From: Halosolutus amylolyticus | GTDB taxonomy: Archaea > Halobacteriota > Halobacteria > Halobacteriales > Natrialbaceae | Assembly: GCF_023566055.1 (NCBI RefSeq) | Contig: NZ_JALIQP010000007.1 | Span: 62,001 to 126,000, forward strand | Length of the DNA: 64,000 nt | Direction: 5' to 3' | Shown: piece by piece, positions 1-64,000 of the stretch | How the letters are laid out: every line of letters begins with the position of its first letter | Position numbering within the stretch: position 1 is the first letter of the stretch | The notes under the pieces: model-generated | What the model saw: the letters and a program-made list of their open reading frames with translations, nothing else | Database searches by the model: none | What the model was told of the DNA's origin: nothing | Program-made: the position numbers and the translations under genes

Positions 1-27
1 GCCTCAAGCCCCCGTCTGCTCAGTACT

Positions 28-1230
28 TCAGAGTTGGTCGATCGGCTTGTTGATCATCTTGAAGACTTCGCTCGCTCGGTAGAACCGATTCCGATCTTTC
101 CCGGTGAGTTCTTCGAGTATCCCGTCATCTTCAAGCTGTCCGATCAGTCGGTTGGCCGTACTGTACTCGACATTCAGCCACTCGGCCGCCGTATTCACGT
201 CAAGGTACGGATCTTCGAAGAGCCGCATGACCAATTCAAGGATATTCTCAGACCGTTCGCTCTGGTAGTGCTGTTGATAGTCCTCACGGAGGTCAACCAG
301 CAAGTTTGCACGCTGGTGGGCCTCATCTGCCTGCGACTGCACGCCACGTAAGAAGAACAGTAGCCACTCTTCCCATTCGCCGCGCTGACTGACTGCCAAG
401 AGATGATCGACGTACTCTGAACGTCGTGCATTGAAATACGAACTCAGGTAGAGATACGGCTCGGGCAAGAGACCGTCACGTTGCAGGAGAAGACTGATCA
501 ATAGTCGCCCGAGCCGTCCATTCCCATCGAGAAACGGGTGAATCGTCTCGAATTGGTAGTGAATCAGCCCGATTCGAAGAAGCGGATGAAGATCAGTATC
601 CCGGTTCGCATACTCAAGCAAGTCTTCGAGAAGGTCGGGAATGTCGTTCGGCGGTGGCGGAACGTACCTAGCGTCCTGGATGTATGGCGTACTGCCGATG
701 AAGTTCTGAGTCGTGCGGAGTTTACCTGGGTCAGCTTCGTCCCCACGGACACCCGAAAGCAACCGGTCGTGCATTTCGCACAGCAATTCGACAGTAATTG
801 GATCGCCAGCTGTGATCGCATCCAATCCGTGCGTTAGCGCGTGCAGATAGTTCACGACTTCCTGGGTTCCCTGCTGCCTATCTTCGTCGATGAGGGCTTC
901 TTGTCCAGCCTCATAGGCGTAAATATCTGAAAGGGTAGCATGTGTCCCTTCGATTTGCGAGGATTCTAGCGCTTCTTTTCGAATGAACGGCTTGATTAGG
1001 ATTTCTCTTGAGCCGACACGTGGGCCGATACCGTGGAGTCGACCAAGTGCCTGTGTCGCCTCCGCCAGCGGTGTAATGAGTTGCTCAGTGCTGATTGAAG
1101 GGGAAAGCGGGTCAGGCCGGAACGCCGAATACGTCCCCTTCGGTGTCGTCGTGGGAACGATTTCACCGGGAGCCGTCTCGTCGAAGTCATCTCGCTCCAT
1201 CAGTGGTATCCCTACAAATACGCTGGCCAC
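28..1230 (-). CDS. Fic-domain protein with N-terminal inhibitory motif and C-terminal winged helix
   Basis: A 400-residue Fic family protein, expected to transfer AMP (or another nucleotide-derived group) onto a hydroxyl side chain of a target protein. The catalytic motif HPFLDGNGRLGR lies at residues 231-242, with His231 as the predicted base. The segment SSQIEG around residues 90-95 fits the (S/T)xxxE(G/N) inhibitory helix, here N-terminal to the Fic core as in class II Fic proteins, so the enzyme is probably autoinhibited. The C-terminal 90 residues look like a winged helix, a common Fic/DOC-type arrangement that could link activity to DNA binding. The Met at residue 11 (position 1200) is an alternative start. 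No partner gene is adjacent, so a toxin role is possible but not shown. Fic assignment is secure; the target is unknown. Confidence 0.93.
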   Translation of the reverse strand: MASVFVGIPLMERDDFDETAPGEIVPTTTPKGTYSAFRPDPLSPSISTEQLITPLAEATQALGRLHGIGPRVGSREILIKPFIRKEALESSQIEGTHATLSDIYAYEAGQEALIDEDRQQGTQEVVNYLHALTHGLDAITAGDPITVELLCEMHDRLLSGVRGDEADPGKLRTTQNFIGSTPYIQDARYVPPPPNDIPDLLEDLLEYANRDTDLHPLLRIGLIHYQFETIHPFLDGNGRLGRLLISLLLQRDGLLPEPYLYLSSYFNARRSEYVDHLLAVSQRGEWEEWLLFFLRGVQSQADEAHQRANLLVDLREDYQQHYQSERSENILELVMRLFEDPYLDVNTAAEWLNVEYSTANRLIGQLEDDGILEELTGKDRNRFYRASEVFKMINKPIDQL

Positions 1231-1312
1231 TATTGGTATTTTTGGCCCTAAATCAAAATAGCGGAGTGGCTGATTGCACCGTCACAACTACTCAGGATAT
1301 CTGGGGTACGAT

Positions 1313-1664
1313 ACTTCGATAGAGGGTATCTGCCATGCTACCGAATTGGAACACTTCGATAGAGGGGTGGGTCGTAATCGCAGATATCTCGAAACACATC
1401 GATAGAGGGGTGTGTAGAGCCACAAACCCCATCACGGACCTATTTAATCCATAAGTGATTCAAGAATAATGGTGTTCCGATAGGTTAGATAAGGCAGTAC
1501 CCACTCTGAGACGGGCAAATACACTTCGATAGAGGAGGGTGCTACGTCAGAAAGTGAAAAGGACCGAAATATATTAGGGCGAACGAAAGCGATCGATCCT
1601 CACCACTACTCCGATCGAACGTGAAACGATACCACTCGAACAGGACACATCGATAGAGGGGTGT
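1313..1664 (+). repeat. Left cluster of origin-type (ORB-like) repeats
   Basis: Five direct copies of a repeat with core CGATAGAGGGGTG start near 1313, 1351, 1394, 1521 and 1645. The best copies (1394-1413 and 1645-1664) read ACACATCGATAGAGGGGTGT; the others have ACACTTCGATAGAGG variants. The same 20-mer recurs upstream of the Orc1/Cdc6 gene at 5.2-5.8 kb. A G-rich tract after a short core is typical of haloarchaeal origin recognition boxes, so these are probably binding sites for the neighbouring initiator. AT-rich DNA (about 1435-1475) between copies 3 and 4 could be an unwinding element. The whole stretch 1231-1806 has no convincing gene; it holds only these repeats and AT-rich spacers. 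Confidence 0.8.
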
Positions 1665-1806
1665 CTTCGATGCGATCGGAACGTCTCTCGAGCCAAGAAT
1701 TGGGATCAAATCGCTCGTTAGAGCACCTATCCTACTTTGGACCTCTAATTTATAATGTGTTGAAAAAGCAAAATAGGGTAGTAGAGGCGGAATCCGCTAT
1801 GGAGAC

Positions 1807-2805
1807 TTACCTACGCTGTTGTGTATCGAGTTCGTACCGCGTTACATCGTCTACCTCGCTAATCACGACGCGGTTCTCGTCCTCTAACAGGTCGAGGTGG
1901 CCGATCACCTCCGACATACCAGGGAACATTTCGGTCGCCGGAAGATCCGGGAACATCTCTTTCATGATCTGATACGCCGTCGTCGGCTGGCTTTCGGCGA
2001 CGAGATCGGCAATTCGTTCCTTTCGCTCCTGATGATGAGCGATCGTCTCTTGAACCCGGTCGTGAAGAGTTGGGATCTGATCGCCGTGGCCACCGTACCC
2101 GACCGTCGCTGAGATTTCGAGAACGTACCGGAGCGACTCGAGATAGGTCGGTAAGCTTCGAGTTCGCGTATCCGAGTCAGGAGCGAGCGTAAGTAGCGGA
2201 TTCGGGGTGATATCAGACAGGACGTGATCACCCGTAAACATGGCATCTTCGGACGTTGCGAGGAAACAAAGCGAGCCAGGAGCGTGACCCGGAGTGGAAA
2301 TACACTCCAAATCGACGCCGACGTCGATACTGTCTCCGTCAGTTAGTTCGTGAGTGACGGTAACCGGTTTCTGGTAATCGACATACGGTTCCGGTAGCTC
2401 AAGGACCGTATCGACCGTGTCCGCAGGCATCCCCATCGACAGCAAGAACGGTCGGAAATACTCTTGCTCCTGCGCGAAGTACCCGATGGGATCGGACAAT
2501 CGATCGGCGGCATCTTTGTGAGCGAATACGCGTGCACCCGATTCCTCGACGATTCGTCCGGCGAGACCGAAATGATCGATGTGCGGATGTGTGATAAGCA
2601 CTCGATCGATATCGTCGATACTGCAACCAATACGATCGAGAGACCGGCCTAGCTCTTCGTAGGCTTCTTTGGTCGCTGGACCTGGATCGAGAACGGTCAG
2701 ATCGTTCTCGGGAAACAGATAACAGTTCACCCGGCCGACCCCGAACGGTGTCGGGATCGGTGCCTGTTCCATGAAATCCATAGATAGAATATTCGTTCTA
2801 GCCAC
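1807..2805 (-). CDS. Metallo-beta-lactamase-fold hydrolase (LACTB2/glyoxalase II-like)
   Basis: A 332-residue MBL-fold protein. The zinc-binding HxHxDH signature appears as THPHIDHFG (His73, His75, Asp77, His78), followed by the expected later ligands in STPGHAPGS and in FTGDHVL. The C-terminal 60 residues (about 270-330) resemble the winged-helix tail found in LACTB2-like hydrolases. Substrate cannot be read from sequence; thioesters, lactones or nucleic acid are all possible for this fold. Internal Met codons at 2781 and 2772 could be the true start, since the conserved region begins just after the second of these. The gene sits alone between the left repeat cluster and the antitoxin gene, with its own upstream region. 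Confidence 0.9.
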   Translation of the reverse strand: MARTNILSMDFMEQAPIPTPFGVGRVNCYLFPENDLTVLDPGPATKEAYEELGRSLDRIGCSIDDIDRVLITHPHIDHFGLAGRIVEESGARVFAHKDAADRLSDPIGYFAQEQEYFRPFLLSMGMPADTVDTVLELPEPYVDYQKPVTVTHELTDGDSIDVGVDLECISTPGHAPGSLCFLATSEDAMFTGDHVLSDITPNPLLTLAPDSDTRTRSLPTYLESLRYVLEISATVGYGGHGDQIPTLHDRVQETIAHHQERKERIADLVAESQPTTAYQIMKEMFPDLPATEMFPGMSEVIGHLDLLEDENRVVISEVDDVTRYELDTQQRR

Positions 2806-2923
2806 AGATAATGCTCACTGTCATGGCTGTTCATCTCACTCTATGATCGTTGTGGGACTACGGTGGGGAAGCTAGCACTATTCGTGGTAGCTTTTTGTTT
2901 GTTCCTCAATAGTAGAGATTACA

Positions 2924-3175
2924 ATGAGCAAAACGGCTAAAGCAGACGATCGAGGTCGAATCGTCATTCCACATGAAATCCGGGAAAAACACGGGGACCG
3001 ATACCGTGTTGTCGACCTCAAAGATCGGATCGAACTGATACCACTCAAAGAAAACCCGATCGAAGGGCTCCGCGATGCTGTCGGCGACGCCTTCGACGAC
3101 AAATCGATCGAGGAGATCAAGCGAGAGTCGCGTGAACCTGCCCGGGAAGATACTGTGGATGAGGTCACCGAGTGA
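2924..3175 (+). CDS. AbrB/SpoVT-type antitoxin (VapB-like)
   Basis: An 83-residue protein whose first 45 residues form a swapped-hairpin AbrB DNA-binding domain (KADDRGRIVIPHEIREK and following), with an acidic, helical tail that would normally wrap a toxin. In archaea this architecture is usually the VapB half of a VapBC pair and represses its own operon. The following gene is a VapC remnant in a broken frame, so the antitoxin appears orphaned. It may persist as a repressor or as an antidote to a VapC elsewhere. The start at 2924 is preceded by AT-rich DNA but no clear Shine-Dalgarno, as often in haloarchaea. Confidence 0.85.
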   Translation: MSKTAKADDRGRIVIPHEIREKHGDRYRVVDLKDRIELIPLKENPIEGLRDAVGDAFDDKSIEEIKRESREPAREDTVDEVTE

Positions 3176-3343
3176 AAAATAATCATCTACGCCGACACGG
3201 ACTTCTTTATCGCGCTGGCAAAGGACGACGAATGGCTTCAGGATGGGGCAGCCACGATCGCTCTCGAAATTGAGGGTGATTCAATCGTCACTACGTGTTT
3301 CGAAGTTGTGCTCTTACCACCGACTGGACTTCGTCGGGACTAA
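3172..3343 (+). pseudogene. Truncated, frameshifted VapC-type PIN toxin remnant
   Basis: Reading from 3176 in frame gives a typical PIN-domain N-terminus: IIYADTDFFIALAKDDEWL, with the first catalytic Asp in ADTDFF, then an EGDSIVTTCFEVVLL stretch. The natural start would be the GTG at 3172, overlapping the antitoxin stop, but it is one base out of frame; one A too many in the run at 3175-3179 accounts for this. The similarity stops near 3312, where the DNA becomes the 3' end of orc1/cdc6, and the frame terminates at 3341. The fragment lacks most of the PIN fold and cannot be an active RNase. A recombination joint near 3291-3312 probably created it. Confidence 0.75.
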
Positions 3344-4973
3344 CGGAGTCAATACGCGAATCCTCGCGGAGAGTCTCGAGGATCGTTTCCGGGCGTTCGC
3401 CGAACTGGAACTCGAGGAACATCCCTGAACTCGGACCGTGGCTCCGGCGTTCGAAATCGACCAGCGAGTACGTCGTCAGCTCCTTCATCTTGTTGACGTA
3501 GGTCTCCTGATGATACTGGTCGGCACCGATCGCATCGGTCAGGAACTCGTAGACGCGGTAGCCGGTCGTGCTGCGAGCCGTACCGTCGTCTGTTTCCGCG
3601 GCGACCGCACCCGTGGCGTAAAGGCAGAGCTTCTTTTGCGTGCTGATCCCGCGGACGACCTCGAGGACGCGGTTTTTTTCGACCTTCTCCTGCGCGCTCC
3701 GGACATGTTCTTCGCGAACGTACTCGTCGCCCTCCCGCTCGGCGAGTTCGCCGGCGACGCGAATCAGGTCGATCGCTTTCCGCGCGTCGCCGTGAGTCTG
3801 GGCGGCGAACGCGGCGGCCAACGGGATGACGTCGTCGTTTAGCACCCCTTCGTAGAAAGCGTCCTGCCGTCGACGGAGGATGGCTTGCAACTGGTTCGCA
3901 TCGTAGTCGTCGAAGTGGACGTCCTCCGGCGTGAAAGAACTCAGCGCTCGACTGCCGACCGACTCCATCATCTTCGTGTCGTTCGAGATAGCGACGACCG
4001 AGATGTACGCGGTCAGGTCGTCGTTCGCCCCGGCTCGCGACAGCTGGTAGAGCAGCCGGGAGAACGCCGGTTCCTGTTTGTCCCGCCGACCCACGAGCAT
4101 GTCGAGTTCGTCGAGGACGAACACGACCGAATCGAAGTTCTCGTTGACGATCCGATAGAGTTCGTCCCACTTCTCCTTCGTCGCGACGCCGTGTTTCGGG
4201 ACCTCGACGCTGACACCAGCTTCGTCGGCTGCGCGGCTGGCGAGTTCGTAGACTGCGACGCCGAGCGTGTCCAGGTCCTGGCAGTTGACTTCGATCGTCC
4301 CGAAGCGGATATTACGAGACTCGCAGATACGGCTGATGTTCTTGCAGACGGCTTTCGTGATGAGCGATTTCCCGGTTCCGGACGGGCCGTAGAGGAACAG
4401 GTTCGGCGGTCGGTTGTCGCCGAGTGCAACCCGGAGCATTTTCGTGACTTCCTGGAGCTGTCTGTCACGGCCGACGATTCGATCCTCCTCGACGATATAG
4501 TTCGGATCGAGAAGCGACCGATCGCGAATGAGTCCCTTCTGATCGTCGAACTCCAGAAGCATGTCCTCGATCGATCGGGAATCGTCACTGGACCCGTCCG
4601 TAGGGGGTATCGAATTCGTCGACGACTCGTTCGCAGAAGCGGCCGTGGACGGTTCATCGATAGGATCTTCAGATCCACCAGTCTCCGTCTGAGTGTCACT
4701 TCGCTCCCCTGTATCCGACTGGTCGTCATCGATCGACTCGCCGTCGTCGATCGGCCGAGTATCGTTTGATCGAGTGTCGTCTGATTGGTTAACGACGTTC
4801 GATCGGTCGTCAGTGTCCACTCGATCAGCGATATCTGACCGATCTACGTCGGAAGATCGATCCGACGGTCGCTCCGAATCGGAAGAACTCGATGAGAATC
4901 TCGGTTGTGTCGCACTCTCGTCCTCCGAGGGCTCCCGATCGGAGCGTGAAGACTCGGAGTCATCGGTACCCAT
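3291..4973 (-). CDS. Orc1/Cdc6-type replication initiator
   Basis: A 560-residue Orc1/Cdc6 family AAA+ protein expected to bind origin repeats and start replication of this replicon. Residues 1-130 are a low-complexity, Ser/Asp/Arg-rich extension, longer than in most archaeal Orc1 proteins. The AAA+ core follows, with Walker A GPSGTGKS (about residue 196) and Walker B VVFVLDELD. The C-terminal ~90 residues form the usual winged helix (YRVYEFLTDAIG onward). It lies between two clusters of the same 20-bp repeat and reads away from the right-hand cluster, the common layout of archaeal origin/initiator units. Its 3' end overlaps the VapC remnant. Assignment is secure; which origin it fires is inferred from proximity. 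Confidence 0.95.
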   Translation of the reverse strand: MGTDDSESSRSDREPSEDESATQPRFSSSSSDSERPSDRSSDVDRSDIADRVDTDDRSNVVNQSDDTRSNDTRPIDDGESIDDDQSDTGERSDTQTETGGSEDPIDEPSTAASANESSTNSIPPTDGSSDDSRSIEDMLLEFDDQKGLIRDRSLLDPNYIVEEDRIVGRDRQLQEVTKMLRVALGDNRPPNLFLYGPSGTGKSLITKAVCKNISRICESRNIRFGTIEVNCQDLDTLGVAVYELASRAADEAGVSVEVPKHGVATKEKWDELYRIVNENFDSVVFVLDELDMLVGRRDKQEPAFSRLLYQLSRAGANDDLTAYISVVAISNDTKMMESVGSRALSSFTPEDVHFDDYDANQLQAILRRRQDAFYEGVLNDDVIPLAAAFAAQTHGDARKAIDLIRVAGELAEREGDEYVREEHVRSAQEKVEKNRVLEVVRGISTQKKLCLYATGAVAAETDDGTARSTTGYRVYEFLTDAIGADQYHQETYVNKMKELTTYSLVDFERRSHGPSSGMFLEFQFGERPETILETLREDSRIDSVSPDEVQSVVRAQLRNT

Positions 4974-5170
4974 GCTAGACCGACACTCAGGGAGGGGTCA
5001 AAAAAGTACCTACCTGTATCGAAGTGAGAATCGGCGTTTCAATCAATGATTCGCCTCCAAGTGGCGAGTTCAATCGACGAAAGCTATTCAGTCGTTAAGT
5101 AGCGACGAAGTGTTGAGCGGCATCAATGGGGAAATGGTGACGAACTGCCGACCGAGGTGAGCCGATACAA

Positions 5171-5773
5171 ACACATCGAACAAACAGTCGCCAATATCCA
5201 TTTGAGGATAGTCCATCGCGAGTGGGTTGATCAACACCCAGACACCCCTTTATCGAAGTGTTCGATGTGTTTGAGTAGGGTACCGCGAGACCGATCGGGG
5301 AGACAGACGAGTCGCTCAGACAGTAGAAACAGTGCAGAGAAGGGGCTCAAAAGAAGTTTTGGAGATGATTTCTATCGATCAGACGTCGACCAGAACAGCG
5401 GGATATTGTTGGTTCCAGACGGACACGATTTCTCCAACTACTGAACACATCGAACACATCGATAGAGGGGTGTGTGAGTGTTCTAGCTAGAAAGCTAGAA
5501 GAAGAATGAAGATAGGGATATCTTGAATCAATCGATAATTGAGGGTTCTGAGTCTGATCCGTGATTTTCGATGTTTGAGTCGTTCTTGTGGAGTTATCCT
5601 ATCTCGACTACACCCGATTCTCCCCCCACCCTCCAAAGACATCGAACACATCGATAGAGGGGTGTCTGTGTTCTTCCATCGAAAAAAGATGAGAAACGCC
5701 GGCACCGTCCTCTCGAACGATCGTTTCGGAAGGATCTCTCGCGGCTTTCGGAAACACATCGATAGAGGGGTGT
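5171..5773. repeat. Right cluster of origin-type repeats upstream of orc1/cdc6
   Basis: Forward copies of ACACATCGATAGAGGGGTGT lie at 5454-5473, 5646-5665 and 5754-5773, and one inverted copy (ACACCCCTTTATCGAAGTGT) at 5242-5261. Three of the four carry an additional ACATCGA block immediately before the repeat, giving a longer composite site than in the left cluster. A half-site ACACATCGAA is at 5171-5180. The AT-rich stretch between the inverted copy and the forward copies (about 5476-5550) is the best candidate for an unwinding element. The region 4974-5826 has no convincing gene. Opposed repeats flanking AT-rich DNA next to an initiator gene match the known design of haloarchaeal origins. 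Confidence 0.82.
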
Positions 5774-5826
5774 TCGAATCAGACCCTCGGTAATCTCAAG
5801 CTGATCCCGAACTAACCCTCTTCATC

Positions 5827-6037
5827 ATTAACCAACGCAGTGCCTTTTTCCTACGCTTGTTGGTTAATTCACAGATTGGACACGGCGACCCTGACGATCA
5901 GCATCGTGAATGGTCAGAGAATCGTTGGACCATAGTGAAGAATGATTGAATAGTGGATTCCTCGAGACCGATCGAACCAAGCCAACTCTAGTCTGTTAAC
6001 CAACAGAGCTATGCGATCGGCGTACATGTTGGTTAAT
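5827..6037. promoter_or_regulatory. Two tandem pairs of inverted half-sites (operator or centromere-like)
   Basis: Pair A is ATTAACCAAC at 5827-5836 and its perfect inverse GTTGGTTAAT at 5859-5868. Pair B is GTTAACCAAC at 5995-6004 and GTTGGTTAAT at 6028-6037. Half-sites within a pair start 32 and 33 bp apart, about three helical turns, and the two pairs are 168 bp apart, about sixteen turns. Pair B ends 11 bp before the start of the small gene at 6049. The phasing suggests one protein binding both pairs on the same DNA face, either to repress the small gene or to organise a partition-type complex beside the origin. Confidence 0.7.
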
Positions 6038-6048
6038 ACGGCAGATCG

Positions 6049-6375
6049 ATGTCCTACGCCTCACCATCTCCGCCCGAGACGCTCCCTGATGACGCGGTTG
6101 AAACGTTGGATACCTATTCCCCAGACCTTCTTCGGGACGTTACGCAGTACGCGGAGAAACTCGCGGAGCATCGCGAACGCGAAGCACGCCTCGAAGAACA
6201 AGACGAACAGAACGATCGAACCCAAGGTCGATCCGAGGAGCTTCCGGATGACGTCCCCTCGAAAGCGACGATCACGATCAAAGAAATAAACGACAACCGG
6301 TACTACTACTGGCAGTGGCGCGACGGGGAGAAGATCCGTTCGAAGTACAAAAGTCCTGTAAATCGGGATGAGTAG
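6049..6375 (+). CDS. Small uncharacterised protein, paralogue of the gene at 36.1 kb
   Basis: A 108-residue acidic protein. The N-terminal half is helical (SPDLLRDVTQYAEKLAEHRERE), the middle is charged and low-complexity, and the C-terminal ~35 residues form a predicted beta hairpin (ITIKEINDNRYYYWQWRDG, then IRSKYKSPV). The same architecture and motifs recur in the 125-residue protein at 36135-36512. The aromatic-rich ending is reminiscent of small archaeal proteins grouped as DUF6788-like, but I cannot confirm membership. Both paralogues lie directly behind paired inverted half-sites, so an autoregulatory DNA-binding role is plausible. Function is not known. Confidence 0.75.
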   Translation: MSYASPSPPETLPDDAVETLDTYSPDLLRDVTQYAEKLAEHREREARLEEQDEQNDRTQGRSEELPDDVPSKATITIKEINDNRYYYWQWRDGEKIRSKYKSPVNRDE

Positions 6376-6539
6376 CCAGCTTGCAGATGTTCATCGGATC
6401 GATCGATTCGTCCCGCCGCGACAAGTGCTGGCAGATAATCACGAACGCCGCGATCGAATGTTTTGTCGCGTTCGAGTAGCACCGTCTGGAGAACCTGTCA
6501 TCTAAAACTCGCCTTCCGGAACTCATTATGTGTCCCGAC

Positions 6540-8389
6540 GGAAACGCCCGATTCGAACGCGTCGTTCTTGGAACGGAGATCACGTAGTCGAGATCGGACA
6601 CGACTGGGTCCAGATGTCCGAACCGTACCTTCCCGTCGGACTTGATCAATCGAAGCGCACCAATGAGTCTCGAGGTGTCAATAAACGAGGCGGCATCGTA
6701 CGTGGATTGATCGACCGAGAGCCCAAACACGAATCCCGCGTACAAGTCGTCTCCGAGTTCGGACGCTGCCGTACGAGCGAGTTCGACCGATCGATCGAAT
6801 AGGCTGTACCAGTCAGAGTGGACAATCTCTCGAAGTGCCTCCGTGACTGCTTTTGGAGGTCTGTGCTGGGATTGAGTAACCCAGTCGCGCTGACCGGGAT
6901 GACGACGTCGCCAGTAAGCACGTCCACGGACAGCGTCTCACCGGCGTTCTGGAGTTTCTCTCTGACTACGACGATATTCTGGCGCCGATAGGACAGATCC
7001 GTAGAACTGTACTGTGGATAGGTAGCAGCATCCAGATCAGGATCGACCGCAAACTGTGTTCCGTCGAACGACGGTTCGACGAGGAATTCCGTGTTCGCGA
7101 ACAAGACGCGGTCTTTGAATCGACTGTCGCTGAAGTCGGGGTTCCCCGCAAAGGACGCATCGTCGAACAACGCCGTACCGTCAATCTCGGTCCGAGCGAA
7201 GAGTCCACGCATGCCGAATCGAGCACCGCTGAAGTCGACGTCACCTGAGACGGTCGCGGCGAACTGGAAGTGTTCGAACGTCGCGTTCCTGGCGTCGATG
7301 GCACCCTCGATCGTTGATTCGTGCAGGAATGCCTGAAACTCGAAGGCGGCGTCCCTGAGGCAGACGTCCGAGCCGAACTCGGCGTCGCGAAGGTGGGCGA
7401 AGTCTTCGAATCGCACCTGAGACAGATCGACCGGCCCATTGAACGTCCCGTGTAGAACCACGCCTCGTCTCGGAAAGTTGCGTTCGACATCGATACGGTC
7501 GTTCCCGTGAACGAGGCCAGCACGAAGACGGCGCGGCCGCCGAACGATGTGCTTGTTGCGTCCAGTTCTCCCTCTACGACAGCGTGTTCGAAGTCGGCAT
7601 CTCCGGCGATCTGACAGCGAACAAGCGACCAGAGTTCGTGAAACGTAGCCGCGACGAACCGCACTTCGACGCCGACGGTTATATCGTCAAACGACGCGGT
7701 TGATCGGCCGTCGATCGCGGTGAAGTCCGCGAGATTGTTCCAGTGGGCGTTCTCGAAGGAGAGGGGTCCGTCGAACTGCGATCGGGCGAATCGGATGTTC
7801 GCAGAGAACTCGGCGTCGTCGAAGATTACCGGACCAGCGGCCTCGAGCGCACGCGCATCAACGAAGCCACCTCGAATCCGTTTGCGGCGATGCCGCTTTC
7901 GAACGTTGCGTTGTGGAGGTACACACCTTTCTCGACGCTGGTGCCGGCCAGATCCACCGGAGCTTCGAACGTGGAACGTTCGCCTTCCAGCGCGCCGGTG
8001 AGCGCCGCGTTGCCGAGCAGTAACGGGACATTCACGATCGCCCCGGTGAGATCGATGGACCCGTCGATCGTCACACCTCTGAGATCGATCGGTTCGCCGT
8101 CGGATGTGTCAAGGACGCGATTGGACAGATCGAGATCGCCGAGGCGACCGCCCGCAAAGGTCGCGTCACGCTCTGGGGATTTGACCGAGTCAATGAACGA
8201 CTCTGTCAGCGCAGCGGGTGGAAACTCTCGTTCAGTTGCGTGGAAGAGACAGCGATCGTCCTCACCGTCAGCTGCAGGATGCGGACAGCCGTCTGGATCT
8301 GTGCGGGGGACGTCGACAGTATCTGCAGGCTGCGTGTGGCTCAGTGTCTGGTATCGATACGAACAGGCTGAAGCAGTGGTGTGAGCCAT
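6540..8389 (-). pseudogene. Pentapeptide-repeat protein gene broken by about three frameshifts
   Basis: The coding signal runs continuously leftward from an ATG at 8389 but changes frame three times. Frame 1 covers 8389 to about 7870 (pentapeptide-like units such as IDLRGVTIDGSIDLTGA). Frame 2 continues to about 7455 (IFDDAEFSANIRF onward). Frame 3 runs to about 6890 (GPVDLSQVRFEDFAHL onward). The original frame then resumes for a C-terminal domain ending VRFGHLDPVVSDLDYVIS. Intact, it would be a protein of roughly 600 residues with a right-handed beta helix of A(D/N)LxF-type repeats. The 3' limit (about 6540) is approximate. Sequencing errors could explain one shift, but three suggest a real pseudogene. 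Nothing else is evident between 6376 and 6540. Confidence 0.8.
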
Positions 8390-8515
8390 CGTGATACGTC
8401 ATCTCAAGTCGTTACTCGATCGTGAGTCCATTCGACTTCGACGCGACTTCGATGAGTAATCTGTCCACACGCTTACTACTTTTGATACATATTATACATT
8501 CTGATAATTGACGCA

Positions 8516-8671
8516 ATGGCTTTAAACGCCATCAAGCCAGTCGTCACTGGGCTCTTCGTATCGGATACAATTATAAGACTAAACAAGCCTGAAGAATGGA
8601 TTCGAGGGCGATGGGCAAGAGGGCTATGGGACGATGAGGATTCAGGGCGCTTTGCAGAGGCGACACGGTGA
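8516..8671 (+). CDS. Possible 51-residue small protein
   Basis: An ATG at 8516 opens a 51-codon frame beginning MALNAIKPVVTGLF and ending WDDEDSGRFAEATR. It has the acidic, D/E-rich ending common in haloarchaeal proteins, and AT-rich TATA-like DNA (TTTGATACATATTATACAT, about 8480-8498) lies at a suitable distance upstream for a leaderless or short-leader transcript. I recognise no family. It could be a genuine small gene or a remnant in this decayed stretch; no neighbour supports either. Apart from this frame, 8390-8761 holds nothing I can identify. Confidence 0.35.
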   Translation: MALNAIKPVVTGLFVSDTIIRLNKPEEWIRGRWARGLWDDEDSGRFAEATR

Positions 8672-8761
8672 ATTTCGACTTGTATACTACCACGGTAGCA
8701 CGGTCACTGAACGAGTCTGAGGTTCACGATGGCTCCGCCGGTGGTCTCTCGGTACGTCGCG

Positions 8762-9052
8762 TCAGTGTTCGGCGTTCGGTGAAACCCTTCTGGTGCAGGG
8801 TGGTTCCCCTTTTCTTTTGGTGTTTCTGGCATCAACTCGTAACTTCCGTTGTCCTGTTGTGGGCCCCGTCCGTAAATCTGATAGTTTTTTTCTATCGCCT
8901 TGCTCTTCGATCACTATTTTCCAGACTCTCATCTGCCTTCCATCACTCCAAGACTTGTTCGTGGTGACCGAGATTTGATCTCCTGGGCGAAGACGATACA
9001 GGAAATTTGTAATGTCGGCTGGATCTCGATCAAGGTCTGACTCCTTGGTCAT
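8762..9052 (-). CDS. Small uncharacterised haloarchaeal protein
   Basis: A 96-residue protein. The first half (ADITNFLYRLRPGDQISVTT, then WSDGRQMRVWKIVIEE) reads like a compact beta-rich domain, and the ending (RKLRVDARNTKRKGEPP) is basic, which is unusual among the acidic proteins here and could suggest nucleic-acid contact. Codon use and the acidic start (MTKESDLDRDPADIT) look genuine for a haloarchaeal gene. No family recognised. It lies between pseudogenes and may itself be a survivor of a larger lost region. Confidence 0.55.
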   Translation of the reverse strand: MTKESDLDRDPADITNFLYRLRPGDQISVTTNKSWSDGRQMRVWKIVIEEQGDRKKLSDLRTGPTTGQRKLRVDARNTKRKGEPPCTRRVSPNAEH

Positions 9053-9078
9053 ATCTTCAATCAGGTGTCAGGTATCGT

Positions 9079-9447
9079 ATGAATTCTGGCATCTCGGGGG
9101 CGGTAGTGCACTGTGAACTACCCTGTCCTACCGCGCTCGGGGCTATTCGCCCCTCGCTTGTTGAGGTGACTGTTGGGCTTGTTGAGATAGTCGGAACTCC
9201 ATCTATAGGAGGGTACGAATACACTCTATCCGATACCCATGTTATGGCTTCTGTCATTTTCGGGGGTGTCATCGTTGCACCACTAGCTGAGGAAGTACTA
9301 TTCAGAGGCTTTCTGATCGGTAGTTGCTCGGCTGGGGCATATCAAAATAACTTGCAGGTGTCGATCGGCATCAGTCCGATAGCCGATACTTCTTTGCACT
9401 TCTACTGTCGACACTCCCGATATGCAGATAGAGTTACGGGTGGTGGG
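9079..9447 (+). pseudogene. Fragment of a CPBP/CAAX-type intramembrane protease
   Basis: The open frame from 9079 contains the sequence GGVIVAPLAEEVLFRGFLIG (residues 62-81 of that frame), the conserved EExxxR signature of CPBP family membrane proteases (motif 1 glutamates at about 9289-9294). The flanking helices and the later His-containing motifs of the family are missing, and the sequence after RGFLIG loses all family resemblance. The frame happens to run without a stop into the next gene, giving a misleading 628-codon ORF. Upstream there is no signal for a real start. I read it as a truncated remnant upstream of the tubulin locus. Confidence 0.65.
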
Positions 9448-10965
9448 ATGGCGTCCGTAATACAGGGACGGGACCTGCCCGTCGATGCGGGAGCGAATTC
9501 GGTGGTGTGGATCAATCGATTCGATGCAGTCCTATCGCTGGTTGATGATCCACTCCCGCTCGTACTGGTTGGAACGGCACTGGTCGCCGCAGGCGTTGTG
9601 TTTGTCGCTTGGTTCCGATCGACGGGGCCCACTGACGATCCCACCGATCGAACAGGTGCTGACTCGAGCGGGAACGAAATTCAGGGGGAACCCGCGTCAG
9701 CCACGTTCGAGGAGCGAATCGGAGAAACGACGCTTGAGCGGCTCGAACCGATCGTTCCCGACGCTGTCGAACACGTTCGCGACCTCAGGTCTGACAGGCG
9801 AGAGGGTCACGAATTCGATCGGGAGCAGATCGACCGCGCTGTCAGAGAACTCCGCCGCGGACTCGAGGACGCGCTCGCCGACGGTCGCCTCAAAATGAAA
9901 CCGACTGCGCCAGATGGCGAACCGTACGAGATCGTGAACCTTCCAAGCCGCTATCGCGAGCTTTCCATACCACCGTCGGACCGGACAGTCTACCTCGGAG
10001 ACGCCGAGCAGGCCGTCCAGGACCGACTTGAAAACGGTACGCTTCGGGAGGCAGCCATGGCTGCCGAGGCGGTCGACGAACATCGTGAGGAGATCACCAA
10101 TCACGTTTGCCGCAACGAGCGGCAGATCGTCGAACTGCGACGCGAAGTCACCGCGACGCTAACGGATGTCCGAGAACTGGTCGAACGACTAGACGGAGCA
10201 CTGGCCGACCGCGTCGACGACTTCGTTCTGGCGGGTCGCCACGACGAGTTCGAGGGCATCGCCGAGATCGAACGCGACATCTCAGACGCGACTTATCTGC
10301 TACATCGCTGTTCGTTCAATGATTCACAACGGGAACTTCGAGACGCAGCCGAGGCTGCCGACGATCTGCTCGTCACCGTGGACTTCCTCGGCGGGTTGGT
10401 CGGGACGATCGAACACGGAAGTGGCACGGTCGAACTCCCGGATGCAGTTCCGAAGGCACTCGTGAGCGACCTCACACCGATCATCGAGCGACAGTACGAC
10501 GTCGACGCGAAGGTTACCGGTACCGCGATCGCCATAAATGACCGGAATACGCCGGATACCGAAGACAGCCACTCGACGAGTAGGACTGGTTCGAGACGCA
10601 CGGAGGAGGGATCGGCAGCCGGCGACGTGACCGCCGGCACCACAGCATCGATGGGTTCCCGTAGCGGCGTCGCGACTGGGGATGTTGCCGACGAGATCCT
10701 GTTCGTCCTCCGGGAACTAGATGGCGGGACGAACAGTGAAGCGGTCCAGTATCAGACCGAACGCCTACCGAATAGCGTCGCTCGATCGGATATCCTTGAG
10801 GAACTGGTCGTGTTCTGTCGTCGACAAACGGATATCGTCGCCGCCATCGATCTGCAGGAGGGAGCACCGCCGGGCTTTCTCGAAATCGAATTCACCGATC
10901 GAACGGCGGCCCAATCCGGACTCGAGACGTTACGAAATCGGTTCCTCGATCGCCACGGCGGGTGA
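9448..10965 (+). CDS. Membrane-anchored coiled-coil protein, first gene of the tubulin-like locus
   Basis: A 505-residue protein starting at the ATG at 9448, just after a G-rich stretch (GGGTGGTGGG); the longer open frame upstream belongs to a protease remnant. Residues 36-56 (LPLVLVGTALVAAGVVFVAWF) form one transmembrane helix. An acidic linker follows, then a helical, coiled-coil-prone region (about 90-345). A Ser/Gly/Thr-rich linker precedes a compact C-terminal domain (about 425-505) that may be winged-helix-like. The bulk of the protein should be cytosolic. It reads in the same direction as tubulin 1, 205 bp away. No family recognised; a membrane tether or adaptor for the downstream GTPases is an inference from context. 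Confidence 0.8.
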   Translation: MASVIQGRDLPVDAGANSVVWINRFDAVLSLVDDPLPLVLVGTALVAAGVVFVAWFRSTGPTDDPTDRTGADSSGNEIQGEPASATFEERIGETTLERLEPIVPDAVEHVRDLRSDRREGHEFDREQIDRAVRELRRGLEDALADGRLKMKPTAPDGEPYEIVNLPSRYRELSIPPSDRTVYLGDAEQAVQDRLENGTLREAAMAAEAVDEHREEITNHVCRNERQIVELRREVTATLTDVRELVERLDGALADRVDDFVLAGRHDEFEGIAEIERDISDATYLLHRCSFNDSQRELRDAAEAADDLLVTVDFLGGLVGTIEHGSGTVELPDAVPKALVSDLTPIIERQYDVDAKVTGTAIAINDRNTPDTEDSHSTSRTGSRRTEEGSAAGDVTAGTTASMGSRSGVATGDVADEILFVLRELDGGTNSEAVQYQTERLPNSVARSDILEELVVFCRRQTDIVAAIDLQEGAPPGFLEIEFTDRTAAQSGLETLRNRFLDRHGG

Positions 10966-11027
10966 ATAATCCGCCGAGTAGTCTCTCATCGGCGCGTCGG
11001 CAGTCTCAATCGTGAAACAGTCGTCTT

Positions 11028-11140
11028 TCATATAAATAAACCACAATATATGTGATGTTTTATTACGAGGCTGTGATCACTGCCCGTGTCGGATATTGCG
11101 TATCGAACCATGGCGAGTTCACACGTAATACTTTAGATAG
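11028..11140 (+). promoter_or_regulatory. Probable promoter region of tubulin 1
   Basis: The gap before tubulin 1 contains two AT-rich blocks: CATATAAATAAACCACAATATATG (split as CATATAAATAAA and CACAATATATG, about 11029-11053) and CTTTAGATA (11131-11139). The second is about 32 bp before the ATG at 11171, right for an archaeal TATA box driving a transcript with a very short leader. No Shine-Dalgarno is evident before the ATG. This suggests that tubulin 1 can be transcribed independently of the upstream gene. Confidence 0.4.
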
Positions 11141-11170
11141 TTCCGACGTACGGATGGGATATCACCGAGA

Positions 11171-12769
11171 ATGACGAGTCTCTGTAAAATCTGTATGGCG
11201 CAAGAGAGAGAGTGGGACCGGCGGACCCTCGTCGAACACGTTCGAGACGCACACGGCGACGAACCAGAGTCCGTCGAACAGGTGTATCCGGAACTGTGCG
11301 AGGAGGTGTTCGCCGCGGATGCGTCCGACAAGGGGTCGACTGACGACCGGTCCCGACCGACGCCGGAGGAATCGACCGAGACTCCGAGCGACGATTTGCT
11401 CGACGATTCCTACGGCAAGAAGTGGTTCCTCATCGGTGTCGGGGGTGCGGGGAACAACATTCTCGATGCGATCCTGTTGCGCCGCGAGACTCTGGCGGAG
11501 AACAACGAGCGACGCGCTCGGATCTGGGAGGGCGGGCTCGCCGGCTACGGTCCGCTGAACACGAATATCAGCGAACTCGAGCAGACGTACTACGCACAGG
11601 AGGAGAAGGGATACAGCCGCAACGACCTACTACCGAATTGTATCATTGGGTTCGGTCGCCACGATTACGCGGGGGCAGGCTACAGGTGGGACATCGGGAA
11701 ACAGCTGATGGAGGCCGATTTCGAGGGCGACTCCGATCCGTTTCGAGAGCGCTGGGACATGAAGGCGGAGCGGATTCAGGACTCTCAGGCAGTGATGTTC
11801 ATCCATAGCGTCACGAAGGGGACCGGTTGTGGTGCGACGCCGGTCGTGGCAGATCGTCTCAGGAGTGACGTCCTCGCGGACAATACGATCGTTCCAAAGC
11901 CGCTCTTTAGCAGCGTCGTCATCCCGTCGGAAGGGACCGAATATTCGGAGTACGGTGGCCGTGCGAAGGTAAACGGCGTCGTCGGGCTAGCCCGTACCTC
12001 CCGAGCGGTGGACGCGATCATTCCGTTCGACAATACCCGCCTCGAGAACGTACAGGCAGATATCCGGCCGCGGATCGACGGACTAGAAGAGTACAATCCG
12101 CCACAGTTCACGGACGTGAATCGGCCGCTCGTTGCGTTTCTCGAGGCGTTTACGATGTCGTCGGTGCCACAGTTTCTCGATCGGGACGCGACGATGTCGA
12201 TCATGGGTGACGTGTTCGATCCAGCCGACAGTTTCCGGCCAGTTGAGGACAAGTACCAGCTGAATCCGGATGTCTCGTTTACGCCGGCGGTGATCCTTGC
12301 GCCGGTGCTGGGACGATCGCGTGCGAGTTCGTTCGACCGGTCGAAACTCGAGATACTCGTCCGGAACGCGCTCTTCCAGAACAAACTGGCCGAATTCGAT
12401 CCGACAACTGCCTGGGGCGGGACGTTCCTGGTGTACGGACCCAGCGAAAAGATGGACGAAATCTCCGAGTTCGTCGCCGACGGAACGCTAACCGAAATCA
12501 TCTCCGACAAAGAGTTTCTCGATGCGGGAGACGTTGCCGGGATTGAAACCGTCGACGTTCACGTCAAACAGCTCGTTACGCCGGACCTCGACGATGTCCA
12601 CCTCTGGGGAACGCTGTGGAACCCGGAGATGCCGTCGCTGGCCGACATGTACGATCGGGCCCAGCGGCTCAAACAGGAAGGCAGTAGCGAGCAGGCGGAG
12701 AACGTCCGTGAAGAGTGGGACGCCGTCAAGGCGCTGTTTTCGTCGCTCGGACGGGAGAACATGGCATAA
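11171..12769 (+). CDS. Tubulin/FtsZ-superfamily GTPase 1 with N-terminal zinc finger
   Basis: A 532-residue tubulin-superfamily protein, distinct from FtsZ and CetZ. Residues 5-28 form a C2H2-type zinc finger (Cys5, Cys8, His23, His28; CxxC-x14-HxxxxH). An acidic linker runs to about residue 80. The GTPase core starts at WFLIGVGGAGNN (T1 loop, 89-96) and has KGTGCGATP (216-224, the T4 signature), PFDNTRL (285-291, the nucleotide-contact Asn segment) and QFTDVNRP (312-319), a candidate T7 loop carrying the Asp needed for hydrolysis. Nucleotide binding and polymerisation are therefore plausible. It is far from the other two tubulin-like proteins in this locus. A zinc finger on a tubulin homologue is unusual and may mediate partner or DNA contact. 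Confidence 0.88.
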   Translation: MTSLCKICMAQEREWDRRTLVEHVRDAHGDEPESVEQVYPELCEEVFAADASDKGSTDDRSRPTPEESTETPSDDLLDDSYGKKWFLIGVGGAGNNILDAILLRRETLAENNERRARIWEGGLAGYGPLNTNISELEQTYYAQEEKGYSRNDLLPNCIIGFGRHDYAGAGYRWDIGKQLMEADFEGDSDPFRERWDMKAERIQDSQAVMFIHSVTKGTGCGATPVVADRLRSDVLADNTIVPKPLFSSVVIPSEGTEYSEYGGRAKVNGVVGLARTSRAVDAIIPFDNTRLENVQADIRPRIDGLEEYNPPQFTDVNRPLVAFLEAFTMSSVPQFLDRDATMSIMGDVFDPADSFRPVEDKYQLNPDVSFTPAVILAPVLGRSRASSFDRSKLEILVRNALFQNKLAEFDPTTAWGGTFLVYGPSEKMDEISEFVADGTLTEIISDKEFLDAGDVAGIETVDVHVKQLVTPDLDDVHLWGTLWNPEMPSLADMYDRAQRLKQEGSSEQAENVREEWDAVKALFSSLGRENMA

Positions 12770-12952
12770 CGACAGGGGGTAATAGCTCCTCCCTGCTACG
12801 GCCCCATGGCGTTTTCGTACTCTGCCGGTGCCTCAATTATCCTTCGAGTCACTTCTAACGGGTCGACCCCTTTCTTTGCTAATAACATATCTGAAAGAGA
12901 CATATCAGGGCAGAAGCTTAATCACGACCTGAATACATTCGTTCGCTGTATA

Positions 12953-14956
12953 ATGGCAGCGGACGTCAACAATCTCCGGTGGAAGATAGGGTGGTCGCCG
13001 TGGCTTGTACTGATCGGTGTGACGGTCGTGTTTACTCTCATCGGCGCGATGATAGACGCGGCCGGCCCGTTCGTCGGACTCGGCCTTTTCGGGGGAATCG
13101 TGATCTGGTACTGGGGTGTCAGAGAAATAAACAACAAGTATCAACCATTCGTTCAAAAATTCATCGGGGAATCCGAACGAAACGCGAGACGCGGTATCGA
13201 AGTCGACAGCGCGAAGCTATACAATTTGACGTACAACTCTGGAAATTCCCCACCGCTTGTCAGTCCGTCGGATACATATTATATCACGACGATAGTCGTG
13301 ACTGATACATCTATCAACCTGAACAAGGGAGCGGAGTACGATATGGAAGCCCGATCGGGGGTCGGCGGCGGCACCAACAAAGAAATTTATTACGATCAGG
13401 TGACCGGTGTCCGTTCCCATCAGGACGGGACGTTTACTGAACTCGAAATCCAGACCGCTGGCGGGAAGTCCACCAGAATCAGCTCGATTGCGACGGACAC
13501 CGTCGACGAAGTGGTCTCCGAGGTCCGACAGCGGGTTCGGGAGATCAAAAACCCAGGTTCGAGTCGAGGACAGCGCACCGACCGGAATGCGGACCAGCGC
13601 TCTACGCCATCGACGACGGCTCCCGAGACACCGGCACGGGAGCGGAACACGGAATCATTGACGTCCACGGATCAATCACCCGAGGATACGACCGTCCCCA
13701 TCGGAGAGGAAGAGAGGAAGTCCGACTCAGAAGATGTGACGCCGCAACCGATCGCGTCGGTCGCGGACACCGTGGCCTCAGGAACACGCCCTTCCGATCC
13801 CGTTGCCAATGAGTTGTGTCGCGTCCTTTCGGATCCCTCTCCGGACGAACAACGACTCGAGGAGGCACTCGAGGACGCAGTCGACAGGCTCGAGGAGGCT
13901 GGAGCGGTCGCCGCCGCCGTCGAGAGAATCGATGATCCGACAGCCGACGCACAGGTCGAGTCGGCGAAACGGACGCTCACCGTTCGGGACGGGCCGATTG
14001 CTGACGGTCTCGAACAGGTGTTCGAGCGAGCGGTCGAGTCGACCAGAACGGAGGCGATTGAAGCCGACCTCTCCGCGACCGAGGCCGAACTCGAACGGTC
14101 CGAGCGACAATACGATCGGCTACGGACTGCGGCCGAGACGGTTTGTCGGGAAGTCACGCGGAGCGGCGTCCTCACGCTCCGATCGAGCGACGTCGTCGAG
14201 CAGACGACGGAACTCGCGGACACCCTCGAGAGCGACACGGTCGTGCTCAAGCGGCCAGACGCGACACAGGAGCCGGCGACGGAACTCCCATCGATCGCCG
14301 ACGATGTCGAGCGATCCGTTCGACCGCAGTCGGCCCAGTCGAGGGAGTTGCTCGAGACGCTGAGCGAGCCGGAAGCGGAGGACTCGGAATCGGTGTTACG
14401 ATCGACGGTTAACTCGTTGGACGCCTACGCGGAGCTCCGGTCTTCCATTGCGGATATCGGCAGACGTGATGTCGAGCGCCGGCTTAACGCGATCGACAAC
14501 GAACTACAGCGCAAGAACGGCGACGTCTACCGGCATCTCTCCGACCGGACCCGGGAACTCGAGACCATGCTCGACCGGGATGATATCACCGACGTGCAGC
14601 TGTACGCGATCTATCAGGAGTGTACGTTCTACGATCGAACGCTGCTACCACGACTGTCCCGATCGCTTGACAGCGATAGCGCCGTCGAAACCGGGCGACT
14701 GATCGCCAATATTGGGGATCGAATCGATCGCATCGAGCGTGAATATATCGACGTCCGCGCTGACCACAACCACACCATCCCCCGCCATTTCCTTTCACTT
14801 GCCGACGACCTCCGAGTGGAGGCCCAGAGCGTCGAAGGTGAGAGTCCGATGCGGGCGGCCAGCCTATGTACGGCGGCCGATAAGGTGCTCGAACACGTTG
14901 AGGCGCTCTACGAACGAAACGAATACAGCGTCATGCTTCGGCGGCTGCGCGGATAG
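12953..14956 (+). CDS. Two-TM protein with PH-like domain and long coiled coil
   Basis: A 667-residue protein; I choose the ATG at 12953 because residues before it look non-coding and a TATA-like CTTAAT lies about 38 bp upstream. Two transmembrane helices (about 14-36 and 38-58) form an N-terminal hairpin. Residues 80-190 are beta-rich (IYYDQVTGVRSHQDG, FTELEIQTAGGKSTRIS) and resemble bacterial PH-like domains, which usually follow TM helices in the same way. A disordered acidic linker (about 195-280) leads to some 380 residues of alpha helix with coiled-coil character. Most of the protein is cytosolic. It is flanked by tubulins 1 and 2 and could be a membrane scaffold for them. The PH-like call was made by eye. 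Confidence 0.8.
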   Translation: MAADVNNLRWKIGWSPWLVLIGVTVVFTLIGAMIDAAGPFVGLGLFGGIVIWYWGVREINNKYQPFVQKFIGESERNARRGIEVDSAKLYNLTYNSGNSPPLVSPSDTYYITTIVVTDTSINLNKGAEYDMEARSGVGGGTNKEIYYDQVTGVRSHQDGTFTELEIQTAGGKSTRISSIATDTVDEVVSEVRQRVREIKNPGSSRGQRTDRNADQRSTPSTTAPETPARERNTESLTSTDQSPEDTTVPIGEEERKSDSEDVTPQPIASVADTVASGTRPSDPVANELCRVLSDPSPDEQRLEEALEDAVDRLEEAGAVAAAVERIDDPTADAQVESAKRTLTVRDGPIADGLEQVFERAVESTRTEAIEADLSATEAELERSERQYDRLRTAAETVCREVTRSGVLTLRSSDVVEQTTELADTLESDTVVLKRPDATQEPATELPSIADDVERSVRPQSAQSRELLETLSEPEAEDSESVLRSTVNSLDAYAELRSSIADIGRRDVERRLNAIDNELQRKNGDVYRHLSDRTRELETMLDRDDITDVQLYAIYQECTFYDRTLLPRLSRSLDSDSAVETGRLIANIGDRIDRIEREYIDVRADHNHTIPRHFLSLADDLRVEAQSVEGESPMRAASLCTAADKVLEHVEALYERNEYSVMLRRLRG

Positions 14957-15309
14957 GGCAACCGCCCCGAATTGGTCAGCTATGCCGTTCTGAGGATGTC
15001 GTTCCGTGTTCGGATCTCGCCACAGAACGTCTGTTTGATTCTCGACCGATGATATACTCGATTTACTACACATCATTTATAATTGTAATTTTGACATTGT
15101 AGGGAAAAGGACAACGTAAGAATAGTGTATAGGATAGTTCATCGGTACATCGGACGAAAAATAGTATTGTTGGATAACAACGAATAAGAGAACAGAATTG
15201 TGTGAGAGCCATCACCTTTATTGTATGTTGCTCTAGTGGTTCAGTTGATAGGATATGTGTGGTTTTGTAACTACATTTGAAACCGAACGAGAGAGTCTTT
15301 GATACCCAA
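14957..15309 (+). other. AT-rich intergenic region before tubulin 2
   Basis: A 353-bp gap with no convincing gene, markedly richer in A and T than the genes around it. It contains several TATA-like stretches (TTTATAATTGTAATTTTGAC near 15068-15090, and TTTATTGTATG near 15218-15228). It is the only large gap inside the left arm and precedes the most tightly coupled stretch of genes, so it probably carries the main promoter for tubulin 2 and everything downstream to 27.5 kb. No hairpin or RNA gene was recognised. Confidence 0.5.
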
Positions 15310-16713
15310 ATGACGTACCTGTTCGTTGGGGCCGGACAAGCGGGGGGAGCGATCGTCGATTCGGTGTTCAATTACACCGACGATTCGCTGCTGGGATTGT
15401 TCGATTCGGCTGACATTTCGACGCTCGGTCGGCCACTCGTGTTCAATTCGACGATGCGGGACCTGCAGAACCTCTCGAATGTTCCGCCCGAAGATCAGTA
15501 CGGAATCGCCGAACACCACGGCCTCGTTCAGGGGACCGAACCGGGATTCGAGGAGATGGTCACGGGCGGGTTCGGTCGCAATCCGGTCGACGCGGACGAG
15601 GTGATGGCCGAACACGCCCCGCAGATCCAGACCATTCTTGGGGAGAAGTTCGAACCGGGGTTCGACCGGTCTACGTCGGCCGACGAGTCGTTCGAAGACG
15701 ACCTGCTGGAAGGAGACGACCCGGTCGATGAGGAAGAGCCGACCGACGGTGAGCAAGACGACGACGTACCGACCGATGCCGACTCCGAATTCGAACCGAA
15801 TCCCGTGGTCGAACCGACGGGATCGGGCGTCCAGTTCGCATTCCTGTTTCTCGGCCTCGGTGGCGGAACTGGCTGCGGGATCGGGCCGCATCTCGCCCGT
15901 GAAATCAAGGCGTTCACTGACGGGCGAGCCAAGGTGGTCGCGGTCGCCGTCTTGCCGAACACCCGCGGCGCGGACGAGGTCAGCGGGTCGGATGAGAACG
16001 AGAAGGCCAGTGCCGGCCGACAGGCGTGGAACGCGCGATACGGCCTCGGTCGCCTCGAGGACGAAGTCGACGGCATCATCCTGGTCGACAATCAGCGCAT
16101 CTCGTACCTCGACTCGGCGGGCGGCGAGTTCGGCGAATACAACGACTACGTCGCGGCGGCAATCTACGACCTCGTTGCCGGTCCGGTCTTGAGCGGGGTC
16201 GATCCGAGCGCGGTCGATGGCATCGATACGCCCGATATCGACGTTCGGGACATCGTGACGTCGCTGTCGTTTGGCGTCGCCGGCGAAGAATCGACGCCAG
16301 GGTACGGCGCGATCGGGCGTTCGGTGACGATGACGCAGTCTTTGCCGGGCTATCTGCTACCGTTCGTCGGGAAACGCGACATCGACAGCGCCGCACTCTC
16401 GCGGTTGTCGGCGGCGAAGCAGACCCTCGCAAAGGCCAATGTCAGTGGAGCCCAGAAAGCAATCTCGCTGATCAGGGCGCCTGAATCGAACCTCGGATCC
16501 GGGCCTCACAGCGTCGAAATCGGGATCGTCAAGGAATATCTGGAGCAAACGTCCAACCTGAACGAAGTCAACATCGGCGTCGCGATGAGTGACAGGAACC
16601 TCGCTTCGGTGACGACGCTGCTGACGTACCGTCGGGAGGACATTGACCGGCTCGCGGACATCGAAGCGGCAGCCGAGGCATACGAAGAGGAGACGGAGGA
16701 GCTACTCGCATGA
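15310..16713 (+). CDS. Tubulin/FtsZ-superfamily GTPase 2 with acidic insert
   Basis: A 467-residue tubulin-superfamily protein starting at the ATG at 15310, which puts the T1 loop (LFVGAGQAGGAIVD) at the N-terminus as in FtsZ; the frame is open a further 11 codons upstream. The T4 signature is perfect, LGLGGGTGCGIGP (about residues 182-194). ILVDNQRISYL matches the guanine-contact segment. IDVRDIVTSLSFGVAGEES (about 310-328) aligns well with the FtsZ T7 loop DFADVRxVM, including the catalytic Asp. Between T1 and T4 lies a strongly acidic, apparently disordered insert of about 50 residues (119-169), absent from FtsZ. Its stop overlaps the next start (ATGA), indicating translational coupling to a small membrane protein. 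Confidence 0.9.
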   Translation: MTYLFVGAGQAGGAIVDSVFNYTDDSLLGLFDSADISTLGRPLVFNSTMRDLQNLSNVPPEDQYGIAEHHGLVQGTEPGFEEMVTGGFGRNPVDADEVMAEHAPQIQTILGEKFEPGFDRSTSADESFEDDLLEGDDPVDEEEPTDGEQDDDVPTDADSEFEPNPVVEPTGSGVQFAFLFLGLGGGTGCGIGPHLAREIKAFTDGRAKVVAVAVLPNTRGADEVSGSDENEKASAGRQAWNARYGLGRLEDEVDGIILVDNQRISYLDSAGGEFGEYNDYVAAAIYDLVAGPVLSGVDPSAVDGIDTPDIDVRDIVTSLSFGVAGEESTPGYGAIGRSVTMTQSLPGYLLPFVGKRDIDSAALSRLSAAKQTLAKANVSGAQKAISLIRAPESNLGSGPHSVEIGIVKEYLEQTSNLNEVNIGVAMSDRNLASVTTLLTYRREDIDRLADIEAAAEAYEEETEELLA

Positions 16714-16970
16714 GGTGGCGACTCACATCGGGCGTCCTCGTACTCGCCCTGACTGTCTGCGCGCTCGCGTCGACGGGGAGCGTCAGCGGGTCGTCAGCGG
16801 AGACAGCCATCGATACGACGTCTCAAGCGATCACGGCGCAGTCGGTCGCAGAGCAGACGCTCGTGATCGCGGCCGGCGGGCTATTGCTCGGCGCAGGTCT
16901 AGGCGTCGCGCTCGTGAGCGGCGCGACTTACTGGTACAAGAGTCGGGAAATCGGAGGAAAACTCCAATGA
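16710..16970 (+). CDS. Small secreted/membrane protein in the tubulin operon
   Basis: An 86-residue protein with an N-terminal hydrophobic signal (LTSGVLVLALTVCALAST, residues 5-22), a short Ser/Thr/Ala-rich outer segment, and a second hydrophobic helix (TLVIAAGGLLLGAGLGVALV, about 50-69) followed by a short basic tail (YWYKSREIGGKLQ). The likely topology is outside N-terminus after signal cleavage and a cytosolic tail. It overlaps tubulin 2 by four bases at its start and the next gene by four at its end (both ATGA). No family recognised. It could be a pilin-like or assembly subunit of a membrane complex. Confidence 0.75.
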   Translation: MRWRLTSGVLVLALTVCALASTGSVSGSSAETAIDTTSQAITAQSVAEQTLVIAAGGLLLGAGLGVALVSGATYWYKSREIGGKLQ

Positions 16971-17974
16971 GTACGGGACGACGATTCCTGCTGTTCACGG
17001 TCGCCCTGGTGGCGATACTCGCCCTCGGATTGGGAACCGCCACCGCTGCGGCCGACGTCAACTGCGACAGCACCGGCTCGACCGTCGTTGGATCGATCGA
17101 CGGTGAGTGGACCGGCGGCGAGGAGGCACTGTACGAGGGATCGACGTTCGAACTCGCCTACTGCACCGACGGGACGACGTATACGGGCGACTGGTTGGCT
17201 GCCGGCGCCGGGTTTGAACGCGACTCCCCGACCGCGGACGACGACGGCACGTACACCGTCACCCTCACCGGAAACGGAACAGACTCGATCGCGTTCGCCG
17301 ACTCCGTCACGCTCAACGAGGACCAGACCGACGGCCTGTCCGTGACGGTCGCGACGGCCGGCTCCGATACCGACGCTCTTGAACGAGTCGACGACGAGAG
17401 AGTCGCCGAGTACCTGGCTGCACGGGCGGCGCTATCGAACGCGACGGCCGAACTCGGCGAGACGACGACAGCGATCGAGAAAGGTGAGGCGGGGCTCAAC
17501 GCCGCTGAATCGGATCTCGAGAGACTCAATGACACATACGAGAACATGACCGAGCGAGAAGCGGAACTCACCGAGTATCTCTTGCGGCGGACCGAGAGCG
17601 GGAACGCGAGCGGATCGTACGGTGCGTTGACGGCAGTCGGGACGGATGCGGACGGACAGCGCGCCGAGACCGAGACCGCGGTCGACCGCTATACCGACGT
17701 TGCTGAGGCCGAACGATCCGAGGCGGCCTCGAGCGTGCGGCTGGCCGCACTGGGATCGCTCGCCGGGGGACTGGTCGTCGGCGGGCTCGTGGGCGTCGCT
17801 GTCCCGCTCGCCGCGGCGCGGCGCGTCGAGGAGGCCATGAAGCTGAGCCGAAACGTCTCCTATGATCGGAAGACGGCACTCGTCCCGATCCTCGTCGGGA
17901 TCGTCCTGGCAATCGGCGGTGCCACCCTCCTCGTGGTCGTCGTCGGGCCCGATCTACTGGAGGTGATTCGATGA
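16967..17974 (+). CDS. Secreted-domain membrane protein with coiled coil
   Basis: A 335-residue protein starting at the ATG at 16967 (overlapping the previous stop); the open frame continues upstream but there it is a shadow of tubulin 2. Residues 1-28 are a signal peptide ending in ATAAA. A small beta-rich outer domain (about 28-130) contains two cysteines (VNCDS and AYCTD) that could form a disulphide. A helical, glycosylation-site-rich segment (about 135-250; NAT, NDT, NMT, NAS) follows, then two transmembrane helices (about 258-284 and 303-331). The loop between the TM helices is short and basic. Tandem ATGA overlaps on both sides place it firmly in the operon. No family recognised. Confidence 0.78.
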   Translation: MSTGRRFLLFTVALVAILALGLGTATAAADVNCDSTGSTVVGSIDGEWTGGEEALYEGSTFELAYCTDGTTYTGDWLAAGAGFERDSPTADDDGTYTVTLTGNGTDSIAFADSVTLNEDQTDGLSVTVATAGSDTDALERVDDERVAEYLAARAALSNATAELGETTTAIEKGEAGLNAAESDLERLNDTYENMTEREAELTEYLLRRTESGNASGSYGALTAVGTDADGQRAETETAVDRYTDVAEAERSEAASSVRLAALGSLAGGLVVGGLVGVAVPLAAARRVEEAMKLSRNVSYDRKTALVPILVGIVLAIGGATLLVVVVGPDLLEVIR

Positions 17975-20061
17975 ATGCCAACCTCAAGAGCGCGCTCGTG
18001 ATCGGTAGCCTCGTAGTTCTAGGTGCCGCGGTCGGGGCCGGCGTGTTCGTAACGACCACCTCCGAATTTGCAGTCTGGTTCGTCATCGGCGGCATTCCGC
18101 TGATCATCGTCGGGGGTATCGCGCTGTACGTTCGCGGCGTCGTGTCTCGCGACGGCACGAGCGAACAACAGTACGTCCGGAAACAGGCACAAGCGGTCGC
18201 ACAGGAGTTCCAGCGAACTGTTCGAGACGTAAACGACCTCTCCGATACCTATGCCGACTGGGAGTTCACTGCCGACGCACGCCTCGAGTCGATCGCGGGT
18301 GATTTCCGTGCGCAGGGAGTCGAGTTCGACCTAGGATCCGGCGCGTTCGACCTCACGAAAGGCGTCGCGAACGCTGACGTGCAGGCTTTCGAGGAGCTCT
18401 CCGCCGAGGTCGATCGGCTCGACGACGACGTCGAAACGGAATTCCGGACGTTCGCGAACGAGGAACTGTTGCGGCTCGCGGACGCGATCGACCGACTCGA
18501 GGCGGTGGATCTTGCGACTCCCGACGCGGCGATAGCTGACCCGGCCGACGATGCGGGGATCCCGGACTGTCGAGACGCGGTCGACGCCAGACGAGCGATC
18601 GCGGGGGAGATGATCAAGACGTCGATCGACACCGTCCACGAAATGAAACGGGGCGGGCAGCGGCCGGACGACGCTAAGAGGATCGAAGGCGACCTCGACG
18701 CGGCGGCTGAGGCCCTCGACCACCACGAGTACGGGGCGGCCGTCGAGTCGGTCCTTGAGGCGAGAGATCGGCTCCGGGACCAGTTCTCAGGCTCGTTTGA
18801 AGCCGAGCGGGACGCGGTGTTGACACTGGTCGACGCCGTCGAAGCAGCCGGTGTGGCCGCACACATCGATGCGGAATACCTCGACGCGGTCGATGTCGTC
18901 GAGTCTGCCGTTACGGGGATGGATTCAGCGCTAGACCTCTCGGAGGTAAGCCGACGCCGCGCGGATCTTCGGCGGACCTGTATCGAGATAGTCGCTGCGA
19001 TGGAGCGCGACCTCGCGGACGAGGCGGAGACGCTTCGGCGGGCGGACCTTCCGGCGGGCTATTACACGGAGCCGGCGATCGTCAACGAGGACTTCGTTGA
19101 CGAACTCGAGCAGATCGAGGAGTTCGACCGGTTCACCGAGCGCTGGCGGGACGTCGCCGGTTCGCTCGCCAACGCCGTGGATACGGCCACTACCAAAGTC
19201 GCCGTCGTCGATGCCTACGAGGACGTCGCCGAGACCATCGCGGCGGAGCTTGAGGCGTCGGGGCAAGTTACGGACGACGACCTCCCGGTTCGCAACGCCG
19301 AGGAGTTTCTCGGGCTCTACTACCGTCAAAACGAATCTGTCGAACTCGATCCGGACGTCCCGGTGCTCCGCGTCGGTGACGTCGATACGCACGATCTCAC
19401 GGTCGAGATCGCCTATGAGCGCGGCGGAGCGGAACGGACCGCGACGCTGTCGCTATCGGGGGCCGGCTACAACGAGAGCGCGACGGTCGAGACCCGGGTC
19501 GCCGGGACGACAACGTTCACGGACGTCCCGACTGGCAGCTACGAACTGAGCGGTACCCCCGGCGACGAGGTGTTCGCACCGATCGAACGATCGGTCCGCG
19601 TTGACGATAAGAAGACCATCAGCGTCGAGTTCACCGAGCAGAGCCTCCGAGAGCGGGTCTGTTCGGACACAAGCGCGGATATGGCTGATCACCTCTCGGA
19701 GCTTCGCCCGCGTCTCGAGGAGCTGTACAACGCGGAGGGGTACGTGTCGACCACGATGGACCTTCCCGTTCGGTCGTCGCACACCCCCTGTTTGCTCGCA
19801 GTCTGGGCCGAATCCGACGGTTACGACGCGACGGAAACGTCCGAGGGCGAGATCGTCGTCTTCGAGCAGGACCGCCTCGAGCGCGAGCTGACCAACGTGG
19901 TCAGGTACAACCTCGAGTCGGGCGACCGGTTGCCGTTCGACGAGCTCGAGCGGAACTTCCTGACGGCACCGGTTCCGCGGTCGGTGATCTGGGACGCCGT
20001 CGCAGATTTGAGCGGGGAGCACAGCGTGACGACTACCGACGACGCGATCGAGATGAAGTAA
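17971..20061 (+). CDS. Two-TM protein with long helical region and Ig-like domain
   Basis: A 696-residue protein. Two N-terminal transmembrane helices (8-28 and 33-55) form a hairpin, as in the gene at 12953. A long acidic helical region (about 60-440) is likely to form coiled coils. A beta-sandwich domain (about 465-555; VEIAYERGGAERTATLSL, TFTDVPTGSYELSGTP) resembles the carboxypeptidase-regulatory/PEGA type. The C-terminal ~130 residues are alpha/beta and may end in a winged helix (LPFDELERNFLTAPVPRSVI). Topology places the large part in the cytosol. It ends three bases before tubulin 3. A membrane-linked platform for tubulin 3 is an inference from position. Confidence 0.8.
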   Translation: MNANLKSALVIGSLVVLGAAVGAGVFVTTTSEFAVWFVIGGIPLIIVGGIALYVRGVVSRDGTSEQQYVRKQAQAVAQEFQRTVRDVNDLSDTYADWEFTADARLESIAGDFRAQGVEFDLGSGAFDLTKGVANADVQAFEELSAEVDRLDDDVETEFRTFANEELLRLADAIDRLEAVDLATPDAAIADPADDAGIPDCRDAVDARRAIAGEMIKTSIDTVHEMKRGGQRPDDAKRIEGDLDAAAEALDHHEYGAAVESVLEARDRLRDQFSGSFEAERDAVLTLVDAVEAAGVAAHIDAEYLDAVDVVESAVTGMDSALDLSEVSRRRADLRRTCIEIVAAMERDLADEAETLRRADLPAGYYTEPAIVNEDFVDELEQIEEFDRFTERWRDVAGSLANAVDTATTKVAVVDAYEDVAETIAAELEASGQVTDDDLPVRNAEEFLGLYYRQNESVELDPDVPVLRVGDVDTHDLTVEIAYERGGAERTATLSLSGAGYNESATVETRVAGTTTFTDVPTGSYELSGTPGDEVFAPIERSVRVDDKKTISVEFTEQSLRERVCSDTSADMADHLSELRPRLEELYNAEGYVSTTMDLPVRSSHTPCLLAVWAESDGYDATETSEGEIVVFEQDRLERELTNVVRYNLESGDRLPFDELERNFLTAPVPRSVIWDAVADLSGEHSVTTTDDAIEMK

Positions 20062-20064
20062 CTC

Positions 20065-21288
20065 ATGGCACAAACGGACACGTTTACGAGATGGAGCGTC
20101 ATCGCCTCGGGAGAGGGTGGCGGACGGATCGCATCACAGTTTTTCGACCGTACGGAGAATCCGGGGATCGACGACCGAATCCTGGTAATGAACACGAACC
20201 GGGCAGACCTTCGGAACACGATCGACCGGCTCAAATCGAAGCTGGGGGCGACCGAAGATGAGGACGTAATAGAATCGCACGCCCTCGAGTTCGGCTCCCA
20301 GCAGGGGGCGGGGAACTTCTTCCCGAACGGGGCGGCGTGCGCTCGTGAGGACCTCGATCGGATTGTCAACCGGATCACGGAGTTCGGCACGACTGACGCG
20401 TTCATGCACGTCGCAACGCTGGGCGGCGGGACCGGCAACGGATCGATCCCCTACGTCGTCGATCAGTTCAGGGACGGACTCCGAGACCTGAACGACAACA
20501 ACGCCGCCGAGGAATGGATGGACAGCGTCATTCACGCCGCGTTCGGCGTCTGGCCGTACTATTACGAGCAACCGCAGCGACACTTTAATGCAGTCTGCGG
20601 ACTATCGCGACTCCTCCGGACGGACGACGACGAGCAAAACGCTGACATGGTACTGCTCGCGTCGAACTCTCACCTCGACGACGAGGACGGAGCCGGGGAC
20701 CAGTACGACTCGATCAACGACGCGATCATCACCGCGATCGACCTGATGATCGGTGCCGGCCGCGAGACGCGGAGCGTCATTGACATCAAAGACTACGTGA
20801 CCATCCCGTCCCAGATGGACGCCTACCACTTCACGCCGGCCGTCGCGACGGACCTCAACGGCTCCGTCTACGAGCTCGAATACATGCTCGATCAGGCGGC
20901 TAGCGGGACGTTCGTCCCGATGGACGTCGAGACGACTACGGCCGCCTACGCGATCGTCCGTACGCCGGAACGGATGATCGACGACGGCGAGATCACCGAA
21001 CCGGACGTGTATCAGGCGTTCCGCGAGTGGACCGCCAAACACGACATCAACGTGGCTGGGCAGGCGAGTCTCACGCCCAAGCGCGGCCGCGGGAGCGACG
21101 TCGATGTCTTGCTGTTACTCGGTGGCTTCGACCTGAACCCCCTGCTCGATCACTCGTGGGACGACTTCGAGATGCTCGGCGAAACGCTCGCCGGCCAATC
21201 CCGCGGCGGCGGGGCCGACCTTACGAGCGCCCAGCTTGACCGCATCGTCGACAACCTCGAGTCGTACGTCGAACGGAACGCGGAGTGA
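20065..21288 (+). CDS. Tubulin/FtsZ-superfamily GTPase 3
   Basis: A 407-residue tubulin-superfamily protein with the most FtsZ-like N-terminal motifs of the three: T1 IASGEGGGRIAS (about 13-24), an Asn-Thr-Asn in VMNTNRADL (43-45; compare NTDxxxL in FtsZ), QQGAGN (79-84, T3), LGGGTGNG (119-126, T4), LLASNSHL (197-204) and VIDIKDYV (238-245), a candidate T7 loop with Asp. It lacks the zinc finger of tubulin 1 and the acidic insert of tubulin 2. The C-terminal region has a Gly/Arg-rich patch and a helical end; no FtsZ-type conserved C-terminal peptide is visible. It starts three bases after the previous gene and overlaps the next start. The three paralogues share little beyond the nucleotide-binding motifs. 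Confidence 0.9.
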   Translation: MAQTDTFTRWSVIASGEGGGRIASQFFDRTENPGIDDRILVMNTNRADLRNTIDRLKSKLGATEDEDVIESHALEFGSQQGAGNFFPNGAACAREDLDRIVNRITEFGTTDAFMHVATLGGGTGNGSIPYVVDQFRDGLRDLNDNNAAEEWMDSVIHAAFGVWPYYYEQPQRHFNAVCGLSRLLRTDDDEQNADMVLLASNSHLDDEDGAGDQYDSINDAIITAIDLMIGAGRETRSVIDIKDYVTIPSQMDAYHFTPAVATDLNGSVYELEYMLDQAASGTFVPMDVETTTAAYAIVRTPERMIDDGEITEPDVYQAFREWTAKHDINVAGQASLTPKRGRGSDVDVLLLLGGFDLNPLLDHSWDDFEMLGETLAGQSRGGGADLTSAQLDRIVDNLESYVERNAE

Positions 21289-24209
21289 GTATGACTGCAC
21301 TAGTACCCTTCCCCGACGATTGCATGACTGCGAGCCGCCTCCTCGTTGCGCTGGCCCTCGCGGTCGCAGTCGCCGGTGCGATGGTCGTCCCGGCGACGGC
21401 CGCATCGACGGCGCAGGACGCCGATGACGTGCAAGTAACGCGGTCCGACGACGCGCTCACGGTCGACGTCACCGATCTCTCGGACCGGCCGGAAAACGTG
21501 ACTATATCTGTCAGCGGACCGAACTCAACCAGTCAGGCCACCAAATCCGTCAATGGCGGCACCGCCGAGGTATCCATCAGAACGCTGATCTCAGGGGTCG
21601 ACGACGACAAGTCACTGGTCGGCGCGACCGTTCAGGTCACTGCCGGAAACGAGACTTACGAGGACGTGGTTGATCTCCACACTGTCGCGTTCGCGGCCGA
21701 CGACGTCCCGGTCTGGATCGACGGCGATGACCCGCGGATCGTGCTTCCGCTAAACGCGAGCGAAACCGTCGGTATCACGGAAAACGATACCGTCACAGTC
21801 ACCGCCGACGACGCCGCCCTCGAGGGAGAGGTCCGAGCGGACGGGACCCAGTTGTCGATCCTGCAGTCAGAACTCGTCGAGGCGGTCGGCTCGTCCGCCG
21901 ACATCGGCCTCGAAATCTCCATCGCCGACGGGAATTCGACGAGTCGGACCCTCGAAGCGGAACTCCGCGAGACGACCGGCGGTCTCGTGCTTTGGCAACC
22001 GCTGCTCGAGACCGGGTCCTCGTATTCAGTGACGGCCGAACGGACTGACGATGGGACGCGATACGTGGACTCCGGCACTGAGCCGGTACGACCCGGCGAG
22101 ATCGATCTCTCGTCGCTGACGGGGGTGAGCGAGGCGAGAGTCTCGGTTTCATCGGGAGGCGAGTCCCTGCTCGACGGCCGGCTAGTCTCATTCGATCGGT
22201 TCTCGCTCACCGCGACGGTCGCGGACGGGGGATCGGCGGTCATGTTCGATCAGGGTGTCGACGGACTCGGTGTGCGTGGTGTCGTGATCGAATCGAGTAC
22301 GGGCTCGATCGATCAGTACGCGTTCGATGGCGGCCACCGAGTCGAAGATGGTCGGCTTGAGCTCGGAAACGCGACGGTGACGGCGAACGACTCGCTGGTG
22401 ATCGCGACGAACGCCGGCATCGGGACGTTGACACTCTCTCCTGCGGAGACTGATTCGAACCAGGGTGACGGCGGTGACGAAGATGGCTTCGACCCGGTGA
22501 AGCCTTTCCAGTCCGTTGCACTCGTGCTACTGCCGGCCCTCGTCGGACCTGCAGTCGGCTACGGCGCATACCGGTTCAACAACGAGTGGACGGGTGACCG
22601 ACTCAAGATCAGTAGCGTCGTCGCCGCTGGGTTCGCGCTGGCGCTCGCTCTCGTGCTCGTCGAGATCGTCGGCGGCGGACTATGGCCCGGAACCGACGGC
22701 CTGTGGCCGCCGGACGGTCTGACCTCACACGCGCTCGCCGTCGTCGGTGTGCTACTCGGGGCGACGCTGGCGCCGACGACCTACTATCGACTCGGCTTTC
22801 GGACCGGCGCTGACGCCAGCGGCTTCACGTTCGACGTGACCGTCACCGACGGAGAACGACCGCTAGACGGTCGGACGATGATCGGCTACAGACGGATCGA
22901 TGACGGCGACACGAAAGCGGAATCGACGACGATCATTGGCGGAACGGGACGAATCTCCGTGTCCGAACCGGGGAGCTGGAACGTTGCCGCGAGACGGGGA
23001 GAGCACGACTCGGAGGCCGTCACGGTCAGCCGCCGAAAAACGAGCGCGACGCTTCCGATCGCGTTTCCGGCAACGATCACGGTCACCGACCGAGACGGCG
23101 GCGACCCGATCGCGGGCGCGACCGTCACGCGAACGGACGACGGGACCAGCCAGACGACGGACGCGACCGGGACTGTCTCTCTCGAGCCCGGCGAACCCGG
23201 CTCGAGCGTCGACGTGGAGATCACCCATGACAAGTACGAGAACCGGACGGAGACCGTCGTGTTCACGCAGGACGGCGATCGGACGGTCGCACTCTCGCCT
23301 CGAACTGGGCGCGTACGACTTCGATCACGCGTGGACGGTGTTCCGGTCGGCCCGACACCGCTGAGAGTCACGCCGCGAGAGCAGTCGCTGCGCGATCGCT
23401 ACGGGACTATTTCTGTGACGACCGGCTCCGACGGGGCCGCCACCCGTGACGCGCTTCTGATCGGGCAGTATCGCGCCGAGATCGACCCGCCGGCCGGTCG
23501 AAACGGGCTCTTCGACGGCGGCAAATCGATCCTGACTGTCCGGGAGGATCGATCGACGACGGCCGAGGTCGACGCCAGCTTCACCTGGTCGCTGTCGTCG
23601 GCCCAGCGGAGTCAGATCGATCGCCTTCGACAGCGGATCCGGTCGCTGTCGGACCACGCCGGCAGGGATACGACAATCCCACGGTACTACGGCACGGTCG
23701 TCACAGGGATGCTAGAGGCCGTCGAGTCTCTCCCCGAAGCCGGCCATCTGTTCGCGGACGGGAAGACGGACCCCGACGTCGTCGCCGACGCGTTGCTGGC
23801 CGCCGCCACGGACTCGATCGACGCGATCAACGACGCAATGACGACCAAGCGCAACGTCGACCTCTTCGCGGCCTGTGCGGACATGCCCGACGCCACCGTC
23901 GAATGGGACGGCGAGTGCGATCTTGAGACGCTTCTCGAGCGCCTCGCTTCGGACGCAATGACACAGCGAAACGTCCTCAAAGATCGGTACGAGACGGTCA
24001 CCAACCGGGTCGAGGCCGAACGGGGATCGGTCTCGGAGGCCGCACCGGCCGAGGAGATGTTGCGACACGCCTGGGACCTGGGCAACGACGTCGGCCGCGG
24101 TGACGACGCGATCGTCACGATCCACGCCGCCCTGCTCCTGCTCGACGCCGTCGACGGCGTATTCAAGCGCGATTCCCTCCGCGACAGACTTTCACGGACG
24201 GTGTTCTAA
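21285..24209 (+). CDS. Large membrane protein: ectodomain, three TM helices, cytosolic Ig-like domains
   Basis: A protein of up to 974 residues. The GTG at 21285 overlaps the tubulin 3 stop, but an ATG at 21324 gives a standard signal peptide (LLVALALAVAVAGAMVVPATAA) and may be the true start. An outer beta-rich region (about 45-395) carries several N-glycosylation sequons. Three transmembrane helices lie at about 408-430, 443-465 and 480-502. Beyond them are two or three Ig-like/carboxypeptidase-regulatory-like modules (about 515-770; GGDPIAGATVTRTDDGT is typical) and a helical C-terminal domain (about 785-974) with four cysteines. Ig-like modules on the cytosolic side are unusual and suggest a structural link between the envelope and the GTPases. 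Confidence 0.8.
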   Translation: MSMTALVPFPDDCMTASRLLVALALAVAVAGAMVVPATAASTAQDADDVQVTRSDDALTVDVTDLSDRPENVTISVSGPNSTSQATKSVNGGTAEVSIRTLISGVDDDKSLVGATVQVTAGNETYEDVVDLHTVAFAADDVPVWIDGDDPRIVLPLNASETVGITENDTVTVTADDAALEGEVRADGTQLSILQSELVEAVGSSADIGLEISIADGNSTSRTLEAELRETTGGLVLWQPLLETGSSYSVTAERTDDGTRYVDSGTEPVRPGEIDLSSLTGVSEARVSVSSGGESLLDGRLVSFDRFSLTATVADGGSAVMFDQGVDGLGVRGVVIESSTGSIDQYAFDGGHRVEDGRLELGNATVTANDSLVIATNAGIGTLTLSPAETDSNQGDGGDEDGFDPVKPFQSVALVLLPALVGPAVGYGAYRFNNEWTGDRLKISSVVAAGFALALALVLVEIVGGGLWPGTDGLWPPDGLTSHALAVVGVLLGATLAPTTYYRLGFRTGADASGFTFDVTVTDGERPLDGRTMIGYRRIDDGDTKAESTTIIGGTGRISVSEPGSWNVAARRGEHDSEAVTVSRRKTSATLPIAFPATITVTDRDGGDPIAGATVTRTDDGTSQTTDATGTVSLEPGEPGSSVDVEITHDKYENRTETVVFTQDGDRTVALSPRTGRVRLRSRVDGVPVGPTPLRVTPREQSLRDRYGTISVTTGSDGAATRDALLIGQYRAEIDPPAGRNGLFDGGKSILTVREDRSTTAEVDASFTWSLSSAQRSQIDRLRQRIRSLSDHAGRDTTIPRYYGTVVTGMLEAVESLPEAGHLFADGKTDPDVVADALLAAATDSIDAINDAMTTKRNVDLFAACADMPDATVEWDGECDLETLLERLASDAMTQRNVLKDRYETVTNRVEAERGSVSEAAPAEEMLRHAWDLGNDVGRGDDAIVTIHAALLLLDAVDGVFKRDSLRDRLSRTVF

Positions 24210-24213
24210 CGAC

Positions 24214-25206
24214 ATGCACACACACAACCGTCGGGCGACGATACTGACTGCGATACTTGTCGTCGCGACGATCACGACGGTACCGCTCTTCGGGGGGACC
24301 GCCGCCGCCCAAGAGGAGACGGCGAACGACTACTTCGAAACCTTCCGCTCGATGGAAGGGACCGAAGCCTACGACGAGTACGACGAACTGGAGACAGTCC
24401 GGACGTTCGCCGTCTCCAAAACGCAAGTAACGGGTGAGCTCACGGCGGCCGACCAAGCGGAGTTCGAGGCCGTCCTCGGGGTTCTCACCGAGTTCGATCG
24501 CGCTTACGTCCTGGCCGAGGGCGGCGACTACGAGGCGAGTCTCGCGGCCGCCGAAAACGTGAGCGCCTACGCAGACGATCTCGAGGAGTACGATCAGACG
24601 CAGGCAACGCTCGCGACTCTCGCGCTGACGCGGTTCTACGAGCGCCTTGGCGATGGCCTCTACGAGGAAGCCGATGCGACGAACAGTACACCCGAGCGAA
24701 TTGAGCACCTCGGTATGACCGCGACGGCCTACGAGCGGGCCGACATGCCCGAAGAAGCGACGCAGTTCCGGGTCCAGGCCGAGCAGTTGTCCGCCGAGTT
24801 CGAGCGGGATCGCGAAACGATCGCGACCGTGCAGAACGCCTCGTCTACCTTCCTCGAGGACTGTGCCGACTGTGCGGACGTGCAGGCGGCTGTCAGCGCG
24901 AACGGGTTCGAGACGTTCGCGGCGTATCAGGACGCAGAGGCGACGCATATCCAGATCCGAGAGGCGCGGGAGCGTGCGGCACACCACGGACTCGCCGATC
25001 GCGAAGAACAACTGGCGGCGATGAGTGACGATGTCGGTCAGACGCGAACGACGCTCGCGATCGCCTCCGTCGTCGTCCTGATCGGGTACGGTGTCGTCGT
25101 CGGCCTGCTGGGAACGATCGTAGCCGGACGACTCTTCGTCTGGCGGCGGACGTACGATGCTGCGAGGGTCGGCTCGGTCGTGTCGGTAGGTGATAGCGAT
25201 GTCTGA
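24214..25206 (+). CDS. Secreted helical protein with C-terminal TM anchor
   Basis: A 330-residue protein starting at the ATG at 24214, four bases after the previous stop. A signal peptide (AILVVATITTVPLFGGTAAAQ, read in two parts AILVVATITTVPLF and GGTAAAQ) is followed by an acidic, almost wholly helical outer domain (about 35-275) with tetratricopeptide-like helix spacing and a CADCADC-type cluster (FLEDCADCADVQ). One transmembrane helix (about 279-303) precedes a short basic cytosolic tail (WRRTYDAARVGS). It overlaps the next gene by eight bases. A surface-exposed helical bundle held by one TM segment suggests a receptor or structural component. No family recognised. Confidence 0.78.
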   Translation: MHTHNRRATILTAILVVATITTVPLFGGTAAAQEETANDYFETFRSMEGTEAYDEYDELETVRTFAVSKTQVTGELTAADQAEFEAVLGVLTEFDRAYVLAEGGDYEASLAAAENVSAYADDLEEYDQTQATLATLALTRFYERLGDGLYEEADATNSTPERIEHLGMTATAYERADMPEEATQFRVQAEQLSAEFERDRETIATVQNASSTFLEDCADCADVQAAVSANGFETFAAYQDAEATHIQIREARERAAHHGLADREEQLAAMSDDVGQTRTTLAIASVVVLIGYGVVVGLLGTIVAGRLFVWRRTYDAARVGSVVSVGDSDV

Positions 25207-27466
25207 GCGAGTCCTGCCCGTCGCAGTCGTCTGCGCCCTCGCACTCGGACTGACGATAGCCGCGGTCCCGGGGGCGGCCGTACAGAGCGGCTCCGTCACC
25301 GTCGATGCAGCGAGCGAACCGGTCGAAGTGGGGACGGAGTCCGAAACGCACTCCGTCACAATAAAGAACGACCGGAACGAGTCCGTCTCGGTCGATGTGT
25401 CGTCGTCGGGGTCCGGGATCTCCATAGATCCGGATCAGTACACCGTCGCCGCCGAAACCACGGAGGAGATCACCCTCGAGATCGAGGCGGCCGACGACGC
25501 GGGCGACGGCACGATCACCGTGAGTGCCGGTCGTGACTCGGACGATTTTCAGGTTGTTCGCCCTGCTATCGCCGGTCTAGAGGACGAACCCCTTGATATC
25601 GGCGACGTCGTCGTCGGTGACAGCGCGTCCGGTGAGATCGATATCCAGGAGCTCACGGGCGAGGAGAGCCTCAGTTACGTCGATGCGACCGTCGTCAATA
25701 CCGATCAGGATGCAGATCTCGGCGTCAGCGCGAGCGATACCACGCTGAACTGGAACGCCTACGCAGACAGCGGCGTCGACCAGTACGAGGACCTCTCGTG
25801 GGAGGTCGAACTCGTCCCCAACGGCAATGAGGGGGCGGCCCGAACCGTCGACGTCGAGGGCCGCGTCATCTATCCCGCCGAGTTCGGCGCGGTCGAACTA
25901 GACGACGAGATGACGCTCGACGAGCCGCGGGACTCGACGTCGACGATCACGAAGACGGTCGAGCTCGAAGTCGAGAACGCAGGGGATCTCCCGCTCGTGC
26001 TCGACGACGTCACGGCGTCCTCTTCGAACTCCGGTATCGACGTCTCCGTCGCTGACCAGCCCGATACGATCGACGGTCGAAGCCAATTTGGGGAGACCGT
26101 CGAACTGGCCGTGACGGCGGATACCCGACTCGAAGAAGGGGAATACGACATCAGCGGTACGGTCAGCTCGACGAATCTCAGCGCGACGGATACGAGCTAT
26201 GAGGGAACCGTGACTATTGAACACGGGACTGAACTCGATGCTCCCAACCGGATCGAGTTTGGCGACGTTCCGATAGGTGAATCTGAACGGCAGTCGACCT
26301 CGGTGGGCGAGGTACTCGGCTACAACGATGTCGATAACCTCGAGATAACGCTCGAGGACGGGCCGGAAAGGTGGATGACGATCGAGGACTCACCAGGGAA
26401 CCTTGACGCTGGTGAATCCCAACCGGTGGTGTACCAGGCCGCGTTCGACACCGATGCGGAACTGGGAACCAGCTACGAGTGGACATACGTGGTTGATGGC
26501 GACGGCGTCGACAAGAAGACGGTGATCGTCGTCGCTTCACCGGTGCCGCTCGATCTCGATCCGATACGTCAGGACGTCTCCGCGTATGATGGGCCGGTCG
26601 CCGACGGGACCGTCGAGATGATCGAGACGATGGACGACCGGATGCGATCGGGCGAGGTCTCCAGCGAGGACGTCACGACGGTGCTCTCTTACGGCAGCGC
26701 TGCGTCGCTGTATCTCGAGTCCATGGAGAGGGTCCGCGAACGACAGTCTGCCGGTGAGTACGAGGCGGCCCAGACGGAAATCGTCCAGGCGGCGGCCGCG
26801 TACAACACGATGACGCTTTACGCGGACGAACTCGACGGCGCGACCTTCCGAGCGGACAGCGACAGGGCGGTCTCCGCCGCCGAAGACGACCTCGAATCGG
26901 CGATCGGGGAGCAGGAGGCGTACTACAAGGATCGCCTCGAGTCCGGCAACGTCTCGCTGGTGGAAGAAGCGACGATTCAGCGACAGCTCGCTCGCGTCGT
27001 CTCGCTCCAGGGCGACGATGAGCGGGCCGCGGCGCTCGAGGCGAGCGCCAAATCCTCGTTCGAAAACTACACTGCAGCCATCTCGACGGGCGAGCGAGCG
27101 CGTCAGCGGGCCGAAGAGACGTGGTCGACGATGGAGTCGGAGCAGTTCCTGACGGTCGCCGGCCAACCGTTGCTCTTGAATCCGGCCAAGTACGACGCGT
27201 ACACCGACAACGTCGACGAGATGAACACGGCCTACGAGAACGCGACGGCGACGTTCGAAGCGGCCGGCGAGTCGAGTCGCGCGGCGGATGTCGCGACCCA
27301 ACACGAGTCCCGGACCGCGACGTTGCAGATAACCCGCGTGTCGCTGTTCACCTCTCTCGCCGTCTACGCGCTGGCCGTCCTTGGGATCGTCGTCCGCACC
27401 GCACGCGGGACCTACTGGTACCTCCGAGACGCGCGGGAGTCGGTCAGCGGCGACTTCCTCGTGTGA
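25199..27466 (+). CDS. Secreted Ig-like repeat protein with C-terminal TM anchor
   Basis: A 755-residue protein; the ATG at 25199 is preferred because it begins directly with a signal peptide (SERVLPVAVVCALALGLTIA). Four or five Ig-like/NPCBM-associated-type beta domains follow (about 30-450; SVTIKNDRNESVSVDVSSSG and KTVELEVENAGDLPLVLDDV are typical). A helical region comes next (about 460-700) and resembles the outer domain of the preceding protein. A single transmembrane helix (about 715-737) ends in a basic tail. It is the last gene of the left arm and faces the right arm across a 190-bp gap. Its ectodomain could contact the S-layer or a neighbouring cell. Confidence 0.8.
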   Translation: MSERVLPVAVVCALALGLTIAAVPGAAVQSGSVTVDAASEPVEVGTESETHSVTIKNDRNESVSVDVSSSGSGISIDPDQYTVAAETTEEITLEIEAADDAGDGTITVSAGRDSDDFQVVRPAIAGLEDEPLDIGDVVVGDSASGEIDIQELTGEESLSYVDATVVNTDQDADLGVSASDTTLNWNAYADSGVDQYEDLSWEVELVPNGNEGAARTVDVEGRVIYPAEFGAVELDDEMTLDEPRDSTSTITKTVELEVENAGDLPLVLDDVTASSSNSGIDVSVADQPDTIDGRSQFGETVELAVTADTRLEEGEYDISGTVSSTNLSATDTSYEGTVTIEHGTELDAPNRIEFGDVPIGESERQSTSVGEVLGYNDVDNLEITLEDGPERWMTIEDSPGNLDAGESQPVVYQAAFDTDAELGTSYEWTYVVDGDGVDKKTVIVVASPVPLDLDPIRQDVSAYDGPVADGTVEMIETMDDRMRSGEVSSEDVTTVLSYGSAASLYLESMERVRERQSAGEYEAAQTEIVQAAAAYNTMTLYADELDGATFRADSDRAVSAAEDDLESAIGEQEAYYKDRLESGNVSLVEEATIQRQLARVVSLQGDDERAAALEASAKSSFENYTAAISTGERARQRAEETWSTMESEQFLTVAGQPLLLNPAKYDAYTDNVDEMNTAYENATATFEAAGESSRAADVATQHESRTATLQITRVSLFTSLAVYALAVLGIVVRTARGTYWYLRDARESVSGDFLV

Positions 27467-27658
27467 CCGGTTCGCGCCCTGCACTTTCGGCGTGACTCGC
27501 GAGGTTTCTCTCTCTTGCGATTCCGGTGGTACAACTTCCCGATTCTCGTGACTTCCGTCGTCGAACGCCCACTCGATAGTGAAATCCTCTTCGACAATCG
27601 AGACGGGTCTTGTCGTGGCCGACCGTTACGGACTTGCTCGACGGAAAATTGACCGACG
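27467..27658. terminator. Convergent intergenic gap between the two arms of the locus
   Basis: The two arms converge here. Pyrimidine-rich tracts (TTTCTCTCTCTT near 27503 on the plus strand) could serve as an archaeal-type terminator. I see no gene and no strong hairpin. The overlap-free convergence implies that the two operons end independently. Confidence 0.35.
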
Positions 27659-30600
27659 TCACTCGAGCCGAAACGGCGTCGACAGCGACGACGGACCGTC
27701 CGCGTCCTCACTCGCGTTCTCGACGCGATCGATCGACCACTGCTCGCGGTGGTCGTCGGTCCAGGCAGCTTCGTCCTCGGCGGACGGACCGGCCGCGCGA
27801 AGAGCGACCTCGCGCTCCGAGCCGTCGGCCGCGTACCGAATCGTCGCGTCGAACGACGGCGACCTCACGCCTGGTTCCATATCGACGAAGTGCTCGATCC
27901 GATCGCCTGGCTCGAGGCGTTCGCGACGCGCCTCCGAGTAGAACAGGTCGTTGATCGGTTCGCCGCTGGCCGACACCGCGACGTCCGTCAGCGGTCGGTC
28001 GCCTTCGTTTTCGAAGACCAGCACGACGGTTCCGTACTCGCCAGCGACCTGCGTCTCCGGACCGATCCCGATCTGGAACGGACCGTCGCCGTCCACGCCA
28101 TCGTTGGGGCCGTGTTTTGTGGCCGACGAGACGTCCGCGATGATGTCGAGACGCCGCTCCGCGCCGTCGCCATCGCCGACCACCAGGACACCCTCAAGCG
28201 CGTCCGTGTCCGTTCCGAACTGTTCGTCGAGGGCCCCGGTAGCGGTGGTCGTCTCGCCGTGCTCGAGCCGGGCCTCGATCGGGACCGACCGGCCGCCGAT
28301 CTCGAGGCCGCGAACGGTCCGGAGACGATCGCTGCGGTTTACGATGTCGGCGACGACGGTCCCGTCGGTTGCGTCGACGGTCGCCCGCACGGCGAGGCCG
28401 TCGCCGCTGGCGGCCAGCTCACGCTTGGGCAACCGCTCGCAGACCGTTCCGTCGAGTACAACCGACGCCTGCGACAGGACAGTTTCCGAGCCGGAGCCGA
28501 TTGCGACCGAGCGCTCGACGGCCGTCCGGTCGCCGGCCGCGAGACGACCGACGTCGACGGTCGAGTCGCCGATCTCGACGGTGACGTCGCCTGCTGACTC
28601 GCCCTGGTTCTCGAGTTCGATCCGGTCGCGGACAGCGTGGCCGGCTGGGATCGAATCCTCGTCGATCCGCCGGGTCGCGACCAACTGCGGTTCTCCGACA
28701 TCCCCTTCGTCGGCGTCGGCCCCGGAGCCGCCACCGATTCGCTCCTCGTCGCTCGCCGAAGCCGTCGCGGAAGGTTCGCCCCCGGCTCGCGACCGATCGT
28801 CCGATCCGTCGTCGCCGTAGTCGGGTCCCGACGGGGACGGTGTCGCAGGAGCGGCGTCGGCGGTCGCTTCGTCGGGCGCGGAGTCCGTCGGTGCGGTTCC
28901 ATCGTGACGATCGTCGCGATCGTCGCGGTTCTCGCGTCGGTTCTGCGCCGACAAATCGGCTGTGTCACTGTCTGTCGACGCAGTCGTATGATCGGATCGC
29001 GTCCCGTCCGTTCGACCGGTCCGACGGCGGTCCGATCCCCCGATCCTCGACGAGCGGCCGAACGAACCCGGACCGCCGGAGAGCCGGACCCGCTCGTCGA
29101 CGTCGAGGGATTCGAACCCGATCCGTGCGGTCCCGTCGTCGAACTGCGGGACGATCAGCAGGAACTCGTCGCGCTCGATCGTCACCTCCGTTCGGACCCG
29201 GCCCGCTCCCGGGAGTTCGATTACGAGTCGATCGACGACGGTCACCGAGTCGTCGGTTTCGACGGTCGCTCGAACCGCGTCGCCGTCCGGTTCGACGTCG
29301 ATCGTCGGGACGGGTGGCAGCGTACACGTCGGGGCGTACTCCCGGCGTCGATCGCCTCGAGCGACCTCGAGTCCGACTGAGACCCGCCGATCGGGCTCGT
29401 ACGGCCGAGAGACCGTTCCAGTCCACTCCTCGCCGGGCTTGAGAGCGTCGGTTCCCTCGTTGGTCTCGCGTAGCCGAAGGGCTTCGAGTCCCACCCCACC
29501 GACGTTTTCGACGGTGACCGCGAGTTCGGCGACACCATGCTCGATCGTCGCCACTTCGATATCGGTATCGACGGCGATCCCGCCGCTCGCTGCGTCGTCG
29601 AGGTCGATCACGGCCTGTTCGAGGACCGATCCGTCTACGGTGAGTTCGACCGTCGTCTTCCCTTCGGCCCGGATCGATTCGACCGGAAAGTCGACGATCG
29701 TCGTCTCGCCGGCCTCGACGGCCGCAGTCCGATCGGCCGGTGAGAGTGTCGCTTCGTCGATCGACGCTGACAGCGATAGTCGGCGCTCCCGGTCGGTCAC
29801 GTTGGTCACCTCGACGTCGATCGTACCGCCGACGCCGACGCTCTCGGTCGCGACGGCGACCCGGAGCTGATCGCGGCTGTGGACGTACGTCGAGACGGTC
29901 TCGTCCCGGACCGCACAGACAAGTGAGCTGTCGGGCGTCGCGTACCCCTCCCCGCTTGAGAGTCCGGCGACCGGCGTCGTCGCCCCGGACGGATCGACCG
30001 CGCGGATGCCGTCGGCGGTCGTCACCAGCACCGACGACTCACCGACCGGCGCGACGTGTTCGACTGCGAGCTCCGTCCGCCAGCGGGAAGTTCCGCTCTC
30101 GAGGTCGGCGGCGACGAGGCGCTCGTTCTGGAGCGCCGCGACGATCGCATCGTCACACCGCCCCAGGCTCCGTACGACGGCCTCGAGGTTGCGATCGAAG
30201 TCGACCTCGCCCTCGAGGTCGATTCGGGTCAGAAACGACCACGTCGAAATCGCGAACCCGGCCGGTGTGCCTAGGAGGGCGTCGTCTGCCGGTCCGCCGG
30301 GACGGACGCGCTCGACGTCGAACCGCTCGCGGCCGGTCTCGATATCGACCGACCTGAGCCGTTCTGGCCCGAGCACGCCGGCGAGTCCCTCGTCGCTGAC
30401 GGCGGCGACAGCGTGGCTGTCTGCGGCCGGCTGCTCTCGGATCCGCTCGCCGGTTCGGGAATAGGTCGTCAACGCGTCCGACGAGAGGACGAGCACGCGA
30501 TCGGCGAGGGCGACGTCGACGATGCGGTCGCCGTGATCGATCTCGACCCGATCGCTCCCCGTCTCGACGACGACACGGTCGCCGATCCCGACAGCGATCG

Positions 30601-30673
30601 CTCCGTCGTCGACGCCGACGGCGTCGACGGGATCGCTCTCGAAGGAACCGACCTGCCGGTAGCCGTCACTCAT
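27659..30673 (-). CDS. Beta-propeller and Ig-like repeat scaffold, apparently cytosolic
   Basis: A 1004-residue protein starting at the ATG at 30673, which overlaps the AAA+ gene stop. Residues 1-285 are an eight-or-so-bladed PQQ/WD-like beta-propeller (repeats of the form VAAVSDEGLAGVLGP and IVAALQNERLVAADLESGTSRW). Several CARDB/Ig-like domains follow (about 285-520), then a Ser/Thr/Asp/Arg-rich disordered linker (about 525-640) and three more Ig-like modules to the end. There is no signal peptide and no transmembrane helix, although such modules are normally extracellular. It is translationally coupled to the AAA+ ATPase, so a substrate-presenting or scaffold role for that enzyme is a reasonable guess. 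No family recognised as a whole. Confidence 0.8.
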   Translation of the reverse strand: MSDGYRQVGSFESDPVDAVGVDDGAIAVGIGDRVVVETGSDRVEIDHGDRIVDVALADRVLVLSSDALTTYSRTGERIREQPAADSHAVAAVSDEGLAGVLGPERLRSVDIETGRERFDVERVRPGGPADDALLGTPAGFAISTWSFLTRIDLEGEVDFDRNLEAVVRSLGRCDDAIVAALQNERLVAADLESGTSRWRTELAVEHVAPVGESSVLVTTADGIRAVDPSGATTPVAGLSSGEGYATPDSSLVCAVRDETVSTYVHSRDQLRVAVATESVGVGGTIDVEVTNVTDRERRLSLSASIDEATLSPADRTAAVEAGETTIVDFPVESIRAEGKTTVELTVDGSVLEQAVIDLDDAASGGIAVDTDIEVATIEHGVAELAVTVENVGGVGLEALRLRETNEGTDALKPGEEWTGTVSRPYEPDRRVSVGLEVARGDRRREYAPTCTLPPVPTIDVEPDGDAVRATVETDDSVTVVDRLVIELPGAGRVRTEVTIERDEFLLIVPQFDDGTARIGFESLDVDERVRLSGGPGSFGRSSRIGGSDRRRTGRTDGTRSDHTTASTDSDTADLSAQNRRENRDDRDDRHDGTAPTDSAPDEATADAAPATPSPSGPDYGDDGSDDRSRAGGEPSATASASDEERIGGGSGADADEGDVGEPQLVATRRIDEDSIPAGHAVRDRIELENQGESAGDVTVEIGDSTVDVGRLAAGDRTAVERSVAIGSGSETVLSQASVVLDGTVCERLPKRELAASGDGLAVRATVDATDGTVVADIVNRSDRLRTVRGLEIGGRSVPIEARLEHGETTTATGALDEQFGTDTDALEGVLVVGDGDGAERRLDIIADVSSATKHGPNDGVDGDGPFQIGIGPETQVAGEYGTVVLVFENEGDRPLTDVAVSASGEPINDLFYSEARRERLEPGDRIEHFVDMEPGVRSPSFDATIRYAADGSEREVALRAAGPSAEDEAAWTDDHREQWSIDRVENASEDADGPSSLSTPFRLE

Positions 30674-32399
30674 CGTCCTCACCGCCGTTCGAGTCGATCC
30701 CCTCGTCCACGGAGTCCGGATCCGAGATGTCTATCTCGGCCATGTCCGACCCTGGTTCGTTCCCTTCGGTCGGCCCCGGCTTCGGTTCCGCCGCTCCGGC
30801 CGTCGGTTCGTTTGCCGCCTGTTCGGGCGGCTCCGTTCCGGTGCCAAAAAGCTGTCCGAGCGACGATGGCTCCGTTCTGATGTGCATGTCCAGCTGGTCG
30901 GCCTGGGCCTCGACGTAGCGTTTGAGTTCGGGGTAGCCCTCGAGGTCGTCAATCTGCGTCCGGACGCTCGCGACGTACTGCCGGATCGTCTTCGGCTCGG
31001 TCTCGTTGAGCCGGTCGAAGAAGTAGTCGGTATCCGGCTCTATCGGCTCCCGGTCGGGGAGGTGAACGCTCTCAACGAGTTCGCGCTGCAGTTCGCTGCC
31101 GAGCACGCGGTCGGCGATTTCCGCCGGGGTGTACCCTTTCGAGGCCCTCCCGAGTCGTTCGTAGTCGATGCCTTCGGTGTCCATGGCCGAGAGGTGTTTA
31201 CGCCAGACCTCGGCCATCACGTCCTCGTCGGGCTGGGGGATGAACTGCTGGATCGGGAACCGGCGGGTCGCCGCCGGATCGATCGTGAATGGCATGTTCG
31301 TCGCCCCGATGACGAGCAGGTTATCTTCGATTTCGTTCATCTCCTGCAGGAAGGCGTTGGTCAGCGACCGCTCGTGGCGCTGCAGGGAGTCGTCCCCCCG
31401 ATCCGGGATCAGGGTGTCGACCTCGTCGAAAAACAGGACCGCGAACCCCTCCTGTGCGATCCCGTGCGCCTTCTCGAAAATCGCCTCGACGCGTTTCTCC
31501 GACTCGCCGGAGTACTTCGAGAGGACGTCGCTGCCCTTGATCTCGAGGAACTTGACCTCGCCGTAGGCGTCCTCGATGCTCGAGTTGAACTTCGCCTCGT
31601 AGGCGATCGCCTCCGAGATGAGGGTCTTCCCGCAGCCGGGCGGTCCGTACAGCAGCATGCTGTTGCCTCGGGAAGCGAACTCGTCGCCGTAGCGGTCGAC
31701 GACCTCGTCGCGAACGTCGGGATCGAACAGGGCGAGCAAGTTCTCCGCTGTGCGCTTTACTTCCGGGAGGCCGGCGACGTCGTCCTCGAAGCTGACGGTC
31801 GGCTTCTTGGGCTCGAGCGAGACTTGGACTCCCACCTCGTCGCCAGCCGCCTCTCCGGCAGGGCCAGGGCCACCGCGACTCGCCGCGTCCCGCGTCGCCC
31901 GTAGTTCCCGGAGTTCGCCGGCGCCGATGAACTCGATTTCCGTGTCCGGTGTGACCCGCAGCGTCGTGTACCCTGTCGGCTCCATCGCGGCGACCTCGAA
32001 CGTCGCTCGTTCGTCGCCTTTCGGGACGACCTCCTCCATCGGGTGCAACAGATAATCGTTCTCTCGAAGGAACGGCTCGAGTTCCTTCGGCGTGACCTCG
32101 CTGGTGTGGATTTTCGCTGCGGAACATTCCACGACGTCATGTTTCGACGCGCCGGGATCCACGAGGAAGTCCTTGCCGCGGTCAATCCCCCCGAACACCG
32201 TCTTGACGTTCCGGTGCATCCGGACCTTGTTCCCGATCCCGTCGACGATCGAGTCGTCAACCGGTTCGACGTAGAAGAACGCCCGTCTGTCGTTGTGTCG
32301 GATCTCGACGGCGTCCGTTTCGAGGCCGACCTTCTTGGCTCCGATCTCGATTCGGGACGTCGGCTGATCTCGTTTCAGTATTGGGGTCAGATTAAGCAT
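30666..32399 (-). CDS. Cdc48-type AAA+ ATPase with N-domain and single AAA ring
   Basis: A 577-residue AAA+ ATPase starting at the ATG at 32399, overlapping the preceding stop by eight bases; the longer open frame upstream is a shadow. Residues 1-165 resemble the Cdc48/VAT N-domain (a double-psi barrel plus second lobe; VVPKGDERATFEVAAMEPTGY is typical of the second lobe). The AAA module has Walker A GPPGCGKT (252-259), pore-loop region SKYSGES (294-300), Walker B FFDEVD (323-328), sensor 1 Asn368 in GATNMP and arginine-finger region RRF (379-381). Only one AAA ring is present, unlike canonical two-ring Cdc48. The C-terminal ~70 residues are acidic and disordered. Probably an unfoldase or disassembly engine for the neighbouring proteins. 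Confidence 0.9.
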   Translation of the reverse strand: MLNLTPILKRDQPTSRIEIGAKKVGLETDAVEIRHNDRRAFFYVEPVDDSIVDGIGNKVRMHRNVKTVFGGIDRGKDFLVDPGASKHDVVECSAAKIHTSEVTPKELEPFLRENDYLLHPMEEVVPKGDERATFEVAAMEPTGYTTLRVTPDTEIEFIGAGELRELRATRDAASRGGPGPAGEAAGDEVGVQVSLEPKKPTVSFEDDVAGLPEVKRTAENLLALFDPDVRDEVVDRYGDEFASRGNSMLLYGPPGCGKTLISEAIAYEAKFNSSIEDAYGEVKFLEIKGSDVLSKYSGESEKRVEAIFEKAHGIAQEGFAVLFFDEVDTLIPDRGDDSLQRHERSLTNAFLQEMNEIEDNLLVIGATNMPFTIDPAATRRFPIQQFIPQPDEDVMAEVWRKHLSAMDTEGIDYERLGRASKGYTPAEIADRVLGSELQRELVESVHLPDREPIEPDTDYFFDRLNETEPKTIRQYVASVRTQIDDLEGYPELKRYVEAQADQLDMHIRTEPSSLGQLFGTGTEPPEQAANEPTAGAAEPKPGPTEGNEPGSDMAEIDISDPDSVDEGIDSNGGEDDE

Positions 32400-33105
32400 T
32401 ATCGTCACTCCGTATCTGTGTCGTCGCGTCCTCGATCGTCGATAACAGTTCGCCCTGGCGGTGGTCGGTACGATCGCGGACGTATCGGGTATCGGCATCC
32501 GCCCGCCGAACAACGATCGAGAGGGTCTCGAGCATCTCGACGATCGACTCACAGCCGATAGTGAGCGCTCCAGCGGCACCTGATGCCTGTACTCGGCTGA
32601 CGATTCGTCTGAAGTCATCGAGGACATCCTCGAGGCGCTCGAGTGCGGTCCGGATGAGCGGTCGCCAGTTTCGCGCGTACGGTGCGGACGCCGACAGCGG
32701 GACGAACACCCGTGAGTCAACAGTCTCGAACCGGTCGTCGGCCGCGACGCGATCGGCGACGTCCGGCTCGAGTCGCTCGATTGTCGCCTGGCCGCGTTCG
32801 TAGCCGACCTCGAGAACCCGGCGAACGAGGTCATCCCGTTTCTGCGAGTCGATCCCCGTTCCCGTCTTTCGTGTCCCCCCATCGGGCTGGAATTCGAACT
32901 TGACCGGCCGAGCGCAGGTTTCCTCCACGAGGCGTGGGGGAAACGGGGCGCCAGCGCGAAGTAGTTCGGCGACGTCGACGAGCGTAGCCATCGCGACGTC
33001 GACCCGCCACGCGGGATTCGGGTCCGAAAACGTCCGCACAGCGAGGAGCCGCTTCCCCTGTTCGTCGACCCGACGAATCCCCTGCAGCAGTGAGTCTGCG
33101 CGCAT
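32392..33105 (-). CDS. Uncharacterised helical protein upstream of the AAA+ gene
   Basis: A 237-residue protein starting at the ATG at 33105, one base after the preceding stop; the upstream open frame is non-coding. It is mainly helical with a short beta-containing middle (PVKFEFQPDGGTRKTG, then VDSRVFVPLSASAPYARNW). The C-terminal ~80 residues form a predicted helical hairpin. There is no signal peptide or TM segment. It overlaps the AAA+ gene by eight bases, so an adaptor or cofactor role is plausible. I recognise no family. Confidence 0.7.
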   Translation of the reverse strand: MRADSLLQGIRRVDEQGKRLLAVRTFSDPNPAWRVDVAMATLVDVAELLRAGAPFPPRLVEETCARPVKFEFQPDGGTRKTGTGIDSQKRDDLVRRVLEVGYERGQATIERLEPDVADRVAADDRFETVDSRVFVPLSASAPYARNWRPLIRTALERLEDVLDDFRRIVSRVQASGAAGALTIGCESIVEMLETLSIVVRRADADTRYVRDRTDHRQGELLSTIEDATTQIRSDDNA

Positions 33106-33106
33106 C

Positions 33107-34165
33107 CTACGACATCTCGAGTTCACCGGTTTCCGTTTCGGGGCCCGTCTCGTCAACCGTTTCGCCAGCCGTCTGCTGGGCAGTCTCGCCGACACTCTCG
33201 ATGTCGCCGAGGACGTCGTCGACCAGCGTGGCGACCTCGTGGTCGGGCGTCTCCTCGATCGTCTCCTCGATACCGCCGACGCCGGCGAGCTGGGTCGTCA
33301 GCTCGCCCATGTTGTCGACGATGTTCATCGCCTCGTCCGGGAACGTCTGCTTCTTTAATGCCTGCGTTCGGACCTGCTCGCGTTTGTTCGCGAGCGTCAG
33401 CTTGGCCGACTCGAGCATCTCGATGTTGTCCGCTAGCCGATCGGTCCCGCTCTCGACTTTCTCCGCGAGGTTCTCACGATCGGCCTCCTTCATCTTCTTG
33501 TGGTAGACCAGTTTCCGCTTGAGCTGCCGGAACCGATCACGCTCCTCCGCCGGGAGCTCTGCGGGATCCTGTGGCACGCCTGGTCCGTCGCCGAGGCTCT
33601 TGAGCTCCTGGGCGGTCTCCGTCAGATATTCATCGATCTTTCCTGAGTCGTGCTCGACGTCGGCCATCCTATTCTCGAGTTTCTCCTTCGCGCCGTCGAC
33701 CCGATCGATCGTCTCGGAGATCTTCTCGACGCAGGCGTCGATCGCGGCCGCCCAATTGAGGATCATCCGCCCGTTTATCTCCTCAGGATTGTTGCTCGGG
33801 TTGCGAAGCATCTCGACCTTCCCCCCCTGCAGGTTCAGGATGTCCTCGTCAGCGAAGAACTCGAGCAGCGCCTCGGCCTGTTGCTGGCTGGTGACGATGT
33901 CTCCCTCGTCGTCGCTGGCTGCAGCGAGCGTCTCGATCGCTTTCCGTCGGTCAATTCGGCCGTTCCCCTCCTCGAGTTCCATCGATCCCAGTAGGTCGGT
34001 CTTGATGATCGCGCGAATGGCCCGTTCCCATTCGCCTTCGATGTGGTCACCCTTGATCCAGCGAGCGTCAAGGCGAACTGGATTGTCGGTTTGGTTGACC
34101 GGGTCGGCGATCACGTACTCCTGTCCATCGCTTTCGATCCGTTTGAAGTCGTATTTTCGAGACAT
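33107..34165 (-). CDS. Winged-helix plus coiled-coil protein, candidate ESCRT-III-like subunit
   Basis: A 352-residue cytosolic protein. Residues 30-120 look like a winged helix (ALLEFFADEDILNLQGGKVEML). Residues 125-290 are helical with a basic hairpin (FRQLKRKLVYHKKMKEADRE) and a long coiled coil. The segment ALKKQTFPDEAMNIVDNMGE (about 277-296), continuing to GGIEETIEE, has the spacing of the Snf7 alpha-4/alpha-5 region (DxDKVxxxMDxIxEQxxxxxEIxxAI). The C-terminal 50 residues are acidic. Basic N-terminal helices and an acidic tail fit ESCRT-III charge layout. No clear MIT-interacting motif is visible. The neighbours (a tandem winged-helix protein and an AAA+ ATPase) strengthen the idea, but homology was judged by eye only. 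Confidence 0.72.
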   Translation of the reverse strand: MSRKYDFKRIESDGQEYVIADPVNQTDNPVRLDARWIKGDHIEGEWERAIRAIIKTDLLGSMELEEGNGRIDRRKAIETLAAASDDEGDIVTSQQQAEALLEFFADEDILNLQGGKVEMLRNPSNNPEEINGRMILNWAAAIDACVEKISETIDRVDGAKEKLENRMADVEHDSGKIDEYLTETAQELKSLGDGPGVPQDPAELPAEERDRFRQLKRKLVYHKKMKEADRENLAEKVESGTDRLADNIEMLESAKLTLANKREQVRTQALKKQTFPDEAMNIVDNMGELTTQLAGVGGIEETIEETPDHEVATLVDDVLGDIESVGETAQQTAGETVDETGPETETGELEMS

Positions 34166-34242
34166 TGTGGATTAGTAGTTAGAATTTCGGTGATGCGTGG
34201 TCGTGGTGATTGCGTACCTCGTTGTTGTCGTTCTGAGTTCGA

Positions 34243-35361
34243 TCACGCTGCCATCCCGCCGAACTCCTCCTCGTTGACGAGGGCTCTGTACCGATCCTGA
34301 ACCGCATTACGGACGTATTTGTTGACGTCGGTCGTATCACTCACGTGAAGTTCTTCGAAGTGATCCTCGGCCAGTTCGACCCACTCCGGAAGCGTACCAG
34401 GTAGCTGGTCCTGTTCGGCCTTCAGGTCGATAAGAACTCGCCGAGCGTGGTCCTCGACGACGGCTTCGAACGGCTCGATGGCCTCGACCATCTCCTGCTC
34501 AGCTTTTAGTCCGAGTCGGTCGATCAACGTGTCGCGGGTCCCGTCAAGGAGGTCCCCGCGAATGCTGCGGGCCTTTGAGAGGACATCGAATCTGTTGTCA
34601 ATCTCGTTTTCGACGACCTTCTCGAACTCACCGGTTCGAAGCACGTAACTCGATTCCTCGAACTCCGCCTCGACCGCGTCCTCGATCTGTTCGGCGAGAT
34701 ACCGGGCGTATTCGTCGATGGCCTCCTCGACCAGATACTCTCCGTCGAGGTCGACGATGTACCCCTCCCGGTCGAGATACCGGATCACGTCGGCAGTTGC
34801 ATCGACGTCGATGACGCTCTCGAGGTCACTATGGGCGATCTTCCCGTTCGAGGCTTCCCGCTCGAGGCGTGAATCGAGGCCGACATCGTCGGCGTGTTCC
34901 TTGAGCTGGGGACCGATCGTATAGTAGTCGCGTTTTCCCGCTGTAATCCGCCGGACGTAGTTCCGGTCGGCGAGCTCGTCGGCGAAGAACTCGATGTCGT
35001 CAATCGCAAGCGAGAACCGCGACCGTAAGGTCTCCCCCGTGACGACGAGCCGCTGGCCGAACAAGTTTGTCAGCTCGCGGGTGATGTTCATGTTCCCCTT
35101 GACGCCGAACGGATCGACGTAAAAGACGCCGTCTCGCAGTTGCTCGATGTCGATGAACTCGTCGGCCGCCATCACGGTCAACGCTTTTCGCATGTCGCTT
35201 GACGACAGCGACCGCGCGTTGACGAGTCCGATGTTGGCGCTCTCGTAGGCAGACTTGATCTCGCTTTTTTGATCAGAGACGTAGATAAACCCATAATTGT
35301 CCTGGGCAATGTCACGACATACGTCTTCCAGGACATCAGTGTCGACCGGTAAGAGCGTCAT
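34243..35361 (-). CDS. Tandem winged-helix protein with helical C-terminus
   Basis: A 372-residue cytosolic protein, first gene of the right arm. At least two winged helices are visible (about 109-150, ending RDYYTIGPQLK, and 170-212, ending YIVDLDGEYLVEE), and a third may precede them (about 55-85). A helical region (about 215-372) follows. Tandem winged helices of this kind occur in ESCRT-II subunits and in UFL1-like proteins as well as in transcription factors; the lack of a basic recognition helix argues against simple DNA binding. A TATA-like GTTTAGTAAG lies about 25-33 bp upstream on the coding strand (35385-35394), suggesting a leaderless transcript for the right arm. Confidence 0.75.
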   Translation of the reverse strand: MTLLPVDTDVLEDVCRDIAQDNYGFIYVSDQKSEIKSAYESANIGLVNARSLSSSDMRKALTVMAADEFIDIEQLRDGVFYVDPFGVKGNMNITRELTNLFGQRLVVTGETLRSRFSLAIDDIEFFADELADRNYVRRITAGKRDYYTIGPQLKEHADDVGLDSRLEREASNGKIAHSDLESVIDVDATADVIRYLDREGYIVDLDGEYLVEEAIDEYARYLAEQIEDAVEAEFEESSYVLRTGEFEKVVENEIDNRFDVLSKARSIRGDLLDGTRDTLIDRLGLKAEQEMVEAIEPFEAVVEDHARRVLIDLKAEQDQLPGTLPEWVELAEDHFEELHVSDTTDVNKYVRNAVQDRYRALVNEEEFGGMAA

Positions 35362-35464
35362 TGTAGATGAATTACACGCTCGCTTACTAAACCTTGCGCC
35401 CGATACTTTCGTTTCTCGAACGCGAGTCCCTATTTTAACCGTTCTTGAGGAAGTACCGCGATTA

Positions 35465-36061
35465 GGCGCTGTTCAGATTAGAGTCTGATGGAGTGAAGCG
35501 GTGAAATCCGTAGTATTTATGTCACAATTCGTCTGTCCCGGTGGCTCTAACATCGATATCATTGTGTAGAAAGTGAGCAGACGCCGCGCGAACTGAAGCA
35601 AGTGAATATTCAACTCCAGCTACGCCAAGTATTACTTTTAACTACTATACTTGTTCTGTAGAATTCCGGTCATATAAGTATGATTGATTGTTCATGGCCG
35701 GGATCAGAAAGCTGATTTCCAGTCGACGAATGGCAAACAACGGGATCACGTCGCGCTCAATAAAGCGGGGACCCTACCTGGGGATTGACGGTATGGCTGT
35801 ACGCCGCGGTATCCCGTGATGAACGAATTCCTCTACGTCGGGCTCCTTCCAACACGAAACGAGGGTGTTACCCCGATCTTCCTGTCTGAACTCGACGGGA
35901 AACACGATTTCGATGACGTGGTGTTTCTCATCGATTCTGGTCCGTGGCTGAAAGCTGTCCTCCGCCGAAACGGTCTCCGATTTCGACACTATACACGGCA
36001 ATTGATACGCTGTCGAACATCTATTCAAAGAGATAAGGCGATGGACCTACCAGTTCAATAA
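35465..36061 (+). pseudogene. IS6-family (ISH-type) transposase remnant
   Basis: Reading from about 35788, the plus strand gives VWLYAAVSRDE, then with a shift of frame MNEFLYVGLLPTRNEG, FDDVVFLIDSGPWLKAVL and RNGLRFRH. These match the central DDE region of haloarchaeal IS6-family transposases (WLYAAVDPDTNEFLHVRLFPT and VFLVDGAxxLKAALxRLGLRF), including the second catalytic Asp. The N-terminal third, the final catalytic Glu and the C-terminus are missing. GGCGCTGTTCAGATTAGAG at 35465 resembles an IS6-type left end. The stretch 35362-35787 shows no gene. This scar marks the right edge of the tubulin locus. Confidence 0.7.
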
Positions 36062-36134
36062 TTGGACCAGAAACGACGAACCAAACCACCGAATATAGAC
36101 AATCGCATTCTTCTCGATACGATACCCCTATTCT

Positions 36135-36512
36135 TCAATCTTCTTTCGGACTTACAGGTGCAATATATTTGTTCTTCCATGAATTCCCTTCACGCCGCTG
36201 CCAATAATAGTAGTAATAGCCAGGCTTGGTTTCCTTGATCGTGATGTAGGCCCCACTCACAGGTACTTCTTCGTAGTCTCTTGGGTCCGTTGAGATTTCA
36301 CGATCTTCGAGATTCTCGGGCTGGTCGGCATCCACTTCTTCTTTTGCCTGCTTCTGATGGTGTTCGTGATTGTGCTTCTCTCGTTTCCAGGCTGCGAGGG
36401 TGTCAGCATATTCCGAAATCACTTCGAGCCGTTCTGGTGATTGGCTCTTGAGTGGACCGAGAATATAGTCCGGTAACTCTGATACGGGTGGCTTTGTTTT
36501 ATCGTTATTCAT
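36135..36512 (-). CDS. Small uncharacterised protein, paralogue of the gene at 6.0 kb
   Basis: A 125-residue protein with the same plan as the one at 6049-6375: a helical N-terminal half (SPERLEVISEYADTLAAWKREK), a charged His/Lys/Glu-rich middle and a C-terminal aromatic beta hairpin (YITIKETKPGYYYYYWQRREG, read as YITIKETKPG and YYYYYWQRREG), then WKNKYIAPVSP. It is oriented opposite to its paralogue, so the two genes face inward across about 30 kb. An inverted pair of half-sites lies immediately before its start codon. Function unknown; a small autoregulated DNA-binding protein is my best guess. Confidence 0.75.
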   Translation of the reverse strand: MNNDKTKPPVSELPDYILGPLKSQSPERLEVISEYADTLAAWKREKHNHEHHQKQAKEEVDADQPENLEDREISTDPRDYEEVPVSGAYITIKETKPGYYYYYWQRREGNSWKNKYIAPVSPKED

Positions 36513-36513
36513 A

Positions 36514-36554
36514 GTTACCCCGTGCGGTCTAAATTCTTCAACCCGTGGGGTAAC
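36514..36554. promoter_or_regulatory. Inverted half-site pair upstream of the small paralogue
   Basis: GTTACCCC (36514-36521) and its perfect inverse GGGGTAAC (36547-36554) start 33 bp apart, exactly the spacing of pair B before the paralogue at 6049 (GTTAACCAAC and GTTGGTTAAT). The proximal half-site is one base from the start codon, so a bound protein would block initiation. Sequence of the half-site differs from the first pair while geometry is kept, as expected if each paralogue has its own matched operator. Confidence 0.65.
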
Positions 36555-36568
36555 GAAGATCTCAAATA

Positions 36569-36608
36569 CAGGAAAATATGACTTTCATTATTATCTTATA
36601 TTTTCCTG
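36569..36608. repeat. Perfect 11-bp inverted repeat in the divergent gap
   Basis: CAGGAAAATAT (36569-36579) is repeated in inverse as ATATTTTCCTG (36598-36608) with an 18-bp AT-rich spacer. It lies between the small gene (leftward) and the conjugation operon (rightward), about 240 bp before the latter. It could be an operator for the transfer genes or a site used by the small protein. The rest of 36609-36846 is AT-rich with no gene seen. Confidence 0.55.
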
Positions 36609-36846
36609 ACTGGCTGGAATTACGTCTGGTAAGACAATCAATTCCTGGAATCATTTAAGCAATACAGAAGATATATGCTCTATCTCATTAGATCGCTGTT
36701 CGATAATCAATGAGCAACTTGAGGAACCGAAATCGAAAATTCTCTCGAACAGGTTGGAGTCGGCACCTCCCGTTGAACAGTAGCTTCTCCGCAAATTTGC
36801 ACAGCGAGATGACTCGAGACAGATCTAGTAGAGGTCAGCTCTCTCA

Positions 36847-37257
36847 ATGACGACAAGAGGTCGTCCTACTGGTGAACAATGTAATTCCATTGTCCGTCAA
36901 CAGCGAGTGATACGTAGCGGACTCGTTTCGTTCTTTATTCTTTCGCTCGTCGCTGTAGACCCCGTGCTGGCTCAAGATAGCATCGTTTGTGACGCTGAAG
37001 GCTTGCCAGACATGATCTCTGGATTCTTCCAGATTACGACTGCACTCGGGATTATGGGACTGGTTGTGGTTTGGCAGGCTGATTCACTCGTTGAGATGTT
37101 CACCATGAACATTGAGCAGAAAAAAAGCCTAAAGCAGCACAAGCGGACGGCGATGAAGTCTGCGGTTATCCTCGTGATCCTCGGACCGCTGTACACGGTT
37201 ACTGGATCGGCAATGGGGCTTCCACTCGCTGAGTGTGTCGATCTCGTTCCGTGGTAA
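36847..37257 (+). CDS. Small membrane protein, pilin-like (VirB2-position) subunit
   Basis: A 136-residue protein with an N-terminal signal-like helix (SGLVSFFILSLVAVDPVLAQ, about 24-43) and two later hydrophobic helices (FFQITTALGIMGLVVVW, about 60-76, and AVILVILGPLYTVTGSAMG, about 105-123) separated by a Lys-rich loop (IEQKKSLKQHKR). Two cysteines (VCDAEG and AECVDL) bracket the mature region. Size, topology and first position in the operon match VirB2/TrbC-like pilin subunits of type IV secretion systems. No direct sequence signature confirms this, so the role rests on context. Confidence 0.65.
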   Translation: MTTRGRPTGEQCNSIVRQQRVIRSGLVSFFILSLVAVDPVLAQDSIVCDAEGLPDMISGFFQITTALGIMGLVVVWQADSLVEMFTMNIEQKKSLKQHKRTAMKSAVILVILGPLYTVTGSAMGLPLAECVDLVPW

Positions 37258-37319
37258 CTCAACACCGCACTCTGGATCGTCTTTGATTCACACCGCTCGT
37301 GCATCATACTCGCCCTCAC

Positions 37320-38996
37320 ATGGTTGCGGTGCTCGCTTTCGTTGCCGTCACGCTCGCGTTTGCAGGGGTGACTGCCGTGAGTGCCGACTCTCCACCACGA
37401 CCGGGCACTGACGACAGTGAGTTAGACGTCAACGAGACGGCGACACTCTGGTCGAAAGCTCCGAATGAGTGTCTCAGTGATGCCGAGTACGAGGAACGAT
37501 ACGATGAGCAGCGAACGGCCATGCAGGAACTCGGCAATTGCACGGATATCACATTCAAAGAGCCCCCAGATACCGCTGAACGCTGGACTGCATACGATTA
37601 CGAGTCACTTGAGGGTGGAAATGCAGAGACTTCGATCTATCCTACCCATGCAGAGCTAACAGATTCTGTCCTTATCGCCGATGCACACGCGACGACGTTC
37701 TCGATCCAGCCGTCGACGAGAACACACATAGACGAAAATAGGACCGTTCACTACATCGCACCGGAAGGCGAACTCAGTGGATTCGTCGATTATCGTGTTC
37801 GTCTCGACAGCAACTCGTCAATCCAAGACCACAGAATCGACGAAGTCCGCCTCTTACACGATGACGACGTTGTCGAGACCACAGGAGGAACACAGATTCC
37901 GACATTCGAATATGCATTCGATCGTGGTGGCCCGGCAACACTCACACTCGAGGCGGATATCAGCGCTCGAGTCGAACGCGATCGTGGCAATGAGACGGAG
38001 GTCATCACCGACCAGGTGACCGTCTCTCAGGACCTCGATGTAGAGGTTTACGATCTACGGGCGTCGATCTACCACGCATCGTATCCAAACGGCGACAGCG
38101 GTGTCGCAATCTATCAGACCCAACCGTGGCATGGATACACGCTTTCGGATGATGGTGAGGCGAACGTCCGTGGTGTGTGGCGATACTACACGGCTCGAGA
38201 TACCAACTGGGACGATCTGATACACTCGAGTCGGGACGGTCAAGAGTCGATACCATCCGACGCCCTCCCCGTATACGTCCACGCGTATCCATCCGAGCTA
38301 GGCCCGCGTTCAGAACCCATCCGTGACGGTCCCAAGATTCTCGAGGTCTGGGGGACAGAGAGTTCGTCTCCAGAACCCTCGATTCACGAGAACGTCGACA
38401 TCGACGTCGTCTCCGAGTCCTATACTCGTTCTTCCGGTCTTGCTCTCCGGTACGATGGTATCGATCGAGATGCTATCAGGGTCGACGGGATTGTTCGCGG
38501 TGTCTCAGCAGAAATCATTGAACCCGATGGAGGGTTGGAACGGGAGATACGCGAGAGTGACCTCTCTGTCGAAATCATCGAATCAAACGCGAGTGCAGTG
38601 ACGTTGCAGATTGAGCTTCGCGATGCTGAGACGGGAGCGCCGATCATGCTCGAGAGTCCGTTCGACGATCCACGATTCTCACTGATTGGCGCTGCTTCGC
38701 GTGAGGGCTACATTACGATCGGCGATCAGGTGGTGCGGACGAACGCAGCTGGCATCGCAGAGATAACTGTTCACCAGCCGGGCATCTACACCGCAGAGTA
38801 CCATCCCGGTTCGTGGCGCTCGCACAACCCAGCCTATATCGGCGATACAGCCACAGAAACGTGGCATCCGTTGGCCACCCCGACAGGCTGGTTCACATTG
38901 TTAGTCGATCTTATCCGGTATGCCATTCCCTTTGCTGTCGCACTATACGCAGCGAAGCGGATCGGCTCGTTCTTGAAAATGAGAGATACGTTATGA
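37320..38996 (+). CDS. Secreted conjugation-operon protein with C-terminal TM helix
   Basis: A protein of about 558 residues, starting at the ATG at 37320 (an ATG at 37299 is also possible). A signal peptide (MVAVLAFVAVTLAFAGVTAV) is followed by a large beta-rich outer region with paired cysteines (NECLSD and GNCTD) and sequons. A C-terminal transmembrane helix (WFTLLVDLIRYAIPFAVALYA) ends in a short basic tail. The gene overlaps the next by ATGA. In haloarchaeal conjugative elements a large secreted or anchored protein of this kind occupies this position; a mating-contact role is an inference. Confidence 0.7.
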   Translation: MVAVLAFVAVTLAFAGVTAVSADSPPRPGTDDSELDVNETATLWSKAPNECLSDAEYEERYDEQRTAMQELGNCTDITFKEPPDTAERWTAYDYESLEGGNAETSIYPTHAELTDSVLIADAHATTFSIQPSTRTHIDENRTVHYIAPEGELSGFVDYRVRLDSNSSIQDHRIDEVRLLHDDDVVETTGGTQIPTFEYAFDRGGPATLTLEADISARVERDRGNETEVITDQVTVSQDLDVEVYDLRASIYHASYPNGDSGVAIYQTQPWHGYTLSDDGEANVRGVWRYYTARDTNWDDLIHSSRDGQESIPSDALPVYVHAYPSELGPRSEPIRDGPKILEVWGTESSSPEPSIHENVDIDVVSESYTRSSGLALRYDGIDRDAIRVDGIVRGVSAEIIEPDGGLEREIRESDLSVEIIESNASAVTLQIELRDAETGAPIMLESPFDDPRFSLIGAASREGYITIGDQVVRTNAAGIAEITVHQPGIYTAEYHPGSWRSHNPAYIGDTATETWHPLATPTGWFTLLVDLIRYAIPFAVALYAAKRIGSFLKMRDTL

Positions 38997-39829
38997 CAAT
39001 TCAACAAACACCACTCGATAGACGCACCGTTCTCGGAAGCATACTCGTCGGGATCACTACTGGACTTGCTGGTTGTTCTGCGTTGAGTGATTCTGATGAC
39101 GACCCATCAACAGACCCCGGTGGAGAGATTATCCAGAGCGTCACGGTCGAAGGGCTTGAGCTCGTGGTTGAACTCGAACGGGATGCAGTTGACCAGCTGA
39201 ACCTCATCGATCCCTCTGGCGAGCTGTTTGCCCAACAAACGATTGAATCGGGGGTGTCCAAAACTGCGATCGAGATTGGGACCGACTATCCAGTTGGCGA
39301 ATACGAACTCCTTGGGCTTGCAGACGAGGAGACCGTTGAGACGACGTCAGTTACGCTCGAACCGGATCTCGAGTTAACAGAACTCCGGTTGGCCAGGAAT
39401 TACCCTGAGGAGATGTACGAGGGTGCGAGAGACTCCAGTACGGAAGCAGAGGCGATACTTTCTGTGACGAATCGAGGAACTGGACCAACCGCAGCTACCG
39501 CGCTTCGGTTCGAAGGCGATGTCCCGTTCCCGACACACGAGAGCTACGATGAGGCTGGAGAGAGTGGTATCTACGATCCAGAGAATGACTTTGGAGCGGA
39601 TGCAGAGTCAATAGCTCTCCCTGCAGGAGAGACAGTCCTGATCTACAGCAACACGCGACCCTTTTCGCCAGCGGGTACACGATCGAAATGCGATTCGGTT
39701 GGACAGGGCGGTCAGTTCACTATCCGCCTCTCTACAAGCCATTCCATAGATCTCACTCTTGACTACGTTATCCACTATCTCGGTACCGCTCCCGATGATT
39801 GTGAGATCGACATTGAGAGGGACTCGTAA
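38993..39829 (+). CDS. Tat-type lipoprotein of the conjugation operon
   Basis: A 278-residue protein starting at the ATG at 38993, overlapping the previous stop. The N-terminus carries a twin-arginine motif and lipobox (DRRTVLGSILVGITTGLAGC, lipid attachment predicted at the Cys of LAGC), the usual haloarchaeal Tat lipoprotein signal. The mature part is acidic and beta-rich with two Ig-like domains. Its stop overlaps the next start (TAATG). It may act like the VirB7/VirB9 envelope components of type IV systems, though no sequence match supports a specific name. Confidence 0.72.
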   Translation: MTIQQTPLDRRTVLGSILVGITTGLAGCSALSDSDDDPSTDPGGEIIQSVTVEGLELVVELERDAVDQLNLIDPSGELFAQQTIESGVSKTAIEIGTDYPVGEYELLGLADEETVETTSVTLEPDLELTELRLARNYPEEMYEGARDSSTEAEAILSVTNRGTGPTAATALRFEGDVPFPTHESYDEAGESGIYDPENDFGADAESIALPAGETVLIYSNTRPFSPAGTRSKCDSVGQGGQFTIRLSTSHSIDLTLDYVIHYLGTAPDDCEIDIERDS

Positions 39830-40968
39830 TGTCGTGGTCACTCTCGGATATCGGGATCAAGTGGTTCGAAGACGCAGTTGACAAGCTCATCGAATGGTTC
39901 CAGGAGGGATTGACAGATGGCTATGAGGCCGTCACGGCACAGGTTTTCGGCACGCCAACACCGGAGACGGATGGCGCCTTCGTGTTTGGTCAACCGTCGA
40001 ACACACCGTGGGAAGAGATTCATGGCAATCTCGTTGCTGGGGAGATCATGCTCGTTTCCCTGTTGTTGCTCGTGATGTGTGTCCAGGGAAGGCATACGAT
40101 TCGAATCTTCAATATCGGCAGTGCGTACGAGACACGAAAGGCAAAGCGCAGTGCCTGGACAGGTGCGTTCCTGATCGTAACGTGGTACTGGGTCGCTGTG
40201 TTAGCGCTCTATCTCGTCGACGGCTTCACCATTGCCCTTCTCCCAGACGTCTCGACGGTAACCGATACAATGATCGACTTGCTTTATTTGACCATTTCGA
40301 ACCCAGCACTAGCTCTCTTCCTCACTGGAGTTGGCGCTGTCGCCATGTGGATCTTACAGGCGCTGTTCTTCCTTCGCGAGATCCTGTTGTACATCTTGAT
40401 CTATGCGATTCCGATCGGTATCGCACTGGCCTATGGAAACCTTCCTGTCGTCTCTCACATCGCCCGCACGGTCTGTATGAAGTTCGTACCGCTTGCGATT
40501 ATGCCGATTCCAGTGGCGCTGCTGTTCAAAGGGTATGAACTCCTGTTCAGTGAGGGGACGGACTCGGCGCTTGTTCCGGATAGTTCGTTCCTGAGCTACC
40601 TCATCGCGGTTACGCTGCCACTCCTTTCGATTCTCATCGTCTGGAAGCTGTTCAAGTATGCCAGCCCGATGACGACGAAGATCATCGGAGCGACGACCAA
40701 GGGCGCAGTAACAGCTGGCGCAGTCGTTGGGGCCGGTGTTGTTGCAGGCCCTGCTGCAGCAGCCACGACTGCGGCGTGGGGACCGAAAGCGGCTGCTGGC
40801 TATACGGCTGCGTCGAAGATGCGCCAAGGCGGTGGCTCATCCCAACAGTCTGGAAACTCGAGCGGCAGCGGAGGACGAACCGACCACGATAACGTTGCGA
40901 CAGATGCGTACGGCCAGGAAGGCGTCCCGGCGTACCGTCGCACCGAGAACGATCCGGGGTATTACTGA
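39829..40968 (+). CDS. Polytopic membrane protein, VirB6/TrbL-like channel subunit
   Basis: A 379-residue protein with about six transmembrane helices: LVAGEIMLVSLLLLVMCVQG (about 69-88), AFLIVTWYWVAVLALYLVDG (about 113-132), then helices near 150-180, 185-205, 215-235 and 253-270. A Gly/Ala-rich segment and a Ser/Gly-rich disordered C-terminal tail follow. The pattern matches VirB6/TrbL-type inner-membrane channel proteins, and it sits directly before the VirB4-type genes. The next ATG immediately follows its stop. Assignment rests on topology and context. Confidence 0.75.
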   Translation: MSWSLSDIGIKWFEDAVDKLIEWFQEGLTDGYEAVTAQVFGTPTPETDGAFVFGQPSNTPWEEIHGNLVAGEIMLVSLLLLVMCVQGRHTIRIFNIGSAYETRKAKRSAWTGAFLIVTWYWVAVLALYLVDGFTIALLPDVSTVTDTMIDLLYLTISNPALALFLTGVGAVAMWILQALFFLREILLYILIYAIPIGIALAYGNLPVVSHIARTVCMKFVPLAIMPIPVALLFKGYELLFSEGTDSALVPDSSFLSYLIAVTLPLLSILIVWKLFKYASPMTTKIIGATTKGAVTAGAVVGAGVVAGPAAAATTAAWGPKAAAGYTAASKMRQGGGSSQQSGNSSGSGGRTDHDNVATDAYGQEGVPAYRRTENDPGYY

Positions 40969-42069
40969 ATGACACGAGATCACGATGCAGCTGGCCGTCG
41001 AATCATGGATGAGCTGGGTGAAGAGAGTCGCATACCGATTCTGAACATCGAGGAGGGAGACGTCTATGTGCTCCTTGGCTTCCCGATCGGTGGCCTCCTC
41101 TTTGGTGGGCTCACGGGACTCGATGGTGCGATCTTACCGTTCGTCCTACTCGGTGTCGTCCTTGGTGGGTCGATCGTCTACGCGTCACCCAACCATCTCC
41201 CGGCGTCAACGTGGCTGGGAGACGTCTACCGCCACTACTGCAAGCGGCCTCGGTTCACCTACAGCACGGAGGCCACGGCTGAGTCCACCGAAGCGAGTAC
41301 CGAAGGCGGACTCGTGAGCTATACGCCGTTCAAGCCGGACGAACGAACACAGGATCTCACGAACATCAGGCGAGCGTGGCCTGGTGCCGGTGCAATCGAG
41401 CGCTCCGATGGCGCGATGGAGGCCTACCTCGAGATCGATCCCGGGAACATGGACTTCGCGATGTCCGGTGACTGGGCTCAGATTCAGCAACTCGGCGAGG
41501 AGTTCGCGAACAAGGAACTCGACTTCACGCTCAAATTCCACGCTACGACTCGGTCGTTCCCAGTCGAGAAGCTGATCGAGCGAATCGATGGGCGGCTCAC
41601 TGACAGCGACGTCAAGCAGAACCCGATCTTCAAAGAGTTACTCGAGGAGTATCGCGAGCAACGTCCGCGAGACCTCGAGGGGACCCAACAGGTACGGTAT
41701 TTCATCGGCGTCGAAGTCGACCCCTTCGAGGTCTACGATCGGTATCAGGACGAACAGTCGCCCGCTGAAAAACTCACCTCGTTTCCGGTGGTCGGCTTCC
41801 TGTTCAACCCGTTCGTGACTCGTCGCAACGACATGACCGACGCGGAGATCCGGGCGGCCATGTTCGAGAAACTCGAGAACCGCTGCCACGGTCTCCAGAC
41901 GGAATTCATCCAGAAGGCATCAGGATGGTCCGCTCATCGGCTTACGACGGTCGAACTATTCGTCCTTTCACTGGACTTCTGGAACGGCGAGGAACACGAA
42001 TACGACGACGGAGCGGATGCAATTCGTGATCATCCGACCATTGATCATCAACGGAGGGTCGATCAGTGA
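40969..42069 (+). CDS. VirB3/VirB4 N-terminal-like transfer protein
   Basis: A 366-residue protein. Two hydrophobic helices (VYVLLGFPIGGLLFGGLTGL, about 32-51, and ILPFVLLGVVLGGSIVYAS, about 55-73) are followed by a soluble domain (about 100-366; GAMEAYLEIDPGNMDFAMSG and ELDFTLKFHATTRSFP) like the N-terminal domain of VirB4/TraC ATPases. There is no Walker motif; the ATPase domain is encoded by the next gene. It thus resembles a VirB3 (PrgI-like) TM segment fused to a VirB4 N-domain split from its motor. Coupling to the next gene is by a GTGA overlap. Confidence 0.75.
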   Translation: MTRDHDAAGRRIMDELGEESRIPILNIEEGDVYVLLGFPIGGLLFGGLTGLDGAILPFVLLGVVLGGSIVYASPNHLPASTWLGDVYRHYCKRPRFTYSTEATAESTEASTEGGLVSYTPFKPDERTQDLTNIRRAWPGAGAIERSDGAMEAYLEIDPGNMDFAMSGDWAQIQQLGEEFANKELDFTLKFHATTRSFPVEKLIERIDGRLTDSDVKQNPIFKELLEEYREQRPRDLEGTQQVRYFIGVEVDPFEVYDRYQDEQSPAEKLTSFPVVGFLFNPFVTRRNDMTDAEIRAAMFEKLENRCHGLQTEFIQKASGWSAHRLTTVELFVLSLDFWNGEEHEYDDGADAIRDHPTIDHQRRVDQ

Positions 42070-44204
42070 TCGACGCACTCCCCGATCCAGGGACGCAGGC
42101 TGGGATTGCCCTCTACATCGGTGCAACGGCATTGCTCACGCTTCTCGTGAAGTGGGGATGGGACCGCTGGCGAGCTGAAGACGTCGAAGAAGTCGAACTC
42201 GCGGATCTCCTCGAGGAGGCGACCGTCGAAGACGGCCTCGAAGAGGGTCAGGTCCTCGACGACATCGCCGAACATCATCAACACGTCGTCGCACCGGCGG
42301 CGATCGAGTGGGATACGCGGACCGCTCGCGTCGGTGATCAGTGGACGTCCACACTCTACATCGCCGATTACCCGGATTACCCGAAAGACGGCTATCTGAC
42401 CGAACTCTTCGAGCTCACGGACGTCGAGTTCGATCTGACGGTCCATATCACCCCGAAGAGTCAGCAGCAGGCTCGAGACGAACTCCAGCGAGTGGCCGAC
42501 GACCTCCAGGCCGATGCTGACCTCGAGCGTACTGTCCGTGGGAGCTATCTTCAGGAGCGAGCCAACGAGGCGCTGTCGACGTACAAGAGCGTTGAGAACG
42601 GGAGCCGGGTGTTCGAGCAAGGCATGTTCATTACGGTTCGATCGGAGTCACGTGACGAGCTTCGTGACGCCGTCCGGACAGTTCGGAGCCGGCTTCGTGA
42701 ACAACCCGCTGGACTCTCGCCGAAGACGGCTATCTGTAAGCAAGACCTCGCCATCCAGGCTGCAGCGCCAATCGGCCCCAACCCGTTCGGCCGGGAGGCC
42801 ACAGCACTCGGTGGTGCGGTCGGTGCGTTGCTCGCGTCGCCACATAACGCCACAATTCTCGAGGACGGCGGCGTCGAGTTCGGCGTTCACTGGAAGAACC
42901 AGAGTCCGGTCGTCATCGACCCGTTCGCTCGAGAGAACGGCTATGCGATGTTCACGATCGGTGACCCTGGTTCTGGCAAATCGTTCGGATCGAAGCAGAA
43001 CTTCATCCGTTCGATTGAGCAAAGCGAGGACCGTATCGGGATCATCCTCGAGCCGCTGAACAACTGGGCCGGTGTCGCCGAAGCCCTCGGTGGTGAGCGA
43101 ATCACAATCGGCGGGGAGATGGGTTTGAATCCCCTCGAGATCAAGCCCACTCCCGAACGTGTGCAACGGGCAATGGGCAAGGACGCCAGCCCGTATCGCG
43201 AAAAGCTCGATAGCGTGATGAGCTTCCTCTCGAACTATTTTGCGCTTCGGGGAATCACACTCGGCGACCGCCGGACGACGTTGGAGACCGCGATCGAGCG
43301 TGCCTATTCACGCAACGGAATTACCGACGATATCGCGACTCATCACAACGAGAGCCCGACGATGCGGGACGTCCTCGACATCCTCGAGGAGATGGTCGAG
43401 ACCCCGGAAGAGTACGTCGTGCGGACGGATGAGGAAGCGACGAAGATCGGCGAAGACGCAACGTGGCTCATCGATCAGCTTCGCCCGTTCGCGGAAGACG
43501 GCCGGTACGAGAATTTGGGCCGAGAGACCGAATTCGACATCCGCGACGAGAAGGTGATCTATCTCGATCTCGCCCAGCAGGAGGGCAGTCTCGGTGGGAG
43601 CACGAGTCTCGTCATGCAGTTGTTGATCTCGTTGGTTTATGAGCGAGCGAAGGAGACGGACAAAGAGGTCGTCTTCGTCATCGACGAGGCTCGGTACATC
43701 ATGCAGGATGCGGCGAGTCTCGAATACCTCGAGATCGTCTTCCGTCACCACCGACATCACAACCTCTCGATCCGACTTGTGACCCAGACCGTCGACGAGT
43801 TCTTCCAGCATCCAGAGTCCGAGGCGATCATCGACCAGTGTGCGATCAAGCAGTTCCACCACCTCGACGGCATGGATCGTGAGTGGGCCAACGAGTTCGG
43901 CCTCAACTCGGCACAGATGCGCTTCGTCCAGGAAGCCGTTCCCGGCAACGACCGGACGGGCTATTCGGAGGCGCTCGTCGGCGTCGACGGTGAGTGGCGG
44001 GGAATCGAAGTCCGAGCAATGGAAGACGAGACGGCAGTGATCGACTTCGATCCGAAAGCCCAGTCACAGACTGAGTTGCCAGGCCGTTCAGCAGACACAT
44101 CTACAGAGCGATCTATGAATACTAATCCAACAACCTCACGCCAGGTCTCAACTCCACCACAGACTGATGGCGGTAAGCACGGAGGTGAATCGAAACATGA
44201 GTAA
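42066..44204 (+). CDS. virB4: VirB4/TraC-type conjugation ATPase
   Basis: A 712-residue ATPase with a GTG start at 42066 overlapping the preceding TGA. One N-terminal hydrophobic helix (about 13-28) precedes a VirB4-like N-domain. The HerA/FtsK-type motor has Walker A GDPGSGKS (299-306) and Walker B VVFVIDEA (535-542), followed by RLVTQTVDEFFQHPE, the arm containing the sensor Gln typical of VirB4. It powers assembly of the secretion channel and substrate transfer at the membrane. The C-terminal 40 residues are Ser/Thr-rich. It overlaps the coupling-protein gene by eight bases. Confidence 0.9.
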   Translation: MIDALPDPGTQAGIALYIGATALLTLLVKWGWDRWRAEDVEEVELADLLEEATVEDGLEEGQVLDDIAEHHQHVVAPAAIEWDTRTARVGDQWTSTLYIADYPDYPKDGYLTELFELTDVEFDLTVHITPKSQQQARDELQRVADDLQADADLERTVRGSYLQERANEALSTYKSVENGSRVFEQGMFITVRSESRDELRDAVRTVRSRLREQPAGLSPKTAICKQDLAIQAAAPIGPNPFGREATALGGAVGALLASPHNATILEDGGVEFGVHWKNQSPVVIDPFARENGYAMFTIGDPGSGKSFGSKQNFIRSIEQSEDRIGIILEPLNNWAGVAEALGGERITIGGEMGLNPLEIKPTPERVQRAMGKDASPYREKLDSVMSFLSNYFALRGITLGDRRTTLETAIERAYSRNGITDDIATHHNESPTMRDVLDILEEMVETPEEYVVRTDEEATKIGEDATWLIDQLRPFAEDGRYENLGRETEFDIRDEKVIYLDLAQQEGSLGGSTSLVMQLLISLVYERAKETDKEVVFVIDEARYIMQDAASLEYLEIVFRHHRHHNLSIRLVTQTVDEFFQHPESEAIIDQCAIKQFHHLDGMDREWANEFGLNSAQMRFVQEAVPGNDRTGYSEALVGVDGEWRGIEVRAMEDETAVIDFDPKAQSQTELPGRSADTSTERSMNTNPTTSRQVSTPPQTDGGKHGGESKHE

Positions 44205-47200
44205 CAACGAGTATCTGAAAGTGACTCCGACGTCGGGACCACTCCGTCGGTCGGATATTCCAGCCGCTCTTGAGAGTCTTCATAAACTGTCGAACCCAGC
44301 GGCAGAGAGTTTCTGGAACCGGGTGAGGCCCAGAGTGGACACAGCTCCACCAACGTTCGAATTCCTCGCCGTCTCTGCAGGTCCTGATGCACCAGTAGAG
44401 TTCTACTACGGGGTCAACCAGGAAGAACACCTCAACACGCTTGAAAAGCGCCTCCGGTCGATTTACCCGACCACGTTCACGGTTATGCGAACGGAACTCG
44501 ATCTCGAGGCGGTTCTCACACCTGAACCCGACTTGGCGGGGGAAGATCTCGAGTCTGAGGAACAGGGAGCGTTGAACCGAGAGAATCCTCGAACTGATAC
44601 GGGAGAGAGTGATTTGGAAGGTTTCGATGAAGGTGAAATAGAAGACGAAACCCCGAAGCCCTCACCACTGGGGGTCGAGTGGCTCGGTAAAACTGGCCGC
44701 AAAGAAGACTGGATGACGACCATCGCGCCGTTTGTCGTCGACGAACCCGATGAAGAATATGAATCAGAGCAACCTCCGCTTTCGGCCGTTGTTGAGGTCC
44801 TCCATGAGATGACCGCACCGACTGTCTATCAGATTCTCTGGCAGCGCAAACCTGATTGGCGGGATGATGCTGAAATCCGAAAAATGGACCTCAAAGAGGG
44901 ACGCGATACTTGGGCCGAGGACCTCATCGGCTCATGGCTCGAGCCTGTCGATGCAGATCCTGCAGATCGAGAGCTGTCTCAGGAGACAAAAAACCGTATT
45001 CAGAGAATCGACGGCAAACACCCACGTCGAACGTTCACCGTCAATGCTCGAGCCGTTGCAATGGCTCCTGGCGGCGATGTTGAGATCCGCGCAGAACTCG
45101 AGCAGCTGAAGGCAGCACTCCATCCACTCGACGGTCCGTTTTACGAACTCTACGGACTGCGTATCCGAGAGAAAGGATACCTCGATCGGCAGAAAGCCAA
45201 ACGAGCTCAACGCCATCTCGAGCGCGTTCTCAACGGAGAGATGATCGCTGGTAGCGGGAAAAAGCGGCCAGATTTCGTGTTCAATGCGGACGAACTCGCA
45301 AACGTGGTTGTTGTCCCGAGCGCCGATGATTTGACTGTCGAGGGCTCTCGAGGGGCACGATCAGAGCAGCGCAGTCGCAATCCCCTGCCACGACCGAATC
45401 CCGATTTGATGGCACAGTTCCGTGAGGGGATGGCGATCGGATATGCACTTGATGAAAATAGTACGATCCAACCAGATCCGGTACGGATTCCGCCAAATCT
45501 CTTAACGAGACACTACGGCAGGTTTGCATCAACTGGGGGCGGAAAGTCGAAAGCAATCATCAATGATGCGCTGTCTCTCAGGGAGAGGACGGGTGGGCCG
45601 GTTATTATCGTTGATCCGAAAGGCGATGGGATGTGTGCGAACTACCTTCGCTGTCACTATAACCGATTCAACGGAGTGGACAACACCTATCAGTTCTGCG
45701 TTCCCGAAACCCTCCCTGCTTTCTCTTTCTTCGATATCCGTTCGACACTTGAAGCGGGGTGGAGGCGCGAGGATGCGATCCAGGACAAGGTCGATCACTT
45801 CCACGACATTATGCGGATGGTCATGGGTCGCAAACAGTATGAACAGGCGTTCGTCGCCAACGAGATTCTCAGCTACCTCATCAAGGCGCTCTTCGACGAG
45901 GAATACGGTAGTGACGCCTTCGGCCTCGATGATCTCTTTGCGGCTGCACTCCAGATGCAACGCGAGCGGACAGTCCCTCCTGTCGCTGCCGAGAACCAAA
46001 ATGTCGAGGAGTCGCTTACGCGCCACTTTGAGAAAGATGACCGACAATTCCAGGTGTCGATGGACGCCGTTGGGAACCGCCTCGACAAACTTAGAGAGGA
46101 CGCGCACCTGCGACGTATCTTCAGTCACGTTCCGGAACAGGGGGATAACGGCGACTACGTCGACAACCGATTCGACTTCTGTGAGTTCCTCGACGAAGAT
46201 GCCACGATCTTGTTCGACTTGGGTGATCTCCGCCCGGAGGCTCAGCGAGCAATTACACTCCTCCTGTTGAGTAACCTCTGGGACGCAGTGCGGGTTCGTC
46301 GACGTGATGGGAAGACAGACTACGAGAATCTCACCAACCTCATCATCGAGGAGGCAGCCCCCGTCGCCTCGACGAAACTCGTTTCCGAGCAGTTGCTTCC
46401 CCAAGGTCGGTCGTTCGGCCTGAGCATGGGACTGGTGATGCAGTTCCCCGGACAGGTCAGGAATCGAAGCGAGCGTGCCTACGACGAGGTCCTCAACAAC
46501 ATCAAAACGAAGCTTATCGGGAACATATCCATCGAACGCGACCTCGCCGAGTCGCTGGCCCACGAAGACCTGAGCCCGACTGATCTCCGAAATCGGATCA
46601 ACACGCTCCCCAGTGGGGAGTGGATCGCGCAACTTCCGAGCCCGTCATTCGGGGAGACGGGTCCAGCCCCGTTCTCGGTGAAGCCGCTCCCGATAGCAGC
46701 CGGTCATCCAGAGAGTGACGAGCCGCTCTCTGTCGAACAGGAGGACCACTTCGAGGCCGTGGCCCTCCCTCGGCTGTCGGAGCGAACACAGACCAAGCAC
46801 GGGCTTGCTGAGGGGCCAAGCGAATCGGAGGCAGCCGACAATGAAGGATGGGGAAGTAGATCAAACGATGCACGGTCGACATCCGCAGAATCGGCTAGCC
46901 CTGTGGACTCGACGCAGTCGTCGTTCATCGGACAGGCAACCAGTGGTTCAGCAGCCGACGAAGAGAACGAAGGAAACGAAGGAAACGAAGGGGAAGACAG
47001 GAATACCACCAACCCGCTCTTTGGAGATCCTGGGTCAACTGAGCCAGAAGAGCTAATCGGTGAAGAGGAGGGGACCGCTGCCGACGAGAACAGATCGTCA
47101 CCAGTACAGGCTGGTGGTGTAACCGTCCCGGATGACGAGCTTCGACGGCGCGGGCTTACTCACGACGACATCCGATTTCTGACCCGCATCCTCGACGTGA

Positions 47201-47841
47201 TGAATGGTGACGCACCGGATCATGGACTCTTGGATTCAATGAGTGCGTTCAAGAACGACTTTGACGACCTGGACGTGCAACGGCTCGTCGATCAAGACCT
47301 GCTGGAGGAAGGACGAGCGTGCGGTCGGAAGTACTACACCGTCCTCCCGGCAGGGCGAGAACTGCTCGGCCAGAAGCTCAAGGTCGGCCCTGGTCAGGGA
47401 GATGTCGGGGAGAAGACGCCGCACAAGGTCGGTGTAAAGCTGCTCGAACTGTGGTTAGACTCCCACGAAGACGTCGCACAGGTCGAATCCTACTATGAGT
47501 ACGATGAGGAGACGGTGTTCGACGTCGCTGGCTTCGATGCCGATGGGGAACTCGTGTGGGTCGGTGAAGCTGAACTCGCGAGTAACAACAAACACGCGCC
47601 GGTCGACGACTACGACAAGCAGAGTGCAGTGGATGCGAACGCTGTTTGGGCGTTCAACAGACGCGAGACAGCCATCGAGGTGCTGGAATGTCTCTCAGAG
47701 GCTGATCGAATTGAGAGCAGTGTGAGCGGGCGTGCAGCCCGGTCGTTCTCGGATATTCGAGAGGCTGTTGAATCGTTCGACGCAGCTGGGCTGACGACGA
47801 TTCGGAGCTTCAACAAACTCGACCAGGAGTGGAACACATGA
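44197..47841 (+). CDS. VirD4/TraD-like coupling protein with C-terminal nuclease-like domain
   Basis: A 1214-residue protein; the ATG at 44197 follows a good Shine-Dalgarno GGAGGTGA (44181-44188). The FtsK/HerA-like motor has Walker A ASTGGGKS (444-451) and Walker B LIIEE (715-719), placing it with type IV coupling proteins that bring DNA to the channel. A disordered acidic linker (about 870-960), including a 9-bp tandem repeat coding Asn-Glu-Gly, leads to a winged-helix-like segment. The last ~140 residues contain Asp1109, Glu1124, Glu1126 and Lys1132 in DVAGFDADGELVWVGEAELA and SNNK, a pattern like PD-(D/E)xK nuclease-fold domains. No N-terminal TM helices are obvious, unlike many VirD4 proteins. 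Confidence 0.85.
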   Translation: MSNNEYLKVTPTSGPLRRSDIPAALESLHKLSNPAAESFWNRVRPRVDTAPPTFEFLAVSAGPDAPVEFYYGVNQEEHLNTLEKRLRSIYPTTFTVMRTELDLEAVLTPEPDLAGEDLESEEQGALNRENPRTDTGESDLEGFDEGEIEDETPKPSPLGVEWLGKTGRKEDWMTTIAPFVVDEPDEEYESEQPPLSAVVEVLHEMTAPTVYQILWQRKPDWRDDAEIRKMDLKEGRDTWAEDLIGSWLEPVDADPADRELSQETKNRIQRIDGKHPRRTFTVNARAVAMAPGGDVEIRAELEQLKAALHPLDGPFYELYGLRIREKGYLDRQKAKRAQRHLERVLNGEMIAGSGKKRPDFVFNADELANVVVVPSADDLTVEGSRGARSEQRSRNPLPRPNPDLMAQFREGMAIGYALDENSTIQPDPVRIPPNLLTRHYGRFASTGGGKSKAIINDALSLRERTGGPVIIVDPKGDGMCANYLRCHYNRFNGVDNTYQFCVPETLPAFSFFDIRSTLEAGWRREDAIQDKVDHFHDIMRMVMGRKQYEQAFVANEILSYLIKALFDEEYGSDAFGLDDLFAAALQMQRERTVPPVAAENQNVEESLTRHFEKDDRQFQVSMDAVGNRLDKLREDAHLRRIFSHVPEQGDNGDYVDNRFDFCEFLDEDATILFDLGDLRPEAQRAITLLLLSNLWDAVRVRRRDGKTDYENLTNLIIEEAAPVASTKLVSEQLLPQGRSFGLSMGLVMQFPGQVRNRSERAYDEVLNNIKTKLIGNISIERDLAESLAHEDLSPTDLRNRINTLPSGEWIAQLPSPSFGETGPAPFSVKPLPIAAGHPESDEPLSVEQEDHFEAVALPRLSERTQTKHGLAEGPSESEAADNEGWGSRSNDARSTSAESASPVDSTQSSFIGQATSGSAADEENEGNEGNEGEDRNTTNPLFGDPGSTEPEELIGEEEGTAADENRSSPVQAGGVTVPDDELRRRGLTHDDIRFLTRILDVMNGDAPDHGLLDSMSAFKNDFDDLDVQRLVDQDLLEEGRACGRKYYTVLPAGRELLGQKLKVGPGQGDVGEKTPHKVGVKLLELWLDSHEDVAQVESYYEYDEETVFDVAGFDADGELVWVGEAELASNNKHAPVDDYDKQSAVDANAVWAFNRRETAIEVLECLSEADRIESSVSGRAARSFSDIREAVESFDAAGLTTIRSFNKLDQEWNT

Positions 47842-48722
47842 CGTGGCGTCACGCAACTCGCGAGGAGATCTACAGGTACTACGCCGAGGAGTTCCCCTCA
47901 TACCGTGACGAACTCCCGTCGTTCATCACAGCGAAGGGGCCGAAACAGTACGCACTCGCATTTCGGGAACCCCACCCGGTACGGAAAGATGGAGTCCCCG
48001 ACAAGGACTTCATTCGGCGAGATACGTGGCAGACGAACACCTCCGGTGAGCGGACCACGGCAGCGTTTCAGGAGTTCGACGACGTCCTCGAATTCATCCG
48101 GCATCCAGCACGGAATGATCCACTCGGTCGGAGTAACTTCGCGCTCGCAGATCCAGACCTGCTTGACAAACCAGACCCGTGTCCTGATGCAGTCTATTAC
48201 GCGCTGGATCACTGGGAGCGACCCTGGGTCCTCCTCGTCGACATCGATGCGAAAGATATCGCCAGGAACCGAGCAGCGGATACGGTCTCGGAGGACGTCG
48301 ACGACCGGGATGACGATGCGTTCCTCAACGCCGCAGGAATCCTCGACGCTGCTCCCGAGGGGTATCCGTATGCCTTTGAGGATATCGAACGGGCCATCGA
48401 GTATGGCTTCGAGCTGCGGGATATCTTCGAGGACGACTTCAACGCCGAGGAGACGATGGTAGTGTACAGCGGTCAGGGCGTTCACGTCTACCTCTTCGAT
48501 TCGGACCCTGCCCATCGGTACGACGCCAAGAGTCGAGAAGTGCTGAACGACCTTCTGCAAGACACCTATGAGATCCCCATCGACCCAGTGGTTACAGCCG
48601 ACCGTCGTCGAGTCGCCCGACTACCCTATTCGTTGCATGCTGACGTCTGCAGTATCGTCACGCCGATAGAGAGCCCGAACTTCGACGTTCAATCTGCGAC
48701 ACCGGAGGTGCTCCAGTCATGA
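47838..48722 (+). CDS. Archaeal primase catalytic-subunit-like protein (PriS-like)
   Basis: A 294-residue protein of the archaeo-eukaryotic primase superfamily. Visible motifs are the metal-binding DxD in LLVDIDAKD, the nucleotide-binding SGQGVHVY (SGRGxHxY in PriS) and the third motif DPVVTADRRRVARLPYSLH, with the conserved RLPxSLH. Cellular PriS proteins are usually somewhat larger, so this is a compact element-encoded version. It is coupled to the coupling-protein gene by an ATGA overlap and to the PriL-like gene by another, implying that primer synthesis is produced together with the transfer machine. Confidence 0.88.
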   Translation: MTWRHATREEIYRYYAEEFPSYRDELPSFITAKGPKQYALAFREPHPVRKDGVPDKDFIRRDTWQTNTSGERTTAAFQEFDDVLEFIRHPARNDPLGRSNFALADPDLLDKPDPCPDAVYYALDHWERPWVLLVDIDAKDIARNRAADTVSEDVDDRDDDAFLNAAGILDAAPEGYPYAFEDIERAIEYGFELRDIFEDDFNAEETMVVYSGQGVHVYLFDSDPAHRYDAKSREVLNDLLQDTYEIPIDPVVTADRRRVARLPYSLHADVCSIVTPIESPNFDVQSATPEVLQS

Positions 48723-50230
48723 GTCAGTCGACGCCTGTCGAGGACGAGCGTGCCGCCTATCGCGTTGCGACGCTCCCGCTCGAATACGGCACGACCCGCA
48801 TCAACCAGCTGTTCACGCGGGGCTACAATCGATATATCGTCGACGGCGAAGACCAACCCGAAGATTTGCTGAACAACCTCGAGCGGTTCGGGACAGCGGC
48901 GTTCAAAGAAGACATCAGGACAAACGCAGCGGAGGAACCGTTCGTCGACGAACCGGGAACACTCGCCGTCCTCGCGACGTTGAGTGCGATCTGCGTCAAG
49001 GCACACCCGAAGTTCGAGCACGCCCCACCGCGAAAGGTGCAGGTCCTCTACGATATTCGCGAGCTATACGTCAACAACCTCGCCTCTCTCCTGCGAGAAT
49101 TCGGTGACGGGAGTCTTCAACAGGATATTGCAGAGGTGTTGTACGCGAAAGGCCCCGGAGAGGATGGTCCGCACCCGGGTCGCGTTTGTACAGGAATCAA
49201 GGAGGTACCCGAGTTTGGTGAGGGGTTGTATCTCGAAATCCCGATGGCTGCGGCGTCGAGGGACTGTCTCGTTCACGCCGACACCGAGCCAGGAGAGACC
49301 GGAGAACTGCTCACTCGCATCAAGGACAACTGCCTCTACGTACCGGTCGGTGATTTCGACACGAAGTATCGCCAGTACGCCAGACGTGCGTTCAAGAAGC
49401 TCCTGCGAGTCCAAGAGGAGAACCTCTCCGAAGACCAGCTGACGTGGCTGACCACGAATGAATCGGCCATCACAGAGCGCATCGACCGCTTCATCGAGAC
49501 GGGACACCACGAACGAATCTGGCGAGACTGGAACCCCGGCGAACGGACCATCCGTGTACTTCGGGACGCGATTCGAGACGCTCCAGACGAAGTCACCACG
49601 CTGGGAGCGTTCCACTCAGCGAAGGAGCTGTTTGAAGCAGTGGAGGCGTACGACCCAGAAGCGGACTGGAAGCGGGACGTATGTAATCGTATCTCGAGTC
49701 CTCGGAGTCTTGGGAATCTCCTTGCATCCCAGCGCGACCATCGGAATCTCACTATCCGACAGCACGGAAATACGAACCACTATCGGATTCAGGAGTCTTC
49801 GCGTGGCGTCCAGCCTCTTGACGTCGAGTCGATCGAAGATCTGTTCGAGCTCCCCTGTATGGCGAACATGGCCGAACGCCTCTACGAAAAGAAGCCAGTC
49901 CGAAAGGACCTGTACAGCTTCGCCCGGATGGTGATGTGGCTGCCACAGTACCAGGATAGTGACCTCGATACGATTGTCGGGGACCTTAAGGGCGTCTTCT
50001 CGCGGTGGTCATGGTACGATGAACAGGTTACCGACTACCAGATTCGCTACGAATTCTCGAATACGATCGATGGCGACACCCCGCTTCCGATGAACTGCGA
50101 CAACGACGATATGCAGCGGTACTGCATCGGACAGGACCAGTGTCCATACTCCATCTGGGGAAGTCTCCCCTTCCCAGACGAGATGTACGACCAACTGGAT
50201 GAGGCCGAATCTACCGGAGAAGAGTTCTAG
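48719..50230 (+). CDS. Primase large-subunit-like protein (PriL-like)
   Basis: A 503-residue protein matching the plan of archaeal PriL. The N-terminal half is helical with a beta-containing middle. The C-terminal domain keeps the four cysteines of the PriL iron-sulphur domain: Cys380 in ELPCMANM, Cys460 in PMNCDN, Cys469 in QRYCIG and Cys475 in DQCPYS, with the intervening YSFARMVMWLP and DYQIRYEF segments in the expected order. It should support primer initiation together with the PriS-like partner. The start overlaps the PriS stop (ATGA). It is the last gene of the transfer operon. Confidence 0.85.
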   Translation: MSQSTPVEDERAAYRVATLPLEYGTTRINQLFTRGYNRYIVDGEDQPEDLLNNLERFGTAAFKEDIRTNAAEEPFVDEPGTLAVLATLSAICVKAHPKFEHAPPRKVQVLYDIRELYVNNLASLLREFGDGSLQQDIAEVLYAKGPGEDGPHPGRVCTGIKEVPEFGEGLYLEIPMAAASRDCLVHADTEPGETGELLTRIKDNCLYVPVGDFDTKYRQYARRAFKKLLRVQEENLSEDQLTWLTTNESAITERIDRFIETGHHERIWRDWNPGERTIRVLRDAIRDAPDEVTTLGAFHSAKELFEAVEAYDPEADWKRDVCNRISSPRSLGNLLASQRDHRNLTIRQHGNTNHYRIQESSRGVQPLDVESIEDLFELPCMANMAERLYEKKPVRKDLYSFARMVMWLPQYQDSDLDTIVGDLKGVFSRWSWYDEQVTDYQIRYEFSNTIDGDTPLPMNCDNDDMQRYCIGQDQCPYSIWGSLPFPDEMYDQLDEAESTGEEF

Positions 50231-50257
50231 CTCTGCTGGGAACCAATTGAATGTGAG

Positions 50258-50326
50258 CAAAGCGGCGCTGTTAGAATTCTCAATTGCAAATAGTTCGTTG
50301 AGACCGTGCTGAATAGGGTGCGCGAG
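50258..50326 (+). repeat. Solo IS-end-like repeat, copy 1
   Basis: The sequence beginning CAAAGCGGCGCTGTTAGAAT at 50258 and running through TTCGTTGAGACCGTGCTGAA closely matches the copy at 51030-51098, with partial inverse copies near 54110 and 61320. The GGCKCTGTT start resembles a terminal inverted repeat. No transposase is attached. Confidence 0.55.
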
Positions 50327-50508
50327 TTGGTCAGGCGATGTTCCTGGCCTCAGTGTTACGTACAGGTGGTGCAGGTATCGATCTGTGTAGGTGAAGAACA
50401 CGCTTTTCGGTGGGCTCTGTGCACTGAGAACATTTTGATAACCATCTGTAACCGTTTCATCACGGCAAGACTTCTTATGCCCACGGCACAAATTTGTCAC
50501 TGATTGCC

Positions 50509-50910
50509 ATGGTTGGTGAACATTTCGAGAACGGTGACCAAGTCATCGAAAATTGGGATACCGTTTTCAAAGCACTCTCATCGGAGCCACGTCGCCAACT
50601 CATCGTCTCTCTGTTGGATGCTGAACCCGATCACTCAGTTCCGTTGCCAGAGAGTGCAATAGTGCCCAACGTCCCACCCGACCCGGAGATGCTTCGTCAG
50701 GAATTACATCACGTTCATCTGCCGATGTTAGCGGATAACGAGTTCATTACTTGGGGGACAGAACCGTTGGTTGCCTCACGTGGTTCAAAGTTTGATCAGG
50801 TGGCGGTAGTTTTCGAAGCTCTCCACGCGGACGCGACCAACATTCCCGATTCGTTAGTGATTGGATGTCAACGGCTTGAAAAGGAACGTCAGGATAGCAT
50901 TGATCTCTAA
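50509..50910 (+). CDS. DUF7344-type winged-helix regulator
   Basis: A 133-residue protein starting at the ATG at 50509 (a TTG at 50494 is in frame upstream). The pattern FKALSSEPRRQLIVSLLDAE, later LRQELHHVHLPMLADNEFITW, is typical of the small haloarchaeal winged-helix proteins grouped as DUF7344, which act as putative transcription regulators. A related protein is encoded at 52630. It stands between two copies of an IS-end repeat, which suggests it was moved or trapped by transposition. Its target is unknown. Confidence 0.75.
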   Translation: MVGEHFENGDQVIENWDTVFKALSSEPRRQLIVSLLDAEPDHSVPLPESAIVPNVPPDPEMLRQELHHVHLPMLADNEFITWGTEPLVASRGSKFDQVAVVFEALHADATNIPDSLVIGCQRLEKERQDSIDL

Positions 50911-51029
50911 TAACTCCTTCTGACGACTCACGCGGTAAGTACGCACCTCTACTTACCGAATAATTCAATCAAATAATGTTGTAATGAATTGTCTGCGAGT
51001 CTTTTTGTGGCGCACTCATTGGATGCAAT

Positions 51030-51098
51030 CAAAGTGGCTCTGTTGGAATTCTCAATCGCTGACGGTTCGCTGAGGCCGTGCTGACTAGAGAGGATGTA
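51030..51098 (+). repeat. Solo IS-end-like repeat, copy 2
   Basis: CAAAGTGGCTCTGTTGGAAT begins at 51030 and continues through GGTTCGCTGAGGCCGTGCTG. About 50 of 65 positions look identical to copy 1, with the same orientation. The two copies bracket the DUF7344 gene at 50509 as imperfect direct repeats. Confidence 0.55.
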
Positions 51099-51210
51099 GT
51101 CAGCATGGGGCGATTCCGCTCAGTATACGGTGGCGGGATGTCGCTCACTTCAGTTGCGTTTCGCCGGGTCTGCAATACATTCGAGATGTTGGAAACCCAA
51201 CGGCCACCAA

Positions 51211-51744
51211 ATGCAGTCCATCGTTGAGACTCTCGAACCCAATGTTCCCTACCGCGTGAGAACGCGGCTCGGTCCCTTGATCACCCGACTTGGGCGAACT
51301 CTCGGACAGCCCGAGTACCGCCTTCGTGATACCGAATACGTCGGCACCGTCCAGCAGCCGCTGGACGAGTTCACAGAAACACTCCAGACACACGGGTTCG
51401 AGTGGGACCCGCTAGCGTGGTACCACCAGCCGTCAGTTGGGTCGGATCCAAATGGTAGCTGGGCGTATCGACGGGCCTTGCTAGCCGACAGACAGATCCA
51501 CATCATCCTCATCGCCCACTCGCCGGAGTATATCGACGTTTTCGCCCACGAGGAATACAACTGGCTGCGACACCCGATCAAACACCTCCGGCAGGTCGGC
51601 ATCAAACGGAAAGCCGGTCGTAACAAAATGCGCCAATGGATTGAGAGTCACGGCATAGAAGTCGATGTCAACTCACGTCGCCGGCGACGGGTCACAGACG
51701 CGGTAAAAGACCTCCGCAAGTACCTTGAGTCCCTCATCCAGTAG
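51211..51744 (+). CDS. Uncharacterised haloarchaeal protein
   Basis: A 177-residue protein; the ATG at 51211 is chosen because the conserved-looking part begins there (VETLEPNVPYRVRTRLGPLI). It has an alpha/beta core with WDPLAWYHQP, GSWAYRRALLADRQIHIIL and DVFAHEEYNWLRHPIKHLR, and a basic C-terminal end (RKAGRNKMRQWIESHG, then SRRRRRVTDAV) that could bind nucleic acid. I believe proteins of this kind are widespread in haloarchaea but know no function. It follows an IS-end copy directly, and the 200 bp behind it (51745-51948) hold no gene I can recognise. Confidence 0.65.
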   Translation: MQSIVETLEPNVPYRVRTRLGPLITRLGRTLGQPEYRLRDTEYVGTVQQPLDEFTETLQTHGFEWDPLAWYHQPSVGSDPNGSWAYRRALLADRQIHIILIAHSPEYIDVFAHEEYNWLRHPIKHLRQVGIKRKAGRNKMRQWIESHGIEVDVNSRRRRRVTDAVKDLRKYLESLIQ

Positions 51745-51948
51745 CGTGGATTCAATCCATCTCTTCGAAGCGGAGTGGCGAGCTACGCCGCACTCGGCGT
51801 TTTCTGGATTTAGCTTCGGTGACTTGGTGTTCGTAGTCGCCGGTTTGCCGATGAGAGATATGCTTGCGGAGTTATCGGACGGACTGCGTCAATCTATGCT
51901 AGTGAAGGGCCATACGGAGTTTTCAGTCACCCCATCCAAGGACGTGGT

Positions 51949-52467
51949 ATGGACGGCATTCAAATCGACGACGTGGACCGGAGCATCCTGCACCAACTCC
52001 AACTCAATGCCCGCCAAACCGACACAGAGATCGCCGAGAAGGTGGATGTGACCTCCACGACGGTCCGAAATCGCCTCGACAAACTCGAAGACGGGGGCGT
52101 GATCCGAGGCTATCACCCCGAGATCAACTACGAGCAAGCGGGCTACCCTCTCCACGTCATGTTCGTCTGCACGGTCAATCCGAATAAACTGGAATCGATG
52201 GCCGAACAGATCCTCGACGTTCGCGGTGTGGTGACCACCCGCGATTTGCTTGGGGGCGAACGGAATGTCCACATCGAGGTCGTCGCCGACACGGTCGGGG
52301 AAATCGAAGAGATCCGCAACGAACTGGCGGACTTGGGCCTGACGATCAACAGTTCTGAGATCATCTCCGAGACGCAGGTCCAATCATGGGACCACTTCTA
52401 TCCACGGCCAGCACCCGACGCGCGCCAGGACGACACCGACGATGGACCGGTCACCGATCAAGGATAG
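51949..52467 (+). CDS. Lrp/AsnC-family transcription regulator
   Basis: A 172-residue regulator with an N-terminal AsnC-type helix-turn-helix (DTEIAEKVDVTSTTVRNRLD, about 24-43) and a C-terminal RAM ligand-binding domain (YPLHVMFVCTVNPNKLESMA and GGERNVHIEVVADTVGE). The last 25 residues are an acidic tail. Such proteins respond to amino acids or other small metabolites. It is the first in a run of regulatory genes (DUF7344-like, zinc ribbon and TrmB) all on the same strand. Confidence 0.92.
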   Translation: MDGIQIDDVDRSILHQLQLNARQTDTEIAEKVDVTSTTVRNRLDKLEDGGVIRGYHPEINYEQAGYPLHVMFVCTVNPNKLESMAEQILDVRGVVTTRDLLGGERNVHIEVVADTVGEIEEIRNELADLGLTINSSEIISETQVQSWDHFYPRPAPDARQDDTDDGPVTDQG

Positions 52468-52583
52468 CCGGAGAATCGATTGAAAATCTCAAATCCACTT
52501 ACGTTCATAGCTCTCTTGTTCACATTCTTGCTTCAATATATCCACCGATAACAGATTTAGGTTGAATATTCCAATCATAACAA

Positions 52584-52594
52584 TTTTATTATAA
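52584..52594 (+). promoter_or_regulatory. Probable TATA box for the DUF7344 / zinc-ribbon / TrmB run
   Basis: TTTTATTATAA stands about 36-46 bp before the ATG at 52630 in an AT-rich gap, suitable for an archaeal promoter with a short leader. The three genes that follow are separated by only 4 and 12 bp, so they probably share this promoter. Confidence 0.45.
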
Positions 52595-52629
52595 GAAGAG
52601 GTTATTCGTTAGTACGTCCTCACCACAGT

Positions 52630-52986
52630 ATGGCCCAGTCAAACGAGGCGGTAACAAATACTTTAAGCATATTGGCAGATCCCGTTCGTCGGTACGTCCT
52701 GTACTACCTCGACGAGCAGGAGACTCCAGTCTCCCTCGACCGCCTCGCCACTCGGGTTGCTGCCTGGCAAACCGACAGCGACCCGGACGCCGTCGACGAC
52801 GCCACCCTCACCAAGATGCGCACAGCTCTATATCACGTTCATCTGCCCAAATTCTCCGAGGCAGGCTATATCACGTGGGATACGGATTCCTGCACGATTC
52901 GGCGGGGACCCAGCTTCGACGAGAACGCGTCGTTATACCGGTTGGTGGCCGACCACGAAGACCTACTGCCCGCGGGATGGCCGTAA
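52630..52986 (+). CDS. DUF7344-type winged-helix regulator
   Basis: A 118-residue protein related to the one at 50509: LSILADPVRRYVLYYLDEQE forms the start of the winged helix, and LYHVHLPKFSEAGYITWDTD is the family's most recognisable stretch. It begins a likely three-gene operon with a zinc-ribbon protein four bases downstream and a TrmB-type regulator. DNA binding is predicted; regulated genes are unknown. Confidence 0.78.
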   Translation: MAQSNEAVTNTLSILADPVRRYVLYYLDEQETPVSLDRLATRVAAWQTDSDPDAVDDATLTKMRTALYHVHLPKFSEAGYITWDTDSCTIRRGPSFDENASLYRLVADHEDLLPAGWP

Positions 52987-52990
52987 CCCA

Positions 52991-53218
52991 ATGAGCCGGC
53001 TTCACACGTGGCTTTCCCAACTCAGCGGGCGCACACAGGCCGAGACACTGCCCACTCGCGACGACTCCGAAGACGAAGTCACCACGGCCCTGTTTTCGTG
53101 CCCCGTCTGTGAGAGGACGTACATCAGCAAAGCGATGAACGCCTGCTCGAAGTGTGGAGATTCAGTCACCCAAATCCCGACCGAGCGTGAATTAGTCCTC
53201 TCAACCATTCGGCCATGA
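52991..53218 (+). CDS. Small zinc-ribbon protein
   Basis: A 75-residue protein beginning at the ATG at 52991, four bases after the preceding stop. Two CxxC pairs (CPVC in ALFSCPVCERTY and CSKC in MNACSKCGDSV, 14 residues apart) form a zinc ribbon. The N-terminal third is helical. It may modify the action of the adjacent regulators; the longer open frame that includes it starts in another gene's shadow and is not coding. Confidence 0.75.
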   Translation: MSRLHTWLSQLSGRTQAETLPTRDDSEDEVTTALFSCPVCERTYISKAMNACSKCGDSVTQIPTERELVLSTIRP

Positions 53219-53230
53219 CCGGACAACATA

Positions 53231-54049
53231 ATGACATCTGAGCAACGTAAAGCCGAGACGGTGAGTCTGTTGCAGGACCTCGGGCTGAAGGAGTACGAAG
53301 CGCGGAGTTTCCTGGCATTGACCCAACTCTCGACAGGGACCGCCAAGGAAATCAGTGAAATCTCAGAGGTTCCGCGAACCCGGGTGTACGATGCTATCCG
53401 AGTGCTGGAGTCAAAGGGGCTAGTCGAAGTCCAGCACTCGAATCCCCAGCAGTTTCGCGCGGTCAGCATTGAGGAGGCAACCGCGACCTTGCGGCAGCAG
53501 TACGACACGCGGATCGACACCCTCCAGTCACACCTCGAAGCGCTCGATCTCCAGCCGGAGGTCGACGACAGCGACCGAATGCAGGAGGTATGGACGCTGT
53601 CCGGCCACGACGGCATCGAGGCCCGGACACACACGCTGCTGGAGGACGCCGAATCGGAGATCGTGCTGCTGATCGTCGAGGAGGAACTTCTGACGGAGGC
53701 GTTGTACGAGCGGCTCCACGACGCGGTTGACCGCAGCGTCGACGTGATCATCGGTGGCGAAACGGATGCAATCATCGCCAAGCTCGGTACCGAGATGCCA
53801 TCCGTGAAGATGTTCGAAACCGAACTGGACTGGCTCCTGGGGCCCGCGAGCGACGACGAAATCGCCATCAGCCGCCTGCTATTGGTCGATCGCACGACGT
53901 TGCTGGTCAGTTCCTTCTACCCGCACGCCGACCACGACGATTCACACGAGCAGGCAATCTTCGCCAACGGCCTGGAGAACGGTATCGTCGTCCTCCTCCG
54001 CCGGATCATCTCCTCGGGTCTGCTCCCCGTGGCGACCCCGGCGAGGTAG
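53231..54049 (+). CDS. TrmB-family transcription regulator
   Basis: A 272-residue regulator. The N-terminal winged helix is typical of TrmB (LLQDLGLKEYEARSFLALTQ, then EISEVPRTRVYDAIRVLESK), followed by a short coiled coil and a phospholipase-D-like sensor fold (about 115-255; RTHTLLEDAESEIVLLIVEE). TrmB proteins in haloarchaea control sugar and central metabolism, but the ligand here is not evident. It starts 12 bp after the zinc-ribbon gene and closes that small operon. Confidence 0.9.
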   Translation: MTSEQRKAETVSLLQDLGLKEYEARSFLALTQLSTGTAKEISEISEVPRTRVYDAIRVLESKGLVEVQHSNPQQFRAVSIEEATATLRQQYDTRIDTLQSHLEALDLQPEVDDSDRMQEVWTLSGHDGIEARTHTLLEDAESEIVLLIVEEELLTEALYERLHDAVDRSVDVIIGGETDAIIAKLGTEMPSVKMFETELDWLLGPASDDEIAISRLLLVDRTTLLVSSFYPHADHDDSHEQAIFANGLENGIVVLLRRIISSGLLPVATPAR

Positions 54050-54109
54050 CCCATCAGCGGTTCCCGGGCCAGACTGCACGAACAGCGTGATGACTACAGG
54101 CTCTGTATT

Positions 54110-54157
54110 CACCACGACCGCTTAAACTGATCACCAATTGAGGGTTTCGACAAGGCC
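54110..54157 (-). repeat. Solo IS-end-like repeat, degenerate inverse copy 3
   Basis: ACCAATTGAGGGTTTCGACA and the following AGGCC are a degenerate inverse match to the IS-end repeats at 50258 and 51030 (consensus in this direction ATTGAGAATTCCAACAGAGCC, allowing mismatches). It lies in the gap between the TrmB gene and the first DUF4177 cassette. Confidence 0.4.
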
Positions 54158-54221
54158 GAAATATTCCCTCCATCTCGGTGGTGGAGCGGGGTATAGAGGG
54201 CTGCAGTACCTACTAGTAGTG

Positions 54222-54428
54222 ATGTCCGAATCAGAAGCGACCAGCTGGGAGTACGAGACGCTTCGCCCGCCGCGCGATGAGACCCAAAAAGAAGCAGAGG
54301 ATCCGAAAGCAGAGTTGAATCAACTCGGTGCAGAGGGCTGGGAGTTTGTGGAGACGATCGACTACGAGGGAGGCGGCACCAAGTATCTCGTTTTCAAGCG
54401 ACCTGCCCGATCGAGTGAGCCAGTATGA
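54222..54428 (+). CDS. DUF4177-type small protein, cassette copy 1
   Basis: A 68-residue protein with the DUF4177 pattern: WEYETLRPP, then ELNQLGAEGWEFVETIDYEG and a final strand YLVFKRP. The start at 54222 is chosen because the coding pattern begins there. It overlaps the next gene by ATGA, and the same two-gene pair recurs at 57225-58410. The role of DUF4177 proteins is unknown. Linkage to a four-TM protein in both copies suggests the two act together at the membrane. Confidence 0.82.
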   Translation: MSESEATSWEYETLRPPRDETQKEAEDPKAELNQLGAEGWEFVETIDYEGGGTKYLVFKRPARSSEPV

Positions 54429-55441
54429 CTGACGAGACTGACATCAGCACGGCCAACACGATGCGTGAGCGCGCGGGGGAGAGTCGGATAAAACTCTGGG
54501 TGTTGCTTCGCGCGAACCGCCTTCTCGTCTCCAGTGTCCTGACCAGTGCCGTGTTCGTCGCATTCGTTATCGCCGTCGCTGTCCTTCACCCACCGTTTTC
54601 ACGGCAACTCGAGTCCGGCGACATGATCGACACGATGTTCTCGACGATGATCACGGTCATCGTGACTGGGACGACACTCGTCGTCACGATCGGTCAGCTC
54701 GTCCTCACCCAAGAGAACGGCCCGCTCGGCGATCAACGCGAGCGGATGGCCAGTTCAATGGATTTCCGGGACTTTACTGAAGAATTAATCGGGGCTCCGA
54801 GTCCTGTCGATCCATCCGAATTCCTCCGGCAGATCATCGGAATCACGGCACAACGGACGATAACTCTTCGAGAGTCAATTGGCAAGAATGATGACGAGGA
54901 TCTCCGAGAAGAGGTCGATGAATTCGCTGAAAGCGTCACTGGGAACGCTGACACGGTACGTGACCAACTTGAGGGTGCGCAGTTCGGCTCGTTCGATGTG
55001 TTATTTGCCGCACTGAATTTCAATTATAGCTGGAAAATCTTCCAAGTTGAACGTCTCGCGAACGAATACGAAGAGAGCCTCACTGAGGAAGAACACGGCT
55101 TGCTTGACGACCTCAAAACAGCGCTGTCTCTGTTTGGTCCGGCGCGCGAACACATCAAGACGCTGTACTTCCAGTGGGCACTCATCGACTTGTCCCAGAT
55201 GATTCTCTATGCTGCAGTCCCGGCACTGGCCGTTGCGGGTATCATGGTCGCAATCGTCGATGCGGGGACGTTCCCGGGAAGCACACTCGGTCTCGATCAC
55301 ATCATCCTCGTCGTGGGCGGTGCGTTTGCAGTGACGCTTGTTCCATTCATGCTGTTCGTCTCGTACGTCCTTCGCATCCTCACCATAGCGAAACGGACAC
55401 TCGCCATCGAGCCGCTGCTCCTCCGCGGATCCCAACGCTGA
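54425..55441 (+). CDS. Four-TM membrane protein, cassette copy 1
   Basis: A 338-residue protein with two N-terminal TM helices (LLVSSVLTSAVFVAFVIAVA, about 33-52, and FSTMITVIVTGTTLVVTIGQ, about 71-90), a helical cytosolic middle (about 95-245), and two C-terminal TM helices (MILYAAVPALAVAGIMVAIV, about 259-278, and HIILVVGGAFAVTLVPFMLF, about 290-309). The ending (RILTIAKRTLAIEPLLL) is shared with its paralogue at 57415. No transporter or channel family recognised. It is translationally coupled to the DUF4177 protein before it. Confidence 0.8.
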   Translation: MTDETDISTANTMRERAGESRIKLWVLLRANRLLVSSVLTSAVFVAFVIAVAVLHPPFSRQLESGDMIDTMFSTMITVIVTGTTLVVTIGQLVLTQENGPLGDQRERMASSMDFRDFTEELIGAPSPVDPSEFLRQIIGITAQRTITLRESIGKNDDEDLREEVDEFAESVTGNADTVRDQLEGAQFGSFDVLFAALNFNYSWKIFQVERLANEYEESLTEEEHGLLDDLKTALSLFGPAREHIKTLYFQWALIDLSQMILYAAVPALAVAGIMVAIVDAGTFPGSTLGLDHIILVVGGAFAVTLVPFMLFVSYVLRILTIAKRTLAIEPLLLRGSQR

Positions 55442-55642
55442 GGCGTTACAGCTCCGCTTGGTGTTCGTCTGGGATTTTGATCTATTGTTCACGTCCCGAG
55501 TCTCGAATACCAGAGTCGACTCAGTTGAAAATGAGCGGCCCCATCGGAGAGTCTGTTTCGCGAGCATCGCGAACCGCCGGATGCACGACGTAAAACGGAG
55601 ACTTGGTCGGTTTGAGATGGTGAATCCGACACTGGCGACCCA

Positions 55643-57084
55643 GGATTGACATCCTCCTCTGCCTGAAGGCGGAGGAAACCCAAGCGTTGGGATATTAGGG
55701 TTTGCAGACTCCCTGTTCTCTCGGTGTGAACCGGCCGCTCTCGCGGTCGAACAGGAAGACTCCGGGCTGTGCCAACCAGCCGTTACTCATATCCCCCGTC
55801 GGGGGACTCTGAGTTATCTTTCGCCGGATATTCACCGCACCGTTCACACCTGCGTTCATCGTCGTTTCGCACGACGAACAGACATACAACCCACGCTCCG
55901 CACGGTTACTATCACGAATCTGTCCGCAACACGAACACGTCCTGCTGGTGTTTTCCTCGTCGACGCGGTCAACGAGGATGCCGTGTTCCTCGGCCTTATA
56001 TTCAAGTAGACGGGCGAATCGGTCGAACTCCCAACCGTGGAGTTTCTTGTTCCCCAACTGGCCCCAGTTCCGTGAGTCACCGTCGCCATCCTCGCGAAGG
56101 TCGCTGAGGTCGCCGACCGCTATCTTCTCCATGCCTTCTTCGACACACCGATCAACGATGTGTTTCGAGAGTGTGTAGAGGAAGTGGTCTTTGCGTCGGG
56201 AGAGTTTCTGTCGAGCCTTCTGCGCACGGTTCGACGGCCCGTTCTCGCCTTCAGTCTGGTACTCCTCACGGGTGAAATAGTGCTTGTCCTCTTTCACCAC
56301 ATTCCCCGGATATAACTCTGAAGGGCCATCCTCGTAGTTGATGGCGAGGTAGTTGCTGATACCGAGGTCGATCCCCGCCGTGTTGGCTCCGGGGGCGTCC
56401 TCAACTGGAATCTCTTTCTTGCAGACGAGGTGCAGTTCCCACTCGTCGCCGTTCCAGACGGCACGTACCTGCTGGATGTTCTCGACTTCTACGTCGGGTC
56501 GGGTTTCGTACTCGGCGAGGATGAAGTCAGACCGGCTCTCTTTCAGATTGAATCCTTTCGAGAGGCGGAGTTGGCCGTGCTTGTCGTCATGCTTGATAGC
56601 TCGCTTTTTCCACGTCACGGTGGAGCGCGGGTGTCGGTCGCCACGTTTCCGGTAGCTCGGTGGGTTGGTGCCATCGTCGGAGTTGTACCAGCCATTGAAC
56701 GCCTCAGCAAGCTCTTCGAGAACTCGCTGACTTGACTGCGAATGCAGGTCACTGTAGCGTTCGTGGTCTTTCAACTCCGACTTCAGCTCGGCTTCGTCGG
56801 GTATCTCACCGTCGTCATCCCACCGTTCTTGAATGTAGTAGCGTCCGACGTTCCACAGTTTGGATGCTGCGAACCCGCACTGGTCAAGGTCGTCACGAAC
56901 CTGTGAGTGGTTCGTGATTCGGGCGACGTAGGTGCGGGTCGTCTCCAGCATCGTACTGTGTCCATAATCAGTTATGAAAGAGAATATATTAAAGCGTATG
57001 TTTGACGTGGAATATCCGGCCTTGTCGGTATCGGTGGAATGTGTCACTGAGTGACGGCGCGTATCCACGGTCTGAAAGCCGTGG
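55643..57084 (-). mobile_element. TnpB-only IS200/IS605-type (IS1341-like) element
   Basis: A TnpB gene without an accompanying TnpA transposase. The right end has a hairpin-forming sequence just past the stop (CCTCCTCTGCCTGAAGGCGG and following, 55651-55676), as usual for these elements; this region would also supply the guide (omega) RNA 3' end. On the left, CCACGG (57065-57070) and CCGTGG (57079-57084) can form a second hairpin. The outer boundaries are approximate. The element separates the two copies of the DUF4177/four-TM cassette. Confidence 0.72.
55695..56951 (-). CDS. tnpB: TnpB-family protein with altered RuvC residues
   Basis: A 418-residue TnpB, starting at the ATG at 56951; the upstream extension of the frame is non-coding. 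The first RuvC motif is intact (NTAGIDLGISNYLAIN). The second reads KIAVGDLSDLRED, where TnpB normally has Glu before the Asp of xxEDL, and the third reads TTMNAGVNGAVNIR where MNADVN is usual, so a catalytic Asp is replaced by Gly. The zinc ribbon (TCSCCGQ and YVCSSCE) is complete. TnpB proteins are RNA-guided DNA nucleases; two altered positions suggest this copy is nuclease-deficient or uses rearranged residues. The C-terminal tail (WLAQPGVFLFDRESGRFTP) is typical of haloarchaeal copies. Confidence 0.88.
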   Translation of the reverse strand: MLETTRTYVARITNHSQVRDDLDQCGFAASKLWNVGRYYIQERWDDDGEIPDEAELKSELKDHERYSDLHSQSSQRVLEELAEAFNGWYNSDDGTNPPSYRKRGDRHPRSTVTWKKRAIKHDDKHGQLRLSKGFNLKESRSDFILAEYETRPDVEVENIQQVRAVWNGDEWELHLVCKKEIPVEDAPGANTAGIDLGISNYLAINYEDGPSELYPGNVVKEDKHYFTREEYQTEGENGPSNRAQKARQKLSRRKDHFLYTLSKHIVDRCVEEGMEKIAVGDLSDLREDGDGDSRNWGQLGNKKLHGWEFDRFARLLEYKAEEHGILVDRVDEENTSRTCSCCGQIRDSNRAERGLYVCSSCETTMNAGVNGAVNIRRKITQSPPTGDMSNGWLAQPGVFLFDRESGRFTPREQGVCKP

Positions 57085-57224
57085 TATTGCGTCTGTTCCG
57101 CGTATAATCTCAATCATGATCGTGATAGCCGATGATGCACGAGCACACCGCTCCGTTCTCGATCAGTACACGATGGGAAACAGCCTGTCAGCAGAGTCAT
57201 CACCGTGAGAGCCGATAACAACTC

Positions 57225-57422
57225 ATGGGTACCGAAATGCACCAACAATGGGAATACAAGACACTCGAACCGCCAAAGGGATTGACCAAGCGAGAGGCGG
57301 TCGATCCAACAGACGAACTCAACCGACTCGGTGCAGAGGGTTGGGAACTCGCAGAGACGATCAGCTACGACGGTGGCGGCACGAAACTACTGCTGTTCAA
57401 ACGCCCAGTTTCTCATGAGTGA
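57225..57422 (+). CDS. DUF4177-type small protein, cassette copy 2
   Basis: A 65-residue DUF4177-type protein (WEYKTLEPPKG, ELNRLGAEGWELAETISYDG, LLLFKRP), clearly paralogous to the one at 54222. The Met at residue 5 is an alternative start. The stop overlaps the four-TM gene start (ATGAGTGA), as in copy 1. It lies about 140 bp from the left end of the TnpB element. Confidence 0.82.
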   Translation: MGTEMHQQWEYKTLEPPKGLTKREAVDPTDELNRLGAEGWELAETISYDGGGTKLLLFKRPVSHE

Positions 57423-58410
57423 CCTCTCGACGGACAACACGCTCCGTGAGCGGACAGACGTCAACAAATTCTGGTTCTGGTTGCTGCTCGGGGCTAACCG
57501 GTGGGTCGTCGCCGGCGGGCTCGCTTTCCTGATCTTCCTCGTGTTCATGATCTGGGGTGTGATGAAGCCGGTGTCGTTGTACTCGACCATGCAGTCGAGC
57601 GATATGGTCGAGACAGTATTCGCCAGTCTCGTCAGCGCAATCATCACGGGAACGACACTCGTCGTCACGATCAATCAGCTCGTCCTCTCCCAGGAAATCG
57701 GCTCGCTCGGGAGCCAGCGTAGTCGGATGGACACGACGATGGATTTCCGCCAGAACACCGACAGCCTCCTCGGGATGACGACGCCCGCCGACCCTTCGGC
57801 ATACCTCGATGCGCTTATCGAAACGAGCGAACAGCGAGCAAAGACACTGCGAGACACACTCTCCGAGACTGAAAACCAGGAGCTCTACAAGAAGATAGAC
57901 GAGTACGTCACCGACCTGTTGGAGAACGCCGACCACGCACGCAACCACCTCGAAGACACAGATTTCGGCACCTTCGACGTCTTATCGCCCGCGCTCGATT
58001 ACAACTACGATCGGAAGATGCACGACGTTCGCCGGCTCGGGATGGAGTACGAAGACTCCCTCACCGACGAGGAACGAAGCGCGTTCAGAAATTTGCTCGA
58101 GGCACTTACGATGTACGGGCCAGTCCGCGAGTACATCAAGGACCTCTACATCCAGTGGGCGCTGGTAAAACTCTCACGAGCCATCCTGTACGCCGCAGTG
58201 ATTGCACTCACCGTCGCTGGGGGTATGGTCGTCTTCGTCGATGCGACGACGTTTCTTGGCACGTTCCTCGGTATCGAGAGCGTTCTCTGGGTTGTTAGCA
58301 CCGCGTTTGCCATCTCAGCGCTGCCATTTCTCCTGTTCATCTCCTATATCCTGCGGCTCGCGACGCTCGCGAAACAGACCCTCTCGATGGGACCGCTCAT
58401 GCTTAGCTAA
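57415..58410 (+). CDS. Four-TM membrane protein, cassette copy 2
   Basis: A 331-residue paralogue of the protein at 54425, starting at the ATG at 57415. It keeps the same four TM helices (RWVVAGGLAFLIFLVFMIWG, TVFASLVSAIITGTTLVVTI, AILYAAVIALTVAGGMVVFV and a final helix SVLWVVSTAFAISALPFLLF) and the same ending (LATLAKQTLSMGPLML). The cytosolic helical middle is more divergent than the TM regions. Two intact copies of the pair suggest selection for both rather than a recent accidental duplication. Confidence 0.8.
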   Translation: MSDLSTDNTLRERTDVNKFWFWLLLGANRWVVAGGLAFLIFLVFMIWGVMKPVSLYSTMQSSDMVETVFASLVSAIITGTTLVVTINQLVLSQEIGSLGSQRSRMDTTMDFRQNTDSLLGMTTPADPSAYLDALIETSEQRAKTLRDTLSETENQELYKKIDEYVTDLLENADHARNHLEDTDFGTFDVLSPALDYNYDRKMHDVRRLGMEYEDSLTDEERSAFRNLLEALTMYGPVREYIKDLYIQWALVKLSRAILYAAVIALTVAGGMVVFVDATTFLGTFLGIESVLWVVSTAFAISALPFLLFISYILRLATLAKQTLSMGPLMLS

Positions 58411-58696
58411 CCGACCACCAGATTCAAACGCGTACTACGCAGGTCGCCCACGTAGTCCGCAAAGGAGCTTTCCCAAGGGTTCGAACGCACGAAGCACGCT
58501 CCGAATATCGTCGGCGATGGGAATGACGCGCCACAAGTGCGAGATAGAGAGTTTCTCTTCAGCAGGACTCGATGCTGTTTTGCCTACTGATAGCAGTCGA
58601 TTACCCGTGAATCATTTATAGGGTTTTAGTGAATGGGACGGGATGCATAGATATGGACACACTCCAATCGAACGGCAGTACTTTCCGGGAGCACCG

Positions 58697-60028
58697 ATGG
58701 TAAACGTCGCTCTCTCGGCGGCACAAATCGTCTTAGCGCTGTTTCTCGTGGTTCTCAACGGCTTTTTTGTCGCTGCAGAGTTCGCCTTCGTCCGGATCCG
58801 GGGGACATCGGTTGACCAGCTCGTTGAGGAGGGACGGCCCGGCTCGGGAACGCTCCAAGAAGTGATGACGAATCTCGACAACTACCTCGCTACGACGCAA
58901 CTCGGTATCACCATCGCATCTCTCGGGTTGGGATGGGTCGGCGAACCCGCAGTGGCGGCGCTCATTGAACCCGTACTGGAATCGGTTCTCCCGGCAGATC
59001 TCATCCATCTCGTCGCGTTCGCAATCGGCTTTAGTATCATCACGTTTCTCCACGTCGTCTTCGGTGAACTCGCGCCGAAGACGATCGCAATTGCCAAGAC
59101 CGAACGACTCTCGTTGTTCCTCGCCCCGCCCATGAAGGCCTTTTATTTCATACTCTATCCGGGAATTGTCGTCTTCAACGGGGCGGCCAACGCGTTCACG
59201 AAGTCGCTCGGTGTGCCACCCGCTTCCGAAACGGATGAGACACTCGGTGAGCGGGAGCTCCTTCGGGTACTAACACGATCCGGCGAGGGTGGGGACATTG
59301 ACGTGGCAGAAGTGACGATGATCGAGCGCGTCTTCGATCTTGACGACACCGTGGTACGGGAGGTCATGGTCCCACGACCGGACGTGGTGAGCGTTCCGGC
59401 GGATGCCACACTATCTGAACTTCATTCGATCGTCTTAGAGGCCGGACACACGCGCTATCCGGTTCTGGATGACAACGACGGTGACCAAGTGGTCGGATTC
59501 GTAGATGTCAAGGACGTGCTGCGAGCAGAGGTGGACAATGGGGATGCCGAGATAGTCGGTGACATCGCCCGTGAGATTCTCATCGTCCCGGAGACGATGG
59601 CAATTAGCGATCTCCTGATACAGTTCAGGGAGGATCGCCAGCAGATGGCCGCAGTCATCGACGAGTGGGGAGCGTTCGAGGGGATTGCGACGGTTGAAGA
59701 CATCGTCGAGGCCCTCGTCGGAGACCTTCGGGACGGGTTTGATCTCGATGAGCGCGAACCCTCGATACGCCAGCGTGACGATGAGGGGTACGACATTGAC
59801 GGAGGAGTCCAATTGTCGAACGTTAACGATGCTCTGGCTGGGGACTTCGAAAGCGAGGAGGTCGAAACGATCGGTGGACTGGTACTCGGGCAACTCGACC
59901 GCGCGCCAGAACCTGGCGACCGCGTCGAGGTCGACGGTCACGTTGTTGAGGTAACGAGCGTTGAGGGGACCCGAATTTCGACGGTATGGGTCCATGAAAA
60001 AGATCTCGATGATCCAGCGGTGGACTGA
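58697..60028 (+). CDS. CNNM/CorC (HlyC)-family membrane protein
   Basis: A 443-residue protein, started at the ATG at 58697 behind a TTTCCGGGAGCACCG leader (a TATA-like CATTTATAGG is at about 58613). The DUF21/CNNM transmembrane domain (about 1-170; VLNGFFVAAEFAFVRIR and HVVFGELAPKTIAI are diagnostic) is followed by two CBS domains (about 195-310; VREVMVPRPDVVSVPADATL) and a CorC_HlyC domain at the C-terminus. Homologues take part in divalent cation (Mg or Co) efflux or resistance, with CBS domains sensing nucleotides. The gene appears monocistronic. Confidence 0.93.
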   Translation: MVNVALSAAQIVLALFLVVLNGFFVAAEFAFVRIRGTSVDQLVEEGRPGSGTLQEVMTNLDNYLATTQLGITIASLGLGWVGEPAVAALIEPVLESVLPADLIHLVAFAIGFSIITFLHVVFGELAPKTIAIAKTERLSLFLAPPMKAFYFILYPGIVVFNGAANAFTKSLGVPPASETDETLGERELLRVLTRSGEGGDIDVAEVTMIERVFDLDDTVVREVMVPRPDVVSVPADATLSELHSIVLEAGHTRYPVLDDNDGDQVVGFVDVKDVLRAEVDNGDAEIVGDIAREILIVPETMAISDLLIQFREDRQQMAAVIDEWGAFEGIATVEDIVEALVGDLRDGFDLDEREPSIRQRDDEGYDIDGGVQLSNVNDALAGDFESEEVETIGGLVLGQLDRAPEPGDRVEVDGHVVEVTSVEGTRISTVWVHEKDLDDPAVD

Positions 60029-60413
60029 GTGGGAGGATGGACTTGATCGTTTGGTCTGTTCGGCTTCTCGCCGTTATCTAGTGTTGTTCGTTCTCTACCG
60101 GTCTGATTGGTAGTCGTTCATCAATCGAATCAACAATTGAGGCATCCTGGATTCCAGCGGTGGAACCAGATCTGCGGTAGAATCCATCTACTTACCAGCT
60201 GATTCAATCAAAGAGAGTTGAAACAAGGCACTCGCGGTCCTTTCGAAGCTATCGACGAATCGAGCGACCTGACGATCGCTGTTGATGCTACTACCGATCC
60301 GGATCACTCTACTCTTTGAGACAGGTGCGTTTCTGCGCCGGTGATGGGTGCCGGCGCTCTGAGCAGGATCAAGCGAACACTGACCAGAGCAGCGGCGCAG
60401 TGAGGTATCCGAG
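60029..60413. other. Gene-free gap
   Basis: No convincing reading frame in 385 bp. The stretch CTACTTACC...GATTCAATCAAAGA (60188-60217) resembles CTACTTACC...AATTCAATCAAATA at 50949-50978, and CAACAATTGAGGCATCC near 60130 recalls the IS-end family. The gap is probably a mixture of promoter DNA for the next gene and IS debris. Confidence 0.4.
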
Positions 60414-60914
60414 ATGCATATATTAATTTACGCACTGGTAGAGGCATCGACAGCAGAAGAGGCACTGTCAACCGGAAAGACTGTGTTCGACCGACTGGTT
60501 GGCGCGGAGCCGCATTCCTGTGCAGCGTTCGACTACTACGTCACCTTCGACGAAGAGGACACGACAGTGGCTGGAAAAGCACGGTGGGGTGACCTGCCGA
60601 CAGCTGCATCCGTTACGTCCGACGAAGGCGAAGAACTCCTCGAGCAGGCCTGGGAAACCACAACAGAAACGTTCCAGCGAAATCTGGACCGGGTGAAGAA
60701 AGCACTCGAGGAACGCAGCGACGACGAGATCATGCGTGACGAGGGGCTCGCTCGGCACGCCTTCCAGCGCGTCGGTGCCTCCCGTGGCCCGTCGATCTGC
60801 CTATACGATCAACATGCGACCGGCATCCGCCATCGCGGACAGCTCGATCGCCTCCTCGAGGACACTGACGAGAGCGAGACGTGCTGGATCGTGCCGGCAG
60901 ACGTTCATTTCTAA
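60414..60914 (+). CDS. Uncharacterised haloarchaeal protein
   Basis: A 166-residue acidic protein with an alpha/beta beginning (HILIYALVEASTAEEALSTG) that looks like a ferredoxin-like fold, a helical middle (EQAWETTTETFQRNLDRVKK) and a beta-strand ending (ETCWIVPADVHF). No signal peptide or TM helix. It precedes the 107-residue gene by six bases, and the two probably form an operon. No known function recognised. Confidence 0.72.
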   Translation: MHILIYALVEASTAEEALSTGKTVFDRLVGAEPHSCAAFDYYVTFDEEDTTVAGKARWGDLPTAASVTSDEGEELLEQAWETTTETFQRNLDRVKKALEERSDDEIMRDEGLARHAFQRVGASRGPSICLYDQHATGIRHRGQLDRLLEDTDESETCWIVPADVHF

Positions 60915-60920
60915 GTAGTC

Positions 60921-61244
60921 ATGCCCCAAATCACCAACTGGACACGAGAGACTCGAACACCCACACTGGCATATCGAAACACGGAGACTGGAGCGCGAGC
61001 TGTTCTGCATCGCGCGCCAGATTCCTACGCATACAAGTGGCGGGCAGCGATCCTCGTCGACGGCTATCCAGTGTGGTCGCAGGGCTTCGAGACAAAAGAA
61101 GCGACCAGCTTTCGGGATGCACTCCGGAACCGTCCAGCCCCCGAACACTCTTGTCCCGAGTGTCCGAACGACGTCGTCATCGTCGGCCAGAAGTTGGTCC
61201 CGTCACAAAGTCGTCTAGAGTTCACCTCTGGTAGCGTCAACTGA
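60921..61244 (+). CDS. Small uncharacterised haloarchaeal protein
   Basis: A 107-residue protein. The N-terminal 75 residues are beta-rich with many aromatic residues (WTRETRTPTLAYRNTETGAR, YKWRAAILVDGYPVWSQGFE). Near the end a CxxC (HSCPECPND) may bind metal. It reads like the short haloarchaeal proteins annotated DUF7568, but I cannot be sure. It follows the 166-residue gene after six bases, so joint expression is likely. Confidence 0.7.
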   Translation: MPQITNWTRETRTPTLAYRNTETGARAVLHRAPDSYAYKWRAAILVDGYPVWSQGFETKEATSFRDALRNRPAPEHSCPECPNDVVIVGQKLVPSQSRLEFTSGSVN

Positions 61245-61309
61245 CACTTCCAATGTGATGGCTGTTTTGGCTGACTGAGCGATAACTGAATTCGGTGTCA
61301 GCGTTCAAT

Positions 61310-61372
61310 CAGTCTACTGTATGCAGCACGGTCGCTGAAACCTATCATCGCTTGAGGATTCCAACACAGCCC
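61310..61372 (-). repeat. Solo IS-end-like repeat, inverse copy 4
   Basis: GCAGCACGGTCGCTGAAACC and TTGAGGATTCCAACACAGCC (61323-61372 with a short spacer) are the inverse of the repeat at 51030 (GGCTCTGTTGGAATTCTCAA onward and GCTGAGGCCGTGCTG). With copies 1 and 2 it forms inverse-oriented ends that could bound a decayed composite element of about 10 kb. Confidence 0.5.
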
Positions 61373-61504
61373 AGTATTTCAAATCTGGGCATGTCCATCC
61401 GGAAATCTCAGACCCGTCATCGAGAAATCGGCCTGCCCCCCTTACGTGAAGAATCGCGAGGACACGGGCACCGAAATGATAAGGATTTCCGTCTAAAGAA
61501 GTAT

Positions 61505-62542
61505 ATGACTAAGAAGAGCGAGCCGCCACAGCAGTCTTCGCACAGTAATGCACTAACGATCTTCGCAGTGGTAAGCACGGCGCTCGCCGTACTGCTCGTC
61601 TTCACATACTTGCAATACGTCTTGCTCGCGATCGTGCTCGCATACGTTCTCACACCCGTACAACGGAGACTCGAGCAATGGCTGAGCTCGGCGACGGCAG
61701 CGGTCGCCACCATCGCGATGTCGATAGTCGTATTTTTCATTCCGGTCGTATACGTCCTCGCTATCGCTTTTCAGCAGGGCCTGGCACTCTTCACCGCAAT
61801 CCAGGAGGGAGCGTTCAGACCGGGCCGTATCGAGGACCGATTCGAAACCATCGGATTCGTCGTCGACCTCGACCTGTTGTACGCGACCTATCAGGATCCT
61901 ATCACGCAGACCGCGCAGCGACTCGCCACTGGCACACTCTCCGTCATCGGCGGCCTCCCGGGTGTGCTGATTGGGCTCACCGTGACAGGTTTTGTCCTCT
62001 TCGCACTGTTACGCGACGGCGACCGGTTCGTCGCGTGGCTGGAATCGGTCGTCCCCGTCGACGATCGTGTACAGCGAGAACTGTTCGTAGAGCTCGACCA
62101 CCTCATGTGGGCCTCCGTCGTGGGTAACGTCGCTGTCGCGGGCATCCAAGCCGTGCTGTTGGGAATCGGACTAGCACTCGTTGGTATGTCCGGGGTCGTC
62201 TTCCTGACCGTCGCGACCTTCGTCCTCACGCTGCTCCCGCTCATCGGCGCGTTCGGTGTCTGGGTGCCAGTTTCGGTCTATCTTCTTCTGGTCGGACGGC
62301 CCGTGGCAGCGAGCGCGATACTGGTGTATGGTTCGATAATTAGCGTCTCCGACATCTACCTTCGGCCAGTAATCATCGGTCGGAGCGGGGCGATCAATGC
62401 GGCGACCATCGTGGTGGGCATTTTTGGGGGACTCGTCGTGTTTGGTGCGATTGGCCTGTTCATCGGCCCCGTAGTCCTTGGGGGAGCGAAAATCATACTC
62501 GACCTATTCGCCCGGGAGAACGCGCAACCGGTCGCCGACTAA
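61505..62542 (+). CDS. AI-2E family transporter (UPF0118 permease)
   Basis: A 345-residue polytopic protein of the AI-2E/TqsA-type permease family. The start at 61505 is preferred to earlier in-frame codons because the first TM pair (TIFAVVSTALAVLLVFTYLQ) follows a short cytosolic lead. About eight TM helices are visible, with the long outer loop after the third (about 90-135) and the family-typical late motif YLRPVIIGRSGAINAATIVV followed by GLFIGPVVLGGAKIILDLF. Members export small molecules or ions; the substrate here is unknown. Monocistronic. Confidence 0.9.
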   Translation: MTKKSEPPQQSSHSNALTIFAVVSTALAVLLVFTYLQYVLLAIVLAYVLTPVQRRLEQWLSSATAAVATIAMSIVVFFIPVVYVLAIAFQQGLALFTAIQEGAFRPGRIEDRFETIGFVVDLDLLYATYQDPITQTAQRLATGTLSVIGGLPGVLIGLTVTGFVLFALLRDGDRFVAWLESVVPVDDRVQRELFVELDHLMWASVVGNVAVAGIQAVLLGIGLALVGMSGVVFLTVATFVLTLLPLIGAFGVWVPVSVYLLLVGRPVAASAILVYGSIISVSDIYLRPVIIGRSGAINAATIVVGIFGGLVVFGAIGLFIGPVVLGGAKIILDLFARENAQPVAD

Positions 62543-62665
62543 TTGCAACCGTCTCCGTCATCCATTTCACCCCTGAATAATCAGCTCTCGATATCTCTCC
62601 GGCTGCAAGAACAGGGGTGGGACAGGTATAACCGTCCAGCACCCCTCTAGGTAGAGAGCTACCCC

Positions 62666-63874
62666 ATGGATATCTTTGAGATTCTCTCGACGGAGTTCAC
62701 CGAGTTCGACATCGGAACCCCGCTCTCGAAGGTCGCCGGAGCGTTCGAGAACCAGGAACTCGATGCCGTCGTCGTAACAGACGGCGACGAGTATCGCGGT
62801 GTCGTTAGCCGTCGACAGCTGGCGTCCTCGTCCAACCAGCCCTCGGCGAAGGTCGGCTCACAGGCACAGCACGTCCCGACTGTCGAGCGCACCGAGGATG
62901 TCCGCGAGGTCGCGCGGCTCATGATCGGCAGCGACGCCAAAACGCTCCCCGTACTCGACGACGACCGTGTCGTCGGCGTAGTGACCGGCGATTCGGTCCT
63001 CGAGGCCGTCCGTCCGTTTCTCGACGCAGTGACCGTCGACGATGCCTACACAACGGAGTTGATCAGTGCGACCCCTGAAACCACGATCGGGAAAGCACTC
63101 AATATGCTTCGAGAAGCCGGGATCGCCCATCTCCCAGTCGTTGACGGGGACGACCTCGTGGGGATGGTGAGCCTGTACGACGTCATCGAGTTCACGACGC
63201 GAGGCGGCAGCAAGAGCCAGGGCGGTTCGTCGAGCGGCTTCGGTGGCCGCGGCGGTAGTGGGCAGAACCGTGGTGGGTTCGGCGCGCGCGAGGGCGATGC
63301 CGACCGGATGCTCGATCTCCCGGTACGGAACCTGATGTCCGATACAGTTACGACGGTCGAGCGGAGCGCACCGCTCGACGGGGTCGTCGAGACGATGTTC
63401 GAGCGGGAGATCTCCTCGCTCGTCGTCACGGCCGACGATACCGACGAGCCGATCGGTATCATCACGAAAACGGACGTCATCCAGGCGCTCACCTGGGAGC
63501 GCGACGACCAGAACGCCGTGCAGGTGTTCGGGCTCGACCTGCTGGAGGGGATGGACTACGACGATGTCTCCGCGCTGATCGAGCGCATGACCTCGAAGTA
63601 CGGCGAGATGAGCGTGATCAAGGCCAGCATCGAACTGCAGGAGCACAAGGAACAGAGCCGGGGTGTGCCGCTGGTACTCGCACGGATTCGACTGGTAACC
63701 GACCGTGGCTACTTCACTGCCGATGGGGAGGGATACGGTGCCTCCCACGCCCTCCGTCTCGCAGCGAACGCTGTCGAACGCCAACTCCTCAAGGGGAAGA
63801 CCTACGGCCACTCGAAGAAGCATCCCGACACTGACGAGCAGGAACAGCTCTATGGCTGGTGGCTTGGCGGGTGA
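62666..63874 (+). CDS. CBS-domain protein with C-terminal HPF/RaiA-like domain
   Basis: A 402-residue cytosolic protein with four CBS motifs in two pairs: about 1-50 and 65-120, then 122-180 and 218-285, separated by a Gly/Ser/Arg-rich linker (about 182-212). The last ~110 residues (MSVIKASIELQEHKEQSRGV, RIRLVTDRGYFTADGEGYGA, RLAANAVERQLLKGKTYGHS) have the beta-alpha-beta pattern of ribosome hibernation factors (HPF/RaiA, S30EA). CBS pairs bind adenine nucleotides, so the protein may put ribosomes to rest in response to energy state. This architecture is known in haloarchaea; the function is inferred. Confidence 0.88.
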   Translation: MDIFEILSTEFTEFDIGTPLSKVAGAFENQELDAVVVTDGDEYRGVVSRRQLASSSNQPSAKVGSQAQHVPTVERTEDVREVARLMIGSDAKTLPVLDDDRVVGVVTGDSVLEAVRPFLDAVTVDDAYTTELISATPETTIGKALNMLREAGIAHLPVVDGDDLVGMVSLYDVIEFTTRGGSKSQGGSSSGFGGRGGSGQNRGGFGAREGDADRMLDLPVRNLMSDTVTTVERSAPLDGVVETMFEREISSLVVTADDTDEPIGIITKTDVIQALTWERDDQNAVQVFGLDLLEGMDYDDVSALIERMTSKYGEMSVIKASIELQEHKEQSRGVPLVLARIRLVTDRGYFTADGEGYGASHALRLAANAVERQLLKGKTYGHSKKHPDTDEQEQLYGWWLGG

Positions 63875-64000
63875 TCAGATCAATGTCTACAAACAGACGA
63901 GTACTCGTTTCTAGCCGGTATGCTCACTAACTGTCAAAGCGAGCCTGGATCTTTTGCTATGCACCGGTGAAGAACTAACGGGTGGAATACGCTGATACGT

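Follow-up and report, generated by a model that had tools for sequence, protein, structure and literature searches.

Archaea are known to divide with the help of FtsZ and to control their shape with CetZ, and the locus described here raises the question of what three further, divergent tubulin-superfamily GTPases do in one array with eight membrane proteins and an AAA+ ATPase, and whether such an array is a system or a chance cluster. The window, that is, the whole stretch of 64,000 nucleotides of Halosolutus amylolyticus DNA that was analysed, holds the locus as 16 genes in two convergent arms, 11 on the plus strand (9448-27466) and five on the minus strand (27659-35361). The genes are as follows, with their assignment to a putative ancient core or to a second module (module 2) given where we make one:

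Gene 1 (A), 9448..10965, plus strand: one TM segment near the N-terminus, then a cytosolic helical/coiled region; module 2.
Gene 2 (Tub1), 11171..12769, plus strand: tubulin-superfamily GTPase with an N-terminal C2H2-type zinc finger (PF00091, 45.9 bits); module 2.
Gene 3 (C), 12953..14956, plus strand: one or more membrane segments at the N-terminus, a candidate PH-like domain and a long coiled coil; module 2.
Gene 4 (Tub2), 15310..16713, plus strand: tubulin-superfamily GTPase (PF00091, 46.5 bits); putative ancient core.
Gene 5 (D'), 16710..16970, plus strand: 86-aa protein with a signal-like segment and one TM segment.
Gene 6 (E), 16967..17974, plus strand: signal-like segment, coiled-coil ectodomain, two C-terminal TM-like segments.
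Gene 7 (F), 17971..20061, plus strand: two N-terminal TM helices, helical stalk, CnaB/prealbumin-like beta-sandwich, C-terminal alpha/beta domain; putative ancient core.
Gene 8 (Tub3), 20065..21288, plus strand: tubulin-superfamily GTPase (PF00091, 36.5 bits); putative ancient core.
Gene 9 (H), 21285..24209, plus strand: signal-like segment, ectodomain, TM cluster, carboxypeptidase-regulatory-like domains, C-terminal helical domain; putative ancient core.
Gene 10 (I), 24214..25206, plus strand: signal-like segment, helical ectodomain, one TM segment, cytosolic tail with a conserved WxRD-type motif; putative ancient core.
Gene 11 (J), 25190..27466, plus strand: signal-like segment, Ig-like domains, helical ectodomain, one TM segment, cytosolic tail of about 15 aa; putative ancient core.
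Gene 12 (K), 27659..30682, minus strand: repeat protein with Ig-like domains, no signal or TM segment.
Gene 13 (L), 30666..32399, minus strand: AAA+ ATPase (PF00004, 111.7 bits); module 2.
Gene 14 (L'), 32392..33105, minus strand: 237-aa helical protein; module 2.
Gene 15 (M), 33107..34165, minus strand: coiled-coil protein; module 2.
Gene 16 (N), 34243..35361, minus strand: soluble protein with a winged-helix label that Pfam does not support; module 2.

The first-pass annotation had counted 16 genes, which is correct if the short D' and L' are counted; each is matched by a gene on plasmid pHS2 of Halobacterium salinarum (OE_RS12055 for D' and OE_RS12010 for L') and in most other loci. The near-continuous packing it described between 15310 and 27466 agrees with the coordinates, neighbouring genes there overlapping by 4 to 17 bases or lying 3-4 bases apart. 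Additional HMM matches for H, D' and L' on overlapping frames were discarded as artefacts of stop-to-stop open reading frames.

All three GTPases, proteins of 407-532 aa, score above the curated cut-off of the Pfam Tubulin model (PF00091, 33 bits), and the T4 and T7 loops previously noticed are present, with T4 and the T7 DxxD pair invariant within each Tub family. T4 reads GGGTGCG in Tub2, GGGTGNG in Tub3 and, as a variant, KGTGCG in Tub1, and the DxxD pair lies at D350xxD353 in Tub1, D311xxD314 in Tub2 and D240xxD243 in Tub3. The invariance of DxxD, which extends to the Tub2 and Tub3 of hyperthermophiles, argues for GTP hydrolysis that would take place between subunits. Across its family Tub1 also keeps the C2H2-type zinc-finger set C5 C8 H23 H28 invariant, and the Tub2 of the present lineage has an acidic insert. 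The annotation's reading depended on the tubulin fold, and in profile comparisons all three proteins align over most of both CetZ domains: Tub2 over residues 1-461 (E = 2e-27), Tub3 over 11-376 (6e-17) and Tub1, partially, over 84-428 (1e-10), with unrelated families of the same locus reaching 7e-4 at best as a control. A C-terminal activation domain is thereby recognisable in Tub1-3, Tub1 being partially aligned.

The nearest solved structures to the Tub proteins are CetZ and FtsZ, with Haloferax CetZ1 and CetZ2 (PDB 4b46 and 4b45) closest to Tub3 and in the group nearest to Tub2; the AlphaFold model of Tub1 is too low in confidence for use (pLDDT 49.8, pTM 0.31). Phylogenetically, Tub1, Tub2, Tub3, CetZ and FtsZ each form one clade, with SH-aLRT values of 99-100 for Tub1-3 and CetZ, and in this tree, which includes three CetZs only and whose deep joins are unreliable long branches, Tub1-3 do not fall inside the CetZ clade. 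Unlike CetZ, they also have conserved partner genes of their own. The whole genome encodes eight tubulin-superfamily genes, three at the locus and five elsewhere, the latter grouping as two FtsZ and three CetZ. Public records name the locus proteins 'cell division protein FtsZ', despite scores of 30.6, 25.2 and 19.7 bits against the NCBIfam FtsZ equivalog TIGR00065, which has a cut-off of 295.2 bits and is not reached by any of them.

Eight membrane proteins had been proposed, and membrane-like segments occur in exactly A, C, D', E, F, H, I and J, on the hydropathy scan that provides all of the topology given here. E, H, I and J combine signal-like segments with TM anchors, and A, C and F are membrane-anchored with cytosolic parts. 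The PH-like domain of C is sub-threshold in Pfam, and NCBI names its Natrinema homologue PH domain-containing. F was modelled with AF2 at a mean pLDDT of 86.3, with the CnaB/prealbumin-like sandwich at residues 472-558, and its overall fold has no Foldseek match at E <= 0.001. EzrA is a known FtsZ anchor, and the idea of F as an EzrA-like anchor was set aside since no match was obtained at that threshold and most of those listed concern the CnaB-like sandwich. EzrA is not among the matches listed, and the weak alignment of F with PRC1 (rmsd 25) is meaningless. I is a paralogue of the C-terminal part of J by profile comparison. The cytosolic tail of J, with the pattern YxRDAxExxxGDFL, is its best-conserved 20-residue block (0.66, against 0.38-0.62 elsewhere) and is recognisable in hyperthermophiles, and H is likewise best conserved in its C-terminal cytosolic helical domain, above its ectodomain. 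Conservation inside and variability outside is the pattern expected for a cytosolic filament coupled to surface proteins, and the idea of a membrane-linked cytoskeleton fits both the hydropathy topology and the conserved tails.

On the right arm, the AAA+ ATPase is secure at its Pfam score; L has a single, Cdc48/VCP-like AAA domain that follows an N-terminal region of about 200 aa. The winged-helix/coiled-coil description given to M and N stands for the coiled coil of M and lacks Pfam support for a winged helix in either protein. K had been called a beta-propeller scaffold, a label that agrees with the NCBI name of its homologue in H. salinarum R1 (PQQ-like beta-propeller) and has no Pfam match in K itself.

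The distribution of these genes indicates that the locus is a conserved system rather than a chance cluster. In a sample of 391 Halobacteria genomes, Tub3 (scored as present at E < 1e-80) occurs in 40, about 10%, and J in the same 40 and none of the other 351; N, from the right arm, occurs in 38 of the 40 and in no other genome (Fisher p of 1e-55 for J with Tub3 and 8e-51 for N with Tub3, kinship being ignored in both). Membrane proteins living mostly apart from the GTPases would have undone the proposed association, and J was seen only with the GTPases. The neighbourhood comparison that the annotation had called for shows the order A-J then K-N repeated in about 35 other regions, far beyond chance, and unchanged in almost all of the regions compared, with syntenic homologues of A in 37 regions. 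Three genomes (G017, G061 and G098) have an intact right arm, N-M-L'-AAA-K, at a distance from the left arm, and since both arms are kept when separated, proximity alone does not explain their association. Two genomes (G042 and G048) lack N and, with it, Tub1, C, M, any close homologue of the locus AAA+ and, genome-wide, A; both control genomes have all of these. This joint absence defines module 2 as A, Tub1, C, the AAA+ ATPase, L', M and N across both arms, L' being placed there solely by its position between the AAA+ gene and M. Membership of this module makes the AAA+ ATPase more likely a remodeller than a basic motor.

A smaller form of the system exists outside the Halobacteria. Scanning GTDB with Tub3 recovered Halobacteria hosts together with matches of 33-37% identity in other archaea, namely Hydrothermarchaeota/Pyrohabitans, unclassified euryarchaeal and archaeal MAGs and one Micrarchaeota MAG, and a wider phylum sample yielded Tub3 in two further genomes only. 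Several MAGs of Hydrothermarchaeota and related archaea with enough DNA have Tub3 adjoining F and Tub2, and at these non-haloarchaeal core loci I-J is inverted relative to the tubulins, with an H-like gene beyond; Tub1 and the AAA+ ATPase were not detected at the loci examined. At a hyperthermophile locus (L188) the H-like protein has a PQQ propeller in its ectodomain. The non-haloarchaeal Tub2 and Tub3 group within the Tub2 and Tub3 clades respectively, which indicates that the pair predates the split or moved jointly. The older core thus consists of the Tub2-F-Tub3 set with I, J and an H-like protein, a simpler form with two tubulins that is common to salt lovers and hydrothermal archaea. 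The 'three tubulins' first emphasized thus describe the extended haloarchaeal form well and do not hold as the general form, the core elsewhere having two. To our knowledge, few prokaryotes have two distinct tubulins in such tight linkage, and the locus therefore bears on the evolution of tubulin pairs and of membrane-linked cytoskeletons.

The earlier reading of the locus as one machine draws strong support from near-perfect co-occurrence and from an association that outlasts the separation of the arms. Drawing on clustering, co-inheritance, domain make-up and catalytic-loop conservation, all observed or computed, and on topology by hydropathy, we consider it about an even proposition that the locus encodes one membrane-anchored cytoskeletal GTPase machine, with Tub2/Tub3 filaments, coupling through the I and J tails and module 2 as remodeller. 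The ancient pair, Tub2 and Tub3, would assemble in a GTP-dependent manner, as filaments or oligomers, along the cytosolic side of the membrane. F, with its two TM helices and long helical stalk, would hold this layer in place together with the cytosolic portion of H. I and J would dock on it by their short, conserved cytosolic tails and so couple the filament to the exterior, where their Ig-like and helical ectodomains are predicted to lie. Halobacteria would then have gained a second module of Tub1 with its zinc finger, A, C, the Cdc48-like AAA+ ATPase, L', M and N, in which the ATPase, accompanied by L', M and N, would most likely serve to remodel the polymer or take it apart. The output may be surface shape, contact or envelope remodelling. 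The contacts that we draw between tubulins, tails and F are guesses, as conservation of the J and H tails does not name their binding partner, and Tub2 and Tub3 could instead form separate polymers, or no polymer. More tentatively, and in our view somewhat unlikely, the locus could represent an ancient and so far undescribed archaeal organelle with an obligate Tub2-Tub3 heteropolymer and I/J tails leading to surface proteins, to which haloarchaea added a third tubulin and a Cdc48-like remodeller; such a heteropolymer would be comparable in principle to alpha/beta tubulin, yet independent of it.

The alternative that best survives, unlikely though we judge it, is a conflict (defence) system, in which surface or cytosolic sensors would trigger assembly of the tubulin-like GTPases into a large complex and so block invaders or kill the cell. 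Its patchy spread over about 10% of Halobacteria, some movement between host families and frequent plasmid location would suit such a role, as would the precedent of the bacterial GAP1-N2 GTPase-tubulin systems, which have one or two tubulins with membrane FNIII/vWA proteins and for which conflict roles are predicted (Kaur et al. 2020, PMC7159879). Those systems resemble the present locus in placing tubulin genes beside membrane-bound Ig-like (FNIII) proteins, and differ from it in being bacterial, in their TRAFAC GTPases and vWA proteins and in tubulins that carry fused coiled-coil or helical domains. Pfam scans of the locus proteins (all except D' and L') found no partner of the vWA, TRAFAC GTPase or HSP70 type, and no nuclease, protease, toxin or nucleotide-signal domain. 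PADLOC, run on 10 locus proteins, returned only generic AAA+ matches and one weak coiled-coil match, and the core at L188 lies beside an FtsJ-type methyltransferase and an archaemetzincin, with no obvious defence island.

Secretion or appendage assembly, with tubulin polymers and the AAA+ ATPase driving export or assembly of H, I and J, seems quite unlikely to us. Several proteins bear signals and large ectodomains, Ig-like and CnaB-like domains are common in surface structures and the ATPase is of the Cdc48 class; yet E, H, I and J are TM-anchored and not pilin-like, the Pfam scans revealed neither a pore, a secretin or a pilin nor an ATPase of type II/IV secretion among the locus proteins, and the core-only forms do without the AAA+ protein, which is therefore not the basic motor. 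We regard as very unlikely an accessory division or shape system, in which a specialised FtsZ/CetZ relative would act where the cell normally divides or during rod/disc transitions. The nearest solved relatives include CetZ, and haloarchaeal CetZs control shape (PMC9856176, PMC9723716), but the genome has FtsZ and CetZ genes of its own, each Tub family is a clade apart from CetZ and 90% of Halobacteria manage without the locus. Plasmid maintenance, whereby the tubulin-like proteins would segregate their replicon as TubZ does, has next to no probability despite the Orc1/Cdc6 and conjugation genes on the replicon of the window and the several copies on plasmids, as contigs of 2.8-4.5 Mb, which are chromosomes, carry at least 14 of the copies, and a segregation system has no use for membrane and ectodomain proteins.

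Divergent tubulin-like proteins of Halobacteria have been noticed before as Halo.Tub, with several quasi-tandem copies and neighbouring coiled-coil genes of unknown function (Santana-Molina et al. 2023, PMC9871819), and, matched by text description only, Halo.Tub probably includes one or more of Tub1-Tub3. The passages of that paper on these proteins describe tubulins and unknown genes only, with no partner system, co-occurrence or core outside Halobacteria. The first-pass annotation needs correction in that quasi-tandem tubulin-like genes were already on record, though not their partner system. FtsZl1 (Makarova and Koonin 2010, PMC2875224) likewise comprises FtsZ/tubulin proteins of divergent sequence whose operons also encode membrane proteins, for which membrane remodelling was proposed. 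The FtsZl1 proteins have a coiled coil and a helical C-terminus with no alignable tubulin C-domain, whereas the C-terminal part of Tub1-3 aligns with CetZ, and the vWA, kinase and P-loop GTPase partners of FtsZl1 were not found in the present locus, the locus proteins scanned having no vWA match in Pfam. As for TubZ/PhuZ, phage records and viral contigs gave no match, by which a viral or phage origin was also set aside, and many copies are chromosomal. A literature search, mostly of sources other than subscription papers and preprints, found no description of the partner system. The membrane-linked tubulin system is probably undescribed, and would represent another kind of tubulin-superfamily system, in which a conserved gene set ties tubulin GTPases to membrane-crossing proteins.

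Besides the chromosomal copies of the locus there are others on plasmids, and the Tub3 tree within Halobacteria requires seven host-family changes against a minimum of four, which indicates some transfer between families. In the window, G+C is 64-68% at 16-32 kb against 52-59% in the remainder, which fits a recent arrival on the current replicon. Two candidate connections were dropped: the pR1SE plasmid-vesicle clusters differ in their core genes, with tubulin unmentioned in the text searched, and no tie to the locus was established for cetZ5/VNG6260G of NRC-1. The complete 16-gene locus is present on plasmid pHS2 of H. salinarum R1, which makes the system directly testable. In that strain Tub1 corresponds to OE_RS12070, Tub2 to OE_RS12060, F to OE_RS12045, Tub3 to OE_RS12040, J to OE_RS12025 and the AAA+ ATPase to OE_RS12015. 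As a minor observation, G048 has, apart from its main locus, a Tub3-like gene (in the joined region G048b) that lacks GGGTG and lies near a Cdc48-type gene.

An Orc1/Cdc6 gene and a block of conjugation-type genes (37299-50230) in the window together suggest that its replicon is conjugative, either a plasmid or a megaplasmid. The window genes outside the locus include the following:

3291-4973, minus strand, Orc1/Cdc6
39829-40968, TrbL/VirB6-like protein (PF19590, 756 bits)
42066-44204, VirB4/TraG-like ATPase
44167-47841, HerA/DUF87-like protein
55695-57113, IS605-family TnpB-like gene with a Cas12f1-like TNB domain

Upstream of the first gene of the locus, an ORF at 9079-9450 contains, in the same frame, a fragment similar to a CPBP/Rce1-like protease (PF02517, 24.7 bits), which is likely the leftover of a different gene.

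The Halobaculum halobium plasmid NZ_CP126159 (region L151) bears two copies of the locus; in one of these the genes for the tubulin-superfamily GTPases Tub1 and Tub2 are split, and this copy is therefore apparently decaying. In G048, a genome without Tub1, a Tub3-like paralogue that lacks the GGGTG loop lies close to a Cdc48-type gene in the joined region L115-L116, outside that genome's main locus. In L201, two CetZ genes stand side by side on the minus strand (4663-6990), close to the detached right arm, and similar pairs occur in L202 and L203, giving three related genomes in all; the second CetZ of the pair has an altered T4 region, GLGSATGSG.

Outside Halobacteria, the core locus of Pyrohabitans (L188) has an archaemetzincin (PF07998; 11393-12007) immediately downstream of Tub3, and nearby are two very large repeat proteins (12116-20145), both with signal-like N-termini.

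Follow-up and report, generated by a model that had tools for sequence, protein, structure and literature searches.

TubA, TubB and TubC, three GTPases of the tubulin superfamily encoded in one haloarchaeal gene cluster, are not a gene-dosage array; they form three deep clades that are kept as a set, a conclusion supported by both phylogeny and distribution. TubB and TubC are retained together across haloarchaea and methanotrophs, and the third family accompanies a Vps4-type ATPase. This pattern suggests that two of the proteins pair in a filament and the third acts as a separate partner, and speaks against redundant copies of a single gene.

The window is the whole 64,000 nt stretch of haloarchaeal DNA that was analysed (G000:C7:62001-126000). 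On its forward strand the genes g0-TubA-PH-TubB-sm-TM1-CC-TubC-big-TM2-Ig extend from 9.1 to 27.5 kb; after Ig, the genes prop-AAA-h1-h2-h3 follow on the reverse strand up to 35.4 kb (Table 1). All three GTPase genes are intact and lie in a single cluster in the same orientation. Haloarchaeal genomes with the full trio of GTPases preserve the order g0-A-PH-B-TM1-CC-C-big-TM2-Ig. Each GTPase also has its own membrane protein beside it, as the sequence-only reading of the window had proposed: by hydropathy, g0 and PH flank TubA, sm and TM1 follow TubB, and TubC is preceded by CC and followed by big.

Table 1. Genes of the cluster and their positions in the window
Gene	Position	Strand	Description
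g0	9079..10965	+	Coiled-coil protein belonging to the TubA module, predicted from its TM stretches to be membrane-anchored
TubA	11171..12769	+	532 aa tubulin-superfamily GTPase with N-terminal C2H2 motif; PF00091 45.9 bits
PH	12806..14956	+	Membrane protein of the TubA module with helical tail; weak bacterial-PH match (bPH_3, below cut-off)
TubB	15310..16713	+	467 aa tubulin-superfamily GTPase, ATG at 15310; CetZ-like predicted fold; PF00091 46.6 bits
sm	16710..16970	+	86 aa, signal or TM segments; overlaps the TubB stop; homologues in other neighbourhoods
TM1	16967..17974	+	Predicted signal peptide, exported part and C-terminal TM
CC	17971..20061	+	N-terminal pair of TM segments; coiled coil and a small beta domain
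TubC	20065..21288	+	407 aa tubulin-superfamily GTPase; PF00091 36.5 bits
big	21285..24209	+	Exported domains resembling Ig and CarboxypepD, several TM segments and a cytoplasmic tail; CarboxypepD_reg below cut-off
TM2	24214..25206	+	Signal peptide, exported helical region and a TM segment at the C-terminus
Ig	25202..27466	+	Exported Ig-like (ASH-type) part, C-terminal TM; ASH 25.2 bits against a cut-off of 27
prop	27659..30682	-	1007 aa, interpreted as a beta-propeller with an Ig-like part (the adaptin-like type of Makarova)
AAA	30666..32399	-	Vps4/Cdc48-type ATPase that carries an N-terminal domain of its own; PF00004 111.7 bits
h1	32392..33195	-	Helical protein of the ATPase module
h2	33107..34165	-	Coiled-coil protein upstream of the ATPase, where an ESCRT-III-like gene is expected
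h3	34243..35361	-	Protein of the ATPase module; winged-helix look by eye; no Pfam match

Several of the accessory proteins resemble one another in part. TM2 and Ig (24214-27466) have a homologous helical region and TM tail (hhalign 94.6 %), and CC and big have a small beta domain in common (hhalign 93.6 %). An arrangement of the TubA module and the TubB/TubC module as duplicated triads, with g0 corresponding to CC and PH to big, was considered and rejected, as the profile matches are only weak (82 % over 80 coiled-coil columns for g0 and CC, 47 % at the C-termini for PH and big). The Pfam matches of prop are also weak and below cut-off; its homologue in Halobacterium salinarum is annotated as a PQQ-binding-like beta-propeller. 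The start of the g0 frame (9079-9445) matches a fragment of a CAAX-protease (Rce1-like) that is missing in homologues, for example in the shorter annotated gene of Natrinema. This region may be a gene remnant or reflect a wrong start, with the true start near 9445.

All three GTPases score above the curated Pfam cut-off of 33 bits for the Tubulin/FtsZ family (PF00091; scores in Table 1). None reaches the FtsZ equivalog TIGR00065, which requires 295.2 bits and for which they score 30.6, 25.2 and 19.7. For Tubulin_2 (PF13809) the best TubB match scores 26.3 bits against a cut-off of 27, and the window proteins have no match at an E-value of 0.001. Mean identity over alignable columns is 17.9 % between TubA and TubB, 17.9 % between TubA and TubC and 18.8 % between TubB and TubC, compared with 50–56 % within each family and 18–20 % to FtsZ and CetZ. 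The sequences had been described as hardly alignable by eye, with different T4 loops (KGTGCGATP, GGGTGCGIGP and GGGTGNGSIP) and lengths (532, 467 and 407 aa), and these descriptions are borne out.

A maximum-likelihood tree of 71 proteins separates TubA, TubB and TubC into three clades (bootstrap/SH-aLRT of 99/98, 100/99 and 100/100, respectively) with stem lengths of 1.32, 1.21 and 1.96 substitutions per site. All three are outside the CetZ branch and likewise outside FtsZ and Tubulin_2, and there is no clustering as late duplicates; the earlier claim that the genes are not recent duplicates thus stands. The source genome has five additional tubulin/FtsZ members, which group with FtsZ and CetZ. 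A sister relationship of TubB and TubC is absent from the tree and not rejected either (p-AU 0.29), and the same applies to a grouping of TubA, TubB and TubC jointly against FtsZ and CetZ (p-AU 0.20). In both the TubB clade and, less firmly, the TubC clade, the sequences of ANME-2 and Methanoperedens are located outside those of haloarchaea. The split between TubB and TubC therefore predates the divergence of these lineages, unless both genes were transferred jointly.

Of 391 Halobacteria genomes, 40 contain TubC (388 bits or more; next best score 72) and the same 40 contain TubB (next best score 50). Full-length TubA is present in 38 of those 40 (599 bits or more), and the profile of the Vps4-like AAA protein finds exactly the 38 genomes with full-length TubA. 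The identical set of 40 genomes, with its clean score gap, was counted in favour of an obligate TubB–TubC pair, although inheritance as one cluster explains part of this co-occurrence. Two further observations were counted in favour of a coupling between TubA and the Vps4-like ATPase. First, the two occur in the same 38 genomes even when unlinked: three Halopenitus genomes have kept the ATPase at a distance from the cluster (about 255 kb in G017), a relocation that was probably one event. Second, G042 and G048 jointly lack TubA, g0, PH and the ATPase module and have the remainder; g0 homologues are found in 42 of 44 neighbourhoods, these two being the ones that lack it. Two other genomes, G031 and G081, are without TubB and TubC and carry g0, PH and prop together with a TubA of divergent sequence (213 and 271 bits).

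FtsZl1/Tubulin_2 proteins are diverged archaeal FtsZ-like proteins of a predicted membrane-remodelling system (Makarova and Koonin 2010, PMC2875224). Proteins of this type, approximately 1150 aa long, are located 6–18 kb from the partial clusters in G042, G048 and G081 (L184, L185 and L186). The proximity to the TubB–TubC module in G042 and G048, both TubA-less, raised the possibility that FtsZl1 is a strict replacement for TubA. However, three TubA-bearing genomes likewise encode long Tubulin_2 proteins, away from the cluster, and the candidate was rejected. In contrast to TubA, TubB and TubC, which fail PF13809, the FtsZl1/Tubulin_2 proteins are much longer and form a separate clade.

Outside the haloarchaea, 13 ANME-2 genomes and two of Methanoperedens encode TubC relatives (38–42 % identity), and one additional fragment was detected. 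All 15 of these genomes carry TubB, and TubA was found in none of them, bringing the co-occurrence of TubB and TubC to 55 genomes overall. Methanoperedens retains the order B-CC-C-big, with the CC homologue again between the two GTPases, together with TM2-Ig and prop. In ANME-2, TubB adjoins homologues of TM2 and Ig and TubC is located elsewhere, mostly on a different contig. Only in G395 are the two on one contig, 7 kb apart; in G403 the distance is at least 34 kb. Linkage alone is thus insufficient to explain the co-occurrence. In three ANME-2 loci (L139, L144 and L147) TubC is head to head with a gene read as the CO dehydrogenase/acetyl-CoA synthase subunit CdhC. No paper linking ANME-2 to tubulin or FtsZ was found in the literature.

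An independent sample of 174 Methanosarcinia, in which each protein was searched for separately, yielded TubB in 9 genomes and TubC in 7, all 7 of which have both. TubC without TubB was not found in any genome searched, including the 391 Halobacteria, ANME-2/Methanoperedens and the 174 Methanosarcinia. The two genomes with TubB and no detected TubC are G555, a 1.9 Mb ANME-2 MAG whose assembly may just not include TubC, and G554. The latter has three clustered tubulin-superfamily proteins (L222 and L223), namely a divergent TubB-like protein, a 421-aa PF00091 protein and an 880-aa FtsZl1-like protein. As to whether all three GTPases are always present together, TubB and TubC nearly always are, whereas TubA is separable: 2 of the 40 haloarchaea and all 15 methanotrophs are without it. 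None of these genomes combines a single GTPase with the complete membrane set, but some have TubB and TubC with the B–C membrane set and without TubA.

In filaments of tubulin and FtsZ, each subunit's T7 loop acts on the GTP bound by its neighbour. The T7 motif D-x-x-D is present in all three GTPases of the window. The T4 boxes of TubB and TubC are canonical. TubC has GGGTGNG in T4 and D-x-x-D in T7 in 58/58 rows of the alignment, and TubB has GGGTGCG and D-x-x-D in the 44 rows from haloarchaea and Methanoperedens. In ANME-2, whose genomes are close relatives of one another, TubB has lost a glycine from T4 and the first aspartate from T7 in 12/12 genomes tested, and TubC retains both loops. 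This loss in one partner is confined to ANME-2 TubB and is not seen in haloarchaea or Methanoperedens. A crippled TubB T7 combined with an intact TubC would fit a mixed filament in which one of the sites is silent, in ANME-2 only. Asymmetry of this kind is seen in alpha/beta-tubulin, and the observation was counted in favour of a pair. TubA keeps D-x-x-D in 42/42 rows. In nearly all rows a lysine replaces its first T4 glycine (KGTGCG), and its N-terminus carries a C-x2-C...H-x4-H (C2H2) motif in 42/42 rows.

The AF2 models of TubB (pLDDT 74, pTM 0.78) and TubC (pLDDT 65, pTM 0.74) both show a whole two-domain tubulin fold, which was also counted in favour of the explanation preferred below. 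The TubB model is closest to CetZ, with Z scores of 36–38 (3zid, 37.6; 4b45, 37.1; 4b46, 36.2) against approximately 31 for FtsZ and tubulins. For TubC, the top Foldseek match is CetZ1 (4b46), and VIA-align places OdinTubulin (Z 34.2) and bacterial tubulins (BtubB, Z 33.7) first. No CetZ is among the best 50 VIA-align matches listed for TubC, though with CetZ first in Foldseek this absence is not taken as evidence. A two-domain fold is supported for TubA by hhalign, which aligns it with TubB and TubC beyond the GTPase domain; its best solved relatives are weakly tubulin-like, over the GTPase domain only.

The link of the cluster to ESCRT systems comes from the Vps4-like ATPase, which matches the CdvC and CDC48 models below cut-off and has no MIT match. 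The coiled-coil protein h2 is in the right place for an ESCRT-III-like protein, but no Pfam ESCRT-III or PspA match was found for it. ESCRT-III identity was not confirmed for h2, nor for a 208-aa gene beside the Vps4 of Methanoperedens, which has no sequence match. One of the genomes that carry the cluster with TubA, TubB, TubC and the ATPase, G014, is presumably that of Haloquadratum walsbyi C23. The passages of Makarova et al. (2024, PMC10936438) on the Halo_adaptin ESCRT locus, which name Haloquadratum walsbyi as a carrier species, describe a Vps4-like ATPase without MIT, a coiled-coil gene upstream, propeller and Ig-like proteins, a membrane protein and one CetZ-related protein, and propose protein sorting or vesicle formation. 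The window resembles this halobacterial locus in the ATPase, the upstream coiled-coil gene, the membrane proteins and the CetZ-related proteins, and putatively in the propeller and Ig-like proteins, and its gene content fits an identification of the haloarchaeal cluster with Halo_adaptin. It differs in having three tubulin-like proteins from three deep families where that description counts one, which would correct the published account. Unlike the Halo_adaptin locus as described there, the TubB–TubC part is also found without the ATPase module and outside haloarchaea.

In one Methanoperedens genome (G405), an AAA protein that passes the Vps4_C cut-off is encoded approximately 9 kb from the propeller gene on the same contig, which was also counted in favour of the explanation preferred below. 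The gene (L178, 911-2722) fuses the AAA part to a DisA-type diadenylate cyclase (DAC) domain, and a zinc-ribbon SPFH protein is encoded near it and the TubB–TubC cluster. This AAA/SPFH neighbourhood provides a second, weaker link of TubB and TubC to Vps4-type machinery.

The preferred explanation is that the cluster encodes a machine for membrane remodelling in archaea whose tubulin part has two components, a reading judged about equally likely to be right or wrong. TubB and TubC would be an obligate functional pair, most likely forming one mixed filament in which the T7 loop of each partner acts on the GTP of the other. From the predicted TM segments, this filament could be tied to the membrane through CC, TM1, big, TM2 and Ig. 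TubA, with its zinc-finger-like N-terminus and its partners g0 and PH, would act separately, as a filament or an adaptor, and link the system to the Vps4-like ATPase and the helical partners h1–h3. The ATPase and its partners may in turn disassemble or remodel the system, for example in the budding of vesicles or envelope patches, and the TubA–Vps4 part would have been added in haloarchaea. The placement of TubB and TubC in one polymer is about an even bet. The sequence-only reading had offered three specialised filaments or a hetero-polymer; the latter is plausible for TubB and TubC, which are together in 55 genomes and often unlinked, but it does not extend to TubA, which is separable.

The three GTPases could instead form independent homopolymers within one process, each with its own filament, and this alternative is considered unlikely but deserves weight. 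FtsZ1 and FtsZ2 co-occur in haloarchaea and yet are separate proteins with separate roles in division. Each GTPase belongs to its own deep family, has adjoining membrane proteins and keeps D-x-x-D in haloarchaea; with this motif in all three T7 loops of the window, each of the three could polymerise alone. The FtsZ1/FtsZ2 precedent, the two genomes with TubB and no detected TubC, and the kinship of the ANME-2 genomes were counted against a pair, as was the failure of TubB and TubC to appear as sisters in the tree, where that grouping is not rejected. However, the loop losses of ANME-2 TubB are odd for a self-sufficient GTPase, and TubB is retained with TubC near-perfectly despite their separation.

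A single hetero-polymer of all three proteins would agree with their joint presence in 38 of the 40 haloarchaeal genomes with the cluster and with the hhalign alignment of all three over the core. It is improbable in view of TubB and TubC without TubA in G042, G048 and the 15 methanotrophs, and of the divergent TubA module without TubB and TubC in G031 and G081. Equally doubtful is that one or more of the GTPases is non-polymerising and instead serves, depending on GTP, as scaffold, cap or regulator. TubA would be the candidate, with its lysine in T4, its C2H2 motif and its only weakly tubulin-like solved relatives, but the T7 motif is retained throughout the TubA and TubC rows. A gene-dosage array of recent duplicates, which three genes in one cluster and one orientation might have suggested, fails because identity between the families is no higher than to FtsZ or CetZ, is rejected by the maximum-likelihood tree and is very improbable indeed.

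Among known systems, CetZ offers the best structural match for TubB and the top Foldseek match for TubC, and is likewise an archaeal tubulin-superfamily GTPase. Unlike CetZ, the three proteins (approximately 20 % identity to it) are encoded in a fixed multi-gene cluster. In the preferred explanation TubB and TubC resemble alpha/beta-tubulin, BtubA/BtubB and the Asgard AtubA/AtubB, as two paralogous tubulins retained together; the T7 asymmetry of ANME-2 recalls alpha/beta-tubulin, and the predicted fold of TubC is near OdinTubulin and BtubB. They differ from these tubulins in identity (approximately 13–18 %) and in that both T7 loops look catalytic in haloarchaeal TubB and TubC. Few known systems depend on two different tubulins, namely the eukaryotic alpha/beta pair, BtubA/B of Prosthecobacter and those of Asgard archaea, and no TubB–TubC complex is known. 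Tentatively, and with more doubt than confidence, a two-tubulin heteropolymer that evolved independently of alpha/beta and BtubA/B may exist in haloarchaea and anaerobic methanotrophs, coupled in haloarchaea through TubA to a Vps4/ESCRT-type module. If so, it would be a further case in which to ask how tubulins turn into heteropolymers, and a prokaryotic meeting place of a tubulin cytoskeleton and ESCRT-like machinery.

Beside the cluster in the window (39829-47841) are large genes resembling parts of conjugation or type IV secretion systems, namely a polytopic membrane protein and two large ATPase-like proteins, and a frame at 55695-57113 is similar to TnpB/OrfB-type transposases. In the laboratory strain Halobacterium salinarum R1 the cluster is located on plasmid PHS2. 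Halobaculum halobium carries the cluster twice, both copies being on a single plasmid; TubA and TubB are frameshifted in one (L011, 8233-12591), and the other (L073) is intact.

Follow-up and report, generated by a model that had tools for sequence, protein, structure and literature searches.

Does a haloarchaeon encode an ESCRT-III-like protein in one gene neighbourhood with an AAA+ ATPase and relatives of tubulin? This had been proposed, from similarity seen by eye, for the gene at 33107-34165 (minus strand; hereafter P) of the window, i.e., the whole 64,000-nucleotide stretch of DNA analysed, which lies on a 232,709-base contig (C7) of the haloarchaeal genome G000 (Halosolutus amylolyticus). 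The gene itself is real: its 352-aa ORF is intact, its third-position GC is of the coding type along its length, and its product is conserved from end to end, with a mean column identity of 78% in a 16-row alignment and of 44% in a more diverse 26-row alignment, the rows of which go down to 25% identity. We would describe P as a winged-helix/helical-hairpin subunit of a Halo_adaptin-type system; its identity as a Snf7/CHMP7-like ESCRT-III protein is neither demonstrated nor refuted by the comparisons described below.

The locus and its published counterpart

P comes second in an operon on the minus strand, ordered WH-P-X-AAA-h (27659-35361). The first gene, WH (34243-35361, 372 aa), is probably arCOG11740 and seems to be the tandem winged-helix protein predicted upstream of P, the winged-helix-like repeats and the fold being read by eye and from the published description, although a Pfam search with the window member gave no match. 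P (gene two) likely consists of a winged helix, a long helical hairpin and an acidic tail. The ATPase gene (AAA, 30666-32399, minus strand; Pfam AAA, 4.6e-32) does stand downstream of P as predicted, but not directly next to it, since gene X (32392-33105, minus strand), which the original prediction had missed, intervenes; X starts with an ATG at 33105, directly past the P stop, and encodes a helical protein of 237 aa with a winged-helix-like insert. The last gene, h (27659-30673, minus strand, 1004 aa), holds a conserved position, and its product seems to combine a propeller-like N-terminus, read by eye and from the published description, with an Ig-like/NEW3 ("adaptin-like") region (NPCBM_assoc, E 0.002).

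Facing this operon is a plus-strand one with the order a-T1-b-T2-c-d-T3-e-f-g (9079-27466), which contains three genes of the tubulin/FtsZ superfamily: T1 (11171-12769), T2 (15277-16713) and T3 (20065-21288). All three score above the Pfam Tubulin cut-off of 33 bits (45.9, 46.4 and 36.5 bits; E 1e-11, 7.2e-12 and 7.8e-9, respectively), fall below the FtsZ equivalog cut-off and are only weakly alike one another, points in which they differ from the CetZ tubulins (surveyed in PMC9856176), with which they share the haloarchaeal tubulin superfamily. The phosphate loops of the copies in the loci read TKGTGCG in 20 of 22 T1, GGGTGCG in 22 of 23 T2 and GGGTGNG in 33 of 35 T3 sequences, and the degenerate loop of T1 suggests that it may be an inactive or modified GTPase. 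The remaining products are mostly membrane-associated, as judged by eye in several cases: b (12806-14956) is helical with a putative membrane anchor, a weak bPH_3-like match and a conserved position between T1 and T2; c (16967-17974, start approximate) appears to be a secreted or membrane protein with a signal peptide and a membrane span; d (17971-20061), a putative membrane protein with a span and a coiled coil, keeps its position before T3; and f (24214-25206), likewise conserved in position, has a putative membrane span. Conserved as well are the membrane proteins e (21285-24209; CarboxypepD_reg/Ig-like domains, PF13620, 2.1e-5) and g (25199-27466; ASH/HYDIN-like Ig domains, PF15780, 1.9e-5), the Ig-like matches in e, g and h being weak to moderate. 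The operon starts with the helical gene a (9079-10965), conserved beside T1 and giving an Rce1-like match at residues 58-120; its ORF begins (9079-9440) in a CAAX-protease-like manner, and the first ~120 residues are perhaps the remnant of another gene.

The same parts, a CetZ-related protein included, were described for the Halo_adaptin ESCRT systems of Halobacteriales by Makarova et al. (2024, mBio; PMC10936438; preprint PMC11188069), whose section on these systems lists an ATPase of the Vps4 clade that has a VAT/Cdc48-type N-domain and lacks MIT, winged-helix and propeller-Ig proteins and tubulin, and proposes a role in vesicle formation or protein sorting. Judged from its genes, the window locus matches this system, as it contains a Vps4-like ATPase with a VAT-type N-domain and without MIT, tubulin genes and Ig proteins, the propeller being recognised by eye; three genes (WH-P-X) stand upstream of the ATPase, where the published section has two winged-helix proteins and an ESCRT-III-like gene, the winged-helix folds being weakly modelled here. 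According to both versions (PMC10936438, PMC11188069), the ATPase is preceded by a gene with weak likeness to PspA, and this in turn by one for a winged-helix and coiled-coil protein (arCOG11741), so that P seems to be arCOG11741 and X, by its position, the presumed ESCRT-III; the published wording, however, assigns duplicated winged-helix domains to arCOG11741 as well (PMC10936438), which makes its mapping onto P and X uncertain.

With this description in print, the coupling of ESCRT-like and tubulin-like parts in one locus, which had been predicted for the window and is borne out by the three Pfam Tubulin genes, is not new. A literature search for the Halo_adaptin system names returned only the 2024 paper and its preprint, a wider search showed no experimental study of the module among the papers listed, the system being in print as a prediction, and the section of PMC10936438 devoted to it contains no experiment. 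Three features found here were not found in that section: three distinct tubulins per locus (one CetZ-related protein is named there, whereas three tubulin-like genes are seen here), the co-occurrence of the two halves without linkage, and the paralogy of P and X.

Conservation and distribution of the module

Among 44 loci around relatives (40 fetched stretches and L002-L005), 40 contain P. WH precedes it in 39 of these and AAA follows it in 38; the order breaks at L071, which lies at a contig end, and at L073, a solitary P-like ORF of 259 aa. An X-like ORF lies between P and AAA in 36 of the 38 loci having both, the other two being L048, where the ORF picked was in a wrong frame, and L066; after removal of the L048 ORF and of duplicate sequences, 35 X sequences remained. 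L066 (genome G072) has the other genes of the module but no X ORF longer than 120 aa in the 629-base gap from P to AAA, and X may be disrupted or strongly diverged at this locus. Genome G378 carries two copies of the module (L048 and L049) on one 464-kb contig (C2), one of them truncated where the contig begins.

Of 391 genomes of the class Halobacteria, 38 have a relative of P, spread over 16 of 86 genera. Within the family, 16 of 125 genomes gave matches, one of which is spurious (47 residues, in G030); it is no P relative, and its locus (L053) has no module genes. T3, searched for in the same draw of genomes, was found in 40 of the 391, including all 38 with P, which leaves G158 and G160 as the T3-only genomes (Fisher p = 8e-51, genome relatedness being ignored). 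All three tubulins stand beside the ESCRT half in 19 of the 20 genomes in which the next 20 kb were added; the twentieth (G139), as well as G171 and G199, has the tubulin half elsewhere in the genome and keeps both halves. As T3 is found in every P genome, these three unlinked ones included, the ESCRT half and the tubulin half are co-inherited in a patchy pattern and are retained jointly even when unlinked.

Relatives of P were also found in five plasmid records. Beside the module in the window (39829-50230) are conjugation-like genes, namely TrbL/VirB6 (E 6e-228), a TraG-type P-loop protein, a HerA-like protein of 1224 aa and a primase-like one, and the window further contains a Cdc6 gene (3291-4973) and a Fic protein gene (28-1230), all of which suggests that the module may ride a megaplasmid. 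A viral origin of P was searched for and is unsupported: no P relative was found in viral contigs, and P had no match in PHROGs.

The two T3-only genomes differ in what they retain. In G158 (L223, 10273-12966), h and g-f-e-T3 are present, WH-P-X-AAA was not found, and a helicase-like gene occupies the site of the ESCRT operon. In G160 (L226, 8428-19821), the tubulin half and h, without WH-P-X-AAA, abut a 1077-aa FtsZl1-like protein (GLGGGTGSG) and two membrane proteins, thereby providing a link between the Halo_adaptin and FtsZl1 systems, the FtsZl1 identity being assigned by eye. The FtsZl1-centred systems of archaea (Makarova and Koonin 2010, PMC2875224) likewise pair a tubulin-superfamily protein with membrane-protein partners, and yet, as described there, they are built on a single FtsZ-like protein of ~1000 aa with vWA/GTPase partners and have no ESCRT half.

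The ATPase and the two helical proteins

The NCBIfam matches of AAA, CDC48 (7e-37) and CdvC (1.9e-33), are both far under the curated cut-offs. A 24-row tree of AAA modules was built from the 12 ATPases of the module, eight Cdc48/PAN-type sequences encoded in the window's own genome and four Vps4 proteins with MIT from the phylum. In it, the module's ATPases fall on the side of MIT-type Vps4 rather than of Cdc48/PAN, with a support of 100/97 (99/97 when L189, left out as a long branch, is kept). Their stem is long (2.42), which means that the placement may carry an artefact; the assignment to the Vps4 clade is, on this tree, good rather than final. Comparison of the N-terminal 200 residues with the N-domains of Cdc48 proteins from the same genome gave E 0.0008-0.006, as against 0.3-0.9 for controls, and no MIT match was found in that genome at E<=0.01. 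The ATPases of the main-clade archaeal ESCRT loci (for instance L125, L128 and L138), whose Vps4 proteins carry MIT, group with those of the module, and in both cases the ESCRT genes are upstream of the ATPase. A defence-system assignment via IetA/IteA (PADLOC, E 3e-28; NCBIfam, 90 bits against a cut-off of 510) was rejected as general AAA similarity.

For P, the AlphaFold2 model (mean pLDDT 58.7, pTM 0.43, from a shallow alignment of five sequences) places helices at residues 127-191, 206-270, 278-294 and 308-332 (65+65+17+25 residues), with pLDDT block means mostly of 66-83 in the hairpin; an alpha/beta region at residues 42-119 would fit the winged helix predicted ahead of the helices, although pLDDT there is mostly near or below 50. 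Helices of the length anticipated for a Snf7-family protein are seen in this weak model and the tail is acidic, whereas the predicted basic-to-acidic charge shift is contradicted by the sequence, the charge per residue being -0.12 in the first long helix, +0.05 in the second and -0.24 in the tail, i.e., acidic, approximately neutral and acidic (the first 75 residues of the organism's own PspA average +0.01). The likeness to Snf7/CHMP/CdvB ESCRT-III and PspA/Vipp1 lies in the long helical hairpin followed by shorter helices, the acidic end and the adjoining winged-helix and Vps4-type genes; the differences are the acidic first helix, the putative N-terminal winged helix, an ATPase without the MIT that would receive a MIM, and the missing sequence match.

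The Snf7 profile gave no match to P at E<=1, and its search of the whole genome at E<=10 found two other places and none at the P locus. Since diverged archaeal ESCRT-III proteins also stay under the Snf7 cut-off, this is weak evidence against membership. The ESCRT-III proteins of the main-clade type lack a winged helix such as the one predicted for P, and the one of them checked as a positive control, from a methanogen, has Snf7 as its best Pfam match at E 6e-4. No match was found to the PspA family either. Names offered for P by Pfam, NCBIfam, PHROGs and PADLOC were generic coiled-coil matches (the best being ERM_helical, E 0.002, HmpF, 0.0018, and LmuB, 0.0024) and were rejected as composition-driven, and a Pfam scan of 26 P relatives returned only generic coiled-coil families among the best 25 of 105 rows. 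When the P model was compared with known structures by Foldseek (best E 0.0098), CdvB2 filament chains appeared three times in a list of long hairpins (ranks 13, 30 and 47; prob 0.82-0.90), many unrelated ones ranking above them; with VIA-align, hairpins of other families came first, the best row being IncA (Z 12.9, in a range common for helical bundles), and no CdvB, CHMP, PspA or Vipp1 was among the best 50 matches listed for this weak model. With weak models or short lists, such missing ESCRT-III rows for P and X do not count against membership.

Profile-profile comparison, proposed as a check of the ESCRT-III assignment, gave an outcome that at first sight favours it. Against a narrow ESCRT-III profile (Neff 1.4; 12 methanogen-type proteins adjoining, or related to those adjoining, MIT-type Vps4), the helices of P scored 24.1, a value reached by none of 100 heptad-preserving shuffles, and against a profile of 27 PspA proteins they scored 22.8 (reached by 2 of 100), the maxima for 24 decoy windows from other module proteins being 16.3 and 17.1; these and the following shuffle counts ignore genome relatedness. 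Hairpins of 17 haloarchaeal chemoreceptors (four windows), however, scored 18.6-26.0 against the same P helices. As these coiled coils equal the ESCRT-III score, the likeness of P to ESCRT-III is non-specific, and the profile evidence for it was withdrawn despite the beaten shuffles and decoys. The test, moreover, has little power at this distance, as the known ESCRT-III/PspA pair does no better than P (19.9, reached by 0 of 100 shuffles; 18.7, reached by 3 of 100, the other way round).

X behaves differently, its scores against ESCRT-III (11.3) and PspA (11.6) being reached by 40 and 34 of 100 shuffles, and those against the chemoreceptors being 11.6-13.5. P and X, on the other hand, match one another with a score of 28.4 (E 0.0039; reached by 0 of 100 shuffles, whose maximum was 22.7; HH-suite probability only 10%), collinearly across the winged helix and the first long helix, at the head of which an Asn-Trp pair is invariant (P, 26 of 26 sequences; X, 19 of 19). 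This similarity argues for the paralogy of P and X, X being the shorter copy. The AlphaFold2 model of X (pLDDT 79, pTM 0.70) had a best Foldseek E of 0.14, with no CdvB, CHMP, PspA or Vipp1 among the best 50 matches listed, and the first four VIA-align rows were MukF (Z 11.0-11.7; next family, 8.8), aligned to MukF residues 120-313 over 147-162 residues at an rmsd of 4.9-6.8. X has no match to MukF by sequence, and the likeness of the model is a possible hint of kleisin-like packing, to be treated as a lead only.

What the module might do

We slightly favour the view that P belongs to an ESCRT-type module of haloarchaea (Halo_adaptin) that remodels membranes and whose ATPase would remodel a helical-hairpin scaffold. 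This view starts from what was observed, namely the order WH-P-X-AAA, an ATPase of the Vps4 clade, the coupling of this half to three tubulin-like proteins and the similarity of the P and X profiles. P and X, its shorter paralogue, would form the winged-helix-headed hairpin scaffold; WH, with its tandem winged helices, would nucleate it much as ESCRT-II does ESCRT-III; the VAT-type N-domain of the ATPase would take the place of the MIT-MIM contact in extracting subunits; the propeller-Ig and membrane proteins would bring cargo or membrane; and tubulin filaments would organise the site, the output being the budding of vesicles or a local remodelling of the envelope rather than cell division. 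P would function like ESCRT-III or as a partner of it, membership of the Snf7 family not being claimed. Such a scaffold is in keeping with the constancy of the flanking genes (WH in 39 of 40 loci, AAA in 38 of 40, X in 36 of 38), with T3 in all 38 P genomes as compared with 40 of 391 overall and both halves kept unlinked in G139, G171 and G199, with the 100/97 Vps4 grouping, the Cdc48-like N-domain and the same layout in the published section (PMC10936438), and with the P-X score of 28.4 and the invariant Asn-Trp pair. Against it stand the missing Snf7/PspA match, the chemoreceptors equalling the ESCRT-III score of 24.1, the pLDDT of 58.7, a first helix that is not basic, the long ATPase stem and the two genomes that keep the tubulin half without WH-P-X-AAA, and vesicle formation itself is a conjecture.

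Several other explanations draw on the same evidence. A reading of P as a genuine but diverged ESCRT-III that begins with a winged helix (a CHMP7-like order) and forms membrane filaments disassembled by the ATPase is possible but tentative: the 65+65+17+25 helices with an acidic end, the CdvB2 chains in the Foldseek list and a helix profile exceeding all 100 shuffles and 24 same-locus decoys, with X at shuffle level, speak for it, while the missing Snf7 match, the equally scoring chemoreceptors, the unrelated hairpins outranking CdvB2 and the acidic first helix speak against it. Somewhat more doubtful is the most plausible reading of the published text, in which P is a winged-helix and coiled-coil adaptor (arCOG11741) and X the derived ESCRT-III; the position of X directly before AAA in 36 of 38 loci and the PspA-like gene placed there, with the coiled-coil protein upstream of it (PMC10936438), agree with this, although X matches neither ESCRT-III nor PspA above shuffle level, its model, at a pLDDT of 79, finds nothing better than E 0.14, and the mapping relies on published wording that is not fully consistent. 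The ATPase might instead act on the tubulins, severing or recycling them in the manner of katanin and spastin, with WH-P-X as an adaptor complex and no ESCRT-III polymer; we regard this as unlikely, even though T3 accompanies P when unlinked, the ATPase falls into the Vps4 clade and neither P nor X gives a specific ESCRT-III signal, as two genomes keep tubulins without the ATPase, the T1 loop is degenerate and the polymerisation of T1-T3 is presumed. The idea that WH, P and X form a KITE/kleisin-like complex of the MukE/MukF type recruited to the ATPase seems very improbable: X is modelled closest to MukF, PF17192 (MukF_M) is among the weak matches of 4 of the 26 P relatives, and MukE also has tandem winged helices, but Z values below 13 are usual for helical bundles, the rmsd is large (4.9-6.8), X and MukF do not match by sequence, and the module has no SMC gene.

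Beyond the membrane-remodelling scaffold favoured above, a bolder proposal, which we consider improbable at present, would have the module as a tubulin-remodelling machine, with the three paralogous tubulins in a mixed or layered filament that is severed or recycled at the membrane by the Vps4-clade ATPase, aimed by WH-P-X. Katanin and spastin are related to the Vps4 clade, and in eukaryotes tubulin and the ESCRT machinery work together during abscission and in closing the nuclear envelope. If the proposal were true, the module, with its ESCRT-like adaptors, would be the prokaryotic equivalent of katanin/spastin, and P would be a tubulin adaptor or an ESCRT-III-like coat along a tubulin track. 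A conserved prokaryotic module in which an ESCRT-type ATPase, winged-helix/hairpin scaffolds and three tubulins are kept together, even without linkage, would make the origin of the ESCRT-tubulin partnership testable in cultivable haloarchaea.
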